Shown here: positions 1 through 52,129 of the stretch, one piece after another
Numbering within the stretch: position 1 is the first letter of the stretch
Layout: each line of letters starts with the position of its first letter
Virus record (IMG/VR): IMGVR_UViG_3300042922_000324
Coordinates: 1 to 52,129 of that record
Origin: a virus
Length of the DNA stretch: 52,129 nucleotides
Reading direction: 5' to 3' (one strand)
The notes under the pieces: generated by a model
Databases searched by the model: none
What the model saw: only the letters and a program-made list of their open reading frames with translations
Told to the model about the DNA's origin: nothing
Position numbers and translations under genes: made by a program

Positions 1-127
1 ATGTTTACAAGCTTATGAAAAAACACAGCATCCCAGGCAGTAGTCATAAAAATAAATGTAAATACAGTTATTAATTATAACAAATAAAAGGAGAGATTGG
101 AATGATTAAAAATATAAAACCTATAAA
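1..127. repeat. Terminal direct repeat (left copy) marking a circular genome
   Basis: These 127 bases are identical to 52003-52129. The repeat runs through the 3' end of one gene and the 5' end of the next, with no special structure. The length equals a common maximum assembler k-mer, so it looks like an assembly overlap of a circular or circularly permuted molecule rather than a biological terminal repeat. The unit genome is then 52,002 bp. Confidence 0.95.
3..74 (+). CDS. 3' end of cysteine-rich early protein (rest at 51588-52076)
   Basis: These are the last 23 codons and the stop of the gene that starts at 51588, seen again because the window overlaps itself by 127 bp. The frame carries the C-terminal cysteine-containing tail that ends KCKYSY. 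It is not a separate gene. Confidence 0.9.
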   Translation, partial: VYKLMKKHSIPGSSHKNKCKYSY

Positions 128-344
128 CAAATTGAGTGTTGAGAATGAAGCTGGAGAATTAGAAGTTATTGAACATGGTACAATCCTTGAGGTTAGTTTA
201 AAAAATAGAGAAGTTTTGATAGGTGAGCTTTGTTGGGTTGATGAAACAGCTTTCTTTATAAAGAGAGGCGAGAGAGAAATAGAAACTGAAATTGAGCTAA
301 AGGAAGTAGAAAATATAGAAGTTTTAAAAATTAGGAAATCTTAA
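102..344 (+). CDS. Hypothetical protein, 80 aa
   Basis: I do not recognise the family. The ATG is preceded by AAAAGGAGAGATTGG, a good ribosome binding site. The protein is acidic and predicted mostly beta-stranded in its middle (LEVIEHGTILEVSLKNREVL), ending with a charged segment. No membrane segment or metal motif is visible. It is in the long early operon that runs through the circular junction from the recombination and replication genes towards terminase, so an early or middle role is the most that can be inferred. Confidence 0.75.
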   Translation: MIKNIKPINKLSVENEAGELEVIEHGTILEVSLKNREVLIGELCWVDETAFFIKRGEREIETEIELKEVENIEVLKIRKS

Positions 345-380
345 AAATTGAATATTGTAAATATAAAGGAGCTGAATATT

Positions 381-602
381 ATGTCAAAATTTATGGGAAC
401 CAATTATGAAATGGACGTTACTAACGAATTAGAAGTTATATTTACAAACGATGAAGAATTAAAAACACCAGAAGAACTTTTGATTGATACTATACAAGCA
501 AGTTTCAACATGGGTTATGAGCAAGCTAAAGAATACAATAAGTATTTGAGAGGTTTGGCTATAGAGGAATTTAATAGGGGTTACGGGAGGCTTGCAAAAT
601 GA
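381..602 (+). CDS. Hypothetical protein, 73 aa
   Basis: The family is not recognised. An in-frame TTG at 348 exists, but ATAAAGGAGCTGAATATT just before the ATG at 381 makes 381 the likely start. The second half is helical (EELLIDTIQASFNMGYEQA and what follows) and amphipathic. Its stop overlaps the start of the next gene (ATGA at 599-602), so the two are translationally coupled. Confidence 0.7.
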   Translation: MSKFMGTNYEMDVTNELEVIFTNDEELKTPEELLIDTIQASFNMGYEQAKEYNKYLRGLAIEEFNRGYGRLAK

Positions 603-784
603 AAGATAAAACAGCAATTGGAATTGGGATAGTTGGAGTTTGGACAATGGCGGCTTTAAGCGGACTAACAGCCTCTATAGCAGTCGCAGGAGTGGCAACA
701 GTAGTATTACTATCTAAGAGAAATAAAGCGTATTTAGAGCTTAAGAAAGCTGATAAAGAGGTAACGCTGGGGAAGTTTAAGTAG
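599..784 (+). CDS. Small membrane protein, 61 aa
   Basis: It starts within the ATGA overlap with the preceding gene. Residues 6-39 form a long hydrophobic stretch (glycine/alanine/valine rich) that could be one or two membrane segments. A basic charged tail follows (LLSKRNKAYLELKKADKE). There is no recognisable family. It could be a small inner-membrane protein expressed early, for example in exclusion, but the sequence alone does not show that. Confidence 0.7.
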   Translation: MKDKTAIGIGIVGVWTMAALSGLTASIAVAGVATVVLLSKRNKAYLELKKADKEVTLGKFK

Positions 785-792
785 GTGATAAA

Positions 793-957
793 ATGAATAA
801 ATATTATTATGCAGTAACGCCACAACACGAGATATTTACTTTTAGCGGTAACTGTGAAGAAGCTGTAAAAGATTATATAAAGCATGTTAAGTCTTTTGGG
901 TGCAGGATAGAAGAAATTAGTAAATACAAATATAAAAAAATGTTGGAGGAGGGATAA
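793..957 (+). CDS. Hypothetical protein, 54 aa
   Basis: A short ORF with the ribosome binding site TAGGTGATAAA before ATG at 793. The product has a beta-strand then helix pattern (KYYYAVTPQHEIFTFSGN then CEEAVKDYIKHVKSFG) and a lysine/tyrosine-rich tail. It is packed between neighbours with gaps of under 10 bp, which supports its being real. No function can be assigned. Confidence 0.6.
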   Translation: MNKYYYAVTPQHEIFTFSGNCEEAVKDYIKHVKSFGCRIEEISKYKYKKMLEEG

Positions 958-959
958 AA

Positions 960-1109
960 TTGGCACTTTCTATATCTGAACAAAGAGAAGAAGCAATTAA
1001 TCAGATAGCGGAAGAAAAGAAAATAAGCACAGAACAGGCAGCAGAGATATTTAGACAGCAAGAAAGGGAGAAATTTTGGAATGATGAATATGAGAAGGAG
1101 TGGGATTGA
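960..1109 (+). CDS. Hypothetical helical protein, 49 aa, TTG start
   Basis: This begins with TTG at 960, preceded by TGGAGGAGGGAT. The whole product is charged and helical (SISEQREEAINQIAEEKKIS), rich in Glu, Gln and Lys, and could form a coiled coil or a small HTH. It overlaps the start region of the next gene. No family is recognised. Confidence 0.55.
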   Translation: MALSISEQREEAINQIAEEKKISTEQAAEIFRQQEREKFWNDEYEKEWD

Positions 1110-1110
1110 T

Positions 1111-1548
1111 GTGGCTATAAACATGATGTGTATGAATAGCAGATGTAAATATTACTGGGAAGATAATTGCACTAGGAATATAAACGAAGAAAGAATTGAA
1201 ATTGATGAAAATGGGAAATGTGAAACTTTTGAGTTAGGAGAAAGCGAGTGGTATATTGATTCTGCTTATGGAGAAATTGATCCGTTTGCAATATATCCAT
1301 TTAAACTTTACGGCTCTGTTTTAATTTTAGACAATGAAATACAAGACAGCAAACTTTCAACTGAAAAAGCTGAAAAAATAGAAGATTTTCATACAATATG
1401 GCAAAAAGAAAGAATTCAAGATTATCAAATAGAAAATTTTGAATTTGAATGCATAAACGAAGATGCTATTCAAAAATTTAAAATTGAATTAGCAAAATGG
1501 ATAAGCAAATGGAAGTACGCAGAAAATTACAGAAGCATGAAAGCATAA
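1111..1548 (+). CDS. DUF1540-like cysteine-rich protein, 145 aa
   Basis: The preferred start is GTG 1111, 10 bp after AAGGAG and 1 bp after the stop of the preceding ORF; an in-frame ATG at 1081 lies inside that ORF. Near the N-terminus the pattern C-x4-C-x7-C, then CETF, resembles the small metal-binding DUF1540 domain common in clostridia. The rest (from WYIDSAYGEIDP) is unrecognised and ends in a Trp/Lys-rich helix. It is the last gene before a strong terminator and thus closes the early operon. The function is unknown. Confidence 0.7.
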   Translation: MAINMMCMNSRCKYYWEDNCTRNINEERIEIDENGKCETFELGESEWYIDSAYGEIDPFAIYPFKLYGSVLILDNEIQDSKLSTEKAEKIEDFHTIWQKERIQDYQIENFEFECINEDAIQKFKIELAKWISKWKYAENYRSMKA

Positions 1549-1554
1549 TAAATT

Positions 1555-1583
1555 ATGCTCACCTGTTCGATATAGGTGAGCAT
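1555..1583 (+). terminator. Intrinsic terminator whose loop is the regulatory box
   Basis: A perfect 10-bp stem (ATGCTCACCT / AGGTGAGCAT) encloses the 9-nt loop GTTCGATAT and is followed by TTTTGTG. It closes the early operon upstream of terminase. The loop is the core of the dispersed TGTWCGNTAT box, so one element carries both a termination signal and a putative operator. Confidence 0.85.
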
Positions 1584-1596
1584 TTTGTGTTATAAT
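1564..1596 (+). promoter_or_regulatory. Box plus extended -10 promoter for the terminase operon
   Basis: TGTTCGATAT at 1564-1573 matches the dispersed box. Downstream, TGT-TATAAT (-10 at 1591-1596) is an extended -10 promoter with no clear -35. It would transcribe 1640 onwards, including both terminase subunits. The same TGnTAWAAT form precedes most other virion operons. Confidence 0.7.
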
Positions 1597-1639
1597 TAAG
1601 TATGTAATATAGTACAAATCGGAGGAATGAGGTGAGTGA

Positions 1640-1933
1640 ATGAATATCCAAGAAAAAGCTAATAAGCTTATTTACGCGCTAAGCTTAAAAGGATATATTT
1701 ACTTAGTCAGTAAAGAACAGTTTTTCAGCAGCAAATTTGGCAAAGTTTGCACAAAACATAAATTATTTGAATTAATACCAGTAGAAGAATATAATTTAAG
1801 ATTTCCAGACAATAAAAAAGATCCTAAAAAATGTACTGCGGTTAAACATGAAATGATTGAAACTTTTAAACCAATAGATATTTTATTATTGCTTGCTGAT
1901 GAATATAAAAAAGTAGGTGATATTAATGGTTGA
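1640..1933 (+). CDS. Hypothetical protein upstream of terminase, 97 aa
   Basis: This ORF begins at ATG 1640 after GAGGTGAGTGA. The product is lysine-rich with one Cys pair (Cys37 and the KKCTAVKHE segment) and a hydrophobic helix near the C-terminus (IDILLLLADEYKKVG). Family unknown. It is the first gene after the terminase promoter and overlaps TerS by 8 bp, so it is probably co-expressed with packaging genes. Confidence 0.7.
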   Translation: MNIQEKANKLIYALSLKGYIYLVSKEQFFSSKFGKVCTKHKLFELIPVEEYNLRFPDNKKDPKKCTAVKHEMIETFKPIDILLLLADEYKKVGDING

Positions 1934-2321
1934 AATGACAGAAAAACAAAAGGCATTTTGTGATTATTACATAGAAACTGCAAACGCTACAGAAGCAGCA
2001 AGACTAGCAGGATATAAGGGGAAAAATTTAAATAGAATGGCATGCGAAAACATGACAAAACCATACATTAGGGAATATATAGAACAAAGATTGAAACAAA
2101 TGGAGAATAAAAGAATTGCTGATGCTAAAGAAGTTTTGGAATATTTAACTAAAGTAATGAGAGGAGAGGAAAAGGATCAGTTTGGATTGGATGCTCCTCT
2201 TAGCGAAAGAACAAAAGCCGCAGAACTAATCGGGAAAAGATATGCTTTATTCAAAGACAATGTTTCAATTGATGCTAATGTAGGAGTTAGCATAATAGAT
2301 GATATTCAAGAGGAAGAATAA
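1926..2321 (+). CDS. terS: Terminase small subunit
   Basis: TerS recognises phage DNA and delivers it to the large subunit for packaging. Residues 4-45 (EMTEKQKAFCDYYIETANAT, then EAARLAGYKG) are the helix-turn-helix signature of the Terminase_2 family, followed by a helical oligomerisation segment (IREYIEQRLKQMENKR). The C-terminus SIIDDIQEEE is the usual acidic tail. Length 131 aa is near the family norm. The start is ATG 1926, after AGGTGAT. It is followed 2 bp later by the large subunit. Confidence 0.9.
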   Translation: MVEMTEKQKAFCDYYIETANATEAARLAGYKGKNLNRMACENMTKPYIREYIEQRLKQMENKRIADAKEVLEYLTKVMRGEEKDQFGLDAPLSERTKAAELIGKRYALFKDNVSIDANVGVSIIDDIQEEE

Positions 2322-2323
2322 GA

Positions 2324-3580
2324 ATGAATACAAGGCTAAGTGATATAATTGCACCTTCTTTCTATGATGTGCATTTAGACATTAAGAAAAGACAGCATAC
2401 TCATTATTGGGAAGAAGGCGGTAGAGGAAGTACAAAATCATCTTTTGTCAGCATTGAAATAATAGTTGGAATGACAAAAAACCCTAAAGCAAACACAGTC
2501 GTTTTAATGAAAGTAAAAGACTATATAAGAGATCAAGCTTTTGAGCAATTAAAATGGGCAATAGATATTTTAGGAGTTAGCCAATACTGGAAAATAAATA
2601 TAAGCCCTTTGATGATGACTTATATACCCACAGGGCAAAAGATAATATTTAGAGGCGGAGACGATCCGAAAAAGATAAAAGGCACTAAATTTCATAACGG
2701 AAATTGTGAATATATATGGTTTGAAGAAGTTGACGCATTTAACGGAATGGAAGAACTGCGGATGATAATACAGTCTCTTATCAGAGGTAAGGATTCTAAC
2801 CCAACTGTATTTTATACATTTAACCCACCTAAAAGCATTAAGTCGTGGATCAATCAAGAGGTAGAGCAACAAAAATTAAGAGCTGATACATTAGTACACC
2901 ATAGTACTTATTTAACTGTTCCAAAGGATTGGCTTGGAGAAATATTCATAACAGAGGCGGAGCACCTAAAAAGAACTAAACCAGATGCTTATAAACACGA
3001 ATACTTGGGAGAAGCAATCGGAACAGGTGGAGAAATATTCAGCAATGTAAAAACCGAAAGAATAACTGATGAACAGATAAACCGATTTGATAAGGTTAGA
3101 AGAGGCTTGGACTGGGGTTTTGCAGTAGACCCATTTACCTATGTTGTATGTCACTTAGATAGCACCAGGAGAAGATTATATATATACTACGAGCTTTATA
3201 AAGTTGGGTTAAGCAATAGACTTGCTGCAGATGGAATAAAAGAAGAAAATAAGCTTAATAAATTAGTAATTGCAGATAGCGCAGAACCTAAATCTATTCA
3301 AGAATTAAAAGATTTTAATATAAATATCAAGGGAGCTAAAAAAGGTCCAGGGAGCGTTGAATTTGGCATTAAGTGGCTTGAGGATTTAGAAGAAATAATA
3401 ATTGACCCAGAACGTTGTCCTAATGCAAGCAGAGAATTTACATCTTATGAACTTGAAAAAGACCATAACGGCAACTTTAAGTCTAGATATCCAGATAGAG
3501 ATAACCACACCATTGATGCGATTAGGTACGCATTAGAAGATGACATGGTGGAAAGAAAGTTCAGAGTAACAAGAGTATAA
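2324..3580 (+). CDS. terL: Terminase large subunit (PBSX/Terminase_3 type)
   Basis: This is the packaging motor ATPase and nuclease, 418 aa. The N-terminal ATPase has a Walker A-like GGRGSTKS at residues 32-39 and a Walker B IWFEE near 131-135. The RNase H-like nuclease has acidic residues in LDWGFAVDP (Asp263, Asp269), an Asp in VIADSAEPKS and a C-terminal DNHTIDAIRYALED. All expected motifs are intact. It directly follows TerS. Unlike most phages, portal does not follow it but lies 5 kb downstream, beyond an accessory block. Confidence 0.95.
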   Translation: MNTRLSDIIAPSFYDVHLDIKKRQHTHYWEEGGRGSTKSSFVSIEIIVGMTKNPKANTVVLMKVKDYIRDQAFEQLKWAIDILGVSQYWKINISPLMMTYIPTGQKIIFRGGDDPKKIKGTKFHNGNCEYIWFEEVDAFNGMEELRMIIQSLIRGKDSNPTVFYTFNPPKSIKSWINQEVEQQKLRADTLVHHSTYLTVPKDWLGEIFITEAEHLKRTKPDAYKHEYLGEAIGTGGEIFSNVKTERITDEQINRFDKVRRGLDWGFAVDPFTYVVCHLDSTRRRLYIYYELYKVGLSNRLAADGIKEENKLNKLVIADSAEPKSIQELKDFNINIKGAKKGPGSVEFGIKWLEDLEEIIIDPERCPNASREFTSYELEKDHNGNFKSRYPDRDNHTIDAIRYALEDDMVERKFRVTRV

Positions 3581-3664
3581 TGTCGTAGCTCAAACGAACT
3601 ACACTAAATCCATCTTTAACGAAATGTGATTAAGTAAAATCGTACAAAAATAATAAATTAATTA

Positions 3665-3693
3665 TTGACAAGTACGCTATAGGGTAATATAAT
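3665..3693 (+). promoter_or_regulatory. Consensus sigma-A promoter of a small RNA
   Basis: TTGACA (3665-3670), a 17-bp spacer and TATAAT (3688-3693) form a perfect consensus promoter. The spacer contains AGTACGCTAT, one mismatch from the dispersed box. The nearest start codon is 197 bp beyond the -10, and the intervening DNA folds into hairpins, so an untranslated RNA is likely. Confidence 0.75.
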
Positions 3694-3699
3694 TAAATT

Positions 3700-3851
3700 G
3701 TGGGTAATCACTTAAAATGTTAGTGTGCTTGGCAAGCAATTCTAACCAGAGATTTGTGCAGTTGCACTGTGTAAAGTAACTGCATACGACAGGAATCAAA
3801 ATCTCATATAATTCTCCTTTCCTTTCAATACCCTCGGTTAATTCCGGGGGT
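3700..3851 (+). ncRNA. Structured RNA 1, unknown family, downstream of terminase
   Basis: The segment after the consensus promoter has three helical domains: GTTAG/CTAAC (3719-3746) around TGCTT/AAGCA; GAGATTT/AAATCTC (3749-3805) enclosing TGCAGTT/AACTGCA (3757-3784); and ACCCTCGG/CCGGGGGT (3830-3851) followed by TTT. A pyrimidine tract ATTCTCCTTTCCTTT (3811-3825) is complementary to purine-rich Shine-Dalgarno sites. No ORF with a ribosome binding site lies within it. It could be a free small RNA or a long 5' leader of 3890. I match it to no known RNA family. Confidence 0.55.
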
Positions 3852-3889
3852 TTAAATATAAATTAAATAATCGGAGGCGATTTTTAAAT

Positions 3890-4192
3890 ATGAAAAAATT
3901 ATCAGATACCACAGCTGAAACCTTGATTGAGTTTTACTTAACAAGAAAGTCAAAGCTTAAAAATAAAGTTAAAAAGAGAAATGAACTTTTAAATTCTATA
4001 TCAGAAATAGATAGTGAAATTGAAGCTTTGAAAGACCAAATAATGAATGCAGAAATTGACTTGGGCATAAATTTAGAGGCTTTAGCATTAGCCAATGAAA
4101 ACAAACAATTTGTAGAGAATATAAAGTTTGAGTTATGCATAGAAAAATTAAATGATTTTCTCAAAATATCGAATGATCTTATAATTAGATAA
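3890..4192 (+). CDS. Coiled-coil protein, 100 aa
   Basis: Residues 15-60 are a charged heptad-like helix (KLKNKVKKRNELLNSISEID then SEIEALKDQIMNAEIDLG), giving a probable coiled coil. The C-terminus is also helical. A ribosome binding site ATCGGAGG precedes ATG with a longish spacer. It stands between two structured RNA elements and has no gene partner. The family is not recognised. Confidence 0.65.
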   Translation: MKKLSDTTAETLIEFYLTRKSKLKNKVKKRNELLNSISEIDSEIEALKDQIMNAEIDLGINLEALALANENKQFVENIKFELCIEKLNDFLKISNDLIIR

Positions 4193-4199
4193 ATGTAAA

Positions 4200-4330
4200 A
4201 CATTGGTTTTAGCGCATATGTGAAGCTATGCGTTCCGACTTTGCGGACAATAAAATCAAAGATCATACTTGCATATAAGCTTAATATGCCGCTTCAAAAA
4301 TTAAAGAAGGTGTTAACCTTCTTTTTTTAT
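4200..4330 (+). ncRNA. Structured RNA 2: three-way junction and terminator in a 3' UTR
   Basis: After the stop of 3890-4192, TTGGTTTT pairs with AAAATCAA (4203-4210/4252-4259), enclosing hairpins CGCATA/TATGCG (4213-4232) and TCCG/CGGA (4234-4247). A terminator AGAAGG-TGTTAA-CCTTCT with seven Ts follows (4305-4328). No promoter is obvious, so it is probably the structured 3' end of the upstream transcript. The family is unknown. Confidence 0.4.
4305..4329 (+). terminator. Intrinsic terminator
   Basis: A 6-bp stem AGAAGG/CCTTCT with loop TGTTAA is followed by TTTTTTT. It ends the transcript that carries 3890-4192 and structured RNA 2. Confidence 0.85.
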
Positions 4331-4336
4331 ACCCTC

Positions 4337-4435
4337 ATACGCCATTTATAGCCTCACAGTTAAATGAAATAACTTAACAAATGTATTTGTATTCCTTAAG
4401 ATTAAAATTCAACCTAGAGCGTATAAATGACGTAT
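4337..4435. repeat. Imperfect 19-bp inverted repeat around an AT-rich core
   Basis: ATACGCCATTTATAGCCTC (4337-4355) and the reverse complement of 4417-4435 agree at 16 of 19 positions; the core between them is 61 bp and AT-rich. No gene lies within. It sits between the terminator and the convergent hicB gene. It may be a protein-binding or recombination site, or a remnant; the sequence does not decide. Confidence 0.4.
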
Positions 4436-4446
4436 AAAGATTATGA

Positions 4447-4854
4447 CTATTTTTTATCTTTTATTCCTAATGTTTCTTTTAATGCTAATTGTAAAATAGC
4501 GGAAAAATTAACTTTTTTCTCAAGAGCAAGATTATCTAACCATCTAGGTATAGTTAAAGTTTTTTTAACTGCTTTATTTAACATTTCATCTCTTATTAAT
4601 TTCATATAAACTTCAACAAGCACTGTAAAACAACCCTTATCAAGTTTTAATAATTCTGGAGCAGTTGGACTGGGAATCTCTTCTTTATCTTCTTCAAAAC
4701 AATACAAATGCAGCTCAAGCGCATCTTTTGCCATTCTTAAAGCCTCTGCAATATCGTCGCCCTCTGTGATGCATCCAGGTAAATCCGGGAAAGTTACAGT
4801 ATATCCACCCTCCTCACAGACTTCAAAAATAGCCGGGAAAATATATCTATCCAT
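4447..4854 (-). CDS. hicB: HicB-like antitoxin without an adjacent HicA toxin
   Basis: The first 50 residues (YIFPAIFEVCEEGGYTVTFP and DLPGCITEGDDIAEALRMA) are the HicB partial-RNase H fold. The C-terminal 40 residues (PRWLDNLALEKKVNFSAILQ) look like a ribbon-helix-helix or HTH DNA-binding tail. In type II systems HicB neutralises the HicA mRNA interferase and represses its own operon. Here no HicA-sized ORF is found on either side. It has its own minus-strand consensus promoter and a good ribosome binding site (AAAGGAAGTG), so it may act as a stand-alone repressor or as an antitoxin against host HicA. Confidence 0.85.
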   Translation of the reverse strand: MDRYIFPAIFEVCEEGGYTVTFPDLPGCITEGDDIAEALRMAKDALELHLYCFEEDKEEIPSPTAPELLKLDKGCFTVLVEVYMKLIRDEMLNKAVKKTLTIPRWLDNLALEKKVNFSAILQLALKETLGIKDKK

Positions 4855-4876
4855 TCAAACACTTCCTTTCCATTGT

Positions 4877-4905
4877 ATTATATACGTATAATAAAGGCGT
4901 GTCAA
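4877..4905 (-). promoter_or_regulatory. Consensus promoter for the hicB-like gene
   Basis: Read on the minus strand, TTGACA, a 17-bp spacer and TATAAT point at the hicB-like gene 23 bp downstream. It is divergent from the boxed promoter at 4939, so the 34-bp gap between the two -35 elements could allow joint control. Confidence 0.8.
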
Positions 4906-4938
4906 TGCTTAAAGGTGTTCGGGGTTTGTTTAAAATAA

Positions 4939-4980
4939 TGTACGATATTAGTTGATAAATATATTAAAATGTGGTATACT
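4939..4980 (+). promoter_or_regulatory. Boxed promoter for the AbrB-like operon
   Basis: The box TGTACGATAT (4939-4948), then 3 bp, TTGATA, a 17-bp spacer and TATACT (4975-4980). This is the standard layout of the box-promoter class in this genome (compare 7093, 13380, 27947 and 26438-26479 on minus). It drives the block beginning at 5004. Confidence 0.8.
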
Positions 4981-5003
4981 TGTGTTAACGAGGAGGTGAC
5001 AGA

Positions 5004-5147
5004 GTGGAGATAGTAAAAGTACAGCTTCAAAAAACAAATGCTTTTATCAGTATCCCTAGAGAAATAAGAGAGACTTTAGGACTAAAAAAAGGTGATAAGA
5101 TGCTGATGAAAATTGAGAACGGGAAAATAGTAGTTGAAAAGTGTTAG
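5004..5147 (+). CDS. AbrB/MazE-type swapped-hairpin regulator, 47 aa
   Basis: A GTG start after GAGGAGGTGACA. The sequence VKVQLQKTNAFISIPREIRE followed by TLGLKKGDKMLMKIENGKIV is the SpoVT/AbrB beta-hairpin DNA-binding domain, also used by MazE-like antitoxins; it comprises the whole protein. No toxin is adjacent. It is the first gene of the boxed operon, next to divergent hicB, so it may be an autoregulator. Confidence 0.85.
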   Translation: MEIVKVQLQKTNAFISIPREIRETLGLKKGDKMLMKIENGKIVVEKC

Positions 5148-5158
5148 GGGGTAGAGGC

Positions 5159-5305
5159 GTGCTTAAAAAAATAAAAGTTAAGGCTGTAGCAGAAGTAATT
5201 ATGACGGTATGGGTTCATGAAGATGTGATAGGCAATCTAGAAATTGAGGATATAGAATCGGTGGAAGATATTAAAGATATAAGCGAATGGGAGGAAATTG
5301 AATAA
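5159..5305 (+). CDS. Hypothetical acidic protein, 48 aa
   Basis: Start GTG 5159 after TAGAGGC (a weak site). The product has a short beta-like N-terminus (KIKVKAVAEVIMTVWVHEDV) and a very acidic tail (IEDIESVEDIKDISEWEEIE). Such small phage proteins are sometimes DNA mimics, but nothing here proves it. Its stop overlaps the next start (TAATG). Confidence 0.55.
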   Translation: MLKKIKVKAVAEVIMTVWVHEDVIGNLEIEDIESVEDIKDISEWEEIE

Positions 5306-5481
5306 TGAGTAATAATAATTCATCAAGTGGAATAGGTTTCACAGGTTTATTAACAATAGTTTTTATAACTTTAAAACTTCTTAAAATAATATCATGGAGC
5401 TGGGTTTGGGTACTTTCTCCAATTTGGATAACAGTTGTAATTGTTCTTTTAGTGTTGGTTATTGGGATTTTGGTGGGTTAA
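5305..5481 (+). CDS. Small two-helix membrane protein (Fragile-X-F-named family)
   Basis: The protein has an N-terminal Asn/Ser cap, then membrane segments at about residues 10-29 and 37-57 separated by SWSWVWVLSPIWI. That motif is typical of a widespread family of tiny phage membrane proteins that databases call transmembrane Fragile-X-F proteins; the name carries no function. It is translationally coupled to the upstream gene through TAATG. Confidence 0.7.
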   Translation: MSNNNSSSGIGFTGLLTIVFITLKLLKIISWSWVWVLSPIWITVVIVLLVLVIGILVG

Positions 5482-5482
5482 A

Positions 5483-5659
5483 ATGTTGTCATGTAAATGC
5501 GGTTCAAAAGAATTTAATACAATTTACAATTATGCAAGCAAAGGAATTAAAAGAGTTCAATGTCTAAAATGTAATAGAGTATATGAATTTAAAAATGGCA
5601 TTAGGATAGAAATAGATTTGTGTAAACCGTGGCAATTAACAAATCATAGGAAAGCGTAA
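5483..5659 (+). CDS. Zinc-ribbon protein, 58 aa
   Basis: CKCGSKEF near the N-terminus and CLKCNRVYEF in the middle give two CxxC-type knuckles, the form of a one-domain zinc ribbon of the kind that binds nucleic acid. The start ATG 5483 is taken after TTTGGTGGGT; an in-frame TTG lies upstream within the previous gene. Function and partner are unknown. Confidence 0.7.
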   Translation: MLSCKCGSKEFNTIYNYASKGIKRVQCLKCNRVYEFKNGIRIEIDLCKPWQLTNHRKA

Positions 5660-5914
5660 ATGATGGAAAAGGTAATTCAATTCTTTAAATATCTAATAGA
5701 GCAAAAGAACTTGCCAGAAGATCATGCAATTAATGCAGCTGCAAAGTATTACAATGTAAATAGATTCGAATTAAGGAATCAGCTATTAAATTTGAATGCA
5801 ATTGAACCTGTTTCAAGTAATTGCGGACTGGAGCCAAATGATGAAAACTTAGATTTAATAGCTCAAGATATTAGTAAAGCTTGCTTAAGGGCAGAGAGGG
5901 GGAAAAGAAAGTGA
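5660..5914 (+). CDS. Hypothetical helical protein, 84 aa
   Basis: The ATG immediately follows the upstream stop. Residues 1-45 contain helices with AINAAAKYYNVNRFELRNQL, which looks like a small HTH or replication-accessory fold, followed by an acidic linker and a basic tail RAERGKRK. It overlaps the next gene by GTGA. A role with the replication-initiator-like neighbour is possible but unproven. Confidence 0.65.
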   Translation: MMEKVIQFFKYLIEQKNLPEDHAINAAAKYYNVNRFELRNQLLNLNAIEPVSSNCGLEPNDENLDLIAQDISKACLRAERGKRK

Positions 5915-6678
5915 AGGAAAACGGAAAATTTAAGAAAAAGAAGGTGAAGTTTTCTCAAGTTAGTAATGTGGCTTTACATGATAGTTCTCTATCTCTTAAA
6001 GCAAAAGGGCTTTATTCAATAATACAGTCTTATATAACATTGGATAATTTTGTTCTTTATAAAAGAACCTTAAAAAAATCATGCAAAGGTGGCGAAAAAA
6101 TCTTTGAAGGAGCATGGAAAGAATTAAGGGATAAAGGATACTTGATACAAGAGAAACACAACTCTAAAGAAGGATTTTATTATATATATGATTTGCTTGA
6201 CGAACCTAAGACCCCAGACCCCCTTTTCGCAGGTGTGGGGAACCCAGATGTGGGGAATGGGGGGTGTATAATAAATACTTACTTAAATAATACTGATATA
6301 AATAATACTAAAAAGAAAAAGGGAGATTTTAAAAAATCTCTATATATAGGGTTACAAGAGTATATTGATACATTACAAGAAGATAACATTGATAATTCTA
6401 AGACAGAAAGTATTAAATATTTTATAAATAAAAGAAAAAGAATATTTAATCTAGATACAATGCTAACAACAAATGTATGGGAAAATATATATAATAACTG
6501 GTTTAATGTAAGTGATCCATACAGTGAGGTTACTATTGATTATGAATTAAGCATATTGATGATTGATAATTTCTTTCAAACACAATTTGAAAGAAAAGAT
6601 TGTGATTATTCAATACTCTTATACAGCAATAGTAGCGTTAAAAATATAAGATATCAAGAATGCAAAAATGAGGTGTAA
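5911..6678 (+). CDS. Replication-initiator-like winged-helix protein, 255 aa
   Basis: The first 95 residues (FSQVSNVALHDSSLSLKAKG, then LYSIIQSYI) are the N-terminal winged helix of phage replisome organizers and RepA_N-like initiators; ALHDSSLSLKAKGLY is the diagnostic segment. The central part is low complexity (poly-Asn/Lys). The C-terminal half is helical and unrecognised. Start GTG 5911 overlaps the previous stop and follows AGAGGGGG. A second organizer-like gene lies with the helicase loader at 48177, so this one may be a spare initiator or a regulator. Confidence 0.7.
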   Translation: MKENGKFKKKKVKFSQVSNVALHDSSLSLKAKGLYSIIQSYITLDNFVLYKRTLKKSCKGGEKIFEGAWKELRDKGYLIQEKHNSKEGFYYIYDLLDEPKTPDPLFAGVGNPDVGNGGCIINTYLNNTDINNTKKKKGDFKKSLYIGLQEYIDTLQEDNIDNSKTESIKYFINKRKRIFNLDTMLTTNVWENIYNNWFNVSDPYSEVTIDYELSILMIDNFFQTQFERKDCDYSILLYSNSSVKNIRYQECKNEV

Positions 6679-6680
6679 AG

Positions 6681-6836
6681 ATGCATGACTACAAGCTATT
6701 ATGCTCTACCAAAAGAACTGAATACTATATATCTAAAAATGGTATGCTTGCAAGAAAAACTAAAAACACATTTAAGGAACTTGGGTATATAGAAGATAAT
6801 ATGAGCTTATATAAAAAGCTATGTGAATCAATTTAG
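6681..6836 (+). CDS. Hypothetical basic protein, 51 aa
   Basis: The ATG 6681 follows GAGGTGTAAAG. The product is lysine- and tyrosine-rich (YKLLCSTKRTEYYISKNGML) and probably helical. It lies between the initiator-like gene and an XRE protein, with tight spacing. No family is recognised. Confidence 0.55.
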   Translation: MHDYKLLCSTKRTEYYISKNGMLARKTKNTFKELGYIEDNMSLYKKLCESI

Positions 6837-6849
6837 AGGAGTTGATAAA

Positions 6850-7131
6850 GTGGATGATATAAAAGAACTTCCCAGTAAATACAATCTAAAAGACTTTATC
6901 CCGGTCCGATTAAACGAGGCTATTATTGCAAGAGGTTACGCCAGGAACGAAGTAGCAGAGGCGGCAGAGATAACAACAAAGCAGCTATGTGACATTTTGA
7001 TGCAGGGCAAAGGTATAACGTTGGCTTTAGTAATAGAGTTTTCAACTATACTTGATTTTCCAGTTAGATATTTCTTTAAACCTTTGCCGCCGCGTTCGAT
7101 ATACGTTGATAGCATAACGTTTGATTTATAA
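6850..7131 (+). CDS. XRE-type helix-turn-helix protein, 93 aa
   Basis: Residues 19-75 (VRLNEAIIARGYARNEVAEA, then AEITTKQLCDILMQGKG) are a five-helix XRE domain, followed by FPVRYFFKPLPPRS. That ending normally links an XRE domain to an ImmA-type metalloprotease in HigA/ImmA-like proteins, but here the protease is absent. The start GTG 6850 follows GAGGAG. Its 3' end carries a boxed promoter for the next gene. It is likely a regulator of the accessory block. Confidence 0.8.
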   Translation: MDDIKELPSKYNLKDFIPVRLNEAIIARGYARNEVAEAAEITTKQLCDILMQGKGITLALVIEFSTILDFPVRYFFKPLPPRSIYVDSITFDL

Positions 7132-7134
7132 AAT
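7093..7134 (+). promoter_or_regulatory. Boxed promoter inside the XRE gene
   Basis: CGTTCGATAT (one mismatch to the box) at 7093-7102, 3 bp, TTGATA, 17 bp, TAAAAT (7129-7134). The spacing is identical to the other boxed promoters although the DNA is coding. It would transcribe the membrane-protein pair at 7147-7475 and beyond. Confidence 0.65.
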
Positions 7135-7146
7135 GGAGGTTAACAG

Positions 7147-7308
7147 ATGAATAAAAAAGATTTCTTTTGTATACTATTAGCGATTGCTATAACGATGATG
7201 ATATTTATTATGAGCAACTTTGGTTTTATCGGTTGGCTTGTAATATTATCTTGGATTTTTGGACTGATTTATATAATATATGAGCAAAGTTTAGGAGGGA
7301 AAGAATGA
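7147..7308 (+). CDS. Small membrane protein, 53 aa
   Basis: Two hydrophobic helices, about residues 6-23 and 27-46, are separated by SNFGFIG, with a short charged C-terminus. The start follows TGGAGGTTAACAG. It overlaps the next small membrane gene by ATGA. The pair might form a two-component membrane device such as superinfection exclusion; this is inference. Confidence 0.65.
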   Translation: MNKKDFFCILLAIAITMMIFIMSNFGFIGWLVILSWIFGLIYIIYEQSLGGKE

Positions 7309-7475
7309 ATATTTTAGCAATTTTTATAATCGCAATCTATGCAATGACAGGCGTTTGTATATCAATTAAGCTTTTTAAAAAGCCAATAGGGAAAATCATA
7401 ATGGCATTTTACTTTGCTATATTTTGGCTGCCACAAGCATTATCAACACATGTTGTTAGAAAATTAGATTTATAG
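7305..7475 (+). CDS. Small membrane protein, 56 aa
   Basis: Start ATG overlaps the upstream stop, after TTAGGAGGGAAAG. Hydrophobic helices lie at about residues 1-20 and 31-48, with a basic loop KLFKKPIGK between. No family. It is coupled to the preceding membrane gene, which suggests the two act together. Confidence 0.65.
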   Translation: MNILAIFIIAIYAMTGVCISIKLFKKPIGKIIMAFYFAIFWLPQALSTHVVRKLDL

Positions 7476-7532
7476 TGTACTAAACATAAATTTATCGAAA
7501 TTCGCTAAGATAGCGACTAAAGGAGAAGTGTT

Positions 7533-8084
7533 ATGAAAACATTAGCTTATTGCTTTTCGTGCAATTTAGAGCATGATATAACTGAAATTGGAGCAAAACA
7601 GAAAGGAGTTAAATGCGAGTGTGGAGGTTATATTATATCTCCGTCTGGAAAAATAAACATGAAGTTAATTCCAGAGAACAATGAAGATGAAAAACTATTA
7701 GGATTTACAACACTAGAAGCTAAAAAAGATGAAATTTTCCCTAAAGTGTTTAAAATGGATGATTGTTCATGGGTTTGCGCTATGGACGCAGAAAAAGCCG
7801 TTGATTGGTACATTGAAACTACTGGATTAGATGAAGACGATTTGCAAGTAAAAGAATGCGATATAGATAAAGATACAATGTATTCAGAAACGACAATTTC
7901 TGAAATAATAGAACAACTTGAAAACATGAGCAATCACGACGAAACAAGTCTTTTAATAACAAGAAGAGGTGGGGAATTATTTGTAAAAGAATCTTTTAGA
8001 ACAGTTATTAATTGCATGATTAACAGCTATGGTATTGAGTCAGTTGTAAAAGAGCCTTTTGAAATATGTTCTACTGAATGGTAA
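7533..8084 (+). CDS. Hypothetical protein with N-terminal zinc ribbon, 183 aa
   Basis: CFSC (residues 7-10) and CEC (about 29-31) form a probable zinc ribbon. The remaining 140 residues are acidic and alpha/beta (WVCAMDAEKAVDWYIETTGL), ending ICSTEW. The start ATG 7533 follows AAAGGAGAAGTGTT. The 57 bp before it hold a small TCGCT/AGCGA hairpin. Function is unknown. Confidence 0.7.
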   Translation: MKTLAYCFSCNLEHDITEIGAKQKGVKCECGGYIISPSGKINMKLIPENNEDEKLLGFTTLEAKKDEIFPKVFKMDDCSWVCAMDAEKAVDWYIETTGLDEDDLQVKECDIDKDTMYSETTISEIIEQLENMSNHDETSLLITRRGGELFVKESFRTVINCMINSYGIESVVKEPFEICSTEW

Positions 8085-8095
8085 GAGGTGGATTA

Positions 8096-8272
8096 ATGCC
8101 GACCGAGGATTATAAAGAAGCATCTTACACTATAGAGATAGATTGGAAAGGTGGCACAGTATGGCTTAACAATCATATCTCTAAAGAAAAACTGGTTATT
8201 TCAGAAAGGGATGCAGAATATATAAGCGATTGTTTTAAAAGTATTGAAGCTAAGAAAAATGGTGAATGGTAA
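8096..8272 (+). CDS. Hypothetical protein, 58 aa
   Basis: ATG 8096 follows AGAGGTGGATTA. Sequence such as IEIDWKGGTVWLNNHISKEK suggests a small beta-sheet fold followed by one helix. It is the last gene before a terminator. It is not recognised. Confidence 0.6.
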   Translation: MPTEDYKEASYTIEIDWKGGTVWLNNHISKEKLVISERDAEYISDCFKSIEAKKNGEW

Positions 8273-8312
8273 TCATCAACTTGAGAAAAAACTATAAAAG
8301 CGCAAACCCTGC

Positions 8313-8352
8313 AAACCCTGTATAATTAATATATATATATAGGGTTTTATTC
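8313..8352 (+). terminator. Probable intrinsic terminator
   Basis: AAACCCT (8313-8319) pairs with AGGGTTT (8341-8347) around a 21-nt AT-only loop, with a short T-rich tail. A direct repeat GCAAACCCT lies at the 5' side. It separates accessory block I from the portal transcript. Confidence 0.6.
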
Positions 8353-8372
8353 TTTGATAAGGAAGTGAAATT

Positions 8373-8651
8373 ATGTTAAATAAAATAGTTGAAATAGAGC
8401 CGTTTATTAAAATATCACAAGTTGGTTTTGTTGAGGTTAGCGAAGATTTATTAAAAAATAATAGCGAAAATTTATTAAAAGTTTTTGGCAATATAATTAT
8501 TTTAAATGTTTACGATTTAAAATGTGGAATTGTAACTTATAAATGCATATCAAAACATTTTAGAGAACTGCAAGCTGGCGAAAATATACCGTACTATAAT
8601 GTTGCATATGTTTCTAATACTGAAAGATGCATATTTGAAGAAAGGAAGTGA
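8373..8651 (+). CDS. Hypothetical protein upstream of portal, 92 aa
   Basis: The ATG follows AAGGAAGTGAAATT. The protein is mixed alpha/beta without motifs (FIKISQVGFVEVSEDLLKNN). It is separated from portal by 4 bp and is thus co-transcribed with it. No family is recognised; it may be a small head gene or an accessory gene. Confidence 0.6.
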   Translation: MLNKIVEIEPFIKISQVGFVEVSEDLLKNNSENLLKVFGNIIILNVYDLKCGIVTYKCISKHFRELQAGENIPYYNVAYVSNTERCIFEERK

Positions 8652-8655
8652 GTTA

Positions 8656-9954
8656 ATGAACTTTAAGAATATATTTGAATTGAAAGCTTTAGAGAAAAAA
8701 CAAAATGTTATTTTAACTAAAATAGTTGAGCTGAATGGCGGCAAATCAGCGCAATATATAAAGTCTAATTATGAATCTATTGCAAAAGAAGGCTATTCCG
8801 GGAACTACATAATAGGCAGATGCATAAATGAAATTGTAAGAGCGGCAGTGCAATTAGATTGGAAGGTTATGAGGTACAATAAAGATAATAAGCCAGAGGA
8901 AATTCCAAATCATCCAGCAGTGCAGATTATGGAGAAACCTAATCCAACAACAACAGAGGCAGAATTAGTAAAAAGAGCAATCATCTATTATTATCTTGCT
9001 GGTGATGCTCCTTTTGTAAAGATAACCGCAGGAAACAGGGTAAAAGAATTATATGTGCATAATCCCAGAAAAATAAGCGTTGAACTTACTGGAAATGTAG
9101 AAGAACCGTATCGAGGCATAAGCTATAATGGTCAAATTCAGAAGGATATAGAATCCAAAAATTTTACACTTTGGAAAAACTTTGACCCATTGTGTGCCTT
9201 TGATGGATTAGGGAGAGGGATTTCACCTTTGGAGCCAATTTTAAAAAACGGTGATCTTTTGAATTTATATCTTGAGTGGGGCAATTCTTTATTAAATAAC
9301 GGCGGCAGCTTAAGCGGAATAGTAGCAATAGAGGAAACATTACAAGACCCGGAATATGAAAGAGCAAAAGCAGAACTTAAAAATGAACATCAAGGAGCTG
9401 GAAACGTAGGTAAATTTTTATTACTGGAAGGTGGGGCAAAGTATTATTCCACCGGCAGTAATCCACGTGATATGCAATGGGTAGAAGGTAAAAATAGCAC
9501 AGCAGTTGACATAATGGTGGGAATAGGAGTTGACCCTCTTATACTTGGATTTAATGAACATAGCAGCTATAATAACAAAAATGAAGCTTATAAAGCTCTG
9601 TATACAAATTTAGTAATACCGTTAATGAGAAGTTTAGCGGATGAACTTGGACCATTCTTAGGATTATTAGAAAACGAATATCTCGATATAGACTATAGTA
9701 AAATACCATGCCTCCAGGAAGACATAAAAGAACTAACAGACAGACTGCAGAAAGCAGACGACCTAACCATTAACGAAAAAAGGCAAGCCAGAGGACTGTA
9801 CCCTTTACCAGGAGGCAATATAATCGTAAATAATAACTTTATACTCAAAGACGGCAAGCTGTATAAGCCAGTTAGTCTCCAGGACATAGATATTGACAGC
9901 GAACCCCAGGACGAAAACTTACTACAAGATGATTCAAAATCTTTAATATATTGA
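8656..9954 (+). CDS. Portal protein (HK97 family)
   Basis: The dodecameric portal forms the DNA channel at one vertex of the head and docks terminase. The 432-aa product has the HK97-portal pattern: GNYIIGRCINEIVRAAVQLD, then KPNPTTTEAELVKRAIIYYY, and the clip/wing segment VGIGVDPLILGFNEHSSYNN, ending with a Pro-rich tail after TINEKRQARGLYPLPGG. The start ATG 8656 follows AAAGGAAGTGAGTT; an upstream in-frame start lies within the previous gene. It is followed by the MuF-like protein. Confidence 0.9.
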   Translation: MNFKNIFELKALEKKQNVILTKIVELNGGKSAQYIKSNYESIAKEGYSGNYIIGRCINEIVRAAVQLDWKVMRYNKDNKPEEIPNHPAVQIMEKPNPTTTEAELVKRAIIYYYLAGDAPFVKITAGNRVKELYVHNPRKISVELTGNVEEPYRGISYNGQIQKDIESKNFTLWKNFDPLCAFDGLGRGISPLEPILKNGDLLNLYLEWGNSLLNNGGSLSGIVAIEETLQDPEYERAKAELKNEHQGAGNVGKFLLLEGGAKYYSTGSNPRDMQWVEGKNSTAVDIMVGIGVDPLILGFNEHSSYNNKNEAYKALYTNLVIPLMRSLADELGPFLGLLENEYLDIDYSKIPCLQEDIKELTDRLQKADDLTINEKRQARGLYPLPGGNIIVNNNFILKDGKLYKPVSLQDIDIDSEPQDENLLQDDSKSLIY

Positions 9955-9967
9955 GTAGGTGGTCAAA

Positions 9968-10774
9968 GTGGCTGCTAAAAAATCAGATAAAGCATTACTG
10001 AAAACATATGACAGCATTATACGCCCTTTAGAGCGGTTATTTGAGAAGGTAATACTAAAGGTGCTAAGACAGCAAAATAAACGTATGGTGAGCGCGTTAA
10101 GGCGGTTCATAAGCGAGAAAAAAGAGGATAGCAATATAACCGAAGAAGAAGCGGAAAAACAAGCCGAAAAAATAGCAAATAACTTTTACGACTTTGATAA
10201 AGATGTTGCAGTTATTTTAAGTATATTGATACCGATTTATTTGCAAGCCGGGGAATTGGGAAATGTGCAATTTAACACAATACAATTTGGCATACAAGCC
10301 ACAGCGGATAAAGGTGTATTATTTGCAATAATCCGTGATGATTATTTAACATGGCTCCAGGAGTATGGCGGTAATAAAATAGTGCAAATCAATGAAACCA
10401 CCAAGGAAATAACTAAGAGGATAATCAAGGAAGGGCTTTTAAATGGTGACGGGGTAGAGGCTATAGCAAAGAATTTAAGCGATAAAATAGAGGAATACTC
10501 TTTATTCAGAGCTAGAAGGATTGCGTTAACTGAAATGCATAACAGCTATATGAGAGGCAATTTCATGAGTGCAGAGGCAAGCGGCTTTAAATATAAAAAG
10601 TGGGTAAGTTCTAAGGATAGTCATGTGCGTTCTGCCCATCAAGCTATTAACGGTAAAATTATAAAAATCAACGAAGATTTTTTACCAGGGTTAGGTTATC
10701 CGGGAGATCCAAGGGCGGATAAAAAGCTCACAATAAATTGCAGATGCATTTTAATTTATACAGATAAAAAATAA
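9968..10774 (+). CDS. MuF/SPP1 gp7-like minor head protein
   Basis: A minor capsid or ejected protein usually encoded right after portal. The C-terminal domain (from about residue 180) contains ARRIALTEMHNSYMRG, VRSAHQAINGKIIKI and the ending DPRADKKLTINCRCILIY, the conserved Phage_Mu_F signature. The N-terminal half is basic and helical. The start GTG 9968 follows TAGGTGG. No toxin or effector domain is fused to the C-terminus. The following 379 bp hold an RNA element. Confidence 0.9.
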   Translation: MAAKKSDKALLKTYDSIIRPLERLFEKVILKVLRQQNKRMVSALRRFISEKKEDSNITEEEAEKQAEKIANNFYDFDKDVAVILSILIPIYLQAGELGNVQFNTIQFGIQATADKGVLFAIIRDDYLTWLQEYGGNKIVQINETTKEITKRIIKEGLLNGDGVEAIAKNLSDKIEEYSLFRARRIALTEMHNSYMRGNFMSAEASGFKYKKWVSSKDSHVRSAHQAINGKIIKINEDFLPGLGYPGDPRADKKLTINCRCILIYTDKK

Positions 10775-10784
10775 TATTAAAATG

Positions 10785-10813
10785 TTGCAATTGTAATAAT
10801 TACATGTTAGAAT
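10785..10813 (+). promoter_or_regulatory. Promoter of structured RNA 3
   Basis: TTGCAA (10785-10790), a 17-bp spacer and TAGAAT (10808-10813), with TG one base upstream of the -10, form an extended -10 promoter. It lies 10 bp after the MuF-like gene and starts transcription near 10820. Confidence 0.65.
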
Positions 10814-10819
10814 ATTGTT

Positions 10820-11072
10820 AATGTAAACAACCCTGCTAATTCGAAGCCCTAAGTTCCTACTTGGGAGATTATTAGATGATGTGGGGTTAAATAGTCGGAA
10901 CGGAGACATTAAACCTGTATCCATGCCAGAGAAAACTGCGAAAAATCACTCCGAGAGTAACGGAATTAAAGAATATTACTCATGCGCTTGTTACCTTGCT
11001 GGACGAATGTGCCAGCCGAATTTTTAAAAAAAGAGCAATACCAAACTGCGGAATGGTTAGCTCTTTTTTTAT
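10820..11072 (+). ncRNA. Structured RNA 3, about 250 nt, unknown family
   Basis: Between its own promoter and a strong terminator, this stretch has no ORF with a ribosome binding site but several helices: AACCC/GGGTT (10829-10888) around CCC-AAGT/ACTTGGG (10847-10865); GAGTAA/TTACTC (10955-10981); GCTGG/CCAGC (10998-11016); and the terminator AAGAGC/GCTCTT (11031-11065) around ACCA/TGGT. Unpaired A-rich segments between helices are typical of folded RNAs. It matches no riboswitch, ribozyme, tmRNA or tRNA consensus that I can recall. Confidence 0.6.
11031..11071 (+). terminator. Intrinsic terminator of structured RNA 3
   Basis: AAGAGC/GCTCTT encloses ACCA/TGGT and is followed by TTTTTTT. It ends the RNA before the promoter of the receptor-binding protein gene. 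Confidence 0.85.
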
Positions 11073-11119
11073 TTAAAAATGCTATCCTAGCTCTTTTCAC
11101 GTCCTTTTTCTATATGCGT

Positions 11120-11125
11120 TATAAT
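11120..11125 (+). promoter_or_regulatory. -10 of the receptor-binding protein promoter
   Basis: TATAAT at 11120-11125, in the context TATGCGTTATAATTAAG, lies just after the terminator. The -35 region is poor. It is the only visible promoter for 11154-13316, so this gene appears to be a self-contained transcription unit. Confidence 0.55.
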
Positions 11126-11153
11126 TAAGATATAGCATAAAGGAGTTGATAAG

Positions 11154-13316
11154 ATGGCACAACCATATGAATTTACACTTGATTATAAAATATTTAAAGG
11201 TTATCCAGTGATGATATATACCAAAGGCGATGCAGAGGCGACACCGATGATTATAACCTTAACCGATAGAAATATAGCAGAGAATTTAACTAATAAATAC
11301 GTAACGGTAACAATAAAACGACCCGATAATCAATCTTTTGTTTATACTGCAAATATTGTAGCTCAAAATAAAATAAGCTTTACACCTAATCTACAAGCAT
11401 TAAATACTCAAGGCATAGTCTTAGCAAATATACAAGTGTATGAGGATAATATAAGAGTTTCGACCACTAGATTTCAATATCTTGTAGCAGGCGAATTAAT
11501 AAATGGCGAACTTGTTGAGGATGATAGCAATTTCCCAGTGTTGAGTAATTTAATTGATGATGTAAATGAGGCTAAAGAGGACATTGGTGTTATCGGAAGT
11601 TTAAGCGAAGATTTAACTGAAAAGATAGATGATGCCGAGGCAATTGACGGAACTTTAGCAAGTAGAATAACAAGCGGCAATACTCTTAAAAATAATTTGG
11701 ATACCAATATTGCAACAGGGAGTACATTGCACACTAATTTAACCAATGATACAACTGCAGCTAATACCGCAAAATCTAACTTGGATGTGAGCATAACAAC
11801 CGCAGGAACTACAAAAAGCGGACTTGATGCAAGTAATTCTACCGCTAATAGTACAAAAACCACACTGGAAAATACTATAAGCGATGCAGATACAGCAAAA
11901 GAAGATTTAGAAAATGTTATTGCTACTGCTGACACTACGACTTATGCGACTAAGGGCGAGATAAATGCTGTTAATTCGGAATTGGCAGAAAGGGTACAAC
12001 AAATACAACTTGACTATTATAAATACATGTATGGCTATTTTCAAAAACCAGATGATTTTAAGCCAACATTACCATGTAATTTTTTTAGAGATAGCAATGG
12101 TAAAATGCAAAATGATATGGACTTTAGTCAATATACGGGTGGAACAAAAATATATATAAACCTTGACACAGGCAATGATACAACAGGAAATGGAAGTCAA
12201 GCTACACCTTATAAAACATTAGCAAAGGCTTTTACTATTGCAAGTACAGGAGACGCAAAATCGGAAATTATAGTATTGAGCGACACACCTTTTATGAGAG
12301 ATGAAAGTGCTGTAGCTATGGCGATTACGAATAAAACTATCGCTTTAGTTCCACAAAACACAACTAATAGAATAATAATAACAGGCGGTCAGCGTTCTTT
12401 GGCTTGGACTTCTGATGGTAGTGGAACTTATCACACCTCAAGAACTAATGCTAAACAAGTTATTGACTTTACTTCAAAGGATTCTGACGGAGCATATATA
12501 CCCTATACACCTGTTAGTTCAATAGCAAACTGTCAAGCACTTGCAGGTTCTTGGTATACGGATGGCACATTGGTTTATGTTCACACATTAAACGGAGCAA
12601 CACCAACCGATTCTACGATTTGTGTTAACATGACAAGCATAAACACATTTTCACCTCAGCTTTTAGGGACTTCAAAGTTGTATATTAAAAACTGTGATAT
12701 TGCCACAGCTCCTCCAATGCGACCTAGAGGAGATTCAACAGGTGCAACAGTAGTGGGGGATTTTGTGGCAGAAAAATGTACATTTTCTAGTGGTTATAAA
12801 GCATATGGAGACGAAACAAACGGAAATTCTGTACAAGTCGAAAACATCAAGAATACTTATTTGTTTGATTGTGTGTCATCATATTCTACAAGAGATTGTT
12901 TTAATTATCATTATATGAATGTTCCAAGCTTAAATCGAAGAGATTGTTTGGTTATTGAATATAACTGCAATGGTAAGGATGCAGGAGTTACTTCAACAGA
13001 TGTAAATAATAATATTAGCACAGCACATGAAGGTATAAGTATAATAAGATTTACTACAACAGGAGTAAACGCAAGCATACCTCTTGCAGATGTTGATGAT
13101 TGCTATTCTATATGCGTTGATTGCGATATGAGTGGAGCAAGATATACAAGTGGCACATATTACTTTGGATATGGTACTAACGGACAGGGTAAAGCAATAG
13201 TTATAAACTGTAAGAGTGATGGAGATGCAATAGGCTTAAAAGCAGATGTTAATACATATATTTATAAATTTACTGGCAATATTGCAAATACAGGAAAGCA
13301 AGTAGTTATCGCTTAG
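11154..13316 (+). CDS. BppU-like receptor-binding protein with beta-helix, 720 aa
   Basis: Residues 1-115 resemble the N-terminal domain of baseplate upper proteins (BppU): YKIFKGYPVMIYTKGDAEAT, then ITLTDRN, and VSTTRFQYLV. Residues 140-280 are a Thr/Ser/Asp-rich heptad-like stalk with near-repeats (KSNLD, KSGLD, KTTLE, KEDLE). From about 330 (YINLDTGNDTTGNGSQATPY KTLAKAF) a pectin-lyase-like right-handed beta-helix begins, typical of trimeric fibres that bind or degrade surface polysaccharide. It probably decorates the tail tip. It is oddly placed in the head region, in its own promoter-terminator unit. Confidence 0.8.
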   Translation: MAQPYEFTLDYKIFKGYPVMIYTKGDAEATPMIITLTDRNIAENLTNKYVTVTIKRPDNQSFVYTANIVAQNKISFTPNLQALNTQGIVLANIQVYEDNIRVSTTRFQYLVAGELINGELVEDDSNFPVLSNLIDDVNEAKEDIGVIGSLSEDLTEKIDDAEAIDGTLASRITSGNTLKNNLDTNIATGSTLHTNLTNDTTAANTAKSNLDVSITTAGTTKSGLDASNSTANSTKTTLENTISDADTAKEDLENVIATADTTTYATKGEINAVNSELAERVQQIQLDYYKYMYGYFQKPDDFKPTLPCNFFRDSNGKMQNDMDFSQYTGGTKIYINLDTGNDTTGNGSQATPYKTLAKAFTIASTGDAKSEIIVLSDTPFMRDESAVAMAITNKTIALVPQNTTNRIIITGGQRSLAWTSDGSGTYHTSRTNAKQVIDFTSKDSDGAYIPYTPVSSIANCQALAGSWYTDGTLVYVHTLNGATPTDSTICVNMTSINTFSPQLLGTSKLYIKNCDIATAPPMRPRGDSTGATVVGDFVAEKCTFSSGYKAYGDETNGNSVQVENIKNTYLFDCVSSYSTRDCFNYHYMNVPSLNRRDCLVIEYNCNGKDAGVTSTDVNNNISTAHEGISIIRFTTTGVNASIPLADVDDCYSICVDCDMSGARYTSGTYYFGYGTNGQGKAIVINCKSDGDAIGLKADVNTYIYKFTGNIANTGKQVVIA

Positions 13317-13343
13317 TGGACAATAGGAAAAAAATACGAACCA

Positions 13344-13368
13344 AAGAGAGCTAATCACTCTCTTTTTT
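13344..13368 (+). terminator. Intrinsic terminator
   Basis: A perfect AAGAGAG/CTCTCTT stem with a 7-nt loop and TTTTTT follows the receptor-binding protein gene. Confidence 0.9.
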
Positions 13369-13379
13369 ATTTACAAAAA

Positions 13380-13421
13380 TGTCCGATTCAACTTTACAAG
13401 TAAACTTATATAGGATATAAT
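13380..13421 (+). promoter_or_regulatory. Boxed promoter for the DNA-glycosylase operon
   Basis: TGTCCGATTC (variant box), 3 bp, TTTACA (13393-13398), a 17-bp spacer and TATAAT (13416-13421). The layout is the same as at 4939 and 27947. It follows a terminator directly, making a compact terminator-box-promoter junction. Confidence 0.75.
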
Positions 13422-13455
13422 GTAATAAAGTAATAAAGTACAGAGGTGAATTGAT

Positions 13456-13854
13456 ATGAGATTATGGCATGAGGATTTAATAACATTACTACCTAAAAAG
13501 CAAATTGGAGGTCAATGGAGCGAAATTATAGGTATGCTTGGGAAAGGGTGGGGCAAAAAGCATAGAGTTGTTGATCATGTTTTCACTCACACAAAATATG
13601 ATCTATTGTTATTTGCACATTACATTTACAGAGAAGGCAGAAAAAGAGGTTTTAATTTTAATTATAGTTTGTTAGGTAAAGCTTTAAGCAGAAGCAACAC
13701 AGGCACAGCAGCAGAAAGAAGGGAAATGCTTTCTGTATGTAGGCAAGCAGCATTAACAAGCAAGATTTATAAAGAACACGACAACAATTATTTGCTTGAA
13801 TGTATAGAAAATTTAAAAAATAAAGGGATAGAATTCGAGGAGGAGAGGGAATGA
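13456..13854 (+). CDS. Pyrimidine-dimer DNA glycosylase family protein (TIGR02328-like)
   Basis: The N-terminus MRLWHEDLITLLPKKQIGGQ and the segment KGWGKKHRVVDHVFTHTKYD match the family named for T4 endonuclease V (DenV), which cuts the glycosidic bond at UV pyrimidine dimers and nicks the backbone. Small bacterial and phage members are about 120-135 aa; this one has 132. The active-site chemistry of this branch is not established by sequence alone. It has its own boxed promoter and is coupled to a YopX-like gene by ATGA, so it looks like an early-expressed moron. Confidence 0.8.
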   Translation: MRLWHEDLITLLPKKQIGGQWSEIIGMLGKGWGKKHRVVDHVFTHTKYDLLLFAHYIYREGRKRGFNFNYSLLGKALSRSNTGTAAERREMLSVCRQAALTSKIYKEHDNNYLLECIENLKNKGIEFEEERE

Positions 13855-14234
13855 ATATTAAATTTATAGCTTGGGATATTGAAGATTCAATTATGCTTAA
13901 AGGAAGTTCGGTAGTCATTGGAAGTAATGACGATGCTTATTTTTTAGATGGCGATGGAGAATGGAAAGATTGTGGAGACAGAGTGAAATTAATGCTTTAT
14001 AGTGGGATAACAGATAAAAACAAAGAGGAAATTTACACTGATTTTATAGTTAAACGAACTTCTATGGCTCCAGGGGGGATTGATTTTGTTGGCTTGGTTA
14101 CTTTTGCAGAGGGTAGATTCTGGATTGATAACGGGCAACAGGCAGTACCGCTATTTAGCGAAGCTGACGAGCTGGATATACTGGGGCATAGGTACGAGGA
14201 ATCAGAGAAGGTTGAGAAGTGGCTGGGGTTATAA
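13851..14234 (+). CDS. YopX-family protein, 127 aa
   Basis: The pattern IKFIAWDIEDSIML at the N-terminus and LMLYSGITDKNKEEIYTDF in the middle is the YopX signature, a small beta-rich family common in Firmicute phages whose function is unknown. Its ATG overlaps the glycosylase stop, so both are translated from one mRNA. Length is near the family norm. Confidence 0.85.
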   Translation: MNIKFIAWDIEDSIMLKGSSVVIGSNDDAYFLDGDGEWKDCGDRVKLMLYSGITDKNKEEIYTDFIVKRTSMAPGGIDFVGLVTFAEGRFWIDNGQQAVPLFSEADELDILGHRYEESEKVEKWLGL

Positions 14235-14280
14235 TTTATTACTGAATTTGAATTTAATACGAAATAAGAGGTGTATACAA

Positions 14281-14472
14281 ATGCCAAAAGTTTTTGAAGT
14301 TAAATTATTAGAGGATTATGATGTGAATACAAATGATTTCACATATGTAAAAGGTCAAGTTGTTAGTGTTACAGAATTAGAAAGTTTTAGGGATAATTAT
14401 GCAATTTATCATAATTTAACAGAATGTAATATTTTAGATTGGATACCTAAGAAAATAGTGAAAATAATTTAA
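14281..14472 (+). CDS. Hypothetical protein, 63 aa
   Basis: ATG 14281 follows AAGAGGTGTATACAA. The sequence is beta-rich (KVFEVKLLEDYDVNTNDFTY then VKGQVVSVTELES) and looks like a small single-domain phage protein. No family is recognised. It precedes the promoter of structured RNA 4. Confidence 0.65.
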   Translation: MPKVFEVKLLEDYDVNTNDFTYVKGQVVSVTELESFRDNYAIYHNLTECNILDWIPKKIVKII

Positions 14473-14496
14473 TTCTTAATACAAGAAATTTGAGAA

Positions 14497-14524
14497 TTAA
14501 CAACTTACCAAAATATGTTATAAT
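14497..14524 (+). promoter_or_regulatory. Promoter of structured RNA 4
   Basis: TTAACA (14497-14502), a 16-bp spacer and TATAAT (14519-14524) preceded by TG, an extended -10. Transcription would begin about 14531, at the first base of the P1 helix of the RNA. Confidence 0.7.
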
Positions 14525-14530
14525 TACATC

Positions 14531-14650
14531 AAGTGGGAGAAGATATTTGCAACATCTTCATACACCGTACCTCCGAGCGGTTCCCACTTATATAAAAATA
14601 TCGGAGAAACATTTTTCGGAGGATTACCAATATCGGTAGTCCTTTTATTT
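14531..14650 (+). ncRNA. Structured RNA 4: three-way junction small RNA with terminator
   Basis: P1 is 8 bp (AAGTGGGA/TCCCACTT, 14531-14538 with 14582-14589) and begins at the predicted transcription start. It encloses P2 GAAGAT/ATCTTC (14539-14559), stacked directly on P1, and P3 ACCG/CGGT (14564-14581). A 31-nt linker carrying TCGGAG twice leads to the terminator GGATTACC/GGTAGTCC (14621-14642) and TTTTATTT. There is no ORF. The promoter, compact fold and terminator describe an independent RNA of about 120 nt. I know no matching family. Confidence 0.7.
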
Positions 14651-14651
14651 T

Positions 14652-14677
14652 AAGACTTTTAAAGAGTCTTTTTTATT
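14652..14677 (+). terminator. Second tandem terminator after structured RNA 4
   Basis: AAGACT/AGTCTT (14652-14670) with TTTTTTATTTT. Its T-tract runs straight into the box at 14679. Confidence 0.85.
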
Positions 14678-14678
14678 T

Positions 14679-14732
14679 TGTACGATATTTATTTACTTAA
14701 CTATTGCATAATGTACGTTATTACTTTATAAT
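14679..14732 (+). promoter_or_regulatory. Double box with promoter
   Basis: Two exact boxes, TGTACGATAT (14679-14688) and TGTACGTTAT (14712-14721), are 33 bp apart in the same orientation. The second lies in the spacer of a TTGCAT-17 bp-TATAAT promoter (14704-14732). A protein bound there would cover the promoter. It drives the RHH gene at 14762. Confidence 0.7.
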
Positions 14733-14761
14733 GTAAGTATAAACATTAAAGAGGTGGTAAA

Positions 14762-14914
14762 TTGGCTAACAAAGAGACAAAACCAAGATTTGTCGCTGAT
14801 TGCGATTCAGAACTAAAAAAGGAAATAAAAACTTTCTGCGTTAAGGAAGGAATAGATCTAAAAGATTTTGTTATTTCAGCAATACTTGAGAAATATGAAA
14901 AAGAAAAAGATTAA
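14762..14914 (+). CDS. Ribbon-helix-helix-like protein, 50 aa
   Basis: TTG start after AGAGGTGGTAAA. The sequence KPRFVADCDSELKKEIKTFC followed by VKEGIDLKDFVISAILEKYE has the strand, helix, helix order of Arc/ParD-type DNA-binding proteins. It is first in an operon under two boxes and may be the autoregulator of the block. Confidence 0.65.
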   Translation: MANKETKPRFVADCDSELKKEIKTFCVKEGIDLKDFVISAILEKYEKEKD

Positions 14915-14934
14915 TATATGAGGAGGTGGAAACC

Positions 14935-15093
14935 ATGGTAGGGAAAATAGTGTGCGACGTATTCCCATACCACAGTTTTAAGCAAAAAATAAGATTAACA
15001 AAAGAATTAAAGCATAAGGGCAGAATTGAGGTGTTTAATAATGCCTTTATCCTCTGTTACTATTATACCAAAAATTCCAATAATAAAAATTAA
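14935..15093 (+). CDS. Hypothetical basic protein, 52 aa, overlapping the next gene
   Basis: The ATG 14935 follows AGGAGGTGGAAACC, a strong site. The product is basic and Cys/Tyr-containing (FKQKIRLTKELKHKGRIEVF). It overlaps the next gene by 53 bp in another frame, which is unusual; the strong ribosome binding site is the main support. Confidence 0.5.
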   Translation: MVGKIVCDVFPYHSFKQKIRLTKELKHKGRIEVFNNAFILCYYYTKNSNNKN

Positions 15094-15364
15094 CGGCATG
15101 GTGAGAAAAATTATAGATTATGAAGATTACGAAGATGATGAAATTGAATATTCTCAAGAAGAAAAAAGTCAAGTAATTGGAGAATTGCAAATAGGGTTAA
15201 TGCTTAACGAGATTACTATTTGTACAAGCAAAAGCAAGCTTAAGGGATGGTGGTCAAACATACAAATGAAAAAGGAAAATATTAACGGCTGGAAAGAATA
15301 CTGTCCAAACATTAGCGGTCAAGATTTAATAGAAATAGCGAAAGAGCAGGGGTTTAAAATATGA
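15041..15364 (+). CDS. Hypothetical protein, 107 aa
   Basis: The ATG 15041 follows GAGGTGTTTAATA. There is an acidic segment IIDYEDYEDDEIEYSQEEK near residues 25-43, then an alpha/beta part (GWWSNIQMKKENINGWKEYC). The family is unknown. The stop overlaps the next start by ATGA. Confidence 0.65.
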   Translation: MPLSSVTIIPKIPIIKINGMVRKIIDYEDYEDDEIEYSQEEKSQVIGELQIGLMLNEITICTSKSKLKGWWSNIQMKKENINGWKEYCPNISGQDLIEIAKEQGFKI

Positions 15365-15537
15365 TGGATGCAGAGAAAAGAAAAAGAGAAGCTTTATTCA
15401 TGTATAACATGTTAAGAAGAAGAAAAATTAATAAACAAAAGAAAATTGATAGGGATAATATAGGAATAGTTGTGGATTATTTAGAAAAAGGCAGACGTAG
15501 AGGACATAATCAAAATAGGATTTATAAGGCTTATTAA
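15361..15537 (+). CDS. Hypothetical very basic protein, 58 aa
   Basis: Starts in the ATGA overlap. It is rich in Arg/Lys (EKRKREALFMYNMLRRRKIN) and has GRRRGHNQNR near the end, consistent with nucleic-acid binding. It is not recognised. Confidence 0.6.
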   Translation: MMDAEKRKREALFMYNMLRRRKINKQKKIDRDNIGIVVDYLEKGRRRGHNQNRIYKAY

Positions 15538-15554
15538 GAGTAAGGGGTGATGAA

Positions 15555-15713
15555 ATGAAGATTCTTTATATATTTATAGCAATTCATTTTTTAGCTGAAT
15601 TTATAGCAAATATAAGGAAAGACAAAACAGCGACCGATATAATTAGTTCTGTAATTTTCTTTCTAATTGAATGTTGTTTTATGGTAAATATAATTAATTA
15701 TATTTTTAAATAA
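15555..15713 (+). CDS. Small membrane protein, 52 aa
   Basis: ATG 15555 follows AGGGGTGATGAA. Two hydrophobic helices, residues 1-19 and 30-50, are separated by NIRKDKTATD. No family. The next gene is also a membrane protein, so the two may work together. Confidence 0.6.
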   Translation: MKILYIFIAIHFLAEFIANIRKDKTATDIISSVIFFLIECCFMVNIINYIFK

Positions 15714-15724
15714 GGAGAAATAAA

Positions 15725-16105
15725 TTGAAAAAAATATTAATAGATACAATATTTATTATGTGCTGCATAGGTATGCTTGTAGGCGGTTCATACACAATAA
15801 TTCAAACTGGCTATAAATATGTTGATATATTTAATACTTTTGGGTTAGTGAATATTTTAATTTATTTTTCAGTTGGTATTTTATTTTATGGATTAGTATT
15901 TTATATTTTCTACTTAATAGATGTTAAAGTAAGAAAAATTCTTAAAAAGGAAAGTGCAAATGATAATTTAGTAAATAAATCAGAATATGACGAAAAGGTT
16001 GAAAGACTAAATAAGATGGCAGAGGAATGCGATAAGTTACTGGCAGAAACAAAGGCGTATAAAGATAAAACAATTGAATTATTAAATCAATGCGAAAGAA
16101 GGTAA
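15725..16105 (+). CDS. Membrane protein with C-terminal coiled coil, 126 aa
   Basis: TTG start after TAAGGAGAAATAAA. Transmembrane segments lie at about residues 5-27 and 40-67, and a charged helical coiled coil fills the last 55 residues (YDEKVERLNKMAEECDKLLA). The topology suggests a cytoplasmic or periplasm-facing coiled-coil tail. No family is recognised. Confidence 0.7.
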   Translation: MKKILIDTIFIMCCIGMLVGGSYTIIQTGYKYVDIFNTFGLVNILIYFSVGILFYGLVFYIFYLIDVKVRKILKKESANDNLVNKSEYDEKVERLNKMAEECDKLLAETKAYKDKTIELLNQCERR

Positions 16106-16108
16106 AAA

Positions 16109-16360
16109 ATGAGAAGATTTTTTGGAATGATGCCTAGCGCAGAAATTGAAATGGAAAAACAATATAAGGATAAAAACGGATATAGAATAACAATTCAATC
16201 TGGTCAGCATGGTTGGACTGTTATTTACACAGATTCATCAACAGAATATAAAGATATAGATTGCACAACGGATGAAAACTTTAAAGCTGCTTATAATTTA
16301 GCAACAAGTAGATTAGGGGAACTAACTGAAATACAAGATTTAAGGAGTAATTCTTTATGA
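16109..16360 (+). CDS. Hypothetical protein, 83 aa
   Basis: Starts 3 bp after the upstream stop. The sequence RITIQSGQHGWTVIYTDSST predicts a beta-sheet, followed by a helix (DENFKAAYNLATSRLGEL). It overlaps the next gene by ATGA. Unknown function. Confidence 0.65.
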   Translation: MRRFFGMMPSAEIEMEKQYKDKNGYRITIQSGQHGWTVIYTDSSTEYKDIDCTTDENFKAAYNLATSRLGELTEIQDLRSNSL

Positions 16361-16764
16361 ATATACAAGAATTTGCAAATAAATTAAACGGTCGAGAGTA
16401 TGGCTTTGAAATAACAAAAGAGGAAGAAAAAGAAGCAGAATACTTAGGATATGTTGTAGTATTCGGATATTCTGATGACAATATCGAGTTCAGAGGAGCT
16501 ATTAATGACGAGATTGGTTGTTATGGTGCTAAAAGAGTATATTTAGATAAAAACGGAATAATTGAAAAATGCGAATGTCATTGTAAATACTGGGGAAAAG
16601 CAAAAGAAAATGCTAAAACAATAAAAGCTGTATCAAATGATGATGATTGCTTTGAATTTTATTGGCACTACGAAACAGATATTCCTCATGCTACATTTGA
16701 AATTTATGAAAATGGAGAGGATTATTGTAAAGGAATAGTTTTTGATATGAAAGAATTAAATTAA
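16357..16764 (+). CDS. Conserved phage protein with VFGYSDDNIEFRGAI motif, 135 aa
   Basis: YVVVFGYSDDNIEFRGAIND followed by EIGCYGAKRVYLDKNG is a pattern I have seen in many hypothetical phage proteins. Cysteines in CECHCKYW and acidic residues are abundant. No biochemical role can be assigned. It is the last gene before the terminator at 16770. Confidence 0.75.
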   Translation: MNIQEFANKLNGREYGFEITKEEEKEAEYLGYVVVFGYSDDNIEFRGAINDEIGCYGAKRVYLDKNGIIEKCECHCKYWGKAKENAKTIKAVSNDDDCFEFYWHYETDIPHATFEIYENGEDYCKGIVFDMKELN

Positions 16765-16769
16765 ATTCG

Positions 16770-16797
16770 AAACCGCGTAGCTATACGTGGTTTTGTT
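16770..16797 (+). terminator. Intrinsic terminator leading into the box
   Basis: A 10-bp stem AAACCGCGTA/TACGTGGTTT with loop GCTA, then TTTTG; the next box starts within its T-tract. Confidence 0.85.
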
Positions 16798-16832
16798 CGT
16801 TATAAGCTAATATTTTAAAAATGTGTTATAGT
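16794..16832 (+). promoter_or_regulatory. Box and extended -10 promoter for the capsid operon
   Basis: TGTTCGTTAT (16794-16803) is followed 23 bp later by TGT-TATAGT (-10 at 16827-16832), an extended -10 with no clear -35. It transcribes protease, capsid and connector genes. Confidence 0.65.
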
Positions 16833-16874
16833 ATTATTAGTTAATCTATATCTTACGAGAAAGGAGGAAACTTC

Positions 16875-17903
16875 TTGAAATTGGAATTTAAAGAATTAGA
16901 ATTAAAAGCTATAGACGACAAGGGCAGTTTTCAAGGAATAGCTTGTAAATACAATAATGTCGATAGCGCAAATGATAGATTATTAAAAAGTGCTGGTAAG
17001 TTAAACAACAATAAAGAAGTACCTATTTTATATCAACATGAGGTTAATGACGTTATAGGAAAAGGAACTCTTTCAGACGGCCAAGAAGGAATTATGTTAA
17101 GTGCAAAATTATTTCTTGAAAAAGATGATAGTGGTAATATGATTTTTCCTTTAGCTCACAAAGCCTACGAATTGGCTAAAAAAGGATTGTTAAAACTTTC
17201 TATAGGTTATCGCACAAACGATTCTCAATATAAGACAGAGGGCGGCAAAACCGTCAGAGAATTAAAAGATATAGAGGTTATGGAGACAAGTATGGTGCTA
17301 TTTGCTTGTAATGAAAAGGCTGTAATAACCAGCGTAAAACAGGAGGGAGGTAACAAAGTGGAAGAAAAAGCAATGGGGTTTGCGGACTTGTTAAAAGTTC
17401 AGCAAGCTAATGACATGAGGTGGAAACTCCAAGATGCTTTAAACATGAGTTTCAGAGCATTGATGGAAGATGACACAATGACAATAGAACAAAAAATTAC
17501 TCAACTTGGCGCAAATGTAGACGAGTTTGCAACAGCTTACAAAGAAAATATGAATTTACTTCTTCAAGCAAGTGCTAAAAACAAAGTAGCTAAAAAAGAG
17601 GTTTTTGACATTTTAGAAAAAAAAGAAGCTGCGGAACTTGAAACAAAAGCAGGCAAAAAGATTAGTAAGTTAAGCATGGAAAAAATTAAATCAGCCATCT
17701 CTGCTTTATCTGGATTGATTGACAATGTAGAAATAGAAGAAGAGGACGACAAAGGTTGCGGCACTAAGACAGGAATGAAAGAAAGTACGGTAGTGGTTGA
17801 AACTAAGCAAGAACCGAACAAAGATGATATAATAGAGCTAAAGAGTGAGGAACTCGATGAAATAAGCAAATTATATAAAACAATAAAGGGAGGTAACAAA
17901 TAG
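16875..17903 (+). CDS. HK97-type prohead protease fused to scaffold, 342 aa
   Basis: The N-terminal 150 residues are the serine protease that matures the prohead: His55 in ILYQHEVNDVIGKG, Ser109 in LLKLSIGYR and the acidic residues around DIEVMETSM. Residues 162-342 are charged and helical (LLKVQQANDMRWKLQDALNM and what follows), as in scaffolding proteins. TTG start after AAGGAGGAAACTTC. The product is longer than a plain protease, and an internal start at 17358 would make the scaffold alone. Confidence 0.9.
   Translation: MKLEFKELELKAIDDKGSFQGIACKYNNVDSANDRLLKSAGKLNNNKEVPILYQHEVNDVIGKGTLSDGQEGIMLSAKLFLEKDDSGNMIFPLAHKAYELAKKGLLKLSIGYRTNDSQYKTEGGKTVRELKDIEVMETSMVLFACNEKAVITSVKQEGGNKVEEKAMGFADLLKVQQANDMRWKLQDALNMSFRALMEDDTMTIEQKITQLGANVDEFATAYKENMNLLLQASAKNKVAKKEVFDILEKKEAAELETKAGKKISKLSMEKIKSAISALSGLIDNVEIEEEDDKGCGTKTGMKESTVVVETKQEPNKDDIIELKSEELDEISKLYKTIKGGNK
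17358..17903 (+). CDS. Putative nested scaffold protein, in frame inside the protease gene
   Basis: Within the protease ORF, AGGAGGGAGGTAACAAA stands just before an in-frame GTG at 17358, exactly at the protease-scaffold border. It would yield a 181-aa helical, highly charged protein identical to the C-terminal half of the fusion. Nearly the same sequence, GGGAGGTAACAAA, precedes the capsid start, so this is probably a working ribosome binding site. Nested scaffolds of this kind are known in lambda (C/Nu3). It would give many free scaffold copies per protease. Confidence 0.7.
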   Translation: MEEKAMGFADLLKVQQANDMRWKLQDALNMSFRALMEDDTMTIEQKITQLGANVDEFATAYKENMNLLLQASAKNKVAKKEVFDILEKKEAAELETKAGKKISKLSMEKIKSAISALSGLIDNVEIEEEDDKGCGTKTGMKESTVVVETKQEPNKDDIIELKSEELDEISKLYKTIKGGNK

Positions 17904-19016
17904 ATGTCAGATATAAAAGATATGATTTTTGAAATGAATAATACTTTTAATCACTTAAAAGAGGCAGTTGAAAAGAAGGCAGGAACAGAACAGATAGAAA
18001 AGATCCAGGATGCGCTTGACGCAATAGAAGTTAAGATGCAAAGAGTAAACTTCACTCCTTCCCAAACCGAGGGAAAAGGACTTTCCAAAGAGGAAATAGA
18101 GTACAAGTCAGCTTTCAATAGCTATGCTGTAAGCGGTGCAGTTAATGATCATCTTGAAAAGAAAGCTATGGCAAGTGACAGCAATCCAGATGGTGGGTAC
18201 ATGGTTCCTTTCACTATGGCTAATAACATAATTGAAAGAATAAGACAAATGTCTCCTATAAGAGCGATTGCTAATGTAGTTAGTATTACAAACTCAAATG
18301 AGTACAGAGTGCCAAGAGAATCAACAGATGATTTTGGAGCTGGCTGGGTAGGTGAAAGAGAATCAAGACCAACAACCGACAACGGTAAGTTGGAAATGGT
18401 TAAGATTCCGCTTAATGAGCAATATGCACAACCCGGAATTACTAGAACGCTTTTAACTGATAGTGCTTTCGGTTGGGAAGGCTACATAAATAGAAAGATC
18501 GCTAACAAACTTGCTAGGATGGAAGCTACTGCTTTTGTATCTGGCGATGGAGTTAACAAGCCTATGGGATTCTTGTATAATTCAACAACTCAAGGAATAG
18601 AAGTTTTAGAAAAAGCTTTAACTTTTGATGGGTTAATGGATCTACAAGCTGCATTGTTAGAAGAATATTTACCTAATGCAAGCTGGTTATTAAATAGATT
18701 AACCTTAAGAGATATAAGAAAGCTTAAGGATTCTCAAAACAGATACTTATGGGAACCTTCAACGCAAGTTGATAAACCAAATACTATTCTTGGATTCAAT
18801 TATAATCTTGCAACTGATATGCCTACGCCTGGTACTAATGCTTTATCTGTAGCTTTTGCAGATTTCAGACAGGCATATACCATAGTGGATGGTGCTACAA
18901 TGTACACTCTAAGAGATGAATATACTGCAAAGCCTAATATACTCTTTTACACAACCAGAAGAGTGGGCGGCGGCGTAGAAATGCCAGACGCTATTAAAAT
19001 ATTAAAGCAGTCTTAA
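17904..19016 (+). CDS. Major capsid protein (HK97 fold)
   Basis: The 370-aa product has an N-terminal helical delta-domain (about residues 1-90, KDMIFEMNNTFNHLKEAVEK) that the upstream protease would remove, then the capsid core: SDSNPDGGYMVPFTMANNII, RVPRESTDDFGAGWVGERE, RKIANKLARMEATAFVSGDG and a C-terminal ARVGGGVEMPD-like segment (RRVGGGVEMPDAIKILKQS). It starts immediately after a strong GGGAGGT site. It assembles the icosahedral head. Confidence 0.95.
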   Translation: MSDIKDMIFEMNNTFNHLKEAVEKKAGTEQIEKIQDALDAIEVKMQRVNFTPSQTEGKGLSKEEIEYKSAFNSYAVSGAVNDHLEKKAMASDSNPDGGYMVPFTMANNIIERIRQMSPIRAIANVVSITNSNEYRVPRESTDDFGAGWVGERESRPTTDNGKLEMVKIPLNEQYAQPGITRTLLTDSAFGWEGYINRKIANKLARMEATAFVSGDGVNKPMGFLYNSTTQGIEVLEKALTFDGLMDLQAALLEEYLPNASWLLNRLTLRDIRKLKDSQNRYLWEPSTQVDKPNTILGFNYNLATDMPTPGTNALSVAFADFRQAYTIVDGATMYTLRDEYTAKPNILFYTTRRVGGGVEMPDAIKILKQS

Positions 19017-19034
19017 AAAAGGGGGTATGAAGCA

Positions 19035-19418
19035 ATGAGAAAAGATTTAGTACATGATATAAAAGTTGCTCAATGTGTAGTGGCTCAAACTTTAACAGCT
19101 ACTACAACAGGAACAGCGGTTGATATGTCTGGATACGAGGCAGCTACATTTATAATTAATGTAGGGACTGGAGTGTCTACAGATAATAAATTAACTGTTA
19201 GTTTAGTAGAGGGTGCGGCTAGTGATTCTTTAACAGATGTTGCAGCAGCAGATCAATTAAATGCTAGTTTTGACATAACAGCAGTGGGAGTTTATAAAAT
19301 AGGATACAGAGGGGTAAAACGATATGTAGCAGTGAAATTGACTGAAACTGGTACTGTATCAGCTCCAGTGAGCGTAACAGGAGTATTATCAAGTGCAAGA
19401 GTTGCACCGATAGCATAA
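19035..19418 (+). CDS. Probable head decoration protein, 127 aa
   Basis: It follows the capsid gene by 18 bp with an AAGGGGGTATGAAGC site. The sequence is Ala/Thr/Val-rich and beta-stranded (GYEAATFIINVGTGVSTDNK, then KLTETGTVSAPVSVTGVLSS), a pattern typical of small virion proteins in this position. No specific family is certain; a decoration or head-fibre role is inferred from location and composition. Confidence 0.65.
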   Translation: MRKDLVHDIKVAQCVVAQTLTATTTGTAVDMSGYEAATFIINVGTGVSTDNKLTVSLVEGAASDSLTDVAAADQLNASFDITAVGVYKIGYRGVKRYVAVKLTETGTVSAPVSVTGVLSSARVAPIA

Positions 19419-19419
19419 T

Positions 19420-19653
19420 ATGATTGAGCTAATAGCAAAAGAATATTTCTACGCTGCTGAAAATGGCATAAATACAAGATTGTATGTAACTGATGAAATT
19501 ATAAAAACTGACAGCAAAGAGTTTGCAGAGCTTTTAATTAAAAAAGGTCATGCCAAACTTGATGAAAAGTTAGAAACAAAAGTTATTGAAGTAGATGAAG
19601 TTAAAACCACTACAAAGGCAAGAGGTTTAAAAAGAAATAGTAAAATTGAATAG
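19420..19653 (+). CDS. Small head-region protein, 77 aa
   Basis: Starts 1 bp after the upstream stop. IELIAKEYFYAAENGINTRL begins a mixed fold, with KEFAELLIKKGHAKL in the middle and a basic tail KARGLKRNSK. Proteins of this size often occur between capsid and connector genes; the role is unknown. Its stop codon is part of the terminator stem. Confidence 0.65.
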   Translation: MIELIAKEYFYAAENGINTRLYVTDEIIKTDSKEFAELLIKKGHAKLDEKLETKVIEVDEVKTTTKARGLKRNSKIE

Positions 19654-19676
19654 TCTCCTTTTGGGGACTATTTTTT
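19651..19676 (+). terminator. Intrinsic terminator inside the head operon
   Basis: TAGTCTCC-TTTT-GGGGACTA followed by TTTTTT. It separates the abundant capsid transcripts from the connector genes and may attenuate expression of the latter. Confidence 0.9.
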
Positions 19677-19691
19677 ATAGGAGGTGTTTAA

Positions 19692-20300
19692 ATGTTAAAT
19701 GAAAATGCTTTATGCACTGTAAATGAATTAAAAAGCTTTATGAATTTAGATATATTCGATACTAACAAAGATTGGCTTTACGAAGTTTATATAAATGCTG
19801 CAAGTGATGCTATAGAAAAAGAAGTAGGAAGATATATTTTAGCTAAAGACTACATTGAAAAGTACGCAGGAACTAACACAAATGAATTAGTTTTAAAGCA
19901 ACGTCCAGTAAACTCTGTAGAGGCTATAAGCTTTGTAAATAACGGAGAGGTATATTGTACTCTTGAAGAAAATACGTACACTGTAGAGGCTAAAAGCGGT
20001 GTTATATACAATGATAATGGGTGGTTTAAGCAAGGCAGTTCAATTTTAATGAGCAGAAAAATAACTTACCCAACCCAACATATAAAAGTTGAATATAATG
20101 CAGGATATGCAGAGGCTCCTGGAGATTTAAAATTGATATGTCTGCAAATATGTTCGGATAGTTATACTTTTGATAACAGCGATGCAGGAAAGTTAAAATC
20201 ATATTCGATAAGCGACATAAAAGAGGAATATAGGGATGATGTAAGATTTTCTGAAATGCAGCTTAAGACCATTAGGAAGTATAAAGGTGTGAGATTCTAA
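19692..20300 (+). CDS. Head-tail connector (gp6-like)
   Basis: The 202-aa protein has the usual adaptor pattern: an N-terminal helix pair (VNELKSFMNLDIFDTNKDWL and YINAASDAIEKEVGRYI), a beta-sandwich with LKQRPVNSVEAISFVNNGEV, and a C-terminal helix IKVEYNAGYAEAPGDLKLIC. Such proteins form the ring beneath the portal. It overlaps the next gene by one base (TAATG). Confidence 0.8.
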   Translation: MLNENALCTVNELKSFMNLDIFDTNKDWLYEVYINAASDAIEKEVGRYILAKDYIEKYAGTNTNELVLKQRPVNSVEAISFVNNGEVYCTLEENTYTVEAKSGVIYNDNGWFKQGSSILMSRKITYPTQHIKVEYNAGYAEAPGDLKLICLQICSDSYTFDNSDAGKLKSYSISDIKEEYRDDVRFSEMQLKTIRKYKGVRF

Positions 20301-20818
20301 TGGGAACGACAGTGAAGAAAACTGTACAAACGGATAACCTTAAAAACTTGCAACAGATTATTAGGGAATTAAATAATAAAAAAATCAAAGTCGGTATCTT
20401 TGGGAGCGCAGGAAGTAAGATGCTTATGATAGCAACAGTGAATGAGTATGGCGTCGATATAGTTATTACCCCTAAAATGCGTTGGTGGTTACACTTTAAC
20501 GGACTGCATGTAAAGAAGACAACTACACAAATTCATATACCAGCTAGAAGCTTTATAAGAGCTACAATTAACGAAAAGCAAGACGAAATTAATTCATTTG
20601 TGAAAGCAAATTTGGATTTATTATTTACTTTTCAAATTACTACAAAACAGTTTTTAGATAAAGTCGGACACTATCTTGTTGGATTAACTCAAGAAACCTT
20701 GACAGACTTAAATAGTCCGAAAAACCATCCTTGGACCGTAAAAAGGAAAAAAGGCAAAGATAATCCCTTAATCAACACTGGTCAATTAAGAGAGAGTATA
20801 GTATTTGAAATTGAATAG
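20300..20818 (+). CDS. Tail completion/neck protein (HK97 gp10-like)
   Basis: KVGIFGSAGSKMLMIATVNE, IPARSFIRATINEKQDEINS and PLINTGQLRESIVFEI are the hallmarks of gp10-like/virion morphogenesis proteins that join head and tail. Length 172 aa is typical. It sits between connector and tail terminator genes, as expected. Confidence 0.75.
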   Translation: MGTTVKKTVQTDNLKNLQQIIRELNNKKIKVGIFGSAGSKMLMIATVNEYGVDIVITPKMRWWLHFNGLHVKKTTTQIHIPARSFIRATINEKQDEINSFVKANLDLLFTFQITTKQFLDKVGHYLVGLTQETLTDLNSPKNHPWTVKRKKGKDNPLINTGQLRESIVFEIE

Positions 20819-20829
20819 AGGTGATGTGT

Positions 20830-21171
20830 TTGGACCGAATACTAGAAAAATATAAAAAAGATTTAATCCTAATTACCAAAGGAACTAAAACCTTCAATCG
20901 CGACAAAGGTATATATGAATACAGTGGTGATATAGAAACAGCTTTTAGAGGTGCCATATTACCTCTTTCAGAAAAGGATCTAAAAGCTATTTCAGAAGGC
21001 GGTTATTCAATAGATGATAGAAAACTATATACAAACATAGATTTAGAAAGCAATTCTAAAATAATGGACGGCGATAAAATTTATTCGGTATATGCTGTGA
21101 GAAATTATGATATAGTAGACCCTAGTTTTAAAAGATATTACATGAAAAGAGTTGATAGCATAGATGGTTAA
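20830..21171 (+). CDS. Neck protein, gp9-like position, 113 aa
   Basis: Start taken as TTG 20830, nine bases after TAGAGGTGA; ATG 20824 is possible but very close to the site. The sequence has GAILPLSEKDLKAISEGGYS and YTNIDLESNSKIMDGDKIYS, which gives a small beta-barrel, as in head-tail joining proteins. No unique motif; the assignment depends on gene order. Confidence 0.65.
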   Translation: MDRILEKYKKDLILITKGTKTFNRDKGIYEYSGDIETAFRGAILPLSEKDLKAISEGGYSIDDRKLYTNIDLESNSKIMDGDKIYSVYAVRNYDIVDPSFKRYYMKRVDSIDG

Positions 21172-21691
21172 CGTAAATTCGATATGGGAAGAACTTATTA
21201 AACAACTCAACGGAATAAGTAATGCCTACACTTTTATTAAATCCAATATTCTGCATGACATACCGCCTTATCCTTATGTCACTGTAATGCCTTTAACGCC
21301 TTATAGGCGCGACAAAGATATGTTAAGAGGCACAATCACTCATGAGAACGTAACAGACCCTACAAAGGTCAAAATCGTTAAGACGGAGAATCCTAAAATG
21401 ATATTTTCATTTAATTGCTATAGTGATAATCTACCAGAGGTTTTTGATGTTCTGAAAGCCACTACCGAATATTTAACTTTTATCGGACAGCAAGAGCTTA
21501 GCGATAATGGTATAATAGTGTTAGAATGTGAGCAAATAAACGACCGAACAAGCTTTATGGAAGTAGATTACAAATATTGCTGGGGGTTTGATTGCACTAT
21601 TCGGGTAAGCGATATTGTGACAATGAATGTTGACTCGATTGGAAGTATTGAAGCTATCGACCAAACGAGTGGCGAAATAATTGAAATGTAG
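21164..21691 (+). CDS. Tail terminator (gp12-like neck protein), 175 aa
   Basis: YPYVTVMPLTPYRRDKDMLR and FSFNCYSDNLPEVFDVLKAT resemble the neck/tail-terminator proteins of contractile-tail phages that cap the tube and sheath. It overlaps the upstream gene by 8 bp and immediately precedes the sheath gene, which is the expected order. Confidence 0.75.
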   Translation: MVNVNSIWEELIKQLNGISNAYTFIKSNILHDIPPYPYVTVMPLTPYRRDKDMLRGTITHENVTDPTKVKIVKTENPKMIFSFNCYSDNLPEVFDVLKATTEYLTFIGQQELSDNGIIVLECEQINDRTSFMEVDYKYCWGFDCTIRVSDIVTMNVDSIGSIEAIDQTSGEIIEM

Positions 21692-21707
21692 AGGGAGGTA
21701 AATAGAA

Positions 21708-22739
21708 ATGACTGATATAAATGTATCTATAACAGATGCAACGCAGCTTGTTAGTGAAGCAGGATTTGGATTGCCGCTAATAGTTGGAACTGCTGCAGCA
21801 CATGCGTATGAGGAGTATGATATTAGCTCTAATTTAACCGCAGTGGTAGCGGATTATGCAGACACTACAGAGGTTTATAAAATTGCTGCTGCGATTGCAG
21901 GGCAAAGTCCAAGACCTCAAAAATTAGCTATATTTGGCTTAGATATTAGCTCAAGCTCAACTAAGCCTGCTGATGTAACCGCGGCATTAAATACTCTTAT
22001 AACAACAAATAACAATTGGTATAGATTATTGCTAGAGGATAAGACGGAGGCAGTTATTGCCGCTGTATCAACATGGGCAGAAAACAATAATAAGATGTTT
22101 TATACAGAGTTTGCAAATACTACTTTTACTACAGATTTTTCATCAAAAAACAGGACTGTGTTAGGTTACAAAGAAAATACAGATAGATTAGATGCTGCAA
22201 TTGTTGGTTATGCATCTAGCAGAATACCAGGAAGCTTTACTTTCAAATTTAAAAATCTTGCAGGAATGACAGCGGATGCAATAACCCCTACAGAGTTAAC
22301 TGCTATTCAAACCAAGAAAATGAATTCTTATTTCAAGAAATTTGAAGTTCAAGGACTTGGGAATGCACAGCTTGACGGTGGTTGGGTTGCAAGCGGTAAA
22401 TTCATAGATCAGATAGAGAGTAGAGATTGGGTAAAGTTTAGAATAGAGCAAGAAATAGCAACGCTATTAACCTCTACTGCTAAAATACCTTACACAAACG
22501 CAGGAATACAACAAATAGTTACTGCAATATCAGCAGCTTTAACAGATGCTACTGCAAATGGAATTATAGCTACTAATGATGATGGTAGCGCAGCTTATGT
22601 TGTTAATTATAAAACAGTAAGCGAAATTCCAACAGCAGATAGAATCAATAGGAAAGTAACTGGAATCGCATTCACCTATGTTGAAGCAGGAGCAATTCAC
22701 GAAACAACTGTAACTGGCGCAGTTGTATTAAATCTATAA
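21708..22739 (+). CDS. Contractile tail sheath (DUF3383 type), 343 aa
   Basis: INVSITDATQLVSEAGFGLP at the N-terminus, ENTDRLDAAIVGYASSRIPG in the middle, and FIDQIESRDWVKFRIEQEIA near the C-terminus define the DUF3383 sheath family. The sheath contracts to drive the tube through the cell wall, so this phage is a myovirus. The ribosome binding site is AGAGGGAGGTAAATAGA. Confidence 0.9.
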   Translation: MTDINVSITDATQLVSEAGFGLPLIVGTAAAHAYEEYDISSNLTAVVADYADTTEVYKIAAAIAGQSPRPQKLAIFGLDISSSSTKPADVTAALNTLITTNNNWYRLLLEDKTEAVIAAVSTWAENNNKMFYTEFANTTFTTDFSSKNRTVLGYKENTDRLDAAIVGYASSRIPGSFTFKFKNLAGMTADAITPTELTAIQTKKMNSYFKKFEVQGLGNAQLDGGWVASGKFIDQIESRDWVKFRIEQEIATLLTSTAKIPYTNAGIQQIVTAISAALTDATANGIIATNDDGSAAYVVNYKTVSEIPTADRINRKVTGIAFTYVEAGAIHETTVTGAVVLNL

Positions 22740-22752
22740 GGAGGTGTAAAAT

Positions 22753-23163
22753 ATGAATTATTCTTTTCAAGATGTTAATCTTTTAATAAAATCAAGTTTA
22801 GGGAGTCATTTTGTGACAGGTTTTAGCAATGGGAGTACAATCACGGCAGCTAGAAATAGCGACAAATATACACCTCATGTCGGTGCAAAAGGAGATACTA
22901 CATATGCCAAAACCAATGATAACAGCGGAACCATTGTATTTACTTTAAAACACGATAGTCCTAGCAATAAAATTTTGTACCAACTTGCTGCAAGTGATGA
23001 TTCTTTCTTTGCGCAAATCGTTGATGGTAATGATATATCTAGATCAAAAGCAGGAGGCGGCGAATGCGTAATCATGAAGCCTGCTGATTATGCAAGAGGC
23101 ACAGAAATTGCAGAACAGGAATGGACTATTTCAATACCTAATTTAGATATGAAGTACGAATAA
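22753..23163 (+). CDS. Tail tube protein (DUF3277 type)
   Basis: A 136-aa protein with SFQDVNLLIKSSLGSHFVTG, HVGAKGDTTYAKTNDNSGTI and FTLKHDSPSNKILYQLAASD, the DUF3277 tail tube family usually paired with DUF3383 sheaths. It polymerises as the inner tube. It follows the sheath by 13 bp with a strong AGGAGGTG site. Confidence 0.9.
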   Translation: MNYSFQDVNLLIKSSLGSHFVTGFSNGSTITAARNSDKYTPHVGAKGDTTYAKTNDNSGTIVFTLKHDSPSNKILYQLAASDDSFFAQIVDGNDISRSKAGGGECVIMKPADYARGTEIAEQEWTISIPNLDMKYE

Positions 23164-23186
23164 AATAAATTAATCGGAGGGAATTT

Positions 23187-23537
23187 ATGTTAAATACAAC
23201 ATTTGATTTATTATTAGAAAAAGATGGAGAAAAGCAAATTGTTAAAGTAACAGTGCAAGAAATTAATCCTTTTCGTTTATCTGATGTGATGACCTCTGCA
23301 TTAAATGTGCAGAATATGCAATATCAAGTAGGAACTTTAGCGGAAAAGTTTATAGAAAACATTGTAATAAGTCCTAAAGATTTAAAGCAAAGGATTGAAG
23401 ATGCGGACAATGCGCAGCAAGCTATAACAGATTTTGTTATAGAAGTTAGGTCGTTTTGTGACAACCCAAAAAGATATTGCTTATTACAAACAGAAGGCAA
23501 AAATAAATTTAAGGACTTGGAGCCTAGTAATTCCTAA
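23187..23537 (+). CDS. Tail assembly chaperone, short form (G-like), 116 aa
   Basis: It lies between the tube and, in gene order, the tape measure (here displaced). KITVQEINPFRLSDVM-type sequence (QEINPFRLSDVMTSALNVQN) and the acidic helical C-terminal part fit the small pre-tape-measure chaperones. These bind tape measure during tail assembly and are normally extended by a programmed frameshift; the overlapping second ORF here continues to 23646. Confidence 0.75.
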   Translation: MLNTTFDLLLEKDGEKQIVKVTVQEINPFRLSDVMTSALNVQNMQYQVGTLAEKFIENIVISPKDLKQRIEDADNAQQAITDFVIEVRSFCDNPKRYCLLQTEGKNKFKDLEPSNS

Positions 23538-23646
23538 TTTAACATATACAGAAATGCAAACAATGAATACGGAAGAGTATTACACTATGCTTGCTGCATC
23601 CGAGTTAATTGAGGAAGAAATGGAAAAGCAAAGAAATAAAAAGTAA
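23458..23646 (+). CDS. Frameshift extension of the tail chaperone (GT-like)
   Basis: A second ORF overlaps the short chaperone gene in the +1 frame; this frame is open from 23428 on. It has no ribosome binding site, and the part beyond 23537 (LTYTEMQTMNTEEYYTMLAA) looks like the T domain of such fusions. The frames require a +1 or -2 shift. Candidate slip sequences in the overlap are CCCAAAA (23465-23471, in phase with the upstream frame) and the A5 run at 23499-23503. The fusion would be about 152 aa. Confidence 0.65.
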   Translation: MTTQKDIAYYKQKAKINLRTWSLVIPNLTYTEMQTMNTEEYYTMLAASELIEEEMEKQRNKK

Positions 23647-23671
23647 GAGGGTAAAATTATCCTCTTTTCTT
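23646..23671 (+). terminator. Intrinsic terminator after tail chaperone
   Basis: AGAGG/CCTCT with a 10-nt loop followed by TTTCTTTTATTTT. It ends the head-tail operon before accessory block III. Confidence 0.75.
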
Positions 23672-23685
23672 TTATTTTGTAAATA

Positions 23686-23694
23686 TGTTATAAT
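23686..23694 (+). promoter_or_regulatory. Extended -10 promoter of the secreted moron
   Basis: TGT-TATAAT with no clear -35, the same form as the virion-operon promoters. It precedes 23722 by 28 bp. Confidence 0.65.
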
Positions 23695-23721
23695 GTACTT
23701 ATTAATTTTTGGAGGGATTTT

Positions 23722-24429
23722 ATGGATAATAAAATAAGGTTTTATAATAAAGAATGGTTTATGTGGCTTACTCTTGTTTTTATTGCACCTATTGGAATTT
23801 TTCTATTATGGAAAAACGGTAAAGTTAATCCAAAAATAAAGCCTGTTTTGAGCATAGTTTCTATTTGCTTATTTTTATCAGCCTTAACGGCTAATAATAA
23901 AGATACAACAAATGCTGTAACGCCAATAAATAATAGCAGTAAGCAAGTAATAAACGAACCTATTGAAACTAAAAATAATGAACCTAAGTTTGACTTTACT
24001 AATGCAGATCTAACAAAAGAAAATATACAAAAAGCTGTAGAGCCAGTATTGAAAAAAGGAACACTTGCTAGTGTTGATTACATAATCGAGAAAGAAAAGA
24101 ATATTATTGATGTTTTTGTTGATCCAGGAACTACTTGGGATGAAAAATCTTTAGTCAAAAGTAATGCAGTTGATGCTGTAGCAGTTATGGAAATATTATT
24201 TAAAAATCCTAAAGTTGATAAAGTTTGGTTATGGACAAAAACAGACATGACAGACCCTAAAGGAAATACAACAAAGGAAGATGTTGTAAATGTCTCGCTA
24301 ACAAAAGAAAATGCAAAAGACATAAATTGGGCAAAATTTAAAGATATGGTTTACTTGGATTACAATAAATTATATAATATAGCTGATAGTTTCTTTATTC
24401 ATCCAGGTATAAAAAAGAATTTAAAATAA
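23722..24429 (+). CDS. Membrane-anchored extracytoplasmic protein, 235 aa (moron)
   Basis: Two hydrophobic segments (about residues 13-30 and 41-57) are followed by a polar Asn/Thr linker and a folded domain (residues 90-235), with YIIEKEKNIIDVFVDPGTTW and KTDMTDPKGNTTKEDVVNVS. I have seen this last pattern in secreted Firmicute proteins of unknown role. The gene is alone between a terminator with promoter and another terminator, so it may be expressed from the prophage and alter the host surface. Confidence 0.65.
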   Translation: MDNKIRFYNKEWFMWLTLVFIAPIGIFLLWKNGKVNPKIKPVLSIVSICLFLSALTANNKDTTNAVTPINNSSKQVINEPIETKNNEPKFDFTNADLTKENIQKAVEPVLKKGTLASVDYIIEKEKNIIDVFVDPGTTWDEKSLVKSNAVDAVAVMEILFKNPKVDKVWLWTKTDMTDPKGNTTKEDVVNVSLTKENAKDINWAKFKDMVYLDYNKLYNIADSFFIHPGIKKNLK

Positions 24430-24431
24430 TT

Positions 24432-24453
24432 AAAGAGCGGTCACCCACTCTTT
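24432..24453 (+). terminator. Hairpin after the moron gene
   Basis: AAAGAG/CTCTTT around a 10-nt loop, ending in the TTTACA of the next promoter. The T-tract is short, so termination may be partial. Confidence 0.5.
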
Positions 24454-24524
24454 ACAAATAAAATTAATGTGTTATAATGTACATAAGTTAGTTTGATGAC
24501 ACCTCGCCAAAGGTGTTATTTTTT
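24451..24524 (+). other. Promoter directly followed by a terminator (about 40-nt transcript)
   Basis: TTTACA (24451-24456), a 16-bp spacer and TATAAT (24473-24478) point into ACACCT/AGGTGT (24499-24516) followed by TATTTTTTT. The resulting RNA would be only about 40 nt with no ORF. Either it is a tiny RNA or the promoter once served a gene displaced by the minus-strand antirepressor operon. Confidence 0.55.
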
Positions 24525-25282
24525 TATACTCCATATTTGATAGCCATTTCTTTGACTATTGTTATATAAATTTCTCTTAAGCGAGGCTCATTTTCTAAAA
24601 CGTCTAATATGTTAATTTTATCAATTTTGTTTTTAGCCATTCCGTTCTTTGCCGCCCTCTCCTTAAGATTTAGTATTAAAACACTTGGGCGGCATTTGCC
24701 ACGCTCTTTTAATGCGTTGTAAGCTTCATCTTTTGGCTTTTGGTAATCTTCAAGTTTCATGCCTATTTTGCTCAATATTTTATTAGTCTCTTTTCTCCAT
24801 TCTGCTTGAGGATTTATTAATATAACTTCTCTTATGGTTTGAATTTCTTGCTTAGTTTCTTGAAATATTTCTGTCATTTGTTTATTGTATATTTCCTGTT
24901 CTGCTATAGATTGGCTAAGCTTAAGAATTAATTGCGTTTCTAGACTTAATTTGGTAGTATCAATAGACGACTTTTTAAGTTTTTCTTCACAGTTGATAAA
25001 ATAATTTCTATACTCATGTGATTTTTCTGTTCGTGCCATCATAGCTATATGTTTTGCAAATTCTAAAGATATTGCAAAATCCATTGTTTCATTACCTTCC
25101 GCATTGTGCGGAACCCCTATCCAATCAATGTTTTCACTAAAATATTCGTTTTTCTCAACATTAGTTACGTACCACCTGGACCAGTCTGCTTTTCTCAATC
25201 CTAATCCTAAATATAATTCTTTTGCGCCAACTAATTGTTTACCATCTTTTTCAGTTATCTTTATTAAATCATTCATCTGCAT
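24524..25282 (-). CDS. AntA-type antirepressor with ORF6C domain, 252 aa
   Basis: Residues 15-100 (KQLVGAKELYLGLGLRKADW, then FSENIDWIGVP, and DFAISLEFAKHIAMMARTEK) are the AntA/AntB domain. The C-terminal 95 residues, from AEWRKETNKILSKIG, match the ORF6C domain found behind many phage antirepressor N-termini. Such proteins bind phage repressors and help induction. It is the last gene of a minus-strand operon driven from 26438. Confidence 0.85.
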   Translation of the reverse strand: MQMNDLIKITEKDGKQLVGAKELYLGLGLRKADWSRWYVTNVEKNEYFSENIDWIGVPHNAEGNETMDFAISLEFAKHIAMMARTEKSHEYRNYFINCEEKLKKSSIDTTKLSLETQLILKLSQSIAEQEIYNKQMTEIFQETKQEIQTIREVILINPQAEWRKETNKILSKIGMKLEDYQKPKDEAYNALKERGKCRPSVLILNLKERAAKNGMAKNKIDKINILDVLENEPRLREIYITIVKEMAIKYGV

Positions 25283-25298
25283 TCCTCCTGTTAAAATA

Positions 25299-25685
25299 TT
25301 AATCTACTAACTTTAGCAAAGCATCAAATAAAGGTTTATGCTCTTGCAAAATCTCGTTTAGCAAAGCTTCATCGTAATGAGCTATATAGTTGTAACTTCT
25401 TTCAAAAGCTATTTGACTATCTTTACCTATTAGAAAATAGTATCCGGCTCTTTTTCTCAATGTTATATCTAAAACAGACTTGCCATACTCAGGTTTATCT
25501 TTATAGTAATAACATTCAACTCTATTCCAACTTGTACAATCTCCATGAGCGCAATAAGTATTTGAATTATCTTTTCTCCTGCCGTCAAACTTTCTTACAC
25601 CAATACTTTCCATGTAGTTTTTAAATATTTCTGCCAATTGCTTAGTTTCGCAAACGTCTAATATTTTAAATAATTTATCTTTCAT
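25299..25685 (-). CDS. Hypothetical protein, 128 aa
   Basis: Mixed alpha/beta; residues 45-60 carry CAHGDCTSWNRVECYYYKD, a Cys/His cluster that could bind metal. The remainder is helical (ALLNEILQEHKPLFDALLKL). It lies 16 bp upstream of the antirepressor, with a good ribosome binding site. No family is recognised. Confidence 0.65.
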   Translation of the reverse strand: MKDKLFKILDVCETKQLAEIFKNYMESIGVRKFDGRRKDNSNTYCAHGDCTSWNRVECYYYKDKPEYGKSVLDITLRKRAGYYFLIGKDSQIAFERSYNYIAHYDEALLNEILQEHKPLFDALLKLVD

Positions 25686-25698
25686 GATGGCTCCTTTC

Positions 25699-26037
25699 TT
25701 ATAATGTTAATCCGGTATTATTTAGCTTTTTTACAAGGTCGTTTAATTTGTCATCTTTCTTTTGCGCCTTAGTTCTATTGTCATGCACCCAATAATCGCA
25801 ATTATTAAGCGGCGTTTTGTCCGTAGGTAAGTCTGGAACTTCTTTGCATACAATATATTCTTGTCTCCCAAACCCATAATCATCACTCGTATCGTCAAAT
25901 CCATCAAAGAAAATACAAGTTAAGCAAGTTTTCAATAATGGATTCTTCCAGCAAATATGCTCATGTTTGATACAGTTAACTTCTCTTATATATTCTCTTT
26001 TGCAATGGTCACATTTATATTTAGTTATCTTTTTCAT
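25699..26037 (-). CDS. Zinc-finger-like protein, 112 aa
   Basis: The N-terminus has a C2H2-like element (CDHCKREYIREVNCIKHEHI followed by C), then CLTC and two more cysteines farther on. This suggests one or two zinc sites, probably for nucleic acid or protein binding. The C-terminus is a charged helix. It belongs to the minus-strand antirepressor operon. Confidence 0.65.
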   Translation of the reverse strand: MKKITKYKCDHCKREYIREVNCIKHEHICWKNPLLKTCLTCIFFDGFDDTSDDYGFGRQEYIVCKEVPDLPTDKTPLNNCDYWVHDNRTKAQKKDDKLNDLVKKLNNTGLTL

Positions 26038-26049
26038 GGTATCTCCTTT

Positions 26050-26244
26050 CTATTTTGTTTTATAAATTATTAAAGCACCGCTAAATTCTTGAGCACTATA
26101 TCCATTTGATGATTCTGCTTGAAAAACTCCTACCGAATACTTAATATCAATAATTTCTAACTTACCATCATTTTCTTTTAACCATTTATTGATTTCATAG
26201 TCTTGCCCTTCTTGATAATTTAAAAATTCTTTTACTTGTATCAT
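26050..26244 (-). CDS. Cse60-like sporulation-associated protein, 64 aa
   Basis: MIQVKEFLNYQEGQDYEINK, then WLKENDGKLEIIDIKYSVGV and the ending GALIIYKTK follow the pattern of the Cse60 family, small proteins first noted as sigma-E-controlled in Bacillus sporulation and common in phages. Length fits. The biochemical role of the family is not known. Confidence 0.6.
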   Translation of the reverse strand: MIQVKEFLNYQEGQDYEINKWLKENDGKLEIIDIKYSVGVFQAESSNGYSAQEFSGALIIYKTK

Positions 26245-26255
26245 GATTTCACCTC

Positions 26256-26417
26256 TTATTTTTTATTTTGCTTGTCAATATATTCTTGTAACGCATCCCT
26301 AATATGTTCAGCTTGAGTTTTGCCATCTCTGCCACTCGATTTAGCTCCAACAGTTATGCTATTGTCTATAAGCCAGTCTCTTTGTTCTTTTGTCAGATAC
26401 ACTTGAGTTCTTTCCAC
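26256..26417 (-). CDS. Ribbon-helix-helix-like protein, 53 aa
   Basis: The GTG start lies behind AAGGGGGTGATACA on the minus strand. ERTQVYLTKEQRDWL is strand then helix, and KTQAEHIRDALQEYID is the second helix of a CopG/Arc-type fold. As the first gene after the boxed minus-strand promoter it is a candidate autorepressor of the antirepressor operon. Confidence 0.65.
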   Translation of the reverse strand: MERTQVYLTKEQRDWLIDNSITVGAKSSGRDGKTQAEHIRDALQEYIDKQNKK

Positions 26418-26437
26418 TGTATCACCCCCTTATATAC

Positions 26438-26479
26438 ATTATAATTAAACAACATATATTTGTCAATTAATATCGTACA
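26438..26479 (-). promoter_or_regulatory. Boxed promoter of the minus-strand antirepressor operon
   Basis: On the minus strand: TGTACGATAT (26479-26470), 3 bp, TTGACA, a 17-bp spacer, TATAAT (26443-26438). This is the strict box layout on the opposite strand and the best evidence that box orientation follows transcription. It is divergent from the promoters at 26510 and 26580. Confidence 0.85.
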
Positions 26480-26509
26480 TAATAACAAATATCTTACATA
26501 AAAAATTCG

Positions 26510-26538
26510 TTGACAGTTTACAAAAATGGTGGTAATAT
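26510..26538 (+). promoter_or_regulatory. Upstream promoter of the excisionase-like gene
   Basis: TTGACA, a 17-bp spacer and TAATAT (26533-26538). First of two tandem promoters towards 26641, and 30 bp from the divergent box. Confidence 0.65.
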
Positions 26539-26579
26539 TCAATTGTCCAATGTTGTCTAGAAAAAGCATATAATATGTA

Positions 26580-26608
26580 TTGACAATGGATAAATTTAAC
26601 CCTATAAT
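26580..26608 (+). promoter_or_regulatory. Downstream promoter of the excisionase-like gene
   Basis: TTGACA (26580-26585), a 17-bp spacer and TATAAT (26603-26608), a perfect sigma-A consensus without the box. It should be strong and is expected to be held by a repressor. Confidence 0.8.
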
Positions 26609-26640
26609 GGTAAATGTAGGGTGAGCAAGGAGGTTAACCA

Positions 26641-26805
26641 ATGGAATTTAAGACTAAAAAAGAAATTGCAGAAGAATTAAAATGCAGTGAAAAAACTGTT
26701 GACAGGCTAAGAAAGGAGGGACTGCCAAGCTATAATCTAGGCGGAAAATTACTTTTTGAAAAACAAGAAGTTTTTGACTGGATAATAAAAAACAAAAAAT
26801 CATAA
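26641..26805 (+). CDS. Excisionase-type helix-turn-helix protein, 54 aa
   Basis: FKTKKEIAEELKCSEKTVDR, then KEGLPSYNLGGKLLFEKQEV: a MerR-like winged helix (HTH_17) as in Xis and small phage regulators. It has two upstream promoters and a GCAAGGAGGTTAACCA site. Because it is far from the recombinase and faces the antirepressor operon, a regulator role seems as likely as directionality control of integration. Confidence 0.8.
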   Translation: MEFKTKKEIAEELKCSEKTVDRLRKEGLPSYNLGGKLLFEKQEVFDWIIKNKKS

Positions 26806-26911
26806 TAAAAGCCCCCTCAAGATTACTCTACAAGGGAGCTAGATACTATTAAGTACCCAAACATACTTATTGTATCATACTCCTACAAAGAAATCAAATT
26901 GGAGGCACTTT
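26806..26911 (+). other. Structured leader between excisionase-like gene and small ORF
   Basis: AGCCCCCT pairs with AGGGAGCT (one mismatch) around a 15-nt loop, and GATAC pairs with GTATC downstream around AAGTACCCAAACATACTTA. No T-tract follows, so it is not a normal terminator. It may be a structured leader or attenuator of the antirepressor gene. Confidence 0.35.
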
Positions 26912-27046
26912 ATGAAAATTAAATTTACCAACCAACAAGCTATGAACAAGAGATTTACCGAAACAATGGCAAAGCTTACCTTAAGGCTCATGGAAGAAAA
27001 ATCTTATATTTTATATCCGCTAGAAACAAATAAAAAGAGTGCATAG
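26912..27046 (+). CDS. Hypothetical small protein, 44 aa
   Basis: ATG 26912 follows TTGGAGGCACTTT. The sequence FTNQQAMNKRFTETMAKLTL is basic and helical, ending in YPLETNKKSA. It sits directly ahead of the BRO-type antirepressor, 11 bp away. It is not recognised. Confidence 0.55.
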   Translation: MKIKFTNQQAMNKRFTETMAKLTLRLMEEKSYILYPLETNKKSA

Positions 27047-27057
27047 GAGTGTGTATT

Positions 27058-27906
27058 ATGGAAAATAAAATTGAAGTTTACAAAAATGAGGAATTAGGAC
27101 AAATAAAGATTGCTTTTCTTAACAAAGAAATGGTTTTTAATCTTCACGATAGTTGTTGGAACTTAGGCTATACAACTAAAAACAATGAAGGCAAAACTTA
27201 TCTTTATAAAAGCAGAATAGAAAAAATATGTTCAAGCCTTGAAATAACTGGCGTTGACACAACGTCAACGGAATTAAAACCGATAAATACAAATACTGAC
27301 TTTGAAAACACATGGATAAACGAACAAGCTTTTTATGATCTATGTTTAGAAAGTAAAGCCAAAAACGCAAGAGCTTTCCGCGGATGGGTAACAGGTGAGG
27401 TTTTACCGTCTATCCGTGCCACTGGCAGTTATATCGCAAATAAAGCCTATACAGAGGCTTGTGCATCTACTACAGTACAAGACATCAAAATAATAGACGT
27501 TGCCCTCTCTACAGTCCTTAAAGTAATGACAGAGGCGCAAATAAATCCTATGTCGAAGCTAATGGCTGTCAAAGAGTTTTATAATAAAATAGGTTTAGAA
27601 ATACCTACTGGAGTAAATGAAAAAGAAAAATTCTATACAGCAGCAGAATTAGCGCAAATGTGTGGAGTTTATTACAAGAATGGTTATATTGCGAAAGATG
27701 CAATTTCAGCTGTTATAAATCAGTTGGATTTATCAGAAAGCGAAAAATTATACTATATAGATGAAAAGGGTAATAAAGCTATGAAGTGTAAAGAATCAGT
27801 GACTTTAAAAATTGCTGAATGGTTTGTTTATAGAGGATTCCCCAAAATAATCAGAGGCGAACAAATAGAACATGAAGTAATGTATAAATCTCCTAAAATA
27901 GAATAA
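27058..27906 (+). CDS. BRO-N antirepressor, 282 aa
   Basis: The first 120 residues (QIKIAFLNKEMVFNLHDSCW, WINEQAFYDLCLESKAKNAR, FRGWVTGEVLPSIRATGSYI) are the BRO-N domain. The C-terminal half (TAAELAQMCGVYYKNGYIAK) includes a second DNA-binding-like domain typical of phage antirepressors. It should disrupt repressor function. It is the second antirepressor in this block, on the opposite strand from the AntA protein. Confidence 0.9.
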   Translation: MENKIEVYKNEELGQIKIAFLNKEMVFNLHDSCWNLGYTTKNNEGKTYLYKSRIEKICSSLEITGVDTTSTELKPINTNTDFENTWINEQAFYDLCLESKAKNARAFRGWVTGEVLPSIRATGSYIANKAYTEACASTTVQDIKIIDVALSTVLKVMTEAQINPMSKLMAVKEFYNKIGLEIPTGVNEKEKFYTAAELAQMCGVYYKNGYIAKDAISAVINQLDLSESEKLYYIDEKGNKAMKCKESVTLKIAEWFVYRGFPKIIRGEQIEHEVMYKSPKIE

Positions 27907-27911
27907 TTGCT

Positions 27912-27935
27912 GGCGGTTAATATACCGCCTTTTTC
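27912..27935 (+). terminator. Intrinsic terminator
   Basis: GGCGGT/ACCGCC with a 6-nt loop and TTTTTC after the BRO gene; the next box follows 12 bp later. Confidence 0.9.
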
Positions 27936-27946
27936 TCAAAACATTT

Positions 27947-27988
27947 TGTACGTTATAGCTTTACAAATAATTCGATATATGTTAATAT
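27947..27988 (+). promoter_or_regulatory. Boxed promoter for the 28-30 kb operon
   Basis: TGTACGTTAT (27947-27956), 3 bp, TTTACA, a 17-bp spacer, TAATAT (27983-27988). It drives the genes from 28028 to the sigma factor at 30674. Confidence 0.8.
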
Positions 27989-28027
27989 TAGTTATGGACA
28001 TGGTGAACATGAAAGGAAGTGAATTAA

Positions 28028-28354
28028 ATGTCAAATGTAACATTAAATCTAGACTTATACGAATTTCTAAAAGATAGAGAAACCCATGTATATACAGAAA
28101 AAGGAGAAATTACAGCAATGGTTTGTATGTCTTTTTATGACCTAGACGAATTTATAAGAATTGTCGGAGAAAGATATTTTGATGATGACCCTGTGGAAGT
28201 AGTTTTACGCTCTAGATATATTTTCATTGAATTGAATGACGTATTTGAATATCAAGATAATACAGTTTTAGATTATAGAAAATGTTTCCCGGAATCAGAA
28301 ATTATTGAATGCTTACAAGAAGCCGAAGCTTATAAAAAGAATGTAAGGAAGTGA
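28028..28354 (+). CDS. Hypothetical protein, 108 aa
   Basis: The site AAGGAAGTGAATTAA precedes the ATG. It is acidic and alpha/beta (ITAMVCMSFYDLDEFIRIVG) with no metal or membrane motif. It is the first gene of the boxed operon that also encodes SSB and a sigma factor. Unknown family. Confidence 0.65.
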   Translation: MSNVTLNLDLYEFLKDRETHVYTEKGEITAMVCMSFYDLDEFIRIVGERYFDDDPVEVVLRSRYIFIELNDVFEYQDNTVLDYRKCFPESEIIECLQEAEAYKKNVRK

Positions 28355-28360
28355 GTTTAA

Positions 28361-28552
28361 ATGGTAGGCACAATTATAGATTATTCAAGCATTAAGGATT
28401 CAATGCACTTTGTTAAAATCGCAAGCGGTGAAAAGATAGTAACTTTGCATGTTGATAAGTTCCCAGACGTAAGACTTGGGGAACAGGTGGAGTTTGATGG
28501 TGAAAACTATTCTTTATTAAGTAAAGGAGATAATCATGGAAATAGGATATGA
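28361..28552 (+). CDS. Hypothetical protein, 63 aa
   Basis: A small beta-barrel-like sequence, IASGEKIVTLHVDKFPDVRL followed by GEQVEFDGENYSLLSK, similar in feel to phage OB-like small proteins but without a clear family. It overlaps the next gene by 17 bp. Confidence 0.6.
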   Translation: MVGTIIDYSSIKDSMHFVKIASGEKIVTLHVDKFPDVRLGEQVEFDGENYSLLSKGDNHGNRI

Positions 28553-28715
28553 AAAAGGAGAAAAATGCAATAGAAGTGATTGCGACGGGATACTAGAGGA
28601 ATATGATACAGACACAAGCTGTAGCTGTCATATAAGTCCTCCCTGTTCACATTGCGTTAATAGTAGGGCTTATTGTCCTAAATGTGGTTGGGATGCAAGA
28701 GAAGAAGAAACATAG
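28536..28715 (+). CDS. Double zinc-knuckle protein, 59 aa
   Basis: CNRSDCDGIL, then SCSCHISPPCSHC and YCPKCGW. Eight or so cysteines plus a histidine give two metal sites. The pattern SDCxGIL...CSCHISPPCSHC...CPxCGW recurs in many phage proteins of unknown function. The start follows AAAGGAGATAATC. Confidence 0.75.
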   Translation: MEIGYEKGEKCNRSDCDGILEEYDTDTSCSCHISPPCSHCVNSRAYCPKCGWDAREEET

Positions 28716-28820
28716 GAAAGGAATAAAACAAATCATAATAAGCAAAATTTCATTGAGAGGGGTTTGAGGCGCTTAAAGGGTAGTACAGAATTTGAAATAA
28801 GGACGAAGGAGGTTTTTGAA

Positions 28821-28961
28821 GTGATTAATGCAAGAGAATTGGTCAGCGAACTTGAAATGATGATAAAAATGTATGGTGAAGAATGCGAGATAGCAACGTT
28901 TTCTGGCAAACTTGATGTATATGATGAAAATGGAGATTATAGGCAAGAAATAGACATATAA
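28821..28961 (+). CDS. Hypothetical protein, 46 aa
   Basis: GTG 28821 follows AAGGAGGTTTTTGAA, the best ribosome binding site in the region; an in-frame TTG at 28764 would give a 65-aa product. The sequence INARELVSELEMMIKMYGEE followed by a short beta tail is common for tiny phage proteins. No function known. Confidence 0.55.
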   Translation: MINARELVSELEMMIKMYGEECEIATFSGKLDVYDENGDYRQEIDI

Positions 28962-29005
28962 GAGTTACGCAATGCAAGAATATTTTAAATCAAGGAGGCG
29001 CAATA

Positions 29006-29368
29006 TTGGCAAAGAATTATGAAGAAATAACAAGAAAGTTAGTTGCTGAATATTTGAAAGAAAAGACAACAATTCATTCTGTTGCAAGAATGTTTAAGCT
29101 TACTTATCAGACAGCTAGAAGTGGAATTTTAAGAATAGAGCGATATGATAAAGAGCTTTATGAAAAAGTAATTTTAAAGCTCAAGGCAAATAAAAGTAGT
29201 AGAGTAAGAGGCAAGTACAAAGAGACAATTTGGGACGAGTTTAAAGGTACTACACTTAAAAGAAATGATGTTATAGACATATATCTTATAAATGGCGGCA
29301 CAGATACTTTGCAAGTAAGTGAATTGCTGCAACAGGTGAGAAGCCATGGAGTTCAAATATTAGGATAG
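29006..29368 (+). CDS. SpoIIID-like helix-turn-helix protein, 120 aa
   Basis: Residues 1-60 (EEITRKLVAEYLKEKTTIHS, VARMFKLTYQTARSGI) share the SpoIIID arrangement of a helix, an HTH and a following helix (KVILKLKANKSSRVRGKYKE), although the RHxRGGxAT tail is only vaguely kept. The C-terminal 50 residues (VIDIYLINGGTDTLQVSELL) are an extra domain. TTG start after AAGGAGGCGCAATA. It probably binds DNA. A clear SpoIIID homologue exists at 47408. Confidence 0.6.
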   Translation: MAKNYEEITRKLVAEYLKEKTTIHSVARMFKLTYQTARSGILRIERYDKELYEKVILKLKANKSSRVRGKYKETIWDEFKGTTLKRNDVIDIYLINGGTDTLQVSELLQQVRSHGVQILG

Positions 29369-29378
29369 AGGTGTAATA

Positions 29379-29789
29379 ATGAATAAAGTTGTATTAATCG
29401 GAAGGTTAACAAAAGATCCAGAGTTGAAATTTACCCCAGGAAGTGGAACGGCTGTGGCAAGTTTCACAATAGCAGTAGACAAGCGAGTAAAAAACGATAC
29501 TGGGGAAAAGCAAGCTGATTTTATTTCTATAGTTGTTTGGGGCAAGACCGCTGAATATGTGGCTAATTATTCTGCAAAAGGCAAATTGATAGGTATAAGC
29601 GGCAGAATACAAACACGTTCCTATGATGCTAAAGACGGCACAAAGCGTTATGTTACGGAAGTTGTAGCGGAGGAAGTACAAATATTAGAGTTTGCTAGAA
29701 GTTCAAATAGCGGTAGTGGTAATAGTAATTCTAATGGTTTTAACATGGATGGCATGACAGAAATAGACGACGGAATTGTACCTTTTTAA
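29379..29789 (+). CDS. ssb: Single-stranded DNA-binding protein
   Basis: A 136-aa SSB with the OB fold: MNKVVLIGRLTKDPELKFTP, VASFTIAVDKRV, DFISIVVWGKTAEYVANYSA, a Gly/Ser/Asn linker and the acidic tip DDGIVPF that docks replication and repair proteins. It is complete. It is placed between tail genes, more than 14 kb from the recombination genes it would normally accompany. Confidence 0.95.
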   Translation: MNKVVLIGRLTKDPELKFTPGSGTAVASFTIAVDKRVKNDTGEKQADFISIVVWGKTAEYVANYSAKGKLIGISGRIQTRSYDAKDGTKRYVTEVVAEEVQILEFARSSNSGSGNSNSNGFNMDGMTEIDDGIVPF

Positions 29790-29801
29790 AGGAGTAAAGT
29801 T

Positions 29802-29933
29802 ATGAGCAATAAATTAGCATTTCTAATAACTATAACGGCTCTAGGGAGCTTCATATTATCAAGCATACATTTAGTAGCTTGGATAAGCGGAAAAGCTCAC
29901 AGTGGCAAAATATTGAAGAAAAGAGGGATTTAA
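29802..29933 (+). CDS. Small membrane protein, 43 aa
   Basis: ATG follows AAAGGAGTAAAGTT. One hydrophobic helix (LAFLITITALGSFILSSIHL), followed by a basic tail KAHSGKILKKRG. No family. It overlaps the next start by one base (TAATG). Confidence 0.6.
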   Translation: MSNKLAFLITITALGSFILSSIHLVAWISGKAHSGKILKKRGI

Positions 29934-30127
29934 TGAAGATAGAGAGAGAAAGTTATCACACAACCTTTGATAAGGAACTAAGAAAAGAGGTTAGTAAAAC
30001 CGCAATTGATTTAGGCATAGAAGCAAATCAAGTCCTAGAGATTGCTTATGTGTATTTTAAAACTAATTGCAATATAGAAGAAGCCAGAAGAATATTAAAA
30101 GAAAGGAATGTTATAAATGACCAATGA
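29933..30127 (+). CDS. Ribbon-helix-helix-like protein, 64 aa
   Basis: SYHTTFDKELRKEVSKTAID followed by GIEANQVLEIAYVYF is strand-helix-helix like Arc-type regulators; the C-terminus is helical. It overlaps the sigma factor by 11 bp, so the two are translated together and it might act as a partner or regulator of that factor. Confidence 0.55.
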   Translation: MKIERESYHTTFDKELRKEVSKTAIDLGIEANQVLEIAYVYFKTNCNIEEARRILKERNVINDQ

Positions 30128-30674
30128 AGAACTATTTGCAAAAGGAGATATTGAAGCATTATATAATAATAACTTAAAATATATGTTTAGCTTAAGATAC
30201 AAATTTAAAGGCATGGACTGGGAAGAATTACAATCTTTATGCAATTTAGGATTTTCAAAAGCAGTCAAGAAGTATTCTCCAGATAAAAATGTTAAATTTA
30301 TAACTTATCTTGCAATGTGCCTGCAAAATGAAGTATTTAAATATTTTAAAGATAGTAAGAAACACGCCAACTTAGTATATTTAAGCGACTCCGTAGTATC
30401 TTATAAAAATGGACAATCGCAGACACTTGAAGACACCCTAAGCATAGAGATTGATTTTTTAGAAAATTTTATTTGCAAAGAAGAAAACGAAGAATTAAAG
30501 AGCGCGTTGAACTGCTTAAGCAATAGAGAAAAAGCCGTAATGGATTTAGTATTAAGCAATAAAACTCAAGTTCAAATCAGTAAATTAATAGGAGTCCAGC
30601 AAGCAAGTATAAGCAGGATTCAAAAGAGATCAATAAACAAGATTAGAAGATTTTTAAATGGCTACAAAAATTAA
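30117..30674 (+). CDS. Phage-encoded sigma-70 family factor, 185 aa
   Basis: Residues 14-80 hold sigma region 2 (LKYMFSLRYKFKGMDWEELQ, LCNLGFSKAVKKYSPDKNVK, FITYLAMCLQNEVFKYFKDS) and residues 125-183 hold region 4 (LNCLSNREKAVMDLVLSNKT, QISKLIGVQQASISRIQKRS). Region 3 is short. It should guide host RNA polymerase to phage promoters or to sporulation-type host promoters. It is the last gene before the tape-measure operon, so it could switch on late genes with extended -10 promoters. Confidence 0.85.
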   Translation: MTNEELFAKGDIEALYNNNLKYMFSLRYKFKGMDWEELQSLCNLGFSKAVKKYSPDKNVKFITYLAMCLQNEVFKYFKDSKKHANLVYLSDSVVSYKNGQSQTLEDTLSIEIDFLENFICKEENEELKSALNCLSNREKAVMDLVLSNKTQVQISKLIGVQQASISRIQKRSINKIRRFLNGYKN

Positions 30675-30685
30675 ATATGCCCGCA

Positions 30686-30695
30686 TGTTCGATAT
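30686..30695 (+). promoter_or_regulatory. Box TGTTCGATAT after the sigma gene
   Basis: An exact box between the sigma factor stop and the terminator at 30708. GCAT/ATGC flank its core as a small hairpin. The tape-measure -10 is 45 bp downstream, so here the box cannot touch the promoter directly. Confidence 0.6.
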
Positions 30696-30707
30696 GCACT
30701 AATAATA

Positions 30708-30737
30708 AGCTAGTTACGTACTAGCTTTTCTTTTTTC
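30708..30737 (+). terminator. Intrinsic terminator before tape measure
   Basis: AGCTAGT-TACGT-ACTAGCT and TTTCTTTTTTC. The same stem sequence is found in the terminator after the tape measure gene. Confidence 0.9.
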
Positions 30738-30746
30738 TGCTAAAAT
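30738..30746 (+). promoter_or_regulatory. Extended -10 promoter of tape measure
   Basis: TGC-TAAAAT, 22 bp before the TTG start of tape measure, with no recognisable -35. It follows a terminator directly. Confidence 0.65.
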
Positions 30747-30768
30747 AAAGTAGAGGAGGTGTATACAA

Positions 30769-32688
30769 TTGGCTGATATTAAAAGTTTAAATTATGCGAT
30801 TGATTTTAATATAAATGATAAAGGGTTAAAAGAAGCGGCAAAAGCTGAAAAGCAAATTGATGATAATTTAAAAAAAGCTGCAGCTAGTTCTTCTACTCTT
30901 ACAAGTTCTATAAATAATACTGCTACAAGCGCAAAAGGAGCGGCTTCGCAGACAAGCAAAATTGATAACAATTTAAAAAATGCTGCAAATTCTGGAAAAG
31001 ACTTAAATAAAAGATTGGACGATTCTTTCAAGAAAGCAAGTTCGATCGGTAAAGGGTTAACACTCGGTGTTACTGTTCCTTTGCTTGGAGCGGCTGCAGC
31101 TAGTTTTAAATTTGCAAGCGACTTTAATGAAAGTTTAAATAAAGTAGAAGTGTCGTTCGGGAACAATGCAGATTCTATAAAAGAATGGTCAAAAACAACT
31201 TTAAATACTTTTGGACTTGCTCAAGGAACTTCATTAGATATGGCGGCTTTTTTTGGAGACATGGGAACTTCCATGGGCATAAATACAAAAGAGGCATCTA
31301 CAATGAGCCGAAAACTTGTTGGATTAGCAGCGGATTTATCTTCATTTAAAAATATAGGAATAGATCAAGCCACAACTGCTTTGAGTGGAATATTCACAGG
31401 AGAAACAGAAAGCATAAAACAACTTGGATATGTAATGACACAAACGAATTTAGAAGAATATGCAAGAAGTAAAGGCATAAAGAAAAGCATGAAAGATATG
31501 ACACAACAAGAACAAGTTTTGTTAAGGTATAGTTACATTTTGGATAGGTCACGAAATGCTCAAGGAGACTTTGCAAGAACTAGCGATAACGCAGCTAATC
31601 AAATGAGAATATTTAAAGAAAGCACTAAAGAATTGGCGGCGACAATGGGTCAAAATTTATTGCCTATTATTACGCCTGTTATAAAAGATTTAAATTCAAT
31701 GCTAAAAAAGTTTGGAAATTTAAGTCCAACAATACAAAAAAACATACTTATAATTGGCGGCATAGTTGCAGCAATTGGACCACTTATTTTTATTGTTAGT
31801 AAAGTCGTTTTGGCATTTATGGCAGTATCTAAAGCAGTCGCAGCAGCAGGAGGTATTATGGCTATACTTACAAATCCGGTTTTCTTGGTAATTGCAGCAA
31901 TAGCGGCACTTATAGGAATTATGATTTATGCGTACAAAACTAATGACGAGTTTAGAAATGCAATGAATAATTTATTTAAAGCTATGCAAGACTTTGGGAA
32001 ATTTTTTATGGAATATTTATGGCCGTCTATAAAATCAATTCTACTCGGCTTATGGGCAATGGTTAAAGATATTTTTAATGACATAATTTTAATAATCCAA
32101 GGAGTAATAGAAGTTTTTTCCGGGTTAATAACATTTCTTGTCGGCGTGTTTACCGGCGATTGGGAAAAGGCATGGTTAGGGGTTAAACAAATATTTAAAG
32201 GCATTGTTGATGCCATAAAAGGTATGCTTTTGGGCGTAATAGACTTAGGTAGAGGCGTTGTGAATACAGCTATAGGATGGGCAAACAACATACCTGGAGT
32301 TGAGATACCACTTATAGGTAAATTAGATATGTCAGCGGCAAATGCTGCAAGCTCTGCAATAGATTTAAATAATATACCTGCTTATGCAAGTGGCACAATG
32401 AGTGCAGCAGGGGGGGTATCTCTAGTAGGTGAAAGAGGACCCGAATTAGTTAATTTAAATAGAGGTTCGCAAGTATTTAACGCGGATGAAACACAAAGTA
32501 TGTTTTCTAGACCTTTTAGCGGAAATAAAACTATTAATTTAAAAATAGATTCCCCTATAAGCATTTCTCTAAACGGTGGCGGTGACACTACCTCTACAGC
32601 ATCGGAGCTAGAAAGAACTTTAGAACAAAAAGTAAAAAATATATTTCAAAAACAATTTGAAATTTTATCAGCACAATTAGGGTATTAA
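30769..32688 (+). CDS. Tail tape measure protein, 639 aa
   Basis: It sets tail length and is ejected with DNA. The N-terminal 110 residues are helical and Ala/Lys/Ser-rich. A conserved core follows (KASSIGKGLTLGVTVPLLGA, KRNAQGDFARTSDN-type segment, LAATMGQNLLPIITPVIKDL), then membrane-like helices (IIGGIVAAIGPLIFIVSKVV) at about 325-390 and 425-460, and the end motif ASGTMSAAGGVSLVGERGPE. TTG start after AGAGGAGGTGTATACAA. The size implies a rather short tail. Confidence 0.95.
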   Translation: MADIKSLNYAIDFNINDKGLKEAAKAEKQIDDNLKKAAASSSTLTSSINNTATSAKGAASQTSKIDNNLKNAANSGKDLNKRLDDSFKKASSIGKGLTLGVTVPLLGAAAASFKFASDFNESLNKVEVSFGNNADSIKEWSKTTLNTFGLAQGTSLDMAAFFGDMGTSMGINTKEASTMSRKLVGLAADLSSFKNIGIDQATTALSGIFTGETESIKQLGYVMTQTNLEEYARSKGIKKSMKDMTQQEQVLLRYSYILDRSRNAQGDFARTSDNAANQMRIFKESTKELAATMGQNLLPIITPVIKDLNSMLKKFGNLSPTIQKNILIIGGIVAAIGPLIFIVSKVVLAFMAVSKAVAAAGGIMAILTNPVFLVIAAIAALIGIMIYAYKTNDEFRNAMNNLFKAMQDFGKFFMEYLWPSIKSILLGLWAMVKDIFNDIILIIQGVIEVFSGLITFLVGVFTGDWEKAWLGVKQIFKGIVDAIKGMLLGVIDLGRGVVNTAIGWANNIPGVEIPLIGKLDMSAANAASSAIDLNNIPAYASGTMSAAGGVSLVGERGPELVNLNRGSQVFNADETQSMFSRPFSGNKTINLKIDSPISISLNGGGDTTSTASELERTLEQKVKNIFQKQFEILSAQLGY

Positions 32689-32710
32689 GCTAGTTTTTAC
32701 TAGCTTTTTT
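32687..32710 (+). terminator. Intrinsic terminator after tape measure
   Basis: AAGCTAGT-TTTT-ACTAGCTT with TTTT tail, overlapping the tape measure stop. The stem repeats that of 30708-30726 upstream of the gene. Confidence 0.9.
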
Positions 32711-32716
32711 CATATA

Positions 32717-32725
32717 TGTTAAAAT
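32717..32725 (+). promoter_or_regulatory. Extended -10 promoter of the baseplate operon
   Basis: TGT-TAAAAT directly after a terminator and 21 bp before the TTG start at 32747. There is no convincing -35. Confidence 0.6.
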
Positions 32726-32746
32726 TAACTTGAGGGGGTGTGAGCG

Positions 32747-33316
32747 TTGGGAAATCTATATAAACTAGGTGATATTTATTTTACTTCTGTAGCTGATGAA
32801 AGTTATGATTATAGTAATTCTATAACGGAAAATTCTGTTGAAGATGGCTCTATCGTATCGGATCATATTAAAAACAATCTAACAAAATTAAGTATAAATG
32901 GAGTATTAAGAGGAATAACCGCATTTCCTCAAGAAGAGTACAATACACTTTTAAACTATCTTAAGAATGGTGAAATTTTAAATTATGTGGGAGTACAATC
33001 TTTTAGTCAGTGTGCAATAGAAAGTTTATCTCCAAGTTTTACAAAAGATATTGCAAATGGCTTTGCGTTTTCTATGAGCTTAAAAGAAATTAGAGTTGCA
33101 AATAAAGTAATAGTTAATATAAATACAGATGTACTTAATATTCCAAACATAGAGCAATTAAAAACAGAATTAGAGGCACAGAGAAGCATAGATAAGAACG
33201 CAATAACTGCAAGAGTAAAAGAAGTAAACGGAGTAGGCAGACAAGGGAAAACTGTTAAAAATACAGAAAGCGTTTTAGATGCTATAAAGGCAACAATTGC
33301 ACCAGGAGGTATATAG
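32747..33316 (+). CDS. Baseplate/tail-hub protein downstream of tape measure, 189 aa
   Basis: TTG start after GAGGGGGTGTGAGCG. The N-terminal half (VEDGSIVSDHIKNNLTKLSI, NGVLRGITAFPQEEYNTLL) is beta-rich like Dit-type distal proteins; the C-terminus is helical and basic. It is the first gene after tape measure in the usual baseplate order. The exact family is not certain. Confidence 0.7.
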   Translation: MGNLYKLGDIYFTSVADESYDYSNSITENSVEDGSIVSDHIKNNLTKLSINGVLRGITAFPQEEYNTLLNYLKNGEILNYVGVQSFSQCAIESLSPSFTKDIANGFAFSMSLKEIRVANKVIVNINTDVLNIPNIEQLKTELEAQRSIDKNAITARVKEVNGVGRQGKTVKNTESVLDAIKATIAPGGI

Positions 33317-33318
33317 AT

Positions 33319-33660
33319 ATGGGAATAATTCCACTTGACAAAACATTAGCTCCTTATAAATTTGAAATATATCTAAGCAATAAAATTTATACTTTGCAAA
33401 TTGATTATAATGTAACTTTTGATTTTTACACTATAGATTTGAACTATAATGACGAGCTTTTAGTTAAAGGCGAAAAGTTAGTATTGAATCAACCGCTATT
33501 TTTAGAAGCATGTCAAGATGCGGACTTAAATTTAAATCCTAATTTTCCGGCAGAAGTTTTATTTATGGGAACTCAAGACAGCTCTATAAAAAGAATCAGC
33601 TATGATAATTTAGGGACTACAGTTCAATTGTATTATGTTGAAAGAAGTGAATTGCAATGA
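33319..33660 (+). CDS. Baseplate plug protein (Pam3 gp18-like), 113 aa
   Basis: PLDKTLAPYKFEIYLSNKIY, LQIDYNVTFDFYTIDL and NFPAEVLFMGTQDSSI follow the pattern of the small plug proteins of simple contractile baseplates, which close the tube between hub and tape measure. It begins 2 bp after the previous stop and overlaps the hub gene by ATGA. Confidence 0.75.
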   Translation: MGIIPLDKTLAPYKFEIYLSNKIYTLQIDYNVTFDFYTIDLNYNDELLVKGEKLVLNQPLFLEACQDADLNLNPNFPAEVLFMGTQDSSIKRISYDNLGTTVQLYYVERSELQ

Positions 33661-34445
33661 GTTTATTTAAAAGAAAAATTCAAGTCATAATCAATGATAA
33701 AATGTGGACTTTTCCCGAACTTGAAATAGGATTTAACGTAAAATTTGGCTCTGACGGAATACCAGCAGAGGCTAGTTGTGAAATTATGAATCTTAACGAT
33801 GATTCAATTTCAAATATTAAAGCAGGACAAAAAATAATAATTAATGCAGGATATGAGAATGATTTAGGGACAATTCTTGACGGTGTGGTTGTTAATAGCT
33901 CATTAACAGGCGAAAGAACTGATAGAAAGCTCAAAATAAATGCCTTAAATGTTACAGACCAGTATCTAAATATTCCTATCAATGCTACTTTTTCTGGTCC
34001 AGCAACTAGCGAATATTTAATAAAATCTGTTTTGAGTTTAGTCGGAATAGTTCCTAACGTTTTGAGCTTGGGAAGAAATTTAAGTTATCAATTTGGATTT
34101 AATGCTAATGGCAAGATGCTTAATGTATTAAGAAGATTAACTGATGAAGCTTGGAGTAAATTAGTAATAAGGAATTCTTCTATTATTATAATGCCAGACA
34201 TGAAAGGAACTGAAACAGGGTTTTTATCTAATGCCTCTACCGGGTTAATTACAATAGACCCAATTGAAAATGATAATACACCAGCTAAATATAAAGTGAA
34301 AATGCTTTTAAATCATGCTATCACAGCTTATTCAATATTAGAAATACAAAGTAAAACATTTAACGGCTTGGCTTTAGTAATAGAAGGTAATCACTATGGA
34401 GGCTCTGGAGATTTTACAACTGAATGCGATATTATGCCACTTTAG
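33657..34445 (+). CDS. Baseplate hub (gp27-like), 262 aa
   Basis: The order of beta domains (KIQVIINDKMWTFPELEIGF, GIPAEASCEIMNLNDDSISN, KAGQKIIINAGYENDLGTIL) and the mid segment MLNVLRRLTDEAWSKLVIR match tail hub proteins that form the trimer connecting spike and tube. It is followed directly by the spike. Confidence 0.8.
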   Translation: MSLFKRKIQVIINDKMWTFPELEIGFNVKFGSDGIPAEASCEIMNLNDDSISNIKAGQKIIINAGYENDLGTILDGVVVNSSLTGERTDRKLKINALNVTDQYLNIPINATFSGPATSEYLIKSVLSLVGIVPNVLSLGRNLSYQFGFNANGKMLNVLRRLTDEAWSKLVIRNSSIIIMPDMKGTETGFLSNASTGLITIDPIENDNTPAKYKVKMLLNHAITAYSILEIQSKTFNGLALVIEGNHYGGSGDFTTECDIMPL

Positions 34446-34455
34446 GAGGTGCAAA

Positions 34456-35013
34456 ATGAATAATAGCGCAGCAATGTTTTTTAATTCAATGGTTAATTCT
34501 TTAGGAAATCAATTTAATAATATGATGGTTGGTAAAATTGAAAGCTATAATGATGCAACTAATTTAACAAAGATTGTGCCTCTCCACAATATTCCTAATG
34601 AAAATGAAGAATATTCTCCACTCATAAATGTTCCAATGGGTTTTTTTAATTTAGGAGGCTTTACAATAAAAGTAAGCCCAAAAGTTGGGGATATAGTTCT
34701 ATTATTGTACTGCGATTATGATATAGAAAATCTAAAAATAAACGGAACTAAGCAACAGAAAACAAACAGGACTCATGCATTAGATGATGCAATAGCTTTA
34801 CCTTTATCAATAAATTTTTTAAATACTTCTTTTAGTAATAATCAAGACTTAACAATTAGCAAGAATGGAACTACATCATATATAAAAATTAAAGAAGATG
34901 GAACAATAGTTTTAAATGCGCCTAGTATCAAGTTAGGCGAGTCTGCAACGCAAAAGGTATTAATACAAGGGGGAACGTACGGAACGCCCTCTAGCAAGGT
35001 ATATGCTGAATAG
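34456..35013 (+). CDS. Baseplate central spike (Gp138-type), 185 aa
   Basis: VGKIESYNDATNLTKIVPLH is the OB-fold N-terminal domain, followed by NVPMGFFNLGGFTIKVSPKV and GDIVLLLYCDYDIENL, all typical of Gp138-type membrane-puncturing spikes. The C-terminal LTISKNGTTSYIKIKEDGTI repeats build a short beta-prism needle. It pierces the cell envelope upon sheath contraction. Confidence 0.85.
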   Translation: MNNSAAMFFNSMVNSLGNQFNNMMVGKIESYNDATNLTKIVPLHNIPNENEEYSPLINVPMGFFNLGGFTIKVSPKVGDIVLLLYCDYDIENLKINGTKQQKTNRTHALDDAIALPLSINFLNTSFSNNQDLTISKNGTTSYIKIKEDGTIVLNAPSIKLGESATQKVLIQGGTYGTPSSKVYAE

Positions 35014-35024
35014 GAGGTATGGAA

Positions 35025-35393
35025 ATGAGAAGTATTATGTTTAGCGGTGGCGATATAGTTATAAATTCAAAAAGGCTACAAATGGTAGAAGGCTTAAGTC
35101 AAAAGATGCAAAGAACTAGGACGGCTTTATTAACAGTCTTAGGAGAGCTTTTTTACAATGCTGATGCAGGATTAAACTATTCAGAGATATTAGATGTTAC
35201 AGAAAAAAATATATCAAACGAGCGTAAAAAAATAGCAATTGTTGAAGCGATGATGAAAGATAGTAATGTTGAAAAAGTAGGAGAGATAAGCATTACAACT
35301 AATAGATTAAGCAGAAAAACTGAAATAAGTTTAAAATTAAAATATAAAGATGAAAATACAATAACTGCGATTGGAGGTGTAACAGTTGGCTGA
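35025..35393 (+). CDS. Baseplate wedge gp25-like protein, 122 aa
   Basis: MVEGLSQKMQRTRTALLTVL, LFYNADAGLNYSEILDV and DSNVEKVGEISITTNRLSRK show the gp25/W fold with lysozyme-like topology. Start ATG 35025 chosen over 35019 because of its spacing to AGGAGG. It overlaps the J-like gene. Confidence 0.8.
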   Translation: MRSIMFSGGDIVINSKRLQMVEGLSQKMQRTRTALLTVLGELFYNADAGLNYSEILDVTEKNISNERKKIAIVEAMMKDSNVEKVGEISITTNRLSRKTEISLKLKYKDENTITAIGGVTVG

Positions 35394-36546
35394 TTACGGA
35401 ATAACAGCAAAAGGATTTAATAAAAAACCTTTTACGGTTTTGCTAAGCGAATTTGAAGCAGATTTAAAAAGTGCTGAACTGTTTGGCGAGAATATAGATT
35501 TTTCAGACCAAGATCCATTAAAACAATTTTCAGTACCTATTATAGAGCGATTTGCAGTTTTATGGGAACTAGCAGAACAAGTTTTTTACAGTGGTTCCCC
35601 TAAATACGCAGAAGGTGTACCGCTATCATATGCTGGTAAAAACATAGGAATAAGCAGAAAACAGGCAACTAAAAGCAAAGGAATTGTCAGATTTACTGGT
35701 AGTCCTGGAACTAATATTCCTATAAATTATCAAGTCGCTACAGATACAAATATTTACTATGCAACTACGGAAACAAAAGTTATTCCTACTGGTGGTTATA
35801 TAGATGTTAATGTAGAGGCTATATTAGCCGGAGAAAATGGAGATACCGCAACAAATACTATAACCAAAATAGTAAATCCGATTATTGGTTTATCTTCTAT
35901 AACAAATCAAGCAGCTACAGCTGGAGGACAAGACGAGGAAAGTGATGTTTTGTTTAGAAATAGATATCAAGATTCTACAGCAAGCGGCGCAGGTTCTACG
36001 GTAGATGCTATAAGAGCTAATGTGTTAAAAGTTACAGATGTGCAGGATGCTATTGTAACCGAAAATGATACAGAATCTACAGTTAACAGTATTCCTGCAA
36101 AATCTTTTTTAACACTTGTAAAAGGTGGAGACAATACAGCAGTTGCAATGGCTATATTTCAAAAGAAACCAGCAGGAATAAAGAGCTACGGAACCACTAC
36201 GACTAATATTACAGATACCCAAGGAATTAGTCATGCTATTAGCTTTTCGCGTCCTACAAATGTAAATGTATGGATAGAGGTTAATACAACAGTAGATTCA
36301 AACTATCCAGTGGATGGCAACGACTTAATTAAAGCTGCAATATTAAATTATATAAATAGTATAAAACTTGGCGAAGATGTTTTAATATACAAGCTAATAA
36401 CTTTAATATCTAATTTAGGATTAAATGGAATTTTAGATTTATCTATAGAATTAAGTACAGATGGTTCAAGCTATGCAGCAAGCAACGTAACGATAGACAG
36501 TGATGAAGTTGCAGTTACTGAATTAGCAAAAATAACAATAGTTTAG
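35386..36546 (+). CDS. Baseplate J-like protein, 386 aa
   Basis: Conserved J segments are VPLSYAGKNIGISRKQATKS, GENGDTATNTITKIVNPIIG and GGQDEESDVLFRNRYQDSTA. J-like (gp6) proteins form the wedge ring of contractile tails. TTG start within the upstream gene's end, after GGAGGTGTAACAG. Confidence 0.9.
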   Translation: MADYGITAKGFNKKPFTVLLSEFEADLKSAELFGENIDFSDQDPLKQFSVPIIERFAVLWELAEQVFYSGSPKYAEGVPLSYAGKNIGISRKQATKSKGIVRFTGSPGTNIPINYQVATDTNIYYATTETKVIPTGGYIDVNVEAILAGENGDTATNTITKIVNPIIGLSSITNQAATAGGQDEESDVLFRNRYQDSTASGAGSTVDAIRANVLKVTDVQDAIVTENDTESTVNSIPAKSFLTLVKGGDNTAVAMAIFQKKPAGIKSYGTTTTNITDTQGISHAISFSRPTNVNVWIEVNTTVDSNYPVDGNDLIKAAILNYINSIKLGEDVLIYKLITLISNLGLNGILDLSIELSTDGSSYAASNVTIDSDEVAVTELAKITIV

Positions 36547-36556
36547 AGGTGGTATT

Positions 36557-37078
36557 GTGGCTATCTTAGATGAAATGATTGAATTATTACCTTATCACTT
36601 AAGAGAAGGAGAAAATATAAAAAAATATTATACTGCTATTGCTAATAAATTTGAGGAATTGATTGCAGTTTTTGCAGATATAAGAGATTGTTTGGACCTG
36701 GATAAAGCTCACGATTTTGGACTAGACATTATAGGTGATAAAGTCGGAGAGGTACGGAACGGATTAACAGACAATGATTTTAGAGAAGTATTAAGAACTA
36801 AAATTATAAGCAATAGAAGTGACGGAAGTATAGAAACTCTAAATGATTTTGGAAGATTAATCTTGAAAGAATATTTTACAGGAATAATTGAATCCGATAA
36901 TCCAGCAGAGATAATTTTAAGATATACATATCCTTTAATAAATAATCCAGAACAAATTTTTAAAAAAGTTGTTTCGGTAGGAGTAAAAATAAGTACAGAA
37001 TTAGAAACTTATGTCCCAGTTGCAGGAGCTTATAAACTTGGGCAGATACCATTTACAAAAGTATCATCAACTATTTAG
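36557..37078 (+). CDS. Baseplate tail protein (gp48/DUF2612-like), 173 aa
   Basis: LLPYHLREGENIKKYYTAIA followed by LDLDKAHDFGLDIIGDKVGE and DNDFREVLRTKIISNRSDGS is typical of the tail protein I/DUF2612 group that completes the wedge and anchors fibres. GTG start after AGAGGTGGTATT. Confidence 0.8.
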   Translation: MAILDEMIELLPYHLREGENIKKYYTAIANKFEELIAVFADIRDCLDLDKAHDFGLDIIGDKVGEVRNGLTDNDFREVLRTKIISNRSDGSIETLNDFGRLILKEYFTGIIESDNPAEIILRYTYPLINNPEQIFKKVVSVGVKISTELETYVPVAGAYKLGQIPFTKVSSTI

Positions 37079-37090
37079 GAGGTGCAAAGT

Positions 37091-37390
37091 TTGAAAAAAC
37101 TTGTTTTTAGAGGAAAAGAATTTGAAGCTTATAAAATAACCAAAAATGATAAATCTATCATTTTCTATGATGAAAAAAATGTTGAAATTTACAGATTGCA
37201 GCCTTTATCACAGGATTTAACAGAATATGTTGTTTATGATGAAAATGAAAATGTTTGTTCATTTGATTGCAATGATTTTAATACTAATATAATAACTACC
37301 GGAACTGATGTAATGCGTTTAATATACGCAATAATGAAAGAAAATACAGAACTTAAAGAAAGAATTGAAACTCTTGAAGGTGGTGTATAG
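37091..37390 (+). CDS. Small tail-region protein, 99 aa
   Basis: TTG start after TAGGAGGTGCAAAG. Beta-rich N-terminal part (FRGKEFEAYKITKNDKSIIF) and a C-terminal coiled helix (LIYAIMKENTELKERIETLE). It sits between baseplate and fibre genes and could be a fibre chaperone or connector; the family is unknown. Confidence 0.65.
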   Translation: MKKLVFRGKEFEAYKITKNDKSIIFYDEKNVEIYRLQPLSQDLTEYVVYDENENVCSFDCNDFNTNIITTGTDVMRLIYAIMKENTELKERIETLEGGV

Positions 37391-37392
37391 TA

Positions 37393-37560
37393 ATGAGTTT
37401 AAAAGATTTATTTGACGAACTTATAGAAGAAGCCAAGAGCGACAAAGAAACTTTATTAGATATGCTTGAGGAGATAAAAAAAAGAAACGAGATAACCCCA
37501 GTGATTACTGATGAAGAATACAATAATATTAAAAGTAGAATTGAACAATTGCCAGAATAA
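37393..37560 (+). CDS. Small helical protein, 55 aa (XkdX-like position)
   Basis: LKDLFDELIEEAKSDKETLL, then ITDEEYNNIKSRIEQLPE. The position next to fibre genes and the size resemble XkdX-type small tail proteins, though the sequence signature is weak. ATG two bases after the upstream stop. Confidence 0.6.
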   Translation: MSLKDLFDELIEEAKSDKETLLDMLEEIKKRNEITPVITDEEYNNIKSRIEQLPE

Positions 37561-37574
37561 AGTGAGGTGATAAT

Positions 37575-38648
37575 GTGGCAAAACGAGTAATTTTTACTGA
37601 TAGAATAGTCCAATATCCAGAACGATACGGATTAACTGATTTGGGTGGTGGAACTTATGAAATTATAGAAGCTCCAGGAACAGTAACAAGCGACGGAACT
37701 GCATTTACGGCATCTGTTTTTAACGCTTTATCTGATGAAATAATATTTAAACTTAATGATACAAGCACATCAACAACAGCTTATACATGTTCTATAGATA
37801 ACTTTAGTGCATACTACGAGACTTTAACAATACTATTTAAACCAGCTAATACCAACACAGGAGCCTCTACACTTAATGTTAGTGGAGTAGGAGCAATTGC
37901 AATTAAAAAAGTAAATAACAGCGGTAATATTGTTGATATAGTAGCAAATGACTTAATCAAAAACAAATATTCAACCATGACATACAACGGGACATATTTT
38001 ATAATGAATAATCCTAGCGCAGATTTAGCGCAGTTAATAACAGATATGGACAGTTTAGAAACTAGACTAGACACCGACGAAACCGTATTAAATGCAATTA
38101 AAAATGAAACTGTTAAATTTGCGGTAAGTACAGGAACGGCAAATAATTATGCCGCAAATATAAGCAGTGTGGCTTCTTTATACGCAGGGTTAAGTATAAA
38201 TCTAGTTATTAACGTCGCTAATACTGGCACATCTACATTAACCGTAAATTCTTTAGCCTCAAAAACTATAAAATTTAATGGTGTTAATGTTACCGCAGGA
38301 ATGTTACCGCTAAATAAATTGTGTCATGTGATTTATAACGGTGTAGATTTTGAATTACAACCTACAGCAAATCAATTAAGCGATTTACAAGCGGCTTTAA
38401 ACATTCACAAAACATCATCCGATCATGACGGCAGATATTACACAGAAACCGAATTAGGAGCAACAACCAGCGGAAGTAGTGGCGCAACCAAAATCGGAGT
38501 AACAACAATATCCGGATTAACCGGCAATAATGTTCAAACATGTTTGCAAAATTTAAATGCAAACAAAAATAACATTGTTGATGACACAACAGGCATTGAG
38601 TATAAGCTAGGAATAAATAACGGATTATTATATATAAAGGCGGTGTAA
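37575..38648 (+). CDS. Tail fibre protein, 357 aa
   Basis: The N-terminus RVIFTDRIVQYPERYGLTDL and TYEIIEAPGTVTSDGTAFTA is the standard attachment domain of Firmicute tail fibres. The remainder is Thr/Asn/Ser-rich beta-structured shaft, with an HDGRYYTETE repeat near the C-terminus. GTG start. It is the canonical fibre beside the separate BppU-like protein at 11154. Confidence 0.85.
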   Translation: MAKRVIFTDRIVQYPERYGLTDLGGGTYEIIEAPGTVTSDGTAFTASVFNALSDEIIFKLNDTSTSTTAYTCSIDNFSAYYETLTILFKPANTNTGASTLNVSGVGAIAIKKVNNSGNIVDIVANDLIKNKYSTMTYNGTYFIMNNPSADLAQLITDMDSLETRLDTDETVLNAIKNETVKFAVSTGTANNYAANISSVASLYAGLSINLVINVANTGTSTLTVNSLASKTIKFNGVNVTAGMLPLNKLCHVIYNGVDFELQPTANQLSDLQAALNIHKTSSDHDGRYYTETELGATTSGSSGATKIGVTTISGLTGNNVQTCLQNLNANKNNIVDDTTGIEYKLGINNGLLYIKAV

Positions 38649-38650
38649 AT

Positions 38651-39001
38651 ATGGCAGGAGAAATTTATATTGCAGATAAAGCAACGCTAGATAAAGTCGG
38701 TAAAGCTGTTGCAATTGATGCTACATATGCAAATAATTTAGATACGACTACATCTGATGCTGCTACATTGATAATAAATATAACAGGTAAATGTCAATTA
38801 CTTGGTGCATATAATACAGATGGATCAGCGGAAAGAACTTTAAGTATTAGAATAGATGGAGCTACAAATAGAATCGGAGTTATGGTACCTACGCGAGGTT
38901 TTGTAAATTTAGCTGATTTTAATATTGTTGCAAACACATCGATGTATTTAAGCACCAATAGTAATACGGATGTAAAAGTATTTTACAGATTATTACCATA
39001 A
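38651..39001 (+). CDS. Fibre-associated beta-rich protein, 116 aa
   Basis: Begins 2 bp after the fibre stop. IADKATLDKVGKAVAIDATY then LIINITGKCQLLGAYNTDGS predicts a beta-sandwich domain, probably a fibre tip or accessory virion protein. No known family. Confidence 0.65.
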   Translation: MAGEIYIADKATLDKVGKAVAIDATYANNLDTTTSDAATLIINITGKCQLLGAYNTDGSAERTLSIRIDGATNRIGVMVPTRGFVNLADFNIVANTSMYLSTNSNTDVKVFYRLLP

Positions 39002-39012
39002 GAGGTGAAAAA

Positions 39013-39141
39013 ATGATATTAATGAAAGAATATATAAAAGATAATATGCTAATTAAAGAATATACCAAAGATGGAATTAGCATAAGCCACATTGTAGAAA
39101 TGCCATTAAATAAAGAAATTGAAGAAGAAAAAGAAGAATGA
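39013..39141 (+). CDS. Hypothetical small acidic protein, 42 aa
   Basis: ATG after AAGAGGTGAAAAA. Contains MKEYIKDNMLIKEYTKDGIS and an acidic end EIEEEKEE. It closes the tail operon. Similar tiny genes follow fibre genes in many Firmicute phages; the function is unknown. Confidence 0.55.
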   Translation: MILMKEYIKDNMLIKEYTKDGISISHIVEMPLNKEIEEEKEE

Positions 39142-39145
39142 TTTA

Positions 39146-39169
39146 AAGGGCGGTTAATCCGCTCTTTTG
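39146..39169 (+). terminator. Intrinsic terminator fused to a box
   Basis: AAGGGCGG/CCGCTCTT (one G-T pair) followed by TTTTG. The last T of the tract starts the box TGTACGTTAT. Confidence 0.8.
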
Positions 39170-39197
39170 TACGTTATTACTTAAAAAATGTTATAAT
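39168..39197 (+). promoter_or_regulatory. Box and extended -10 promoter of the lysis operon
   Basis: TGTACGTTAT (39168-39177) and TGT-TATAAT (-10 at 39192-39197). The box occupies the place where a -35 would lie. It drives the ComEA-like gene, holins and endolysin. Confidence 0.7.
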
Positions 39198-39242
39198 AAT
39201 TATATACATTAAAGCTATATCTTATCGGAGGGAGGTGGCTTG

Positions 39243-39572
39243 GTGTGGAATAAAATTGAAAGAAATAAAAGTTCTACATTTGTATTGTTAATAGCTTTAA
39301 TAGCTTTATCGGCAGGCTTTTTTATGGGTTCAACATTTGGTAATTATGTAAAAGTTGAGCAAAATGTAAATGTAAATACGGACAGAGAAAAAACTAAGAT
39401 AAATCTAAATGATGCCACTGAAAAAGAATTAATGACACTGCCAGGAATTGGAGAGGTTAAAGCCAAAAATATTATAGATAGTAGACCTTTTAAAAGCACC
39501 ACACAATTAAAAAATATTGTCGGAGATAAAATATATAATTCCATTCTAGATATGGTGGAGGTGAGTTATTGA
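39243..39572 (+). CDS. Membrane-anchored ComEA-like helix-hairpin-helix protein, 109 aa
   Basis: One N-terminal membrane helix (residues 12-30), a short polar linker, then residues 53-105 with INLNDATEKELMTLPGIGEV, KAKNIIDSRPFKSTTQ, LKNIVGDKIYNSI: the helix-hairpin-helix DNA-binding pair of ComEA, the competence DNA receptor. GTG 39243 has better spacing to GGAGG than TTG 39240. It heads the lysis operon. A surface DNA-binding protein made late in infection is unexpected. Confidence 0.85.
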   Translation: MWNKIERNKSSTFVLLIALIALSAGFFMGSTFGNYVKVEQNVNVNTDREKTKINLNDATEKELMTLPGIGEVKAKNIIDSRPFKSTTQLKNIVGDKIYNSILDMVEVSY

Positions 39573-39573
39573 A

Positions 39574-39852
39574 ATGCCTTACGAATTACTAACAAATGTT
39601 TCTGCTGCCGTTGCAATGATGATATTATTAGGGTTTTTGATGAAAAATTATGTAGATAGCAGGAACAAGGAACAGGAAAACTTTCAAAAATTAGTTACAG
39701 AGGTTAGAACAGAAAGCAAAGAAAGAGAAGATAAATTAATAAACCAACTGGATAAATATAATACAAGCTTGCAGGAAATATCTCAAAACATGAAAGTTAT
39801 TCCAGAAATGAAGCGAGATATAGAATTTTTAAAAGAAAAGGTGATAAAATAA
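39574..39852 (+). CDS. UviB/BhlA-type holin-like protein, 92 aa
   Basis: One N-terminal membrane segment (ELLTNVSAAVAMMILLGFLM) followed by a charged coiled coil (VRTESKEREDKLINQLDKYN) is the BhlA/UviB form, found near endolysins and bacteriocins in clostridia and bacilli. It probably helps release the endolysin. Confidence 0.8.
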   Translation: MPYELLTNVSAAVAMMILLGFLMKNYVDSRNKEQENFQKLVTEVRTESKEREDKLINQLDKYNTSLQEISQNMKVIPEMKRDIEFLKEKVIK

Positions 39853-39873
39853 TTTTAAAATCGGAGGAACAAA

Positions 39874-40770
39874 ATGAATAATTTAGATTTAGTAGTTTAT
39901 GCTAAAAAAGCATTAAGCGAAAAATGGGGTTATGTTTGGGGTACTTTTGGACAGCTATTAACCAATGAATTATTACAACAAAAAATAGCTCAATATCCTA
40001 GTGGCGTTGGTGATTATGAAAGCTTTATAAAAAACAATTGGCTTAATAAAAAAGTTTCTGATTGCGTAGGATTAATTAAAGGCGCTTATTGGTCCGAAAG
40101 TGGAAATTTAAAATATGATTCTAATACTGATGTTTCTGCTGATACAATGTTTAATTTAGCTAAAATAAAAGGCAACATGAGCGATATGCCAGATATGCCA
40201 GGATTGTGTTTATGGAAAGCTGGACATATAGGCATATATATAGGTAATGGGTTGGTTATAGAGGCTAATAGCACACTTAAAGGTGTAATACAAACACCAC
40301 TTTTGGGAACTGGGCGTACTCCTTGGACTAATTGGCTAGAATGCCCTTATATAGAATATATTAAACGAGAAACAGAACCCACTATAGAATATCAATCGCA
40401 AGTTCAATTATTAGGCTGGCAAGAATGGAAAGCGGATGGCGAAGTTTCTGGAACAGAGGGCAAATCTCTTAGGCTTGAAGCTCTAGCGATAAATGTAGAT
40501 AAAGGAAATATAGAGTTTAGCGGTCACATTCAAAATGTTGGCTGGCAAGAAAATAGACATAATGGAGAAATAATAGGAACAGTAGGCAGAGGATTAAGGC
40601 TTGAGGCTGTCAAAATTAAGTTAATTGATTTACCAGGATATAGCGTGCAATATCAATCACATGTAGAAGGTATAGGCTGGATGGATTGGTGCTACGATGG
40701 CGAAGTTTCCGGAACAGTTGGCAGAGAATTAAGGATAGAATCTATTAAAATAAAAATAGTTAAAAAATAA
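39874..40770 (+). CDS. Endolysin: NlpC/P60-type peptidase with three ChW repeats
   Basis: The catalytic domain has Cys64 (VSDCVGLIKG), His118 (KAGHIGIYIG) and a further acidic residue near Glu130, and starts with the GYVWGTFGQ segment of clostridial endolysins. Three ChW wall-binding repeats follow at about 174-208, 215-249 and 260-295 (GWQEWKADGEVSGTEGKSLR, GWQENRHNGEIIGTVGRGLR, GWMDWCYDGEVSGTVGRELR). ChW repeats are characteristic of Clostridium surface proteins and support host assignment. It cleaves peptidoglycan stem peptides or cross-bridges. Confidence 0.9.
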   Translation: MNNLDLVVYAKKALSEKWGYVWGTFGQLLTNELLQQKIAQYPSGVGDYESFIKNNWLNKKVSDCVGLIKGAYWSESGNLKYDSNTDVSADTMFNLAKIKGNMSDMPDMPGLCLWKAGHIGIYIGNGLVIEANSTLKGVIQTPLLGTGRTPWTNWLECPYIEYIKRETEPTIEYQSQVQLLGWQEWKADGEVSGTEGKSLRLEALAINVDKGNIEFSGHIQNVGWQENRHNGEIIGTVGRGLRLEAVKIKLIDLPGYSVQYQSHVEGIGWMDWCYDGEVSGTVGRELRIESIKIKIVKK

Positions 40771-40784
40771 GGAGCGTATAAATT

Positions 40785-41111
40785 ATGGAACAATTATTAA
40801 GTTTTATATGGGAGTATAGATTTATAATAATAATCATAGTTGCAGTAATTCTATATGCTGTGTTTAGCTGGCAAAACTTTAAAACTAAAGCTTATGCATT
40901 AATGCTCCAGGCTAAAAGCTTGGCTAAGGATGCAATATTAAAAAGCGGAGATCAACAAGCAGAGTGGGTTGTAAAAAAAGCTTACAATATGTTACCTATC
41001 GGCTGGCAATTGTTTATTACAGAGGATAGATTAAGAAAAATAATTTATTATCTCTATCATAAAGCAAAAGACTATTTAGATGACGGCAAAATAAATAATA
41101 GTATAAAATAA
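40785..41111 (+). CDS. Holin candidate with one membrane helix, 108 aa
   Basis: An N-terminal membrane helix (RFIIIIIVAVILYAVFSW) is followed by an amphipathic basic helix region (KAYALMLQAKSLAKDAILKS, EWVVKKAYNMLP). Similar proteins occur beside endolysins in clostridial phages. It may be the pore-former or a regulator of lysis. It follows the endolysin by 14 bp. Confidence 0.7.
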   Translation: MEQLLSFIWEYRFIIIIIVAVILYAVFSWQNFKTKAYALMLQAKSLAKDAILKSGDQQAEWVVKKAYNMLPIGWQLFITEDRLRKIIYYLYHKAKDYLDDGKINNSIK

Positions 41112-41116
41112 TAATA

Positions 41117-41158
41117 AACAAGCTATACATATTTTTTATGTATAGCTTGTTGTTTTAT
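41117..41158. terminator. Bidirectional terminator
   Basis: A 15-bp perfect stem (AACAAGCTATACATA/TATGTATAGCTTGTT) with T-rich flanks on both strands. It ends the lysis operon on plus and may back up the recombinase transcript on minus. Confidence 0.9.
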
Positions 41159-41190
41159 ATATGTCGGTTGTCCTACGTAGTTTAAAGAGC

Positions 41191-41216
41191 AAAAATAAAA
41201 AGGGATAAACCCTTTA
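41191..41216 (-). terminator. Terminator of the recombinase gene
   Basis: On minus, AAAGGG-TTTAT-CCCTTT followed by TTATTTTTG, overlapping the recombinase stop codon. The 35-40 bp between this and the bidirectional terminator would be the most likely place for attP if it adjoins the gene's 3' end. Confidence 0.75.
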
Positions 41217-42806
41217 TAATCTTGGATGCACATCTAATGTTTCACCGTCCCAATATATCACTTCGACTAATTCATTTACAATTCTTTTCTTTTCAGTCAT
41301 AGTCAAAGATTGAAAGTTATTAATTAAATATTTAGTGGTATTATTAAATATTTCAAAGTTCATAGTTTTAATTACAGTATCATTTTTATCACTTTTTAAA
41401 AGTGTTATCTTTTTATTTAACTCTTTTATTTCCTCGTCTAACTTTTCTATTTTTTGCACAATGTATTTGCTTGCTGTAGAATTTTCAGCATCAATTAATT
41501 TTTCTGTTAATTTACCGATATCCTTAGATAATTTTTCAATTTGAGCTTGAAAATTTTTTATATCTTTTTCAATATTGTCAGTTTCTAATAACTGTTTATT
41601 TTGATTAAATAATTCTTTTGCTCCTTCATGGTCATAATATGTCCGTTTAAATTGCTCTATAAACAGTTTATCCGCTTGTATGCCTGCTATATTTTTAATG
41701 CTGCAGCTTTTGCCTTTGGTTAGAACTTTATTGGAACATCTATAATAATGATTTTTTCTTACTCCATTATCATAATCCGCAGTCACGCTAAAGAATCCGC
41801 CGCAATTACTGCAGCGAATTAATCCAGCAAGTAAAGCGTCCATTGCTTGCCCTTGTCTTGGAAACTTGTCTGCATTTCTTAAAAATCGTTCTTGTACATC
41901 AATCCACTTTTCAGATTCTATGCAGTATGAGTGCCTACCTATTGCAATTATCCACTCGCTAGTATCTTTATATACTATTTTCTTTTTAGATTGATCTTGC
42001 TTGTTATAGCACATAACACCATATTCGTTATTATCTCTAAATTCTTCAACAGAGTTACAAATTTGCATATTATTTTTCTTAGCATAATTATAAAAATTTA
42101 TATCAGCTTTACAATAAAACGGATTCGAAAGTATGCGCCTAACAGAATTTATATTAAATGTTTTACCATTTTCGGTTTTAATATCATTATCTATCAAATA
42201 TTTATTAGTGCTATTTAAACTGTTAAATTCTATATATTTTTTAAACATAATTTTTACTTTATCTATATTTGAATTATCTATATCTAAATAACATTCTTTC
42301 CCTATGCCTATTTTTTTATAGCCAAAAGGTGTATTCCCTCCTAACCATTTGCCGCTTTTAGAAAGCTCTAACATGTTGTCTCTAACTCTTTCTGCGATAG
42401 TTTCTCTTTCTAATTGTGCAAACACACCAGCAATATACAACATAGCTCTACCCATTGGCGAAGTGGTGTCAAATTGCTCTCTTATAGATATAAATTCTAT
42501 ATTGTACTCTTGCAAATCTTCAATTATTTTAGCAAAGTCGCCTATATTTCTGCTTATTCTATCTAATCTATAGCAGAGAATTATATTAAACATTTTATTT
42601 TTGGCATCCTTCATCATTTTAGAAAAGTTAGGGCGGTCAATATTGCCGCCGCTAAATCCTTCATCCTCATAAACAAAGATATCGTTTACTTTTTTATAGT
42701 TTTTATGTATGTATTCTTTACACATTTGAACTTGGTTTTCTACGCTATCTGAATTCTCTATGTATCTGCTTTTGCGACTATATATCGCTATGTTTAAATT
42801 ATCCAT
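41214..42806 (-). CDS. int: Large serine recombinase (integrase), 530 aa
   Basis: Integrates and, with a directionality factor, excises the prophage. N-terminal resolvase domain with catalytic Ser10 (IAIYSRKS), then ILCYRLDRISRNIGDFAKII and AMLYIAGVFAQLERETIAER. A Recombinase domain follows (GGNTPFGYKKIG, SVRRILSNPFYCKADINF). The zinc ribbon is at CSNCGGFFSVTADYD with later Cys residues, then a coiled coil (KDIKNFQAQIEKLSKDIGKL). Start ATG 42806 after AATGGTGAAAATT. All core elements are intact. Confidence 0.95.
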   Translation of the reverse strand: MDNLNIAIYSRKSRYIENSDSVENQVQMCKEYIHKNYKKVNDIFVYEDEGFSGGNIDRPNFSKMMKDAKNKMFNIILCYRLDRISRNIGDFAKIIEDLQEYNIEFISIREQFDTTSPMGRAMLYIAGVFAQLERETIAERVRDNMLELSKSGKWLGGNTPFGYKKIGIGKECYLDIDNSNIDKVKIMFKKYIEFNSLNSTNKYLIDNDIKTENGKTFNINSVRRILSNPFYCKADINFYNYAKKNNMQICNSVEEFRDNNEYGVMCYNKQDQSKKKIVYKDTSEWIIAIGRHSYCIESEKWIDVQERFLRNADKFPRQGQAMDALLAGLIRCSNCGGFFSVTADYDNGVRKNHYYRCSNKVLTKGKSCSIKNIAGIQADKLFIEQFKRTYYDHEGAKELFNQNKQLLETDNIEKDIKNFQAQIEKLSKDIGKLTEKLIDAENSTASKYIVQKIEKLDEEIKELNKKITLLKSDKNDTVIKTMNFEIFNNTTKYLINNFQSLTMTEKKRIVNELVEVIYWDGETLDVHPRL

Positions 42807-42951
42807 AATTTTCACCATTTTCCGAACAGACTTTTAACAATAATTCAATTTCCTTCTCATTAAGATAGACAAATTCCCCATTGACTCTGATTGCTAGAAC
42901 CCCTTTCATTTTGTCGTTTTCTTTGTTGCTTGTACCTTTTTGTACGGACAT
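42799..42951 (-). CDS. Hypothetical protein between repressor and recombinase, 50 aa
   Basis: The minus-strand ATG follows GCGGGGGTGTTTTT. KGVLAIRVNGEFVYLNEKEI followed by LLLKVCSENGENYG suggests a small beta-hairpin/helix protein. It overlaps the recombinase by 8 bp, so it may be a recombinase partner or directionality factor candidate, though no motif says so. Confidence 0.6.
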   Translation of the reverse strand: MSVQKGTSNKENDKMKGVLAIRVNGEFVYLNEKEIELLLKVCSENGENYG

Positions 42952-42965
42952 AAAAACACCCCCGC

Positions 42966-43379
42966 TTATTTGTCTTTGTCGTTCTTTTTATCCTCTTGTG
43001 CATTTGGTAAAAATTTAGATGTTAATATTTTTTTAAGTTCATCATGTTCTTTTATAATAGCGTACATTTGTTCGTATGTCAATCCGTTAGGAAAAACATG
43101 CTTTGACAAAAATAGGTCATATAATAACCCATCTTTTTCAATTGAATTGACAAGAATCTCGTCTTGTTCTTCAAGTTCTGTATCTCCTAGCAACCATGAT
43201 ATAGGCACGTTTAAAGCTGCAGCTATGTCCGCCGCTTTTTTCATACTAGGAACTGCTTTGCTATTTTCAACGTCGGATAAAAAACTTGCACTTACTTTGC
43301 TTTCTTCTCCCAACTTTCTTAGACTCCACCCTAATTCTTCTCTTTTGCTTTTCATTCTAATTCCAATTTCTTTAAACAT
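42966..43379 (-). CDS. CI-like XRE repressor, 137 aa
   Basis: Residues 5-65 (IGIRMKSKREELGWSLRKLG, EESKVSASFLSDVENSKAVP) are an XRE HTH. The C-terminal part is helical and charged, with no LexA-type peptidase; the last 13 residues are a Lys/Asp tail. It is expected to keep lysogeny by blocking the rightward early promoters and to be the target of the antirepressors. It is the first gene of the minus-strand lysogeny operon. Confidence 0.85.
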   Translation of the reverse strand: MFKEIGIRMKSKREELGWSLRKLGEESKVSASFLSDVENSKAVPSMKKAADIAAALNVPISWLLGDTELEEQDEILVNSIEKDGLLYDLFLSKHVFPNGLTYEQMYAIIKEHDELKKILTSKFLPNAQEDKKNDKDK

Positions 43380-43483
43380 ATATTTTACTCCCTTATTTTT
43401 ATAATTTTTGTTTATATATATTTCACAATATATTTATTATGTCAGTTTCTGCAAAATTTATTCAGTCGTAGTTTACATTTTTT

Positions 43484-43512
43484 ATTATACACGCAACAAA
43501 TGTAAAGTACAA
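43484..43512 (-). promoter_or_regulatory. Repressor promoter
   Basis: Minus-strand TTGTAC, a 17-bp spacer and TATAAT, about 105 bp upstream of the repressor ATG. The long leader may hold control sites. Confidence 0.7.
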
Positions 43513-43623
43513 GCGTAAAATTGTGCAAAATTGATTAACATAAAGCATTAGAAGAATAGTCCTCTCTCATACTCTCTCATGCTCGTTTATGCTGTTATTT
43601 GCTAAAATATAAGAGTTGAAAAA

Positions 43624-43666
43624 TGTTCGCTATTAGTTTACAATTAAATCATGCTAAACGTTAAAT
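43624..43666 (+). promoter_or_regulatory. Boxed promoter of the early operon
   Basis: TGTTCGCTAT (43624-43633), 3 bp, TTTACA (43637-43642), then 18 bp and TTAAAT. The layout is that of the box class, which places the same signal on the main early promoter as on the accessory promoters. Confidence 0.65.
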
Positions 43667-43699
43667 GTTAATCAACAGCAAACAAAAGGAGGTTTAAAA

Positions 43700-43936
43700 A
43701 TGTGCTTTGGAACTAAAGTAAGAATAGCAAGAACTAAATTGTCAATGAATCAAACAGAACTTGCTGAAAAAGCTAAAATAAGCAGAACTTATTTATCTGA
43801 AATTGAGAGAAATAAAGCTATACCAGCTTTTACTCTTGCAGTAACCATTTCAAAATTGTTTCCAGACGAAAAACTAATTGAAGCTTATGTCGAAATGATA
43901 AGTAAGGAAGTGGATAATAATGAAAGTAAAATTTAA
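43700..43936 (+). CDS. Cro-like XRE protein, 78 aa
   Basis: VRIARTKLSMNQTELAEKAK followed by ISRTYLSEIERNKAIPAF is a complete XRE HTH with no other domain, facing the repressor. It likely shuts off the repressor or tunes the early operon in lytic growth. Ribosome binding site AAAGGAGGTTTAAAA. Confidence 0.9.
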   Translation: MCFGTKVRIARTKLSMNQTELAEKAKISRTYLSEIERNKAIPAFTLAVTISKLFPDEKLIEAYVEMISKEVDNNESKI

Positions 43937-44051
43937 TGGCAACTGGGGCAAAAATAGCAATGTTAGTAAATCTTTTACTGCACTGATGTTCGATATAACA
44001 TTACAAAATGTTTTAAAATCGGACAATGAGAAAAATAAGAAAGTTAATTAA
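43920..44051 (+). CDS. Hypothetical small protein, 43 aa
   Basis: ATG 43920 lies inside the cro-like gene, behind AAGGAAGTGGATAAT. The product MKVKFNGNWGKNSNVSKSFT is basic and Asn-rich. A full box occurs inside it at 43987-43996, so the DNA could be both coding and regulatory. Confidence 0.5.
   Translation: MKVKFNGNWGKNSNVSKSFTALMFDITLQNVLKSDNEKNKKVN
43987..43996 (+). promoter_or_regulatory. Box TGTTCGATAT within a small early ORF
   Basis: Exact box followed by AAC-ATTACA, as in the -35 layout, but no good -10 occurs 17 bp later. It is the only exact box inside a predicted coding region. Confidence 0.5.
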
Positions 44052-44063
44052 GGGAGGTTTAAA

Positions 44064-44231
44064 GTGGCAAATTTAAAAGAAATTTTGCAAGACTTAAACT
44101 CTAAAATTAAAGAGCTTAACAGCATAGGTTATAACATATTTGACGAACAGCAACAAGAATATTTTATGAATACTATAAGGTATGACAGTGATTCAGATAA
44201 ATTAATATGCGTATTCAAGGAGGATAAATAA
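44064..44231 (+). CDS. Hypothetical protein upstream of recT, 55 aa
   Basis: GTG start after AAGGGAGGTTTAAA. Helical N-terminus (LKEILQDLNSKIKELNSIGY), then a short beta end. The stop directly abuts the recT start codon, so it is co-translated. Unknown function. Confidence 0.6.
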   Translation: MANLKEILQDLNSKIKELNSIGYNIFDEQQQEYFMNTIRYDSDSDKLICVFKEDK

Positions 44232-45095
44232 ATGAGCGATTTAGTAAAAGCAAATAGCCAAAATAATGTTAAAGGTTTACTAGCAAATGTAGGCTATAAG
44301 AAAAGGTTTGAAGAAATACTTGGCAAGAAAGCTGCAGGGTTCATGAGTTCTTTGATTAATCTTACAAACTCTGACGTTAACCTTTCAAAAGCTGATGCAA
44401 ACAGCGTAATAGCATCCGCAGTAGTTGCAGCAACATTGGATTTACCTGTTGACAAAAATCTCGGATTCGCGTGGATATTGCCTTATGGTACTAGAGCACA
44501 GTTCCAATTAGGTTATAAAGGCTATATACAGTTAGCTTTAAGAACAGGTCAATATAAAAATATCAACGTAATTGAGATTTACAAAGGTCAATTAATAGAC
44601 TTTAATCCACTTACAGAAGAATTAAAACTTGATTTTTCTAAGAAGGAAAGCAACGAGGTAATAGGGTATGCAGCTTACATTAAACTTGTTAATGGATTTG
44701 AAAAAACTGCATATAAGCCTAAAGAAGATGTAATAGCTCACGCCAAAAGATTTTCTAAAACTTTTAATAATGGTCCATGGAAAACCGATTTCGATGCGAT
44801 GGCTAAAAAAACAGTATTAAAAAATACTTTAAGTAAGTGGGGAATACTCTCTATAGAGATGCAAACAGCAATTCAAGCAGACCAAGCAATAATTAAAAAT
44901 GATGTTGCGGAAGGTGCAGAGGTAAGCGCAGAAACTATTGAATATGTTGATAATGTTAAAGATACTGAATTTACTCCAGTTGATAAAGAACCAGTAACAA
45001 CTAAGCTAGACGGCAAATTTAAAAAAGCAGAGGAAAAAGAAGTAAAAGAAGAAAATATCTATGAAGGTACACCTTTTGATGGGGAGGAAAATTAA
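44232..45095 (+). CDS. recT: RecT single-strand annealing protein, 287 aa
   Basis: A phage recombinase that pairs complementary single strands, working with the exonuclease at 45751. Signature segments are DANSVIASAVVAATLDLPVD, GTRAQFQLGYKGYIQLALRT and GPWKTDFDAMAKKTVLKNTL. The C-terminal 50 residues are acidic. An HNH-like gene now separates it from its nuclease partner. Confidence 0.95.
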   Translation: MSDLVKANSQNNVKGLLANVGYKKRFEEILGKKAAGFMSSLINLTNSDVNLSKADANSVIASAVVAATLDLPVDKNLGFAWILPYGTRAQFQLGYKGYIQLALRTGQYKNINVIEIYKGQLIDFNPLTEELKLDFSKKESNEVIGYAAYIKLVNGFEKTAYKPKEDVIAHAKRFSKTFNNGPWKTDFDAMAKKTVLKNTLSKWGILSIEMQTAIQADQAIIKNDVAEGAEVSAETIEYVDNVKDTEFTPVDKEPVTTKLDGKFKKAEEKEVKEENIYEGTPFDGEEN

Positions 45096-45739
45096 TGAGT
45101 GGACCTATAAATTTGACGGGTCAAAAATTCGGAATGCTTTATGCTGTAAAGTGTGTTGGCAAAAATAAATGGGGGAACTTAGTTTGGCTTTGTAAGTGTG
45201 ATTGCGGTAAAGAAAAACTATTATCGTCTGGCGAATTAAGGAAAGGCATAGTTAAAAGTTGTGGATGCGCTAAAAACAAATTAATATCAAACTCTAAAAT
45301 AAAACATAATATGTCCGATACTAGATTTTATAAAATATGGGAAAGCATGAAAAGAAGATGCGACAATTGCAAAGACAATAAATTTAATAGGTATGGAGGC
45401 AGAGGAATAATATATCAAAACTCATGGAAAGAATTTAAAAGTTTTAAAATTGATATGTATGCTGATTATTTAATTCATGTTTTTAAGTTTGGCGAAAAAA
45501 ATACAACTCTTGACAGAAAAAATGTAGACGGGAATTATACTAAAAGCAATTGTAAATGGTCAACCGCTAAGGAGCAACAAAATAATAGATCAAACAACAC
45601 AACAATAACTATAGGAAACGAAATTTTAACTATAAGTGAGGCGGCTAATAAATTTAAAATATTGCAATCAACTTTAAGCTATAGGATTAGAAAAGGATGG
45701 GATATAAATAAAGCTATTTGCCCTCCATTAAAAAAATAA
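45095..45739 (+). CDS. Free-standing HNH-type homing endonuclease, 214 aa
   Basis: The N-terminal domain with CKCDCGKEKLLSSGELRKGI and SCGCAK is the zinc-binding segment of phage HNH/AP2-like homing endonucleases. The middle, KIWESMKRRCDNCKDNKFNR and ERYGGRGI-type YGGRGIIYQNSWKEF, with TLDRKNVDGNYTKSNCKW, is the H-N-H active-site part. A C-terminal HTH-like tail (ISEAANKFKILQSTLSYRIR) may bind DNA. Its start overlaps the recT stop. It appears to be a mobile insertion between recT and its nuclease. Confidence 0.85.
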   Translation: MSGPINLTGQKFGMLYAVKCVGKNKWGNLVWLCKCDCGKEKLLSSGELRKGIVKSCGCAKNKLISNSKIKHNMSDTRFYKIWESMKRRCDNCKDNKFNRYGGRGIIYQNSWKEFKSFKIDMYADYLIHVFKFGEKNTTLDRKNVDGNYTKSNCKWSTAKEQQNNRSNNTTITIGNEILTISEAANKFKILQSTLSYRIRKGWDINKAICPPLKK

Positions 45740-45750
45740 GAGGTGTTTAT

Positions 45751-46539
45751 ATGGAACTTTTAAAGCTCACAGATGATAATTATTTTTCGAAAGAGGCTCA
45801 TAAGCAATATGTTTCAGTCTCTCAATTCAAAGCTTTTTTAGATTGTGAAGCTGCGGCATTTGCCGAATTAAACGGAATTTGGGAAAAACCTCAAAAAGAT
45901 GTTTTTCTTGTAGGTAATTACGGACATAGTCATTTTGAAAATAGCTTGGATAAATTTAAAATTCAGCATCCAGAAATATTTACTAAGCAAGGAACTTTAA
46001 GAGCTGAATACAAGCAAGCTGATGAAATGATTAATGCTCTTGAAACAGATGAGATTTTTAAAAGCATATTTGTTGGAGAAAGCGAAATAATTTATACTGC
46101 TTTTTTATACGGCACATGGTGGAAAATCAAAGTTGATAAGCAAAATATAAAAGAAGGTTATTTTGTAGATTTGAAGTTTATAAAAGACTTTGAAAGGGTA
46201 TGGGACGGAAGTCAAAGAAAAAAAGTTACCTTTGTAGAAAAATACGGATATTTAATCCAGATAGCTATATATAGAGCGGTTATATGTGCTAATTTGAATA
46301 TTAACCCAGAAGATTTAGAAGCTTTCATTATAGCAGTAACAAAACAATCTCCACCAGACAAAATGGTTTTGAGATTTAATCCAGAGGATTATGAAATCGG
46401 CTTAAAAGTTGTAGAGAATAATATTGCACATATTTTAGATGTTAAAAGTGGCAAGGTTCCACCAACTAGGTGTGAAAAATGCGACTATTGCAGAGCTACT
46501 AAGAAACTTGATAGAGCTTATCATTATTCAGAATTATAA
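45751..46539 (+). CDS. RecE/AddB-like PD-(D/E)XK exonuclease, 262 aa
   Basis: VSVSQFKAFLDCEAAAFAEL at the N-terminus, GNYGHSHFENSLDKF and KDFERVW-preceding YFVDLKFIKDFE are the conserved nuclease elements. One Cys near residue 32 and three in RCEKCDYCRATKK at the end could bind a 4Fe-4S cluster, as in AddB-type nucleases. It resects DNA ends for RecT. Start ATG 45751 after AAGAGGTGTTTAT. Confidence 0.85.
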   Translation: MELLKLTDDNYFSKEAHKQYVSVSQFKAFLDCEAAAFAELNGIWEKPQKDVFLVGNYGHSHFENSLDKFKIQHPEIFTKQGTLRAEYKQADEMINALETDEIFKSIFVGESEIIYTAFLYGTWWKIKVDKQNIKEGYFVDLKFIKDFERVWDGSQRKKVTFVEKYGYLIQIAIYRAVICANLNINPEDLEAFIIAVTKQSPPDKMVLRFNPEDYEIGLKVVENNIAHILDVKSGKVPPTRCEKCDYCRATKKLDRAYHYSEL

Positions 46540-46580
46540 AAAATGTGAAATAATTTTGAATTAATTAAGGAGGTTTTTGA

Positions 46581-46763
46581 ATGCAAAAATTATATTGTTT
46601 TGCAATAGAAGAAATAAAAGAATTGAAAAGTCTAATAGGGATTGCCAACCATGACAGTTCAGTTATTGAGCAAAATATCAACAACCCTAAATGCATAGAA
46701 AAATGCACAGAAAATATTAGCACAGCCGCAATCAAAGCATTAGAACTTTTAGAAGGTAAATAA
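46581..46763 (+). CDS. Hypothetical helical protein, 60 aa
   Basis: ATG after AAGGAGGTTTTTGA. Two helices (CFAIEEIKELKSLIGIANHD and AAIKALELLEGK) with three cysteines. It lies in the recombination operon. Unknown family. Confidence 0.65.
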   Translation: MQKLYCFAIEEIKELKSLIGIANHDSSVIEQNINNPKCIEKCTENISTAAIKALELLEGK

Positions 46764-46781
46764 ATTGAAAGGAGAAAAATT

Positions 46782-46910
46782 ATGAGATTAGTTTGCGCAG
46801 GTAAAATCACAAAGTGCGTTAAAGAAATTTCTTACGCCCCTAAGTTCGGAATAGCTGAACAAAATAAAAAGGAAGGTGAGAAGTTTGTTAATAAAAAGCT
46901 TACAAGGTAA
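46782..46910 (+). CDS. Hypothetical basic protein, 42 aa
   Basis: ATG follows AAAGGAGAAAAATT. MRLVCAGKITKCVKEISYAP, then a lysine-rich tail. The final 26 bp overlap the next gene. Its size makes it uncertain, though the ribosome binding site is good. Confidence 0.5.
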   Translation: MRLVCAGKITKCVKEISYAPKFGIAEQNKKEGEKFVNKKLTR

Positions 46911-47190
46911 ATTGTTTAAAGTAGATCATACGGAACTTTATATTAAACCTTTTTTCAAAGACGGAATTGCGAATGAGTATTCCATATGCACCAATGGAGG
47001 AAATGTTGAGATAATAATTGTTACTTATTCTGACAAAGAAATAGCTAAGCACATGCTTAAGCTGCTTGATTTATATAAAAAGCATCCTTGTGAAGTTAAT
47101 GTTTTGTCGGAAACTACAATTGCGCGTGATTTATGGTTAATAGCTTGTAGCAGATACAAAGTTGCATGTGAAAAGAAGGGAATAAAGTAA
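46885..47190 (+). CDS. Hypothetical protein, 101 aa
   Basis: TTG start after GGAAGGTGAGAAG. Alpha/beta sequence (LFKVDHTELYIKPFFKDGIA, IIIVTYSDKEIAKHMLKLLD) without known motifs. One-base overlap with the next gene. Found in an early operon with replication genes. Confidence 0.65.
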   Translation: MLIKSLQGKLFKVDHTELYIKPFFKDGIANEYSICTNGGNVEIIIVTYSDKEIAKHMLKLLDLYKKHPCEVNVLSETTIARDLWLIACSRYKVACEKKGIK

Positions 47191-47411
47191 TGGTTGGAAA
47201 TAGAATACCTTTTAATGATGTTTTAAAGCTCCAGGACGACACTTTAGTGTACTTGCTAGGGGATACGTCCCCTTTAAGATACATTGAGCATGTAGGCGAT
47301 AAAATAACACTTCACAGGCTATGCAGTGATGACAGAATATTTTTTAATAAAACTACAGAAAAATTATTAAATCTAAAAATATATGAGTGGAAAGTGGAGG
47401 GATTAAATTGA
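47190..47411 (+). CDS. Hypothetical protein, 73 aa
   Basis: TAATG overlap with the upstream stop. Beta-rich (LQDDTLVYLLGDTSPLRYIE, DKITLHRLCSDDRIFF). It overlaps the SpoIIID start by 4 bp and so is coupled to it. No family is recognised. Confidence 0.65.
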   Translation: MVGNRIPFNDVLKLQDDTLVYLLGDTSPLRYIEHVGDKITLHRLCSDDRIFFNKTTEKLLNLKIYEWKVEGLN

Positions 47412-47656
47412 AAAATGAAGTGGTCCAAGAAAGAGTTTTAAAGGTTGCTAAATTTACAATACTAACCAACAGCACTATAAGAGCTACTGCAAAAATGTTC
47501 GGGGTTAGTAAGAGCACCATAGGGATGGATTTAAGCAAGAGAATAAATATCTTGAATCCAAAGCTTGCAGAGGAAGTTAAAAAAGTTTTGGATAATAACT
47601 TTAGTGAGAAGCATGTTAGAGGTGGCAATGCTACAAAACTAAAATACAAAAGTTAG
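47408..47656 (+). CDS. spoIIID: SpoIIID homologue, 82 aa
   Basis: SpoIIID is a mother-cell transcription factor of endospore formation. The HTH at residues 22-45 (STIRATAKMFGVSKSTIGMD) and the hallmark tail EKHVRGGNATKLKYK (67-81) are both present; length is close to the bacterial protein. TTG start after TGGAGGGATTAAA. A phage copy could reprogramme a sporulating host or regulate phage genes by binding SpoIIID-type sites. The next 142 bp carry an operator-like inverted repeat. Confidence 0.9.
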   Translation: MKNEVVQERVLKVAKFTILTNSTIRATAKMFGVSKSTIGMDLSKRINILNPKLAEEVKKVLDNNFSEKHVRGGNATKLKYKS

Positions 47657-47712
47657 GGAGTAGGAATTTGAGGGCAGAAGTAAAGGCTTGTGAGATATTT
47701 TTTTACCCATGA

Positions 47713-47776
47713 TGTACGCTATAACTTAATTATTTTATAAAAAGTGTAGCAAAATGTTAAGTTATAGCGTATAATA
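47713..47776. promoter_or_regulatory. Paired inverted boxes flanking a promoter region
   Basis: TACGCTATAACTTAA (47715-47729) and its exact reverse complement (47757-47771) face each other across 27 bp. The left copy is part of an exact box TGTACGCTAT at 47713. The right copy runs into TATAAT (47771-47776), the -10 for the gene at 47799. Two 15-bp perfect arms imply a dimeric or looped regulatory protein, perhaps the HTH protein encoded immediately downstream. Confidence 0.75.
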
Positions 47777-47798
47777 TTATTAGATAGAGGGTGATAAG

Positions 47799-47966
47799 TT
47801 GATAAAGATAGCAGAACTTACAAAGGAACTTGATGTTCACGTAAATACGGTATACAAGATGATTAAACAAGGTATGCCACATTATAAACTTGAAAAAGAT
47901 TATAGGTTTGATATCGAAGAGGTTAAAAATTGGCTAAAAGAAAGAAATAATAAAAGAGGTGATTAA
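47799..47966 (+). CDS. Excisionase-type HTH protein, 55 aa
   Basis: TTG start behind GAGGGTGATAAG. IKIAELTKELDVHVNTVYKM followed by KQGMPHYKLEKDYRFDIEEV is a MerR-like HTH_17 domain. It stands directly behind the paired inverted boxes and is a candidate binder of them. It could also be the recombination directionality partner, though it is not next to the recombinase. Confidence 0.8.
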   Translation: MIKIAELTKELDVHVNTVYKMIKQGMPHYKLEKDYRFDIEEVKNWLKERNNKRGD

Positions 47967-48164
47967 ATGGCAACAGAAATTAATAGAATATGCCCTCATT
48001 GCGGAAGCAAGTTAGTCTATGACACTTACAAATATCCGAACAGAAAAAGCGAGCATATAGCTTACTGCGATAACGATAAATGCCCAGTGAAGCCTTGCAC
48101 AGATTCCTCAACAGCTTCAAATGTATATGCAGATATATTAGCTATAACAGGAGATAAAGAATGA
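47967..48164 (+). CDS. Zinc-ribbon protein, Lar-like, 65 aa
   Basis: CPHCGSKLVYDTYKYP and AYCDNDKCPVKPC give a four-Cys zinc ribbon in the arrangement of Lar-type restriction alleviation proteins and many phage zinc ribbons. The C-terminal ASNVYADILAIT resembles the final helix of that group. Function is not proven. Confidence 0.65.
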   Translation: MATEINRICPHCGSKLVYDTYKYPNRKSEHIAYCDNDKCPVKPCTDSSTASNVYADILAITGDKE

Positions 48165-48176
48165 GAAGGTGATTAA

Positions 48177-49055
48177 ATGGCACAGCGCAGGATGTTTTCT
48201 TTAAAGATTATAGACACAGATTTATTTTTAGATATGCCGATGACGACTAGATTACTATATTACGATTTAAACATGAGAGCTGATGACGATGGGTTTGTCG
48301 CATCACCTAAAAAAATACAAAGAATGGTTGGTTGTAGCGATGATGATCTTAAATTATTAATAGCAAAGAAATTTATAATTCCTTTTGAAAGTGGAGTCTG
48401 CGTAATAAGGCACTGGAGAGTCCACAATTATATTCAACCAGACAGATACAGTTCTACGATGTATCAATACGAAAGAAATATGCTTGAGAATGAAAATGGA
48501 ATTTATAATATTGTCCAATGTGAAGCGGAAACAAAATGTATACAAAATGTAGTACAAAATGTAGACAATATGTCTTACAATTTGGATACACAGGTTAGGT
48601 TAGAGTTAGGTAAGAGTAAGGATATAGATAAAGAAATAAATACTGATAATTATCCAGACGAATTTCAAGTGTTTAACTTCTGGAATGAATCTAAAGCTGG
48701 AATGAATCATAAAGAACTAGCACCATTTTTAAAAATGATTACTACAGCTATAAAAAAGTACAAGTTAGAAAATGTCATAACAGGAATAAAAAGATTATCT
48801 ATTGCTTATAACGATAAGTCATATTTCTATAAACAAAATTGGAACTTAGGTAAATTTTTAAAACAAGGCAATGGAATATCAAGCTGGATAAATGATGCAG
48901 AGTATTGGAATGCTTATGTAAAAGCTAAAGACTCCAAAGGGGGAGAATATGGAGGATTTAATTCGCAGAATAATGGAGGTAGCAAAGGCAAGTGGGCAGG
49001 ATACAAGCCGCCAGAACCAACAATCACAAACACAGATGAAACAGGAATTATATAA
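48177..49055 (+). CDS. Phage replisome organizer, 292 aa
   Basis: RMFSLKIIDTDLFLDMPMTT followed by RLLYYDLNMRADDDGFVASP is the classic N-terminal winged helix of DnaD-like phage initiators. The C-terminal region (FNFWNESKAGMNHKELAPFL, KLENVITGIKRLSIAYNDKS) resembles a DnaD C-terminal domain, and a Gly/Asn-rich tail follows. It should open the origin and recruit the helicase through the loader, whose gene begins inside this one. Confidence 0.85.
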   Translation: MAQRRMFSLKIIDTDLFLDMPMTTRLLYYDLNMRADDDGFVASPKKIQRMVGCSDDDLKLLIAKKFIIPFESGVCVIRHWRVHNYIQPDRYSSTMYQYERNMLENENGIYNIVQCEAETKCIQNVVQNVDNMSYNLDTQVRLELGKSKDIDKEINTDNYPDEFQVFNFWNESKAGMNHKELAPFLKMITTAIKKYKLENVITGIKRLSIAYNDKSYFYKQNWNLGKFLKQGNGISSWINDAEYWNAYVKAKDSKGGEYGGFNSQNNGGSKGKWAGYKPPEPTITNTDETGII

Positions 49056-49743
49056 ATGCAATATTTGCAAAGATACTGGGTGGATTATGCAGGAGCAAAC
49101 TGAATCACAACCTACAATGAAAAGGTGTGAATGTTACAAGATGGAAAAGGCTAAAAGATTGTGGATTAACGCAGGGATAAATATTGAGCAATCTAGGCAG
49201 ACTTTTAGCGCATACACAACATGGAACGAAACATCAAGGAGAGCAAAAGAAACCGCCATAAGCTACTGCAATAATTTTGACAAGATAAAAAGCACTCGAA
49301 ATAATAGCATAGCTTTTATAGGTCAAGTTGGGAGTGGTAAAACACATTTAAGCTTAGCTTTAGCGATAAATTTTCTTAGCAAAGGATTAGCAGTAGTGTA
49401 CATGCCTTACAGGGATGTTATAACTAAAATTAAGCAAAACATGATTGATGAAGAATACTACAAGAAAACTTTAAGCAAATTTCAAACTTGTAAAATATTA
49501 CTTGTCGATGACTTGTTTAAAGGCAGCATGAAAAATGGAAAACCAAATGAAACTGACATAAATATAATGTTTGAAATTATAAATTATAGATATTTAAACA
49601 ATCTGCCGTTAATAATTAGTTCGGAATACATAGCAGATCAATTACTTGATTTTGACGAGGCTGTGGGAAGTAGAATTTTACAGATGTGTAAAAGCTTTAC
49701 TGTACAAATTGAGGGGAGGGAAAACAATTATAGATTGAAATAG
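48949..49743 (+). CDS. DnaC/DnaI-like helicase loader, 264 aa
   Basis: AAA+ ATPase with Walker A GQVGSGKTH (125-133), Walker B KILLVDDLF (182-190) and a sensor-like region YLNNLPLIISSEY. The N-terminal Cys37/Cys40 and Cys60/Cys62 form a zinc site as in DnaI. It overlaps the replisome organizer by 107 bp in another frame, with AAAGGGGGAGAAT before the ATG, so they are coupled. It loads host or phage helicase at the origin. Confidence 0.9.
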   Translation: MEDLIRRIMEVAKASGQDTSRQNQQSQTQMKQELYKCNICKDTGWIMQEQTESQPTMKRCECYKMEKAKRLWINAGINIEQSRQTFSAYTTWNETSRRAKETAISYCNNFDKIKSTRNNSIAFIGQVGSGKTHLSLALAINFLSKGLAVVYMPYRDVITKIKQNMIDEEYYKKTLSKFQTCKILLVDDLFKGSMKNGKPNETDINIMFEIINYRYLNNLPLIISSEYIADQLLDFDEAVGSRILQMCKSFTVQIEGRENNYRLK

Positions 49744-49756
49744 AAAGGTGATGATT

Positions 49757-49999
49757 ATGAGCAATACAGCAGCAAGATTAAACCAAGGCAAAGACAAAAT
49801 AATAATCTTAGAAGGCTTTGACTTCATGTGGGACACAAAAAAGATTGATGAAGTAATAGAGCTATGGAATAATGGTACAGCATTACAAGAAATGGTTTGT
49901 AAAGCTAAAAGGAGAGAGGAAGAATTATTCTTGCTACTGTTACATCTATCTCTGAAAGGAAGGATTAAAAAGAGGGGTAGAGGGATTTGGGGAAATTAA
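49757..49999 (+). CDS. Hypothetical helical protein, 80 aa
   Basis: ATG after AAAGGTGATGATT. KIDEVIELWNNGTALQEMVC, then EEELFLLLLHLSLKGRIKKR: looks like an HTH related to small sigma-region-4-like phage proteins; a basic tail follows. No clear family. It lies next to helicase loader genes. Confidence 0.6.
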   Translation: MSNTAARLNQGKDKIIILEGFDFMWDTKKIDEVIELWNNGTALQEMVCKAKRREEELFLLLLHLSLKGRIKKRGRGIWGN

Positions 50000-50044
50000 A
50001 TAAGTCGTAATAGCTAATTATAACGAATCAAGGAGGATATAAAA

Positions 50045-50452
50045 ATGAACAACGATTTGATGTTTAGCAGTAAATCTAATGAATGGGCTACACCACAGAA
50101 ACTATATAACAAGCTCAATAGCGAATTTCATTTCACTTTAGATGCTGCAAGCACACACGAAAACGCGAAATGTGAAAGGCATTTTACTATAGAAGAAGAT
50201 GGATTGATGCAAGATTGGAGCAATGAAGTTGTATGGCTTAATCCTCCTTACGGTAGAAAGATAGATGAATGGATTTTTAAAGGATGGAATGAAGCTCTTT
50301 GGAATAATGCTACTGTAGTATGCTTAATACCTGCTAGAACGGACACAAAGTATTGGCATGATTACTGTATGGATGCATCGGAAATACGGTTTATAAAGGG
50401 TAGATTGAAGTTTGGCGATAGTAAGAATGCTGCCCCTTCCCTAGTGCCTTAA
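50045..50452 (+). CDS. dam: Phage Dam-type N6-adenine methyltransferase, truncated by a frameshift
   Basis: Motifs of the phage Dam family: FSSKSNEWATPQKLYNKLNS, FTLDAASTHENAKCERHFT, the catalytic NPPYG (66-70) and RFIKGRLKFGDS near the end. Translation stops after AAPSLVP, but in another frame the expected ending APFPSALIVFKPSK is encoded directly afterwards. One C is missing from the C run at 50433-50436 (4 instead of the needed 5). The catalytic core remains, so activity may or may not survive. Confidence 0.85.
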   Translation: MNNDLMFSSKSNEWATPQKLYNKLNSEFHFTLDAASTHENAKCERHFTIEEDGLMQDWSNEVVWLNPPYGRKIDEWIFKGWNEALWNNATVVCLIPARTDTKYWHDYCMDASEIRFIKGRLKFGDSKNAAPSLVP

Positions 50453-50511
50453 TCGTATTTAAACCAAGCAAAAGCGATTTAAAAGTGATTAGTTATAAGG
50501 ACACAATTTGA
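50437..50511 (+). pseudogene. Out-of-frame C-terminal tail of the Dam gene
   Basis: Read one frame over, this stretch gives FPSALIVFKPSKSDLKVISY before TGA at 50509-50511. That ending is expected for the methyltransferase, so it is the displaced 3' end rather than intergenic DNA. It is consistent with a single-base deletion in the C run at 50433-50436, natural or from sequencing. Confidence 0.75.
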
Positions 50512-50541
50512 AAATAATACGAACTAAATTGGAGGTGCAAA

Positions 50542-51066
50542 ATGATATTAAAAGAATTATTTAAAACTCAAAGAAAACTTGATGAAAAGATAATTGAAAA
50601 TCATAATCTACATGGAAGGGACTTATTCAGTAGGAAGATAGCCGCGTTTGTTGTGGAAATGAGCGAAATGGCAAACGAAATTAGGTTTTTTAAATACTGG
50701 TCGAATAAAGGACCATCACTAAAGGAAACCATACTGGAAGAATATATCGATTCACTCCACTTTCTATTAAGCATCGGTAATGAAATTGAAGAAATATATA
50801 ATCTTGGCGAATCAATTAAAAACTTTGAATATGAGCCTTATTTGAACTATAAAGATTTTACAGATAACTTTATTGAAATCATAAGGGAAATATGTAAACT
50901 AGAATATTATTCAGACAGCAAAATGATGTCTTGGCAGCTATATATAGAAGTTATGAATATGCTGCTAGGCTGGGGAAATAAGCTGGGATTTGGATTTAAA
51001 GAAATAGAAACAGGATACTACAAGAAAAATGAGATTAATTTTAAAAGACAGGATAGTAATTATTAA
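50542..51066 (+). CDS. dut: dUTPase, dimeric type, 174 aa
   Basis: Converts dUTP to dUMP, keeping uracil out of phage DNA. FVVEMSEMANEIRFFKYWSN with Glu39, Glu42 and Glu46 and the second site EEYIDSLHFLLSIG are the metal-binding helices of the dUTPase_2/MazG-like family. ATG after TTGGAGGTGCAAA. It is part of the nucleotide and recombination end of the early operon. Confidence 0.85.
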   Translation: MILKELFKTQRKLDEKIIENHNLHGRDLFSRKIAAFVVEMSEMANEIRFFKYWSNKGPSLKETILEEYIDSLHFLLSIGNEIEEIYNLGESIKNFEYEPYLNYKDFTDNFIEIIREICKLEYYSDSKMMSWQLYIEVMNMLLGWGNKLGFGFKEIETGYYKKNEINFKRQDSNY

Positions 51067-51074
51067 TATATCTG

Positions 51075-51084
51075 TGTTCGATAT
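51075..51084 (+). promoter_or_regulatory. Box TGTTCGATAT upstream of the resolvase gene
   Basis: Exact box in the 37-bp gap between dUTPase and the resolvase, followed by AGC and TTAATT, then a ribosome binding site. There is no room for a normal -10, so here the box is not a promoter element; a roadblock or silencer use would fit. Confidence 0.55.
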
Positions 51085-51103
51085 AGCTTAATTAGGAGGG
51101 GAA

Positions 51104-51571
51104 ATGAACGAAGGTAAATTATTTGAAAAAGATTTTATTGACAGTGTGCCAGAACAATTTTTTAAATATAGGCTTAGAGATAGTGCAGGGACGTGGCAAG
51201 GCGGCGAAAACACAAGATTTACTCCAAGTAATATATGTGATTTTATAATTTATACTGGCAAATTGTTTTTATTGGAACTAAAAAGCCACAAAGGGAAGTC
51301 AATTCCACTAAGTTGCATAAGAGAAAATCAATTAAATGGGTTGCTAGAAGCTTATAAAAAAGGAACACACGCAGGGTTCGTATTTAACTTTAGAGATATT
51401 AACGAAACTTATTATTTGACAGCAAATAGCCTAAATAGCTTTATGGCAACCAATAACAGAAAATCAATACCATTAAGCTATTTAAAAGAATCCGGATTAC
51501 TTATACCGCAAAAAATGAAAGGAAGGAGTAAAATACATCAAATCTACGATTTGACAGTATTAATTAATTAA
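51104..51571 (+). CDS. RecU-like Holliday junction resolvase, 155 aa
   Basis: GKLFEKDFIDSVPEQFFKYR, then FTPSNICDFIIYTGKLFLLE and LKSHKGKSIPLSCIRENQLN contain the PD-(D/E)XK residues Asp46, Glu58 and Lys60. HAGFVFNFRDINETYYL is also typical of the phage RecU-like group. It resolves recombination intermediates before packaging. It follows the box at 51075. Confidence 0.9.
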   Translation: MNEGKLFEKDFIDSVPEQFFKYRLRDSAGTWQGGENTRFTPSNICDFIIYTGKLFLLELKSHKGKSIPLSCIRENQLNGLLEAYKKGTHAGFVFNFRDINETYYLTANSLNSFMATNNRKSIPLSYLKESGLLIPQKMKGRSKIHQIYDLTVLIN

Positions 51572-51587
51572 TAAAGAAGGTGAAGAA

Positions 51588-52076
51588 ATGAGCAATATAA
51601 ACTCAATTTTAAGCAATTTAAGTTTTACCGACAGAATGATTTTAAATCAATACATCAAGCAGGAATCTTTTAAAGAAATTACAAAAGCAACTAATCTACT
51701 TCATGAAGCGGCGCAAGAAAGAGAGCAAATTATACTGAAACAAAATGAAAAAGTTTGGGAAATCATAGACGGTAACTTGATACTGGCAATGAGAGAAAGC
51801 AAGATAAGCGAGGAAAGAATTGATAAGATACTAAAGAGAATGTTGGAGCTCACACGGTTAAATGAAAACACTAAGCTTTCAGCATTAAAAGAACAACCAA
51901 GCAGAGACTTTGAAATACTAAGCAAGGATGAATACAGAGATCTAATCGAGGAACTTTTAGAAGGGCACTGTAAGGGATGCATGAAGCATGATAAACACTG
52001 CAATGTTTACAAGCTTATGAAAAAACACAGCATCCCAGGCAGTAGTCATAAAAATAAATGTAAATACAGTTATTAA
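51588..52076 (+). CDS. Conserved early protein with C-terminal cysteine cluster, 162 aa
   Basis: A helical, charged N-terminal 110 residues (ILSNLSFTDRMILNQYIKQE) and a C-terminal HCKGCMKHDKHCNVYKLMKK with KCKYSY that could bind zinc or an iron-sulfur cluster. I associate this arrangement with a small clostridial phage family (DUF5651-like), with modest confidence. The window boundary falls inside it; the gene continues in the left copy of the repeat. Confidence 0.75.
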   Translation: MSNINSILSNLSFTDRMILNQYIKQESFKEITKATNLLHEAAQEREQIILKQNEKVWEIIDGNLILAMRESKISEERIDKILKRMLELTRLNENTKLSALKEQPSRDFEILSKDEYRDLIEELLEGHCKGCMKHDKHCNVYKLMKKHSIPGSSHKNKCKYSY

Positions 52077-52129
52077 TTATAACAAATAAAAGGAGAGATT
52101 GGAATGATTAAAAATATAAAACCTATAAA
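52003..52129. repeat. Terminal direct repeat (right copy)
   Basis: Identical to 1-127. It should be counted once when the sequence is treated as a circle. Confidence 0.95.
52104..52129 (+). CDS. 5' fragment of the 80-aa protein at 102-344
   Basis: Only the first eight or so codons appear here, because the window overla 127 bp with its own start. The full gene is at 102-344. Confidence 0.9.

Follow-up and report, generated by a model that had tools for sequence, protein, structure and literature searches.

The c1 operators of phage P1 and the conserved inverted repeats of phiC31 are multiple repressor sites scattered over one phage genome, with motifs and repressors other than those of the phage described here. 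Phages L5, L1 and TipsytheTRex are described as carrying more than 20 asymmetric repressor sites, mostly oriented with transcription; these sites are 13 bp long, and the protein is a monomer with an HTH plus a Stoperator domain (PMC9283540, PMC1934351). In SPbeta, a dispersed 15-bp promoter-region repeat, SPBRE, is reported to be bound by the lysogeny master repressor MrpR, which has a tyrosine recombinase fold, and about ten promoters are named in that account (PMC10516654). The operators of the phi105 and P1 repressors are also named as asymmetric (PMC1934351).

The stretch analysed here (IMGVR_UViG_3300042922_000324, 52,129 nucleotides, hereafter the window) carries a real box, TGTWCGHTAT, dispersed as an array through the whole phage genome. 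It shares with the L5 type, as described, the presence of more than 20 asymmetric sites per genome, located in promoters and in short gaps between genes. The sites differ in being ~21 bp long (~20-bp motif) with a partial dyad, in forming phased pairs often, in overlapping promoters in most cases, and in having a candidate repressor with HTH_3 only. What the array has in common with SPBRE, as far as that report describes it, is that a repeat is dispersed over the promoter regions of a single Firmicute prophage; the motif is another one, an XRE/HTH_3 protein is the likely binder, and the integrase of the window (41214-42818) is a serine recombinase. Phage phi105, compared over its 2.4-kb immunity region only, encodes an XRE-type repressor with 33% identity across part of the HTH region; the asymmetric repeats that lie upstream of its repressor gene start with TTGTA (TTGTATTTCCG) and have TTTCCG, not CGHTAT, as their core. 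Dispersed repressor operators being already known from L5 and SPbeta, the window is a clear new example and not a new type of system.

The first-pass annotation had listed 13 exact copies of the box, and all are found where it had placed them; a fourteenth (43057-43066, minus), inside the repressor gene, had been missed. Fourteen copies on both strands compare with 0.43 expected, the mean of 100 shuffled windows (sd 0.71, maximum 3). Two proposed variants, 3671 and 7093, carry one mismatch, and the third, 13380 (TGTCCGATTC), carries three as counted by eye. As had been claimed, the exact copies are nearly all intergenic: 13 of the 14 are wholly noncoding in a genome that is 9.3% noncoding by the manual gene set. 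The 10-mer understates the motif. Conservation extends to about base 20, and the full site (~21 bp) is asymmetric and imperfectly dyadic, approximately TTGTWCGHTAT-WASYTTAYAA, with TGTWCGHTAT as its strong half. The dyad is weak, as an alternative centre 6.5 bp away scores equally high (3.76 versus 3.69), and reading the site as a perfect palindrome is unsupported by dyad scoring. A matrix scan retrieves 23 sites in the window, compared with 0.7 for random sequence (30 random sequences); of the 23, 43057 and 40640 lie well within genes, and 46895 falls at the start of one. Many sites are paired, their centres being separated by close to 2, 3 or 4 helical turns. That the boxes are host LexA (SOS) sites, or an artefact of chance or composition, is hardly credible: TGTTCG does resemble a half-site of the Bacillus SOS box CGAACATATGTTCG as given in PMC8270828, but GAACN4GTTC occurs neither in the window nor in a related phage, G001, the W position of the box is A as often as T, and the shuffles rule out chance.

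Table. Putative operator sites of the window, their predicted promoters and the proposed binder
Feature	Coordinates	Strand	Remarks
Inverted pair 1564(+)/1607(-)	1563..1617	+	centres 34 bp apart; upstream of gene at 1640 and terminase small subunit; first site overlapped by TCGATA-18-TATAAT
Divergent pair 3637(-)/3671(+)	3627..3690	+	centres 43 bp apart; 3671 in spacer of TTGACA-17-TATAAT
Site 4939	4938..4958	+	overlaps -35 TTGATA of rightward promoter
Weak site 7093	7092..7112	+	overlaps -35 TTGATA; inside end of ORF 6823-7131
Inverted pair 13380(+)/13433(-)	13379..13443	+	centres 44 bp apart; flanks TTTACA-17-TATAAT
Tandem pair 14679/14712	14678..14731	+	33 bp apart; 14712 in spacer and over -10 of TTGCAT-17-TATAAT
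Inverted pair 16794(+)/16848(-)	16793..16858	+	45 bp between centres; precedes protease/capsid genes; no good promoter by promoter score
Tandem pair 26470(-)/26489(-)	26460..26499	-	19 bp apart; on TTGACA-17-TATAAT of leftward AntA antirepressor operon
Tandem pair 27947/27969	27946..27988	+	22 bp apart; on TTTACA-17-TAATAT
Site 30686	30685..30705	+	upstream of tape measure gene; directly before intrinsic terminator 30707-30727; no good promoter by promoter score
Site 39168	39167..39187	+	over predicted -35; upstream of 39240-39572; promoter score 91st percentile
XRE (HTH_3) repressor, proposed binder	42966..43379	-	domain and family matches
Site 43057(-)	43047..43067	-	inside repressor gene; spacer and -10 of TTGACA-17-TATTAT, a promoter directed toward 42799-42951 and serine integrase (41214-42818)
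Weak site 43510(-)	43500..43520	-	at repressor's own predicted promoter TTGTAC-17-TATAAT
Inverted pair 43624(+)/43675(-)	43623..43685	+	centres 42 bp apart; upstream of Cro-like gene
Site 43987	43986..44006	+	between Cro-like gene and 44064; weak promoter, 83.5th percentile
Weak inverted pair 46843(+)/46895(-)	46842..46905	+	centres 43 bp apart; start of 46876-47190; no promoter found by promoter scoring
Inverted pair 47713(+)/47764(-)	47712..47774	+	centres 42 bp apart; second site overlaps TATAAT
Site 51075	51074..51094	+	between 50542-51066 and 51104, in a gap of 37 bp; no good promoter by promoter score

The promoters in the table are predictions, ranked as percentiles of background, a good promoter being one whose best score reaches at least the 94.7th background percentile. 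Among the 18 clusters examined, 10 have a good predicted promoter, and in all 10 a site overlaps the -35, the spacer or the -10; this location on core promoter elements speaks for a repressor operator rather than an activator. The order box, 3 bp, -35, 17 bp, -10, reported earlier for five promoters, is found at all five (4939, 7093, 13380, 26470 on the minus strand, 27947), and this common order would suit an activator box, the alternative proposed in the first-pass annotation, if it sat directly upstream of the -35. Such an activator is very unlikely, because the position of the box relative to the promoter varies: it falls within the spacer or on the -10 at 3671, 14712, 43624 and 43057, and over the -35 at 1564 and 39168. 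Several boxed promoters have the full consensus TTGACA-17-TATAAT and would need no activator, and a single activator serving early, late and integrase genes would be odd. At 43624, a similar box-upstream arrangement is possible (score 11.5), but TTGAAA-17-TACAAT, with the box in its spacer, is the better promoter (14.6).

The polarity noted earlier holds for the exact copies, 12 of 14 being on the plus strand and the two minus copies lying over minus-strand promoters; the weaker partner sites are frequently oriented opposite to them, and run against transcription as often as along it. T-tracts of terminators are seen by eye near boxes, for example at 13380, 14679 and 27947, and at 30686 the intrinsic terminator comes after the box, not before. 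A stoperator-like reading, in which, as in mycobacteriophage L5, the repressor at promoter-less sites also halts RNA polymerase during elongation, draws on 51075, 30686, 46843/46895 and the matrix site 40640, where no good promoter is found by promoter score, and on the orientation of most exact copies, like that described for L5 sites (PMC9283540). It is nonetheless unlikely: just a handful of sites suit it, 30686 precedes its terminator, 46895 and 40640 are coding, and the partner sites are without orientation preference.

Judged from sequence, the likeliest binder of the box is the XRE repressor. It matches PF01381 (HTH_3; 47.9 bits, cut-off 23), with no further Pfam domain above its cut-off, as well as phrog_8 and phrog_4; its AlphaFold model (pLDDT 41) is too poor for use. 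Its best match among 50,697 phage records is Thermoanaerobacterium phage THSA-485A, with 47% identity over 60 residues of the HTH. The repressor/cro interval of that phage holds four TGTCCGATA copies, as two pairs 33 bp apart, while 0.78 copies of TGTNCGATA are expected across its whole genome. All four are kept in three more contigs, whose repressors are 93-94% identical. THSA-485A thus resembles the window in its strong half-site, in the HTH of its repressor and in pairing at 33 bp, a link made through one clade and with one substituted base (C for W). It differs in that its operators lie only in the repressor/cro interval, with no dispersed array, whereas those of the window are dispersed. 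A TGTCCGATA-type cluster is absent from four other loci with HTH domains 50-53% identical to that of THSA-485A, and from phi105, phiC2, Jimmer2, Javan242 and a Fusobacterium homolog.

The related phage G001 holds 15 exact copies (control, 1) and keeps the sites: 1 of 176 key site bases differs, compared with 109 of 1546 noncoding bases nearby (P 1.2e-4). Box junctions are common to both phages, though the intervening terminase genes have no match in G001. The XRE recognition helix, SASFLSD, is identical in the two. The array is absent from a backbone relative, G003 (capsid 74%), which has a same-family repressor with a different recognition helix. Intergenic word counts in G003 for another dispersed motif return mainly ribosome-binding-site words, and TTGTAC shows no genome-wide excess (34 versus 29.5). 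In other contigs, a degenerate 20-bp pattern matches 19 stretches, two of them being G001; the remaining 17 loci have one box each and so look like chance. Two repressor scans of genome contigs found no prophages. Homology breakpoints fall within 20 bp of sites in 6 of 38 cases against 0.92 expected from the genome; compared with noncoding positions there is no enrichment (6 of 20, 4.27 expected, P 0.24), and a role of the boxes as recombination joints was rejected.

The same comparison separates the candidate proteins put forward earlier, of which the XRE protein fits best. The Cro-like protein was rejected as main binder because its recognition helix differs in G001 (46% identity overall) while the sites are kept. 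For the HTH protein at 47799, no ortholog was found in G001, the one match there being to a different HTH gene (34%). Three further regulators, a SpoIIID homolog (47387-47656), an RHH protein (26256-26417) and the HTH protein 6823-7131, are 94-100% identical in G001; the first is a clear member of the SpoIIID family, and the other two occur with the array only, being missing from the array-less G003. There is only a slim chance that one of them binds the box, as none has a match in THSA-485A, although that phage has box-like operators, and G003 encodes a SpoIIID protein 41% identical, yet has no array. To note, the phage is low-GC and carries this sporulation-regulator homolog.

The operator-array reading is well supported by the promoter overlap, the conservation in G001 and the match to the operators of a related repressor, and the boxes are quite probably operators of the phage's own XRE/HTH_3 lysogeny repressor. 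This protein would recognize the asymmetric, imperfectly dyadic site probably as a dimer, through a strong half-site, TGTWCGHTA, and a weak half on the other strand, TRTWAARYTW. Repressor occupying sites on these core elements (-35, spacer or -10) would simultaneously keep RNA polymerase from using promoters predicted to serve early, replication, packaging, capsid, antirepressor, lysis-side and integrase genes, and would silence the whole virus while it is dormant in its host. Release would probably occur through the antirepressors AntA (24524-25282), whose promoter is boxed, and Bro-N (27049-27906). A more speculative extension, to which we give a low probability, is that at helically phased pairs the small XRE repressor forms cooperative, possibly bridged, prophage-wide complexes, which would silence almost all lytic promoters and also block read-through between operons, an architecture derived in this lineage from a compact immunity-region operator resembling the one in THSA-485A or G003. 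A second site lies 23 bp from the G001 counterpart of 4939.

The window adds a well-delimited XRE-repressor case to the few phages in which lysogeny is controlled by scattered operators. The site definition lets the lytic regulon be read from sequence, including an integrase promoter within the repressor gene. With G001 keeping the array, G003 sharing the backbone without it, and THSA-485A having the half-site undispersed, the path from a compact to a genome-wide operator can be tested directly.

The box TGTWCGHTAT is found 14 times on the two strands of the window, including all 13 exact copies listed by the first-pass annotation and one more at 43057-43066 (minus); shuffled sequence does not give similar counts (mean 0.43, maximum 3 in 100 dinucleotide shuffles). 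As one mismatch yields 37 matches in the window against 21.9 in the control, single box variants require further support. When the 14 copies are aligned, conservation reaches approximately base 20 (consensus TGTWCGHTAT-WASYTTAYAA). A site matrix trained iteratively on the window (threshold 13 bits) retrieves 23 sites there and 24 in the related phage contig G001 (IMGVR_UViG_3300042923_000318, 56,134 bp), as compared to 0.7 per random sequence of first-order composition; the window count is inflated, the window being the training sequence, and G001, as a relative, is no independent test. The 21-bp site may be an imperfect dyad: its outer TTGTW/WACAA match, while the inner CG is confined to the left half. 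The dyad is weakly indicated, because a centre shifted by 6.5 bp scores 3.76 versus 3.69.

With a manual gene set, noncoding DNA makes up 9.3% of the genome and contains 13 of the 14 exact copies and 20 of the 23 matrix sites. A repeat common to both window ends is consistent with a complete phage genome. G001 harbors 15 box copies, versus one control match, and 22 of the 23 matrix sites can be aligned to it. Of 176 key bases in the sites a single one is changed, compared with 109 of 1546 bases in noncoding DNA close by (P 1.2e-4); when all 22 site columns are counted, 20 of 480 bases differ (P 0.024). Boxes are retained on either flank of the unrelated terminase genes, for which tblastn at 1e-3 detects no relation between the two phages. 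G001, otherwise a close relative, has a different gene set at this place. We consider the boxes to be a real, conserved array of putative operators.

The 18 site clusters were scanned with a home-made sigma-A score (percentiles from 600 background windows). In ten clusters the predicted promoter reaches the 94.7th percentile or better, and every one of these promoters is overlapped by the 21-bp site in its -35, spacer or -10. Box and promoter are arranged in three geometries (table), a pattern that fits steric repression. Promoters are weaker or lacking in the other eight clusters; sites might also act as roadblocks. The predicted promoter inside the repressor gene, with a box over its -10, reads toward the serine integrase; conservation of this site says little because it is coding. 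A gene for a pyrimidine dimer DNA glycosylase domain protein lies downstream of a boxed promoter pair. The intergenic regions contain 22 predicted promoters. For 13 of them, some probably mere echoes of the sites, a site scoring >8 is found no more than 40 bp away; the other 9 have none at that distance. The HicB-like antitoxin gene would be driven by a consensus promoter that carries no box and diverges from a boxed promoter, and the repressor's own predicted promoter has a weak site only. Both fit an escape of lysogenic genes from repression; the other unboxed promoters have no known role.

Features of the array and neighboring genes (window positions)
Feature	Position	Remark
Box 3 bp ahead of -35	4939, 7093, 13380, 26470, 27947	geometry 1
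Box within spacer or over -10	3671, 14712, 43624, 43057	geometry 2
Box over -35	1564	geometry 3; also weaker promoters at 39168 and 43987
Clusters with weaker or no promoter	16794, 30686, 39168, 40640, 43987, 46843, 47713, 51075	
Predicted promoter in repressor gene	43057-43082 (minus)	TTGACA-17-TATTAT
Unboxed consensus promoter	4905 (minus)	
Repressor's predicted promoter	43512 (minus)	
Other unboxed predicted promoters	14497, 24451, 26580, 10785, 32696, 23665, 102/52104	last: end-repeat copy
Terminase small and large subunits	1917-3580	
HicB-like antitoxin gene	4447-4854 (minus)	
Glycosylase domain protein	13456-13854	
AntA-type antirepressor	24524-25282	
Bro-N-type antirepressor	27049-27906	
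Predicted lysin	39874-40770	
XRE repressor	42966-43379 (minus)	candidate binder
SpoIIID homolog	47387-47656	

Pairing within 50 bp is common among the sites, with partners in inverted, tandem or divergent orientation. Centre distances of the window pairs are 34, 43, 44, 33, 45, 19, 22, 42, 43 and 42 bp, and an additional pair, with 23 bp between centres, is recognised in G001 alone. This set excludes an overlapping pair at 15 bp and the G001 counterparts of pairs already taken from the window. Against uniform distances of 18-50 bp, with the period free within 10-12 bp, helical phasing gives P 0.0027 (11 pairs), or P 0.00035 when two 33-bp pairs of Thermoanaerobacterium phage THSA-485A are added. 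The phasing is suggestive, because distance window and score threshold were picked post hoc, on data already seen. Paired sites might act cooperatively.

The most likely binder of the array would be the XRE repressor, an HTH_3 protein whose Pfam matches include no peptidase domain. It is 76% identical in G001, with an identical SASFLSD segment; for the Cro-like protein, identity drops to 46% and the recognition helix is not the same. Identity to G001 is 94% for SpoIIID, 99% for the HTH protein at 6823 and 100% for the RHH protein, so that G001 alone gives no ground for excluding these regulators. Within the phage database, the XRE repressor is matched best by that of THSA-485A (46.7% over 60 residues); no other window protein searched in THSA-485A has a match there. 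Its repressor/cro interval contains four TGTCCGATA, arranged as two pairs 33 bp apart, all four being retained in three further contigs with repressors 93-94% identical to that of THSA-485A. Speaking against this link, no such cluster is present at four loci whose HTH domains share 50-53% identity with that of THSA-485A, nor in five more distant homologs. The window also encodes two antirepressors; the AntA proteins of window and G001 are 100% identical, with no match in THSA-485A or in the backbone relative G003.

A capsid search returned 35 loci, and full records were searched for the box pattern (two) and for the repressor (six). In G003 (55,980 bp) the capsid is 74% identical, and 11 pieces, integrase DNA among them, align at 64-73% DNA identity. 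The G003 repressor is 32-35% identical and shares the C-terminal FPNG-TY segment, but the helix is VSSSLINAVENSR. The array is absent (2 TGTNCGNTA matches versus 6 control matches), and word counting, which reveals the box words in the window, finds no clear replacement array. Since G003 shares the backbone and retains SpoIIID (41% identity), the array follows repressor type rather than backbone or SpoIIID. Boxless junctions in relatives, which the first-pass annotation counted as a refutation of its reading, do occur in G003; because its repressor helix differs, we infer a change of repressor specificity. The repressor/cro interval of G003 (L091 205-436) contains TTGTAC four times, and these copies may be operators of the G003 repressor.

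The phage-encoded homolog of SpoIIID, the stage III sporulation regulator (PF12116 at 2.6e-29), suggests a spore-forming host. The predicted lysin combines an NlpC/P60-like region with three clostridial hydrophobic W (ChW) repeats, which hint at a clostridial host. In the literature, L5-type repressors are monomeric, with asymmetric sites and stoperators (PMC9283540), multiple asymmetric operators are bound by the P1, P7, L5, Bxb1 and phi105 repressors (PMC1934351), MrpR and SPBRE are described (PMC10516654), and an SPbeta review covers DinR boxes (PMC8270828). A literature search on related ideas, of partial coverage and hence no proof of absence, found no XRE example with this motif. The array adds to an already known kind of dispersed repressor operators.

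Follow-up and report, generated by a model that had tools for sequence, protein, structure and literature searches.

A phage gene for a SpoIIID-family protein with a changed recognition helix, located in an early operon

For phage-borne spoIIID, PMC5027557 cites Zimmer 2002. Carriage of this gene by phages has long been taken as a sign of a phage "affecting sporulation", and no test of this was found in the literature. Phages phi6013, phiCP51 and phi3626 encode both spoIIID and sigE, as stated in PMC5027557, and spoIIID is listed among the sporulation genes carried by gut phages (Schwartz 2023, PMC10294663). Phages SPO1 and SP10 encode sporulation-like sigma factors (PMC9429907).

The window analyzed here is the whole of a viral record of 52,129 nt (~52 kb, 32% GC; IMG/VR record IMGVR_UViG_3300042922_000324). 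It has a 127-bp direct repeat at its ends, and therefore represents a complete phage genome. Its genes include those for terminase, portal, capsid and baseplate proteins, a serine integrase and a repressor, and it is a complete temperate phage with a Clostridium-like spore-former as the probable host. The RecT protein is up to 68% identical to RecT in Clostridiales prophages; a comparison of the major capsid protein with 224 Clostridiales genomes gave no strong match. The phage is similar to phi3626, phiCP51 and phi6013, to the gut phages and to the phages behind PHROG 11726, in combining a SpoIIID homologue with a sigma-E-like factor in what is probably a temperate clostridial phage. It differs from these phages in its ~52 kb size, serine integrase and contractile-tail genes, in a recognition-helix variant not seen in the other copies examined, and in that its sigma gene is distant from spoIIID, in the tail region. 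As in SPO1 and SP10, a sporulation-type transcription factor is found in a phage, but here it would be an HTH accessory regulator and not a sigma factor, and it is known from sequence alone. Phage spoIIID genes are thus already known, and what this locus adds is an unusual recognition helix and a cis element.

Family, fold and recognition helix

The gene at positions 47408–47656 (plus strand) encodes an 82 aa protein, P0001, with an HTH at residues 24–49. It has a TTG start and a GGAGG at approximately 47396–47401, 6–7 nt upstream of the start. The start overlaps the stop of a 73-aa ORF that has no known family (47190–47411, plus strand; 96% identical in the sister phage, L002), and translational coupling between the two is likely. 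The C-terminal end of the protein is RGGNATKLKYKS.

P0001 is a genuine relative of the SpoIIID family, as seen by profile, fold and alignment. The Pfam SpoIIID model (PF12116) gives 102 bits against a cut-off of 27 and covers profile positions 2–79 of 82. PHROG 11726, annotated as 'sporulation stage III protein D', matches at positions 8–86 of 89 with 97 bits and E = 8.7e-28. B. subtilis SpoIIID (2l0k) is the sole close solved structure when the PDB is compared by sequence (E = 4.9e-22), and it is also the sole PDB match with E < 0.001 to the AlphaFold model (pLDDT 91), with a TM of 0.76. The initial annotation described a SpoIIID homologue with its hallmark motif intact. This stands for the family and for the basic RGGNATKLKY tail, which is unbroken. 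The HTH, which it also considered kept, is present but has Gly39-Met40 in place of His-Lys, and the protein scores 103.8 bits with the NCBIfam SpoIIID equivalog TIGR02844, below the cut-off of 111.5. The sister-phage protein reaches 103.9 bits with this model and host SpoIIID controls 159–160.

The recognition helix reads SKSTIGMD in P0001, compared with SKSTxHKD in host proteins. Gly-Met following SKST(V/I) is common to P0001 and the sister phage and is absent from the other copies examined. At these two positions His is present in 72/72 and Lys in 70/72 distinct chromosomal SpoIIID sequences, while viral or second copies keep His in 24/36 and Lys in 21/36; these tallies are counts and not a test, as the host set was assembled by similarity and its members are related. 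Many other phage SpoIIIDs retain HKD and could bind host sites.

P0001 is thus like the chromosomal SpoIIIDs of B. subtilis, C. difficile and the Clostridiales in its fold, HTH scaffold, SKST and RGG-ATKLKY motifs, with 50–59% identity. It is unlike them in the Gly-Met helix, the sub-equivalog score, a long branch in the tree, and a location in a phage early operon and not in a sporulation locus. A comparison with the L002 gene gives a dN/dS of 0.13, which indicates purifying selection.

Origin of the gene and its place in the early operon

A search of ~600 Clostridia genomes (226 from the order Clostridiales and 391 from the class, the two sets overlapping) gave no match to P0001 above 59% identity. 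The L002 copy is 94% identical. A maximum-likelihood tree was made with 88 sequences and 82 columns, a short alignment that leaves many forks unresolved. It groups the window and L002 copies with that of a Clostridium prophage (L101) with support of 98/84, and this group sits inside a 25-row Clostridiales clade containing 17 hosts (support 95/89). The branch of the phage group is several times longer than the host SpoIIID branches. Nesting within Clostridiales chromosomal SpoIIIDs shows that the gene came from a host-type SpoIIID. A phylogeny against host SpoIIID had been proposed in the initial annotation, with a generic phage HTH lineage lacking a SpoIIID-like DNA-binding preference as the refuting result; a generic phage HTH origin is rejected by the nesting. 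The tree requires several separate origins for the viral and second copies, and on these sequences phages have probably acquired SpoIIID more than once. Faecal fragments labeled 'Bacteriophage sp.' (L004–L009) may be bacterial chromosome and were grouped separately.

In the window, a large serine integrase (41214–42818, minus strand) and a phage repressor of the lysogeny switch (42966–43379, minus strand) precede the early operon, from which the repressor gene diverges. The operon has, on the plus strand, RecT recombinase (44232–45095), a PDDEXK exonuclease (45718–46539), a 104-aa ORF with no known family (46876–47190), the 73-aa ORF and the P0001 gene. These are followed on the same strand by a small HTH_17/excisionase-like DNA-binding protein (47799–47966), a DnaD-like helicase loader (48177–49055) and a DnaC/IstB-like ATPase (48949–49743).

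A similar placement recurs in prophages. Two or more SpoIIID matches are present in ~20/226 Clostridiales genomes, and the second copies are mostly prophage; in one of these genomes (G018) the matches appear to be parts of one gene divided between two contigs. At least 12 of 20 second copies that were read with their flanks, mostly from the order Clostridiales with two from elsewhere in the class, lie close to phage genes. The prophage loci L114, L117 and L056/L103 have the order serine integrase, repressor, homologue of the 104-aa ORF, SpoIIID, and then DnaD/DnaC; in L113 SpoIIID is immediately before DnaD, and L112 is a further prophage with early-module synteny. The 104-aa ORF homologues in L056/L103, L114 and L117 are 36–45% identical to that of the window. 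Both the purifying selection and the repeated occurrence in early modules speak for a functional phage gene.

In several Clostridium prophages, a member of the 104-aa ORF family immediately precedes the phage SpoIIID gene or is close to it. A tandem pair of SpoIIID paralogues occurs in Clostridia genome G551 (L119, positions 3784–4532), where no phage gene was recognized nearby.

A conserved palindrome downstream of the gene

A perfect 15-bp inverted repeat, TACGCTATAACTTAA and TTAAGTTATAGCGTA with the arms 27 nt apart, lies at positions 47715–47771. Its second arm enters a TATAAT at 47770–47775. Approximately 80 bp around the palindrome are nearly identical in L002, and the flanks on both sides diverge. 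It is one of two long perfect inverted repeats in the whole phage; the only other (at least 13 bp), at 41117–41151 downstream of the integrase, is probably a terminator. A search of 2.9 million viral contigs located the palindrome in the sister phage alone, and none is present beside other phage SpoIIIDs.

As RNA the palindrome would fold far better than shuffled sequences (z = -4.1), so the segment may serve the replication module either as an operator/promoter or as an RNA hairpin. The arms were also considered as a regulon-wide operator and this was rejected, as the exact core is found nowhere else in the phage. Host SpoIIID is a monomer on DNA and its sites are non-palindromic. This property, together with the restriction of the palindrome to the phage pair, suggests that the element may instead serve a different regulator or form a hairpin. 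P0001 may bind it, and the HTH_17 protein encoded from 47799 is an alternative binder.

Possible functions and the phage sigma factor

The reading that ranks first, with about an even chance of being correct, is that SpoIIID was captured from a host and repurposed as a phage transcription regulator. A clostridial temperate phage lineage would have taken the gene from a Clostridiales chromosome and later changed its use. P0001 would be made upon induction or infection, outside mother-cell control, as suggested by the early recombination/replication operon and the overlap with the upstream ORF. It most likely works like SpoIIID, as a small DNA-binding protein in which an HTH is combined with a basic helix at the C-terminus, although its recognition helix is altered. 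It would probably switch phage transcription, e.g., at the downstream palindrome/promoter ahead of the DnaD/DnaC genes. This reading draws on the SpoIIID family and fold, the HK to GM change in the helix, the early-module synteny, the dN/dS value, the long branch nested among hosts with nothing closer than 59% in Clostridia genomes, the conserved ~80-bp element and the lack of enrichment of SpoIIID, sigma-E and sigma-K sites in the phage. Points against it are the confinement of the palindrome to the phage pair, the HTH_17 protein as an alternative binder, and the many other phage SpoIIIDs that retain HKD. The protein may also have side effects on host sporulation. A broader proposal, that clostridial temperate phages repeatedly took SpoIIID, often with a sigma factor, as an early switch of changed specificity that in this genus would act at the palindrome, is doubtful.

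The initial annotation proposed that the phage manipulates sporulation of the host or uses it as a timer, and manipulation ranks second, although it is unlikely. A phage SpoIIID made at the wrong time and place would take or compete for host sites and either derail or promote spore formation, which would keep the host productive or lodge the prophage safely in the spore. The descent of P0001 from host SpoIIID, with tail and fold retained, fits this proposal, and the initial suggestion is partly supported in that the protein is no generic phage HTH. Phage sigF/sigG homologues expressed in B. subtilis cut spore yield by up to 99%, as cited in PMC10294663, whose Table 1 shows an enrichment of sporulation genes, spoIIID among them, in the phages of spore-forming hosts. 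However, two near-invariant helix positions are changed in P0001, the gene lies in an early replication operon and shows accelerated divergence, the spore-forming host of the window phage is a probable assignment, and phage SP10 deleted for its sporulation-like sigma factor g120 showed no observable change in virulence (PMC9429907). Regulatory sites in the phage genome likewise do not favor sporulation control. The canonical C. difficile SpoIIID box occurs at 13 sites compared with 10.8 expected and is not enriched, GGACAAG (a B. subtilis-type core) occurs once compared with 3.5 expected, and sigma-E and sigma-K promoter patterns are not enriched; the shortness of the motifs makes these counts a weak test. 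The helix change, the host-derived phylogeny and the position in the replication module together make the question of a host versus a phage target testable.

Two further proteins cited in support of sporulation control are weak in this respect. The product of 29006–29368 (plus strand), P0002, had been called a second SpoIIID-like protein, and this is not upheld: it is a weak SpoIIID-like HTH protein in the profile search, with 14.5 bits in Pfam SpoIIID against the cut-off of 27, no GGNAT and a tail shortened to VRG-KYK, and it has no match among annotated phages. The Cse60-family small protein P0003 (26050–26244, minus strand), encoded in a divergent operon with an AntA anti-repressor, exceeds its profile cut-off by a narrow margin (26.2 bits against 20.7). 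The sigma factor is confirmed. P0004 (30117–30674, plus strand) is a small sigma-70-family factor with regions 2 and 4 (PHROG 351) that clearly passes the profile cut-off; SigK and SigE are its nearest host models, with scores far below their equivalog cut-offs.

Ranked third, and improbable, is a switch in two parts in which the SpoIIID-like protein and the phage sigma factor together activate a later class of phage genes, in the manner of SpoIIID and sigma-E/sigma-K in the mother cell. The joint presence of SpoIIID and sigE in phi6013, phiCP51 and phi3626 (PMC5027557) is consistent with such a pairing. Of 17 prophage SpoIIID loci, 7 have a small sigma-70 gene no more than 1.5 kb away, compared with 1/21 RecT loci (Fisher p = 0.013), in a small set with related loci counted singly. 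The RecT control loci are from prophages of the same bacterial order; they replaced a viral-contig RecT control because viral contigs include other hosts. At 3 kb the association is weaker (p = 0.078), which, with the few and related loci, counts against the pairing. In the window itself the P0002 and sigma genes are no more than 1.2 kb apart, ahead of tail genes, but the P0001 gene is 17 kb from the sigma gene and only the weak P0002 is close to it. In a phage from the metagenome of the sister phage (L058, positions 5977–6821) the SpoIIID and sigma ORFs overlap.

A decaying or neutral passenger acquired by illegitimate recombination, which would fit the sub-equivalog score and an evolution faster than that of host SpoIIID, is already disfavored and very improbable given the intact ORF, good ribosome-binding site, dN/dS of 0.13 and recurrence of the same position in different prophages.

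Positions 24524–30674 of the window form a regulatory island amid tail genes, with the AntA and Cse60-like operon on the minus strand and a second anti-repressor (27049), P0002 and P0004 on the plus strand. P0002, the Cse60-like ORF, AntA and P0004 are each 100% identical in the sister phage. An AT-rich IMG/VR contig (L059, 25% GC) has, at positions 4205–6237, a tandem pair of sigma genes followed by a SpoIIID-like ORF, RNase H and PhoH-like genes, and two more sigma-like ORFs are present on its opposite strand.
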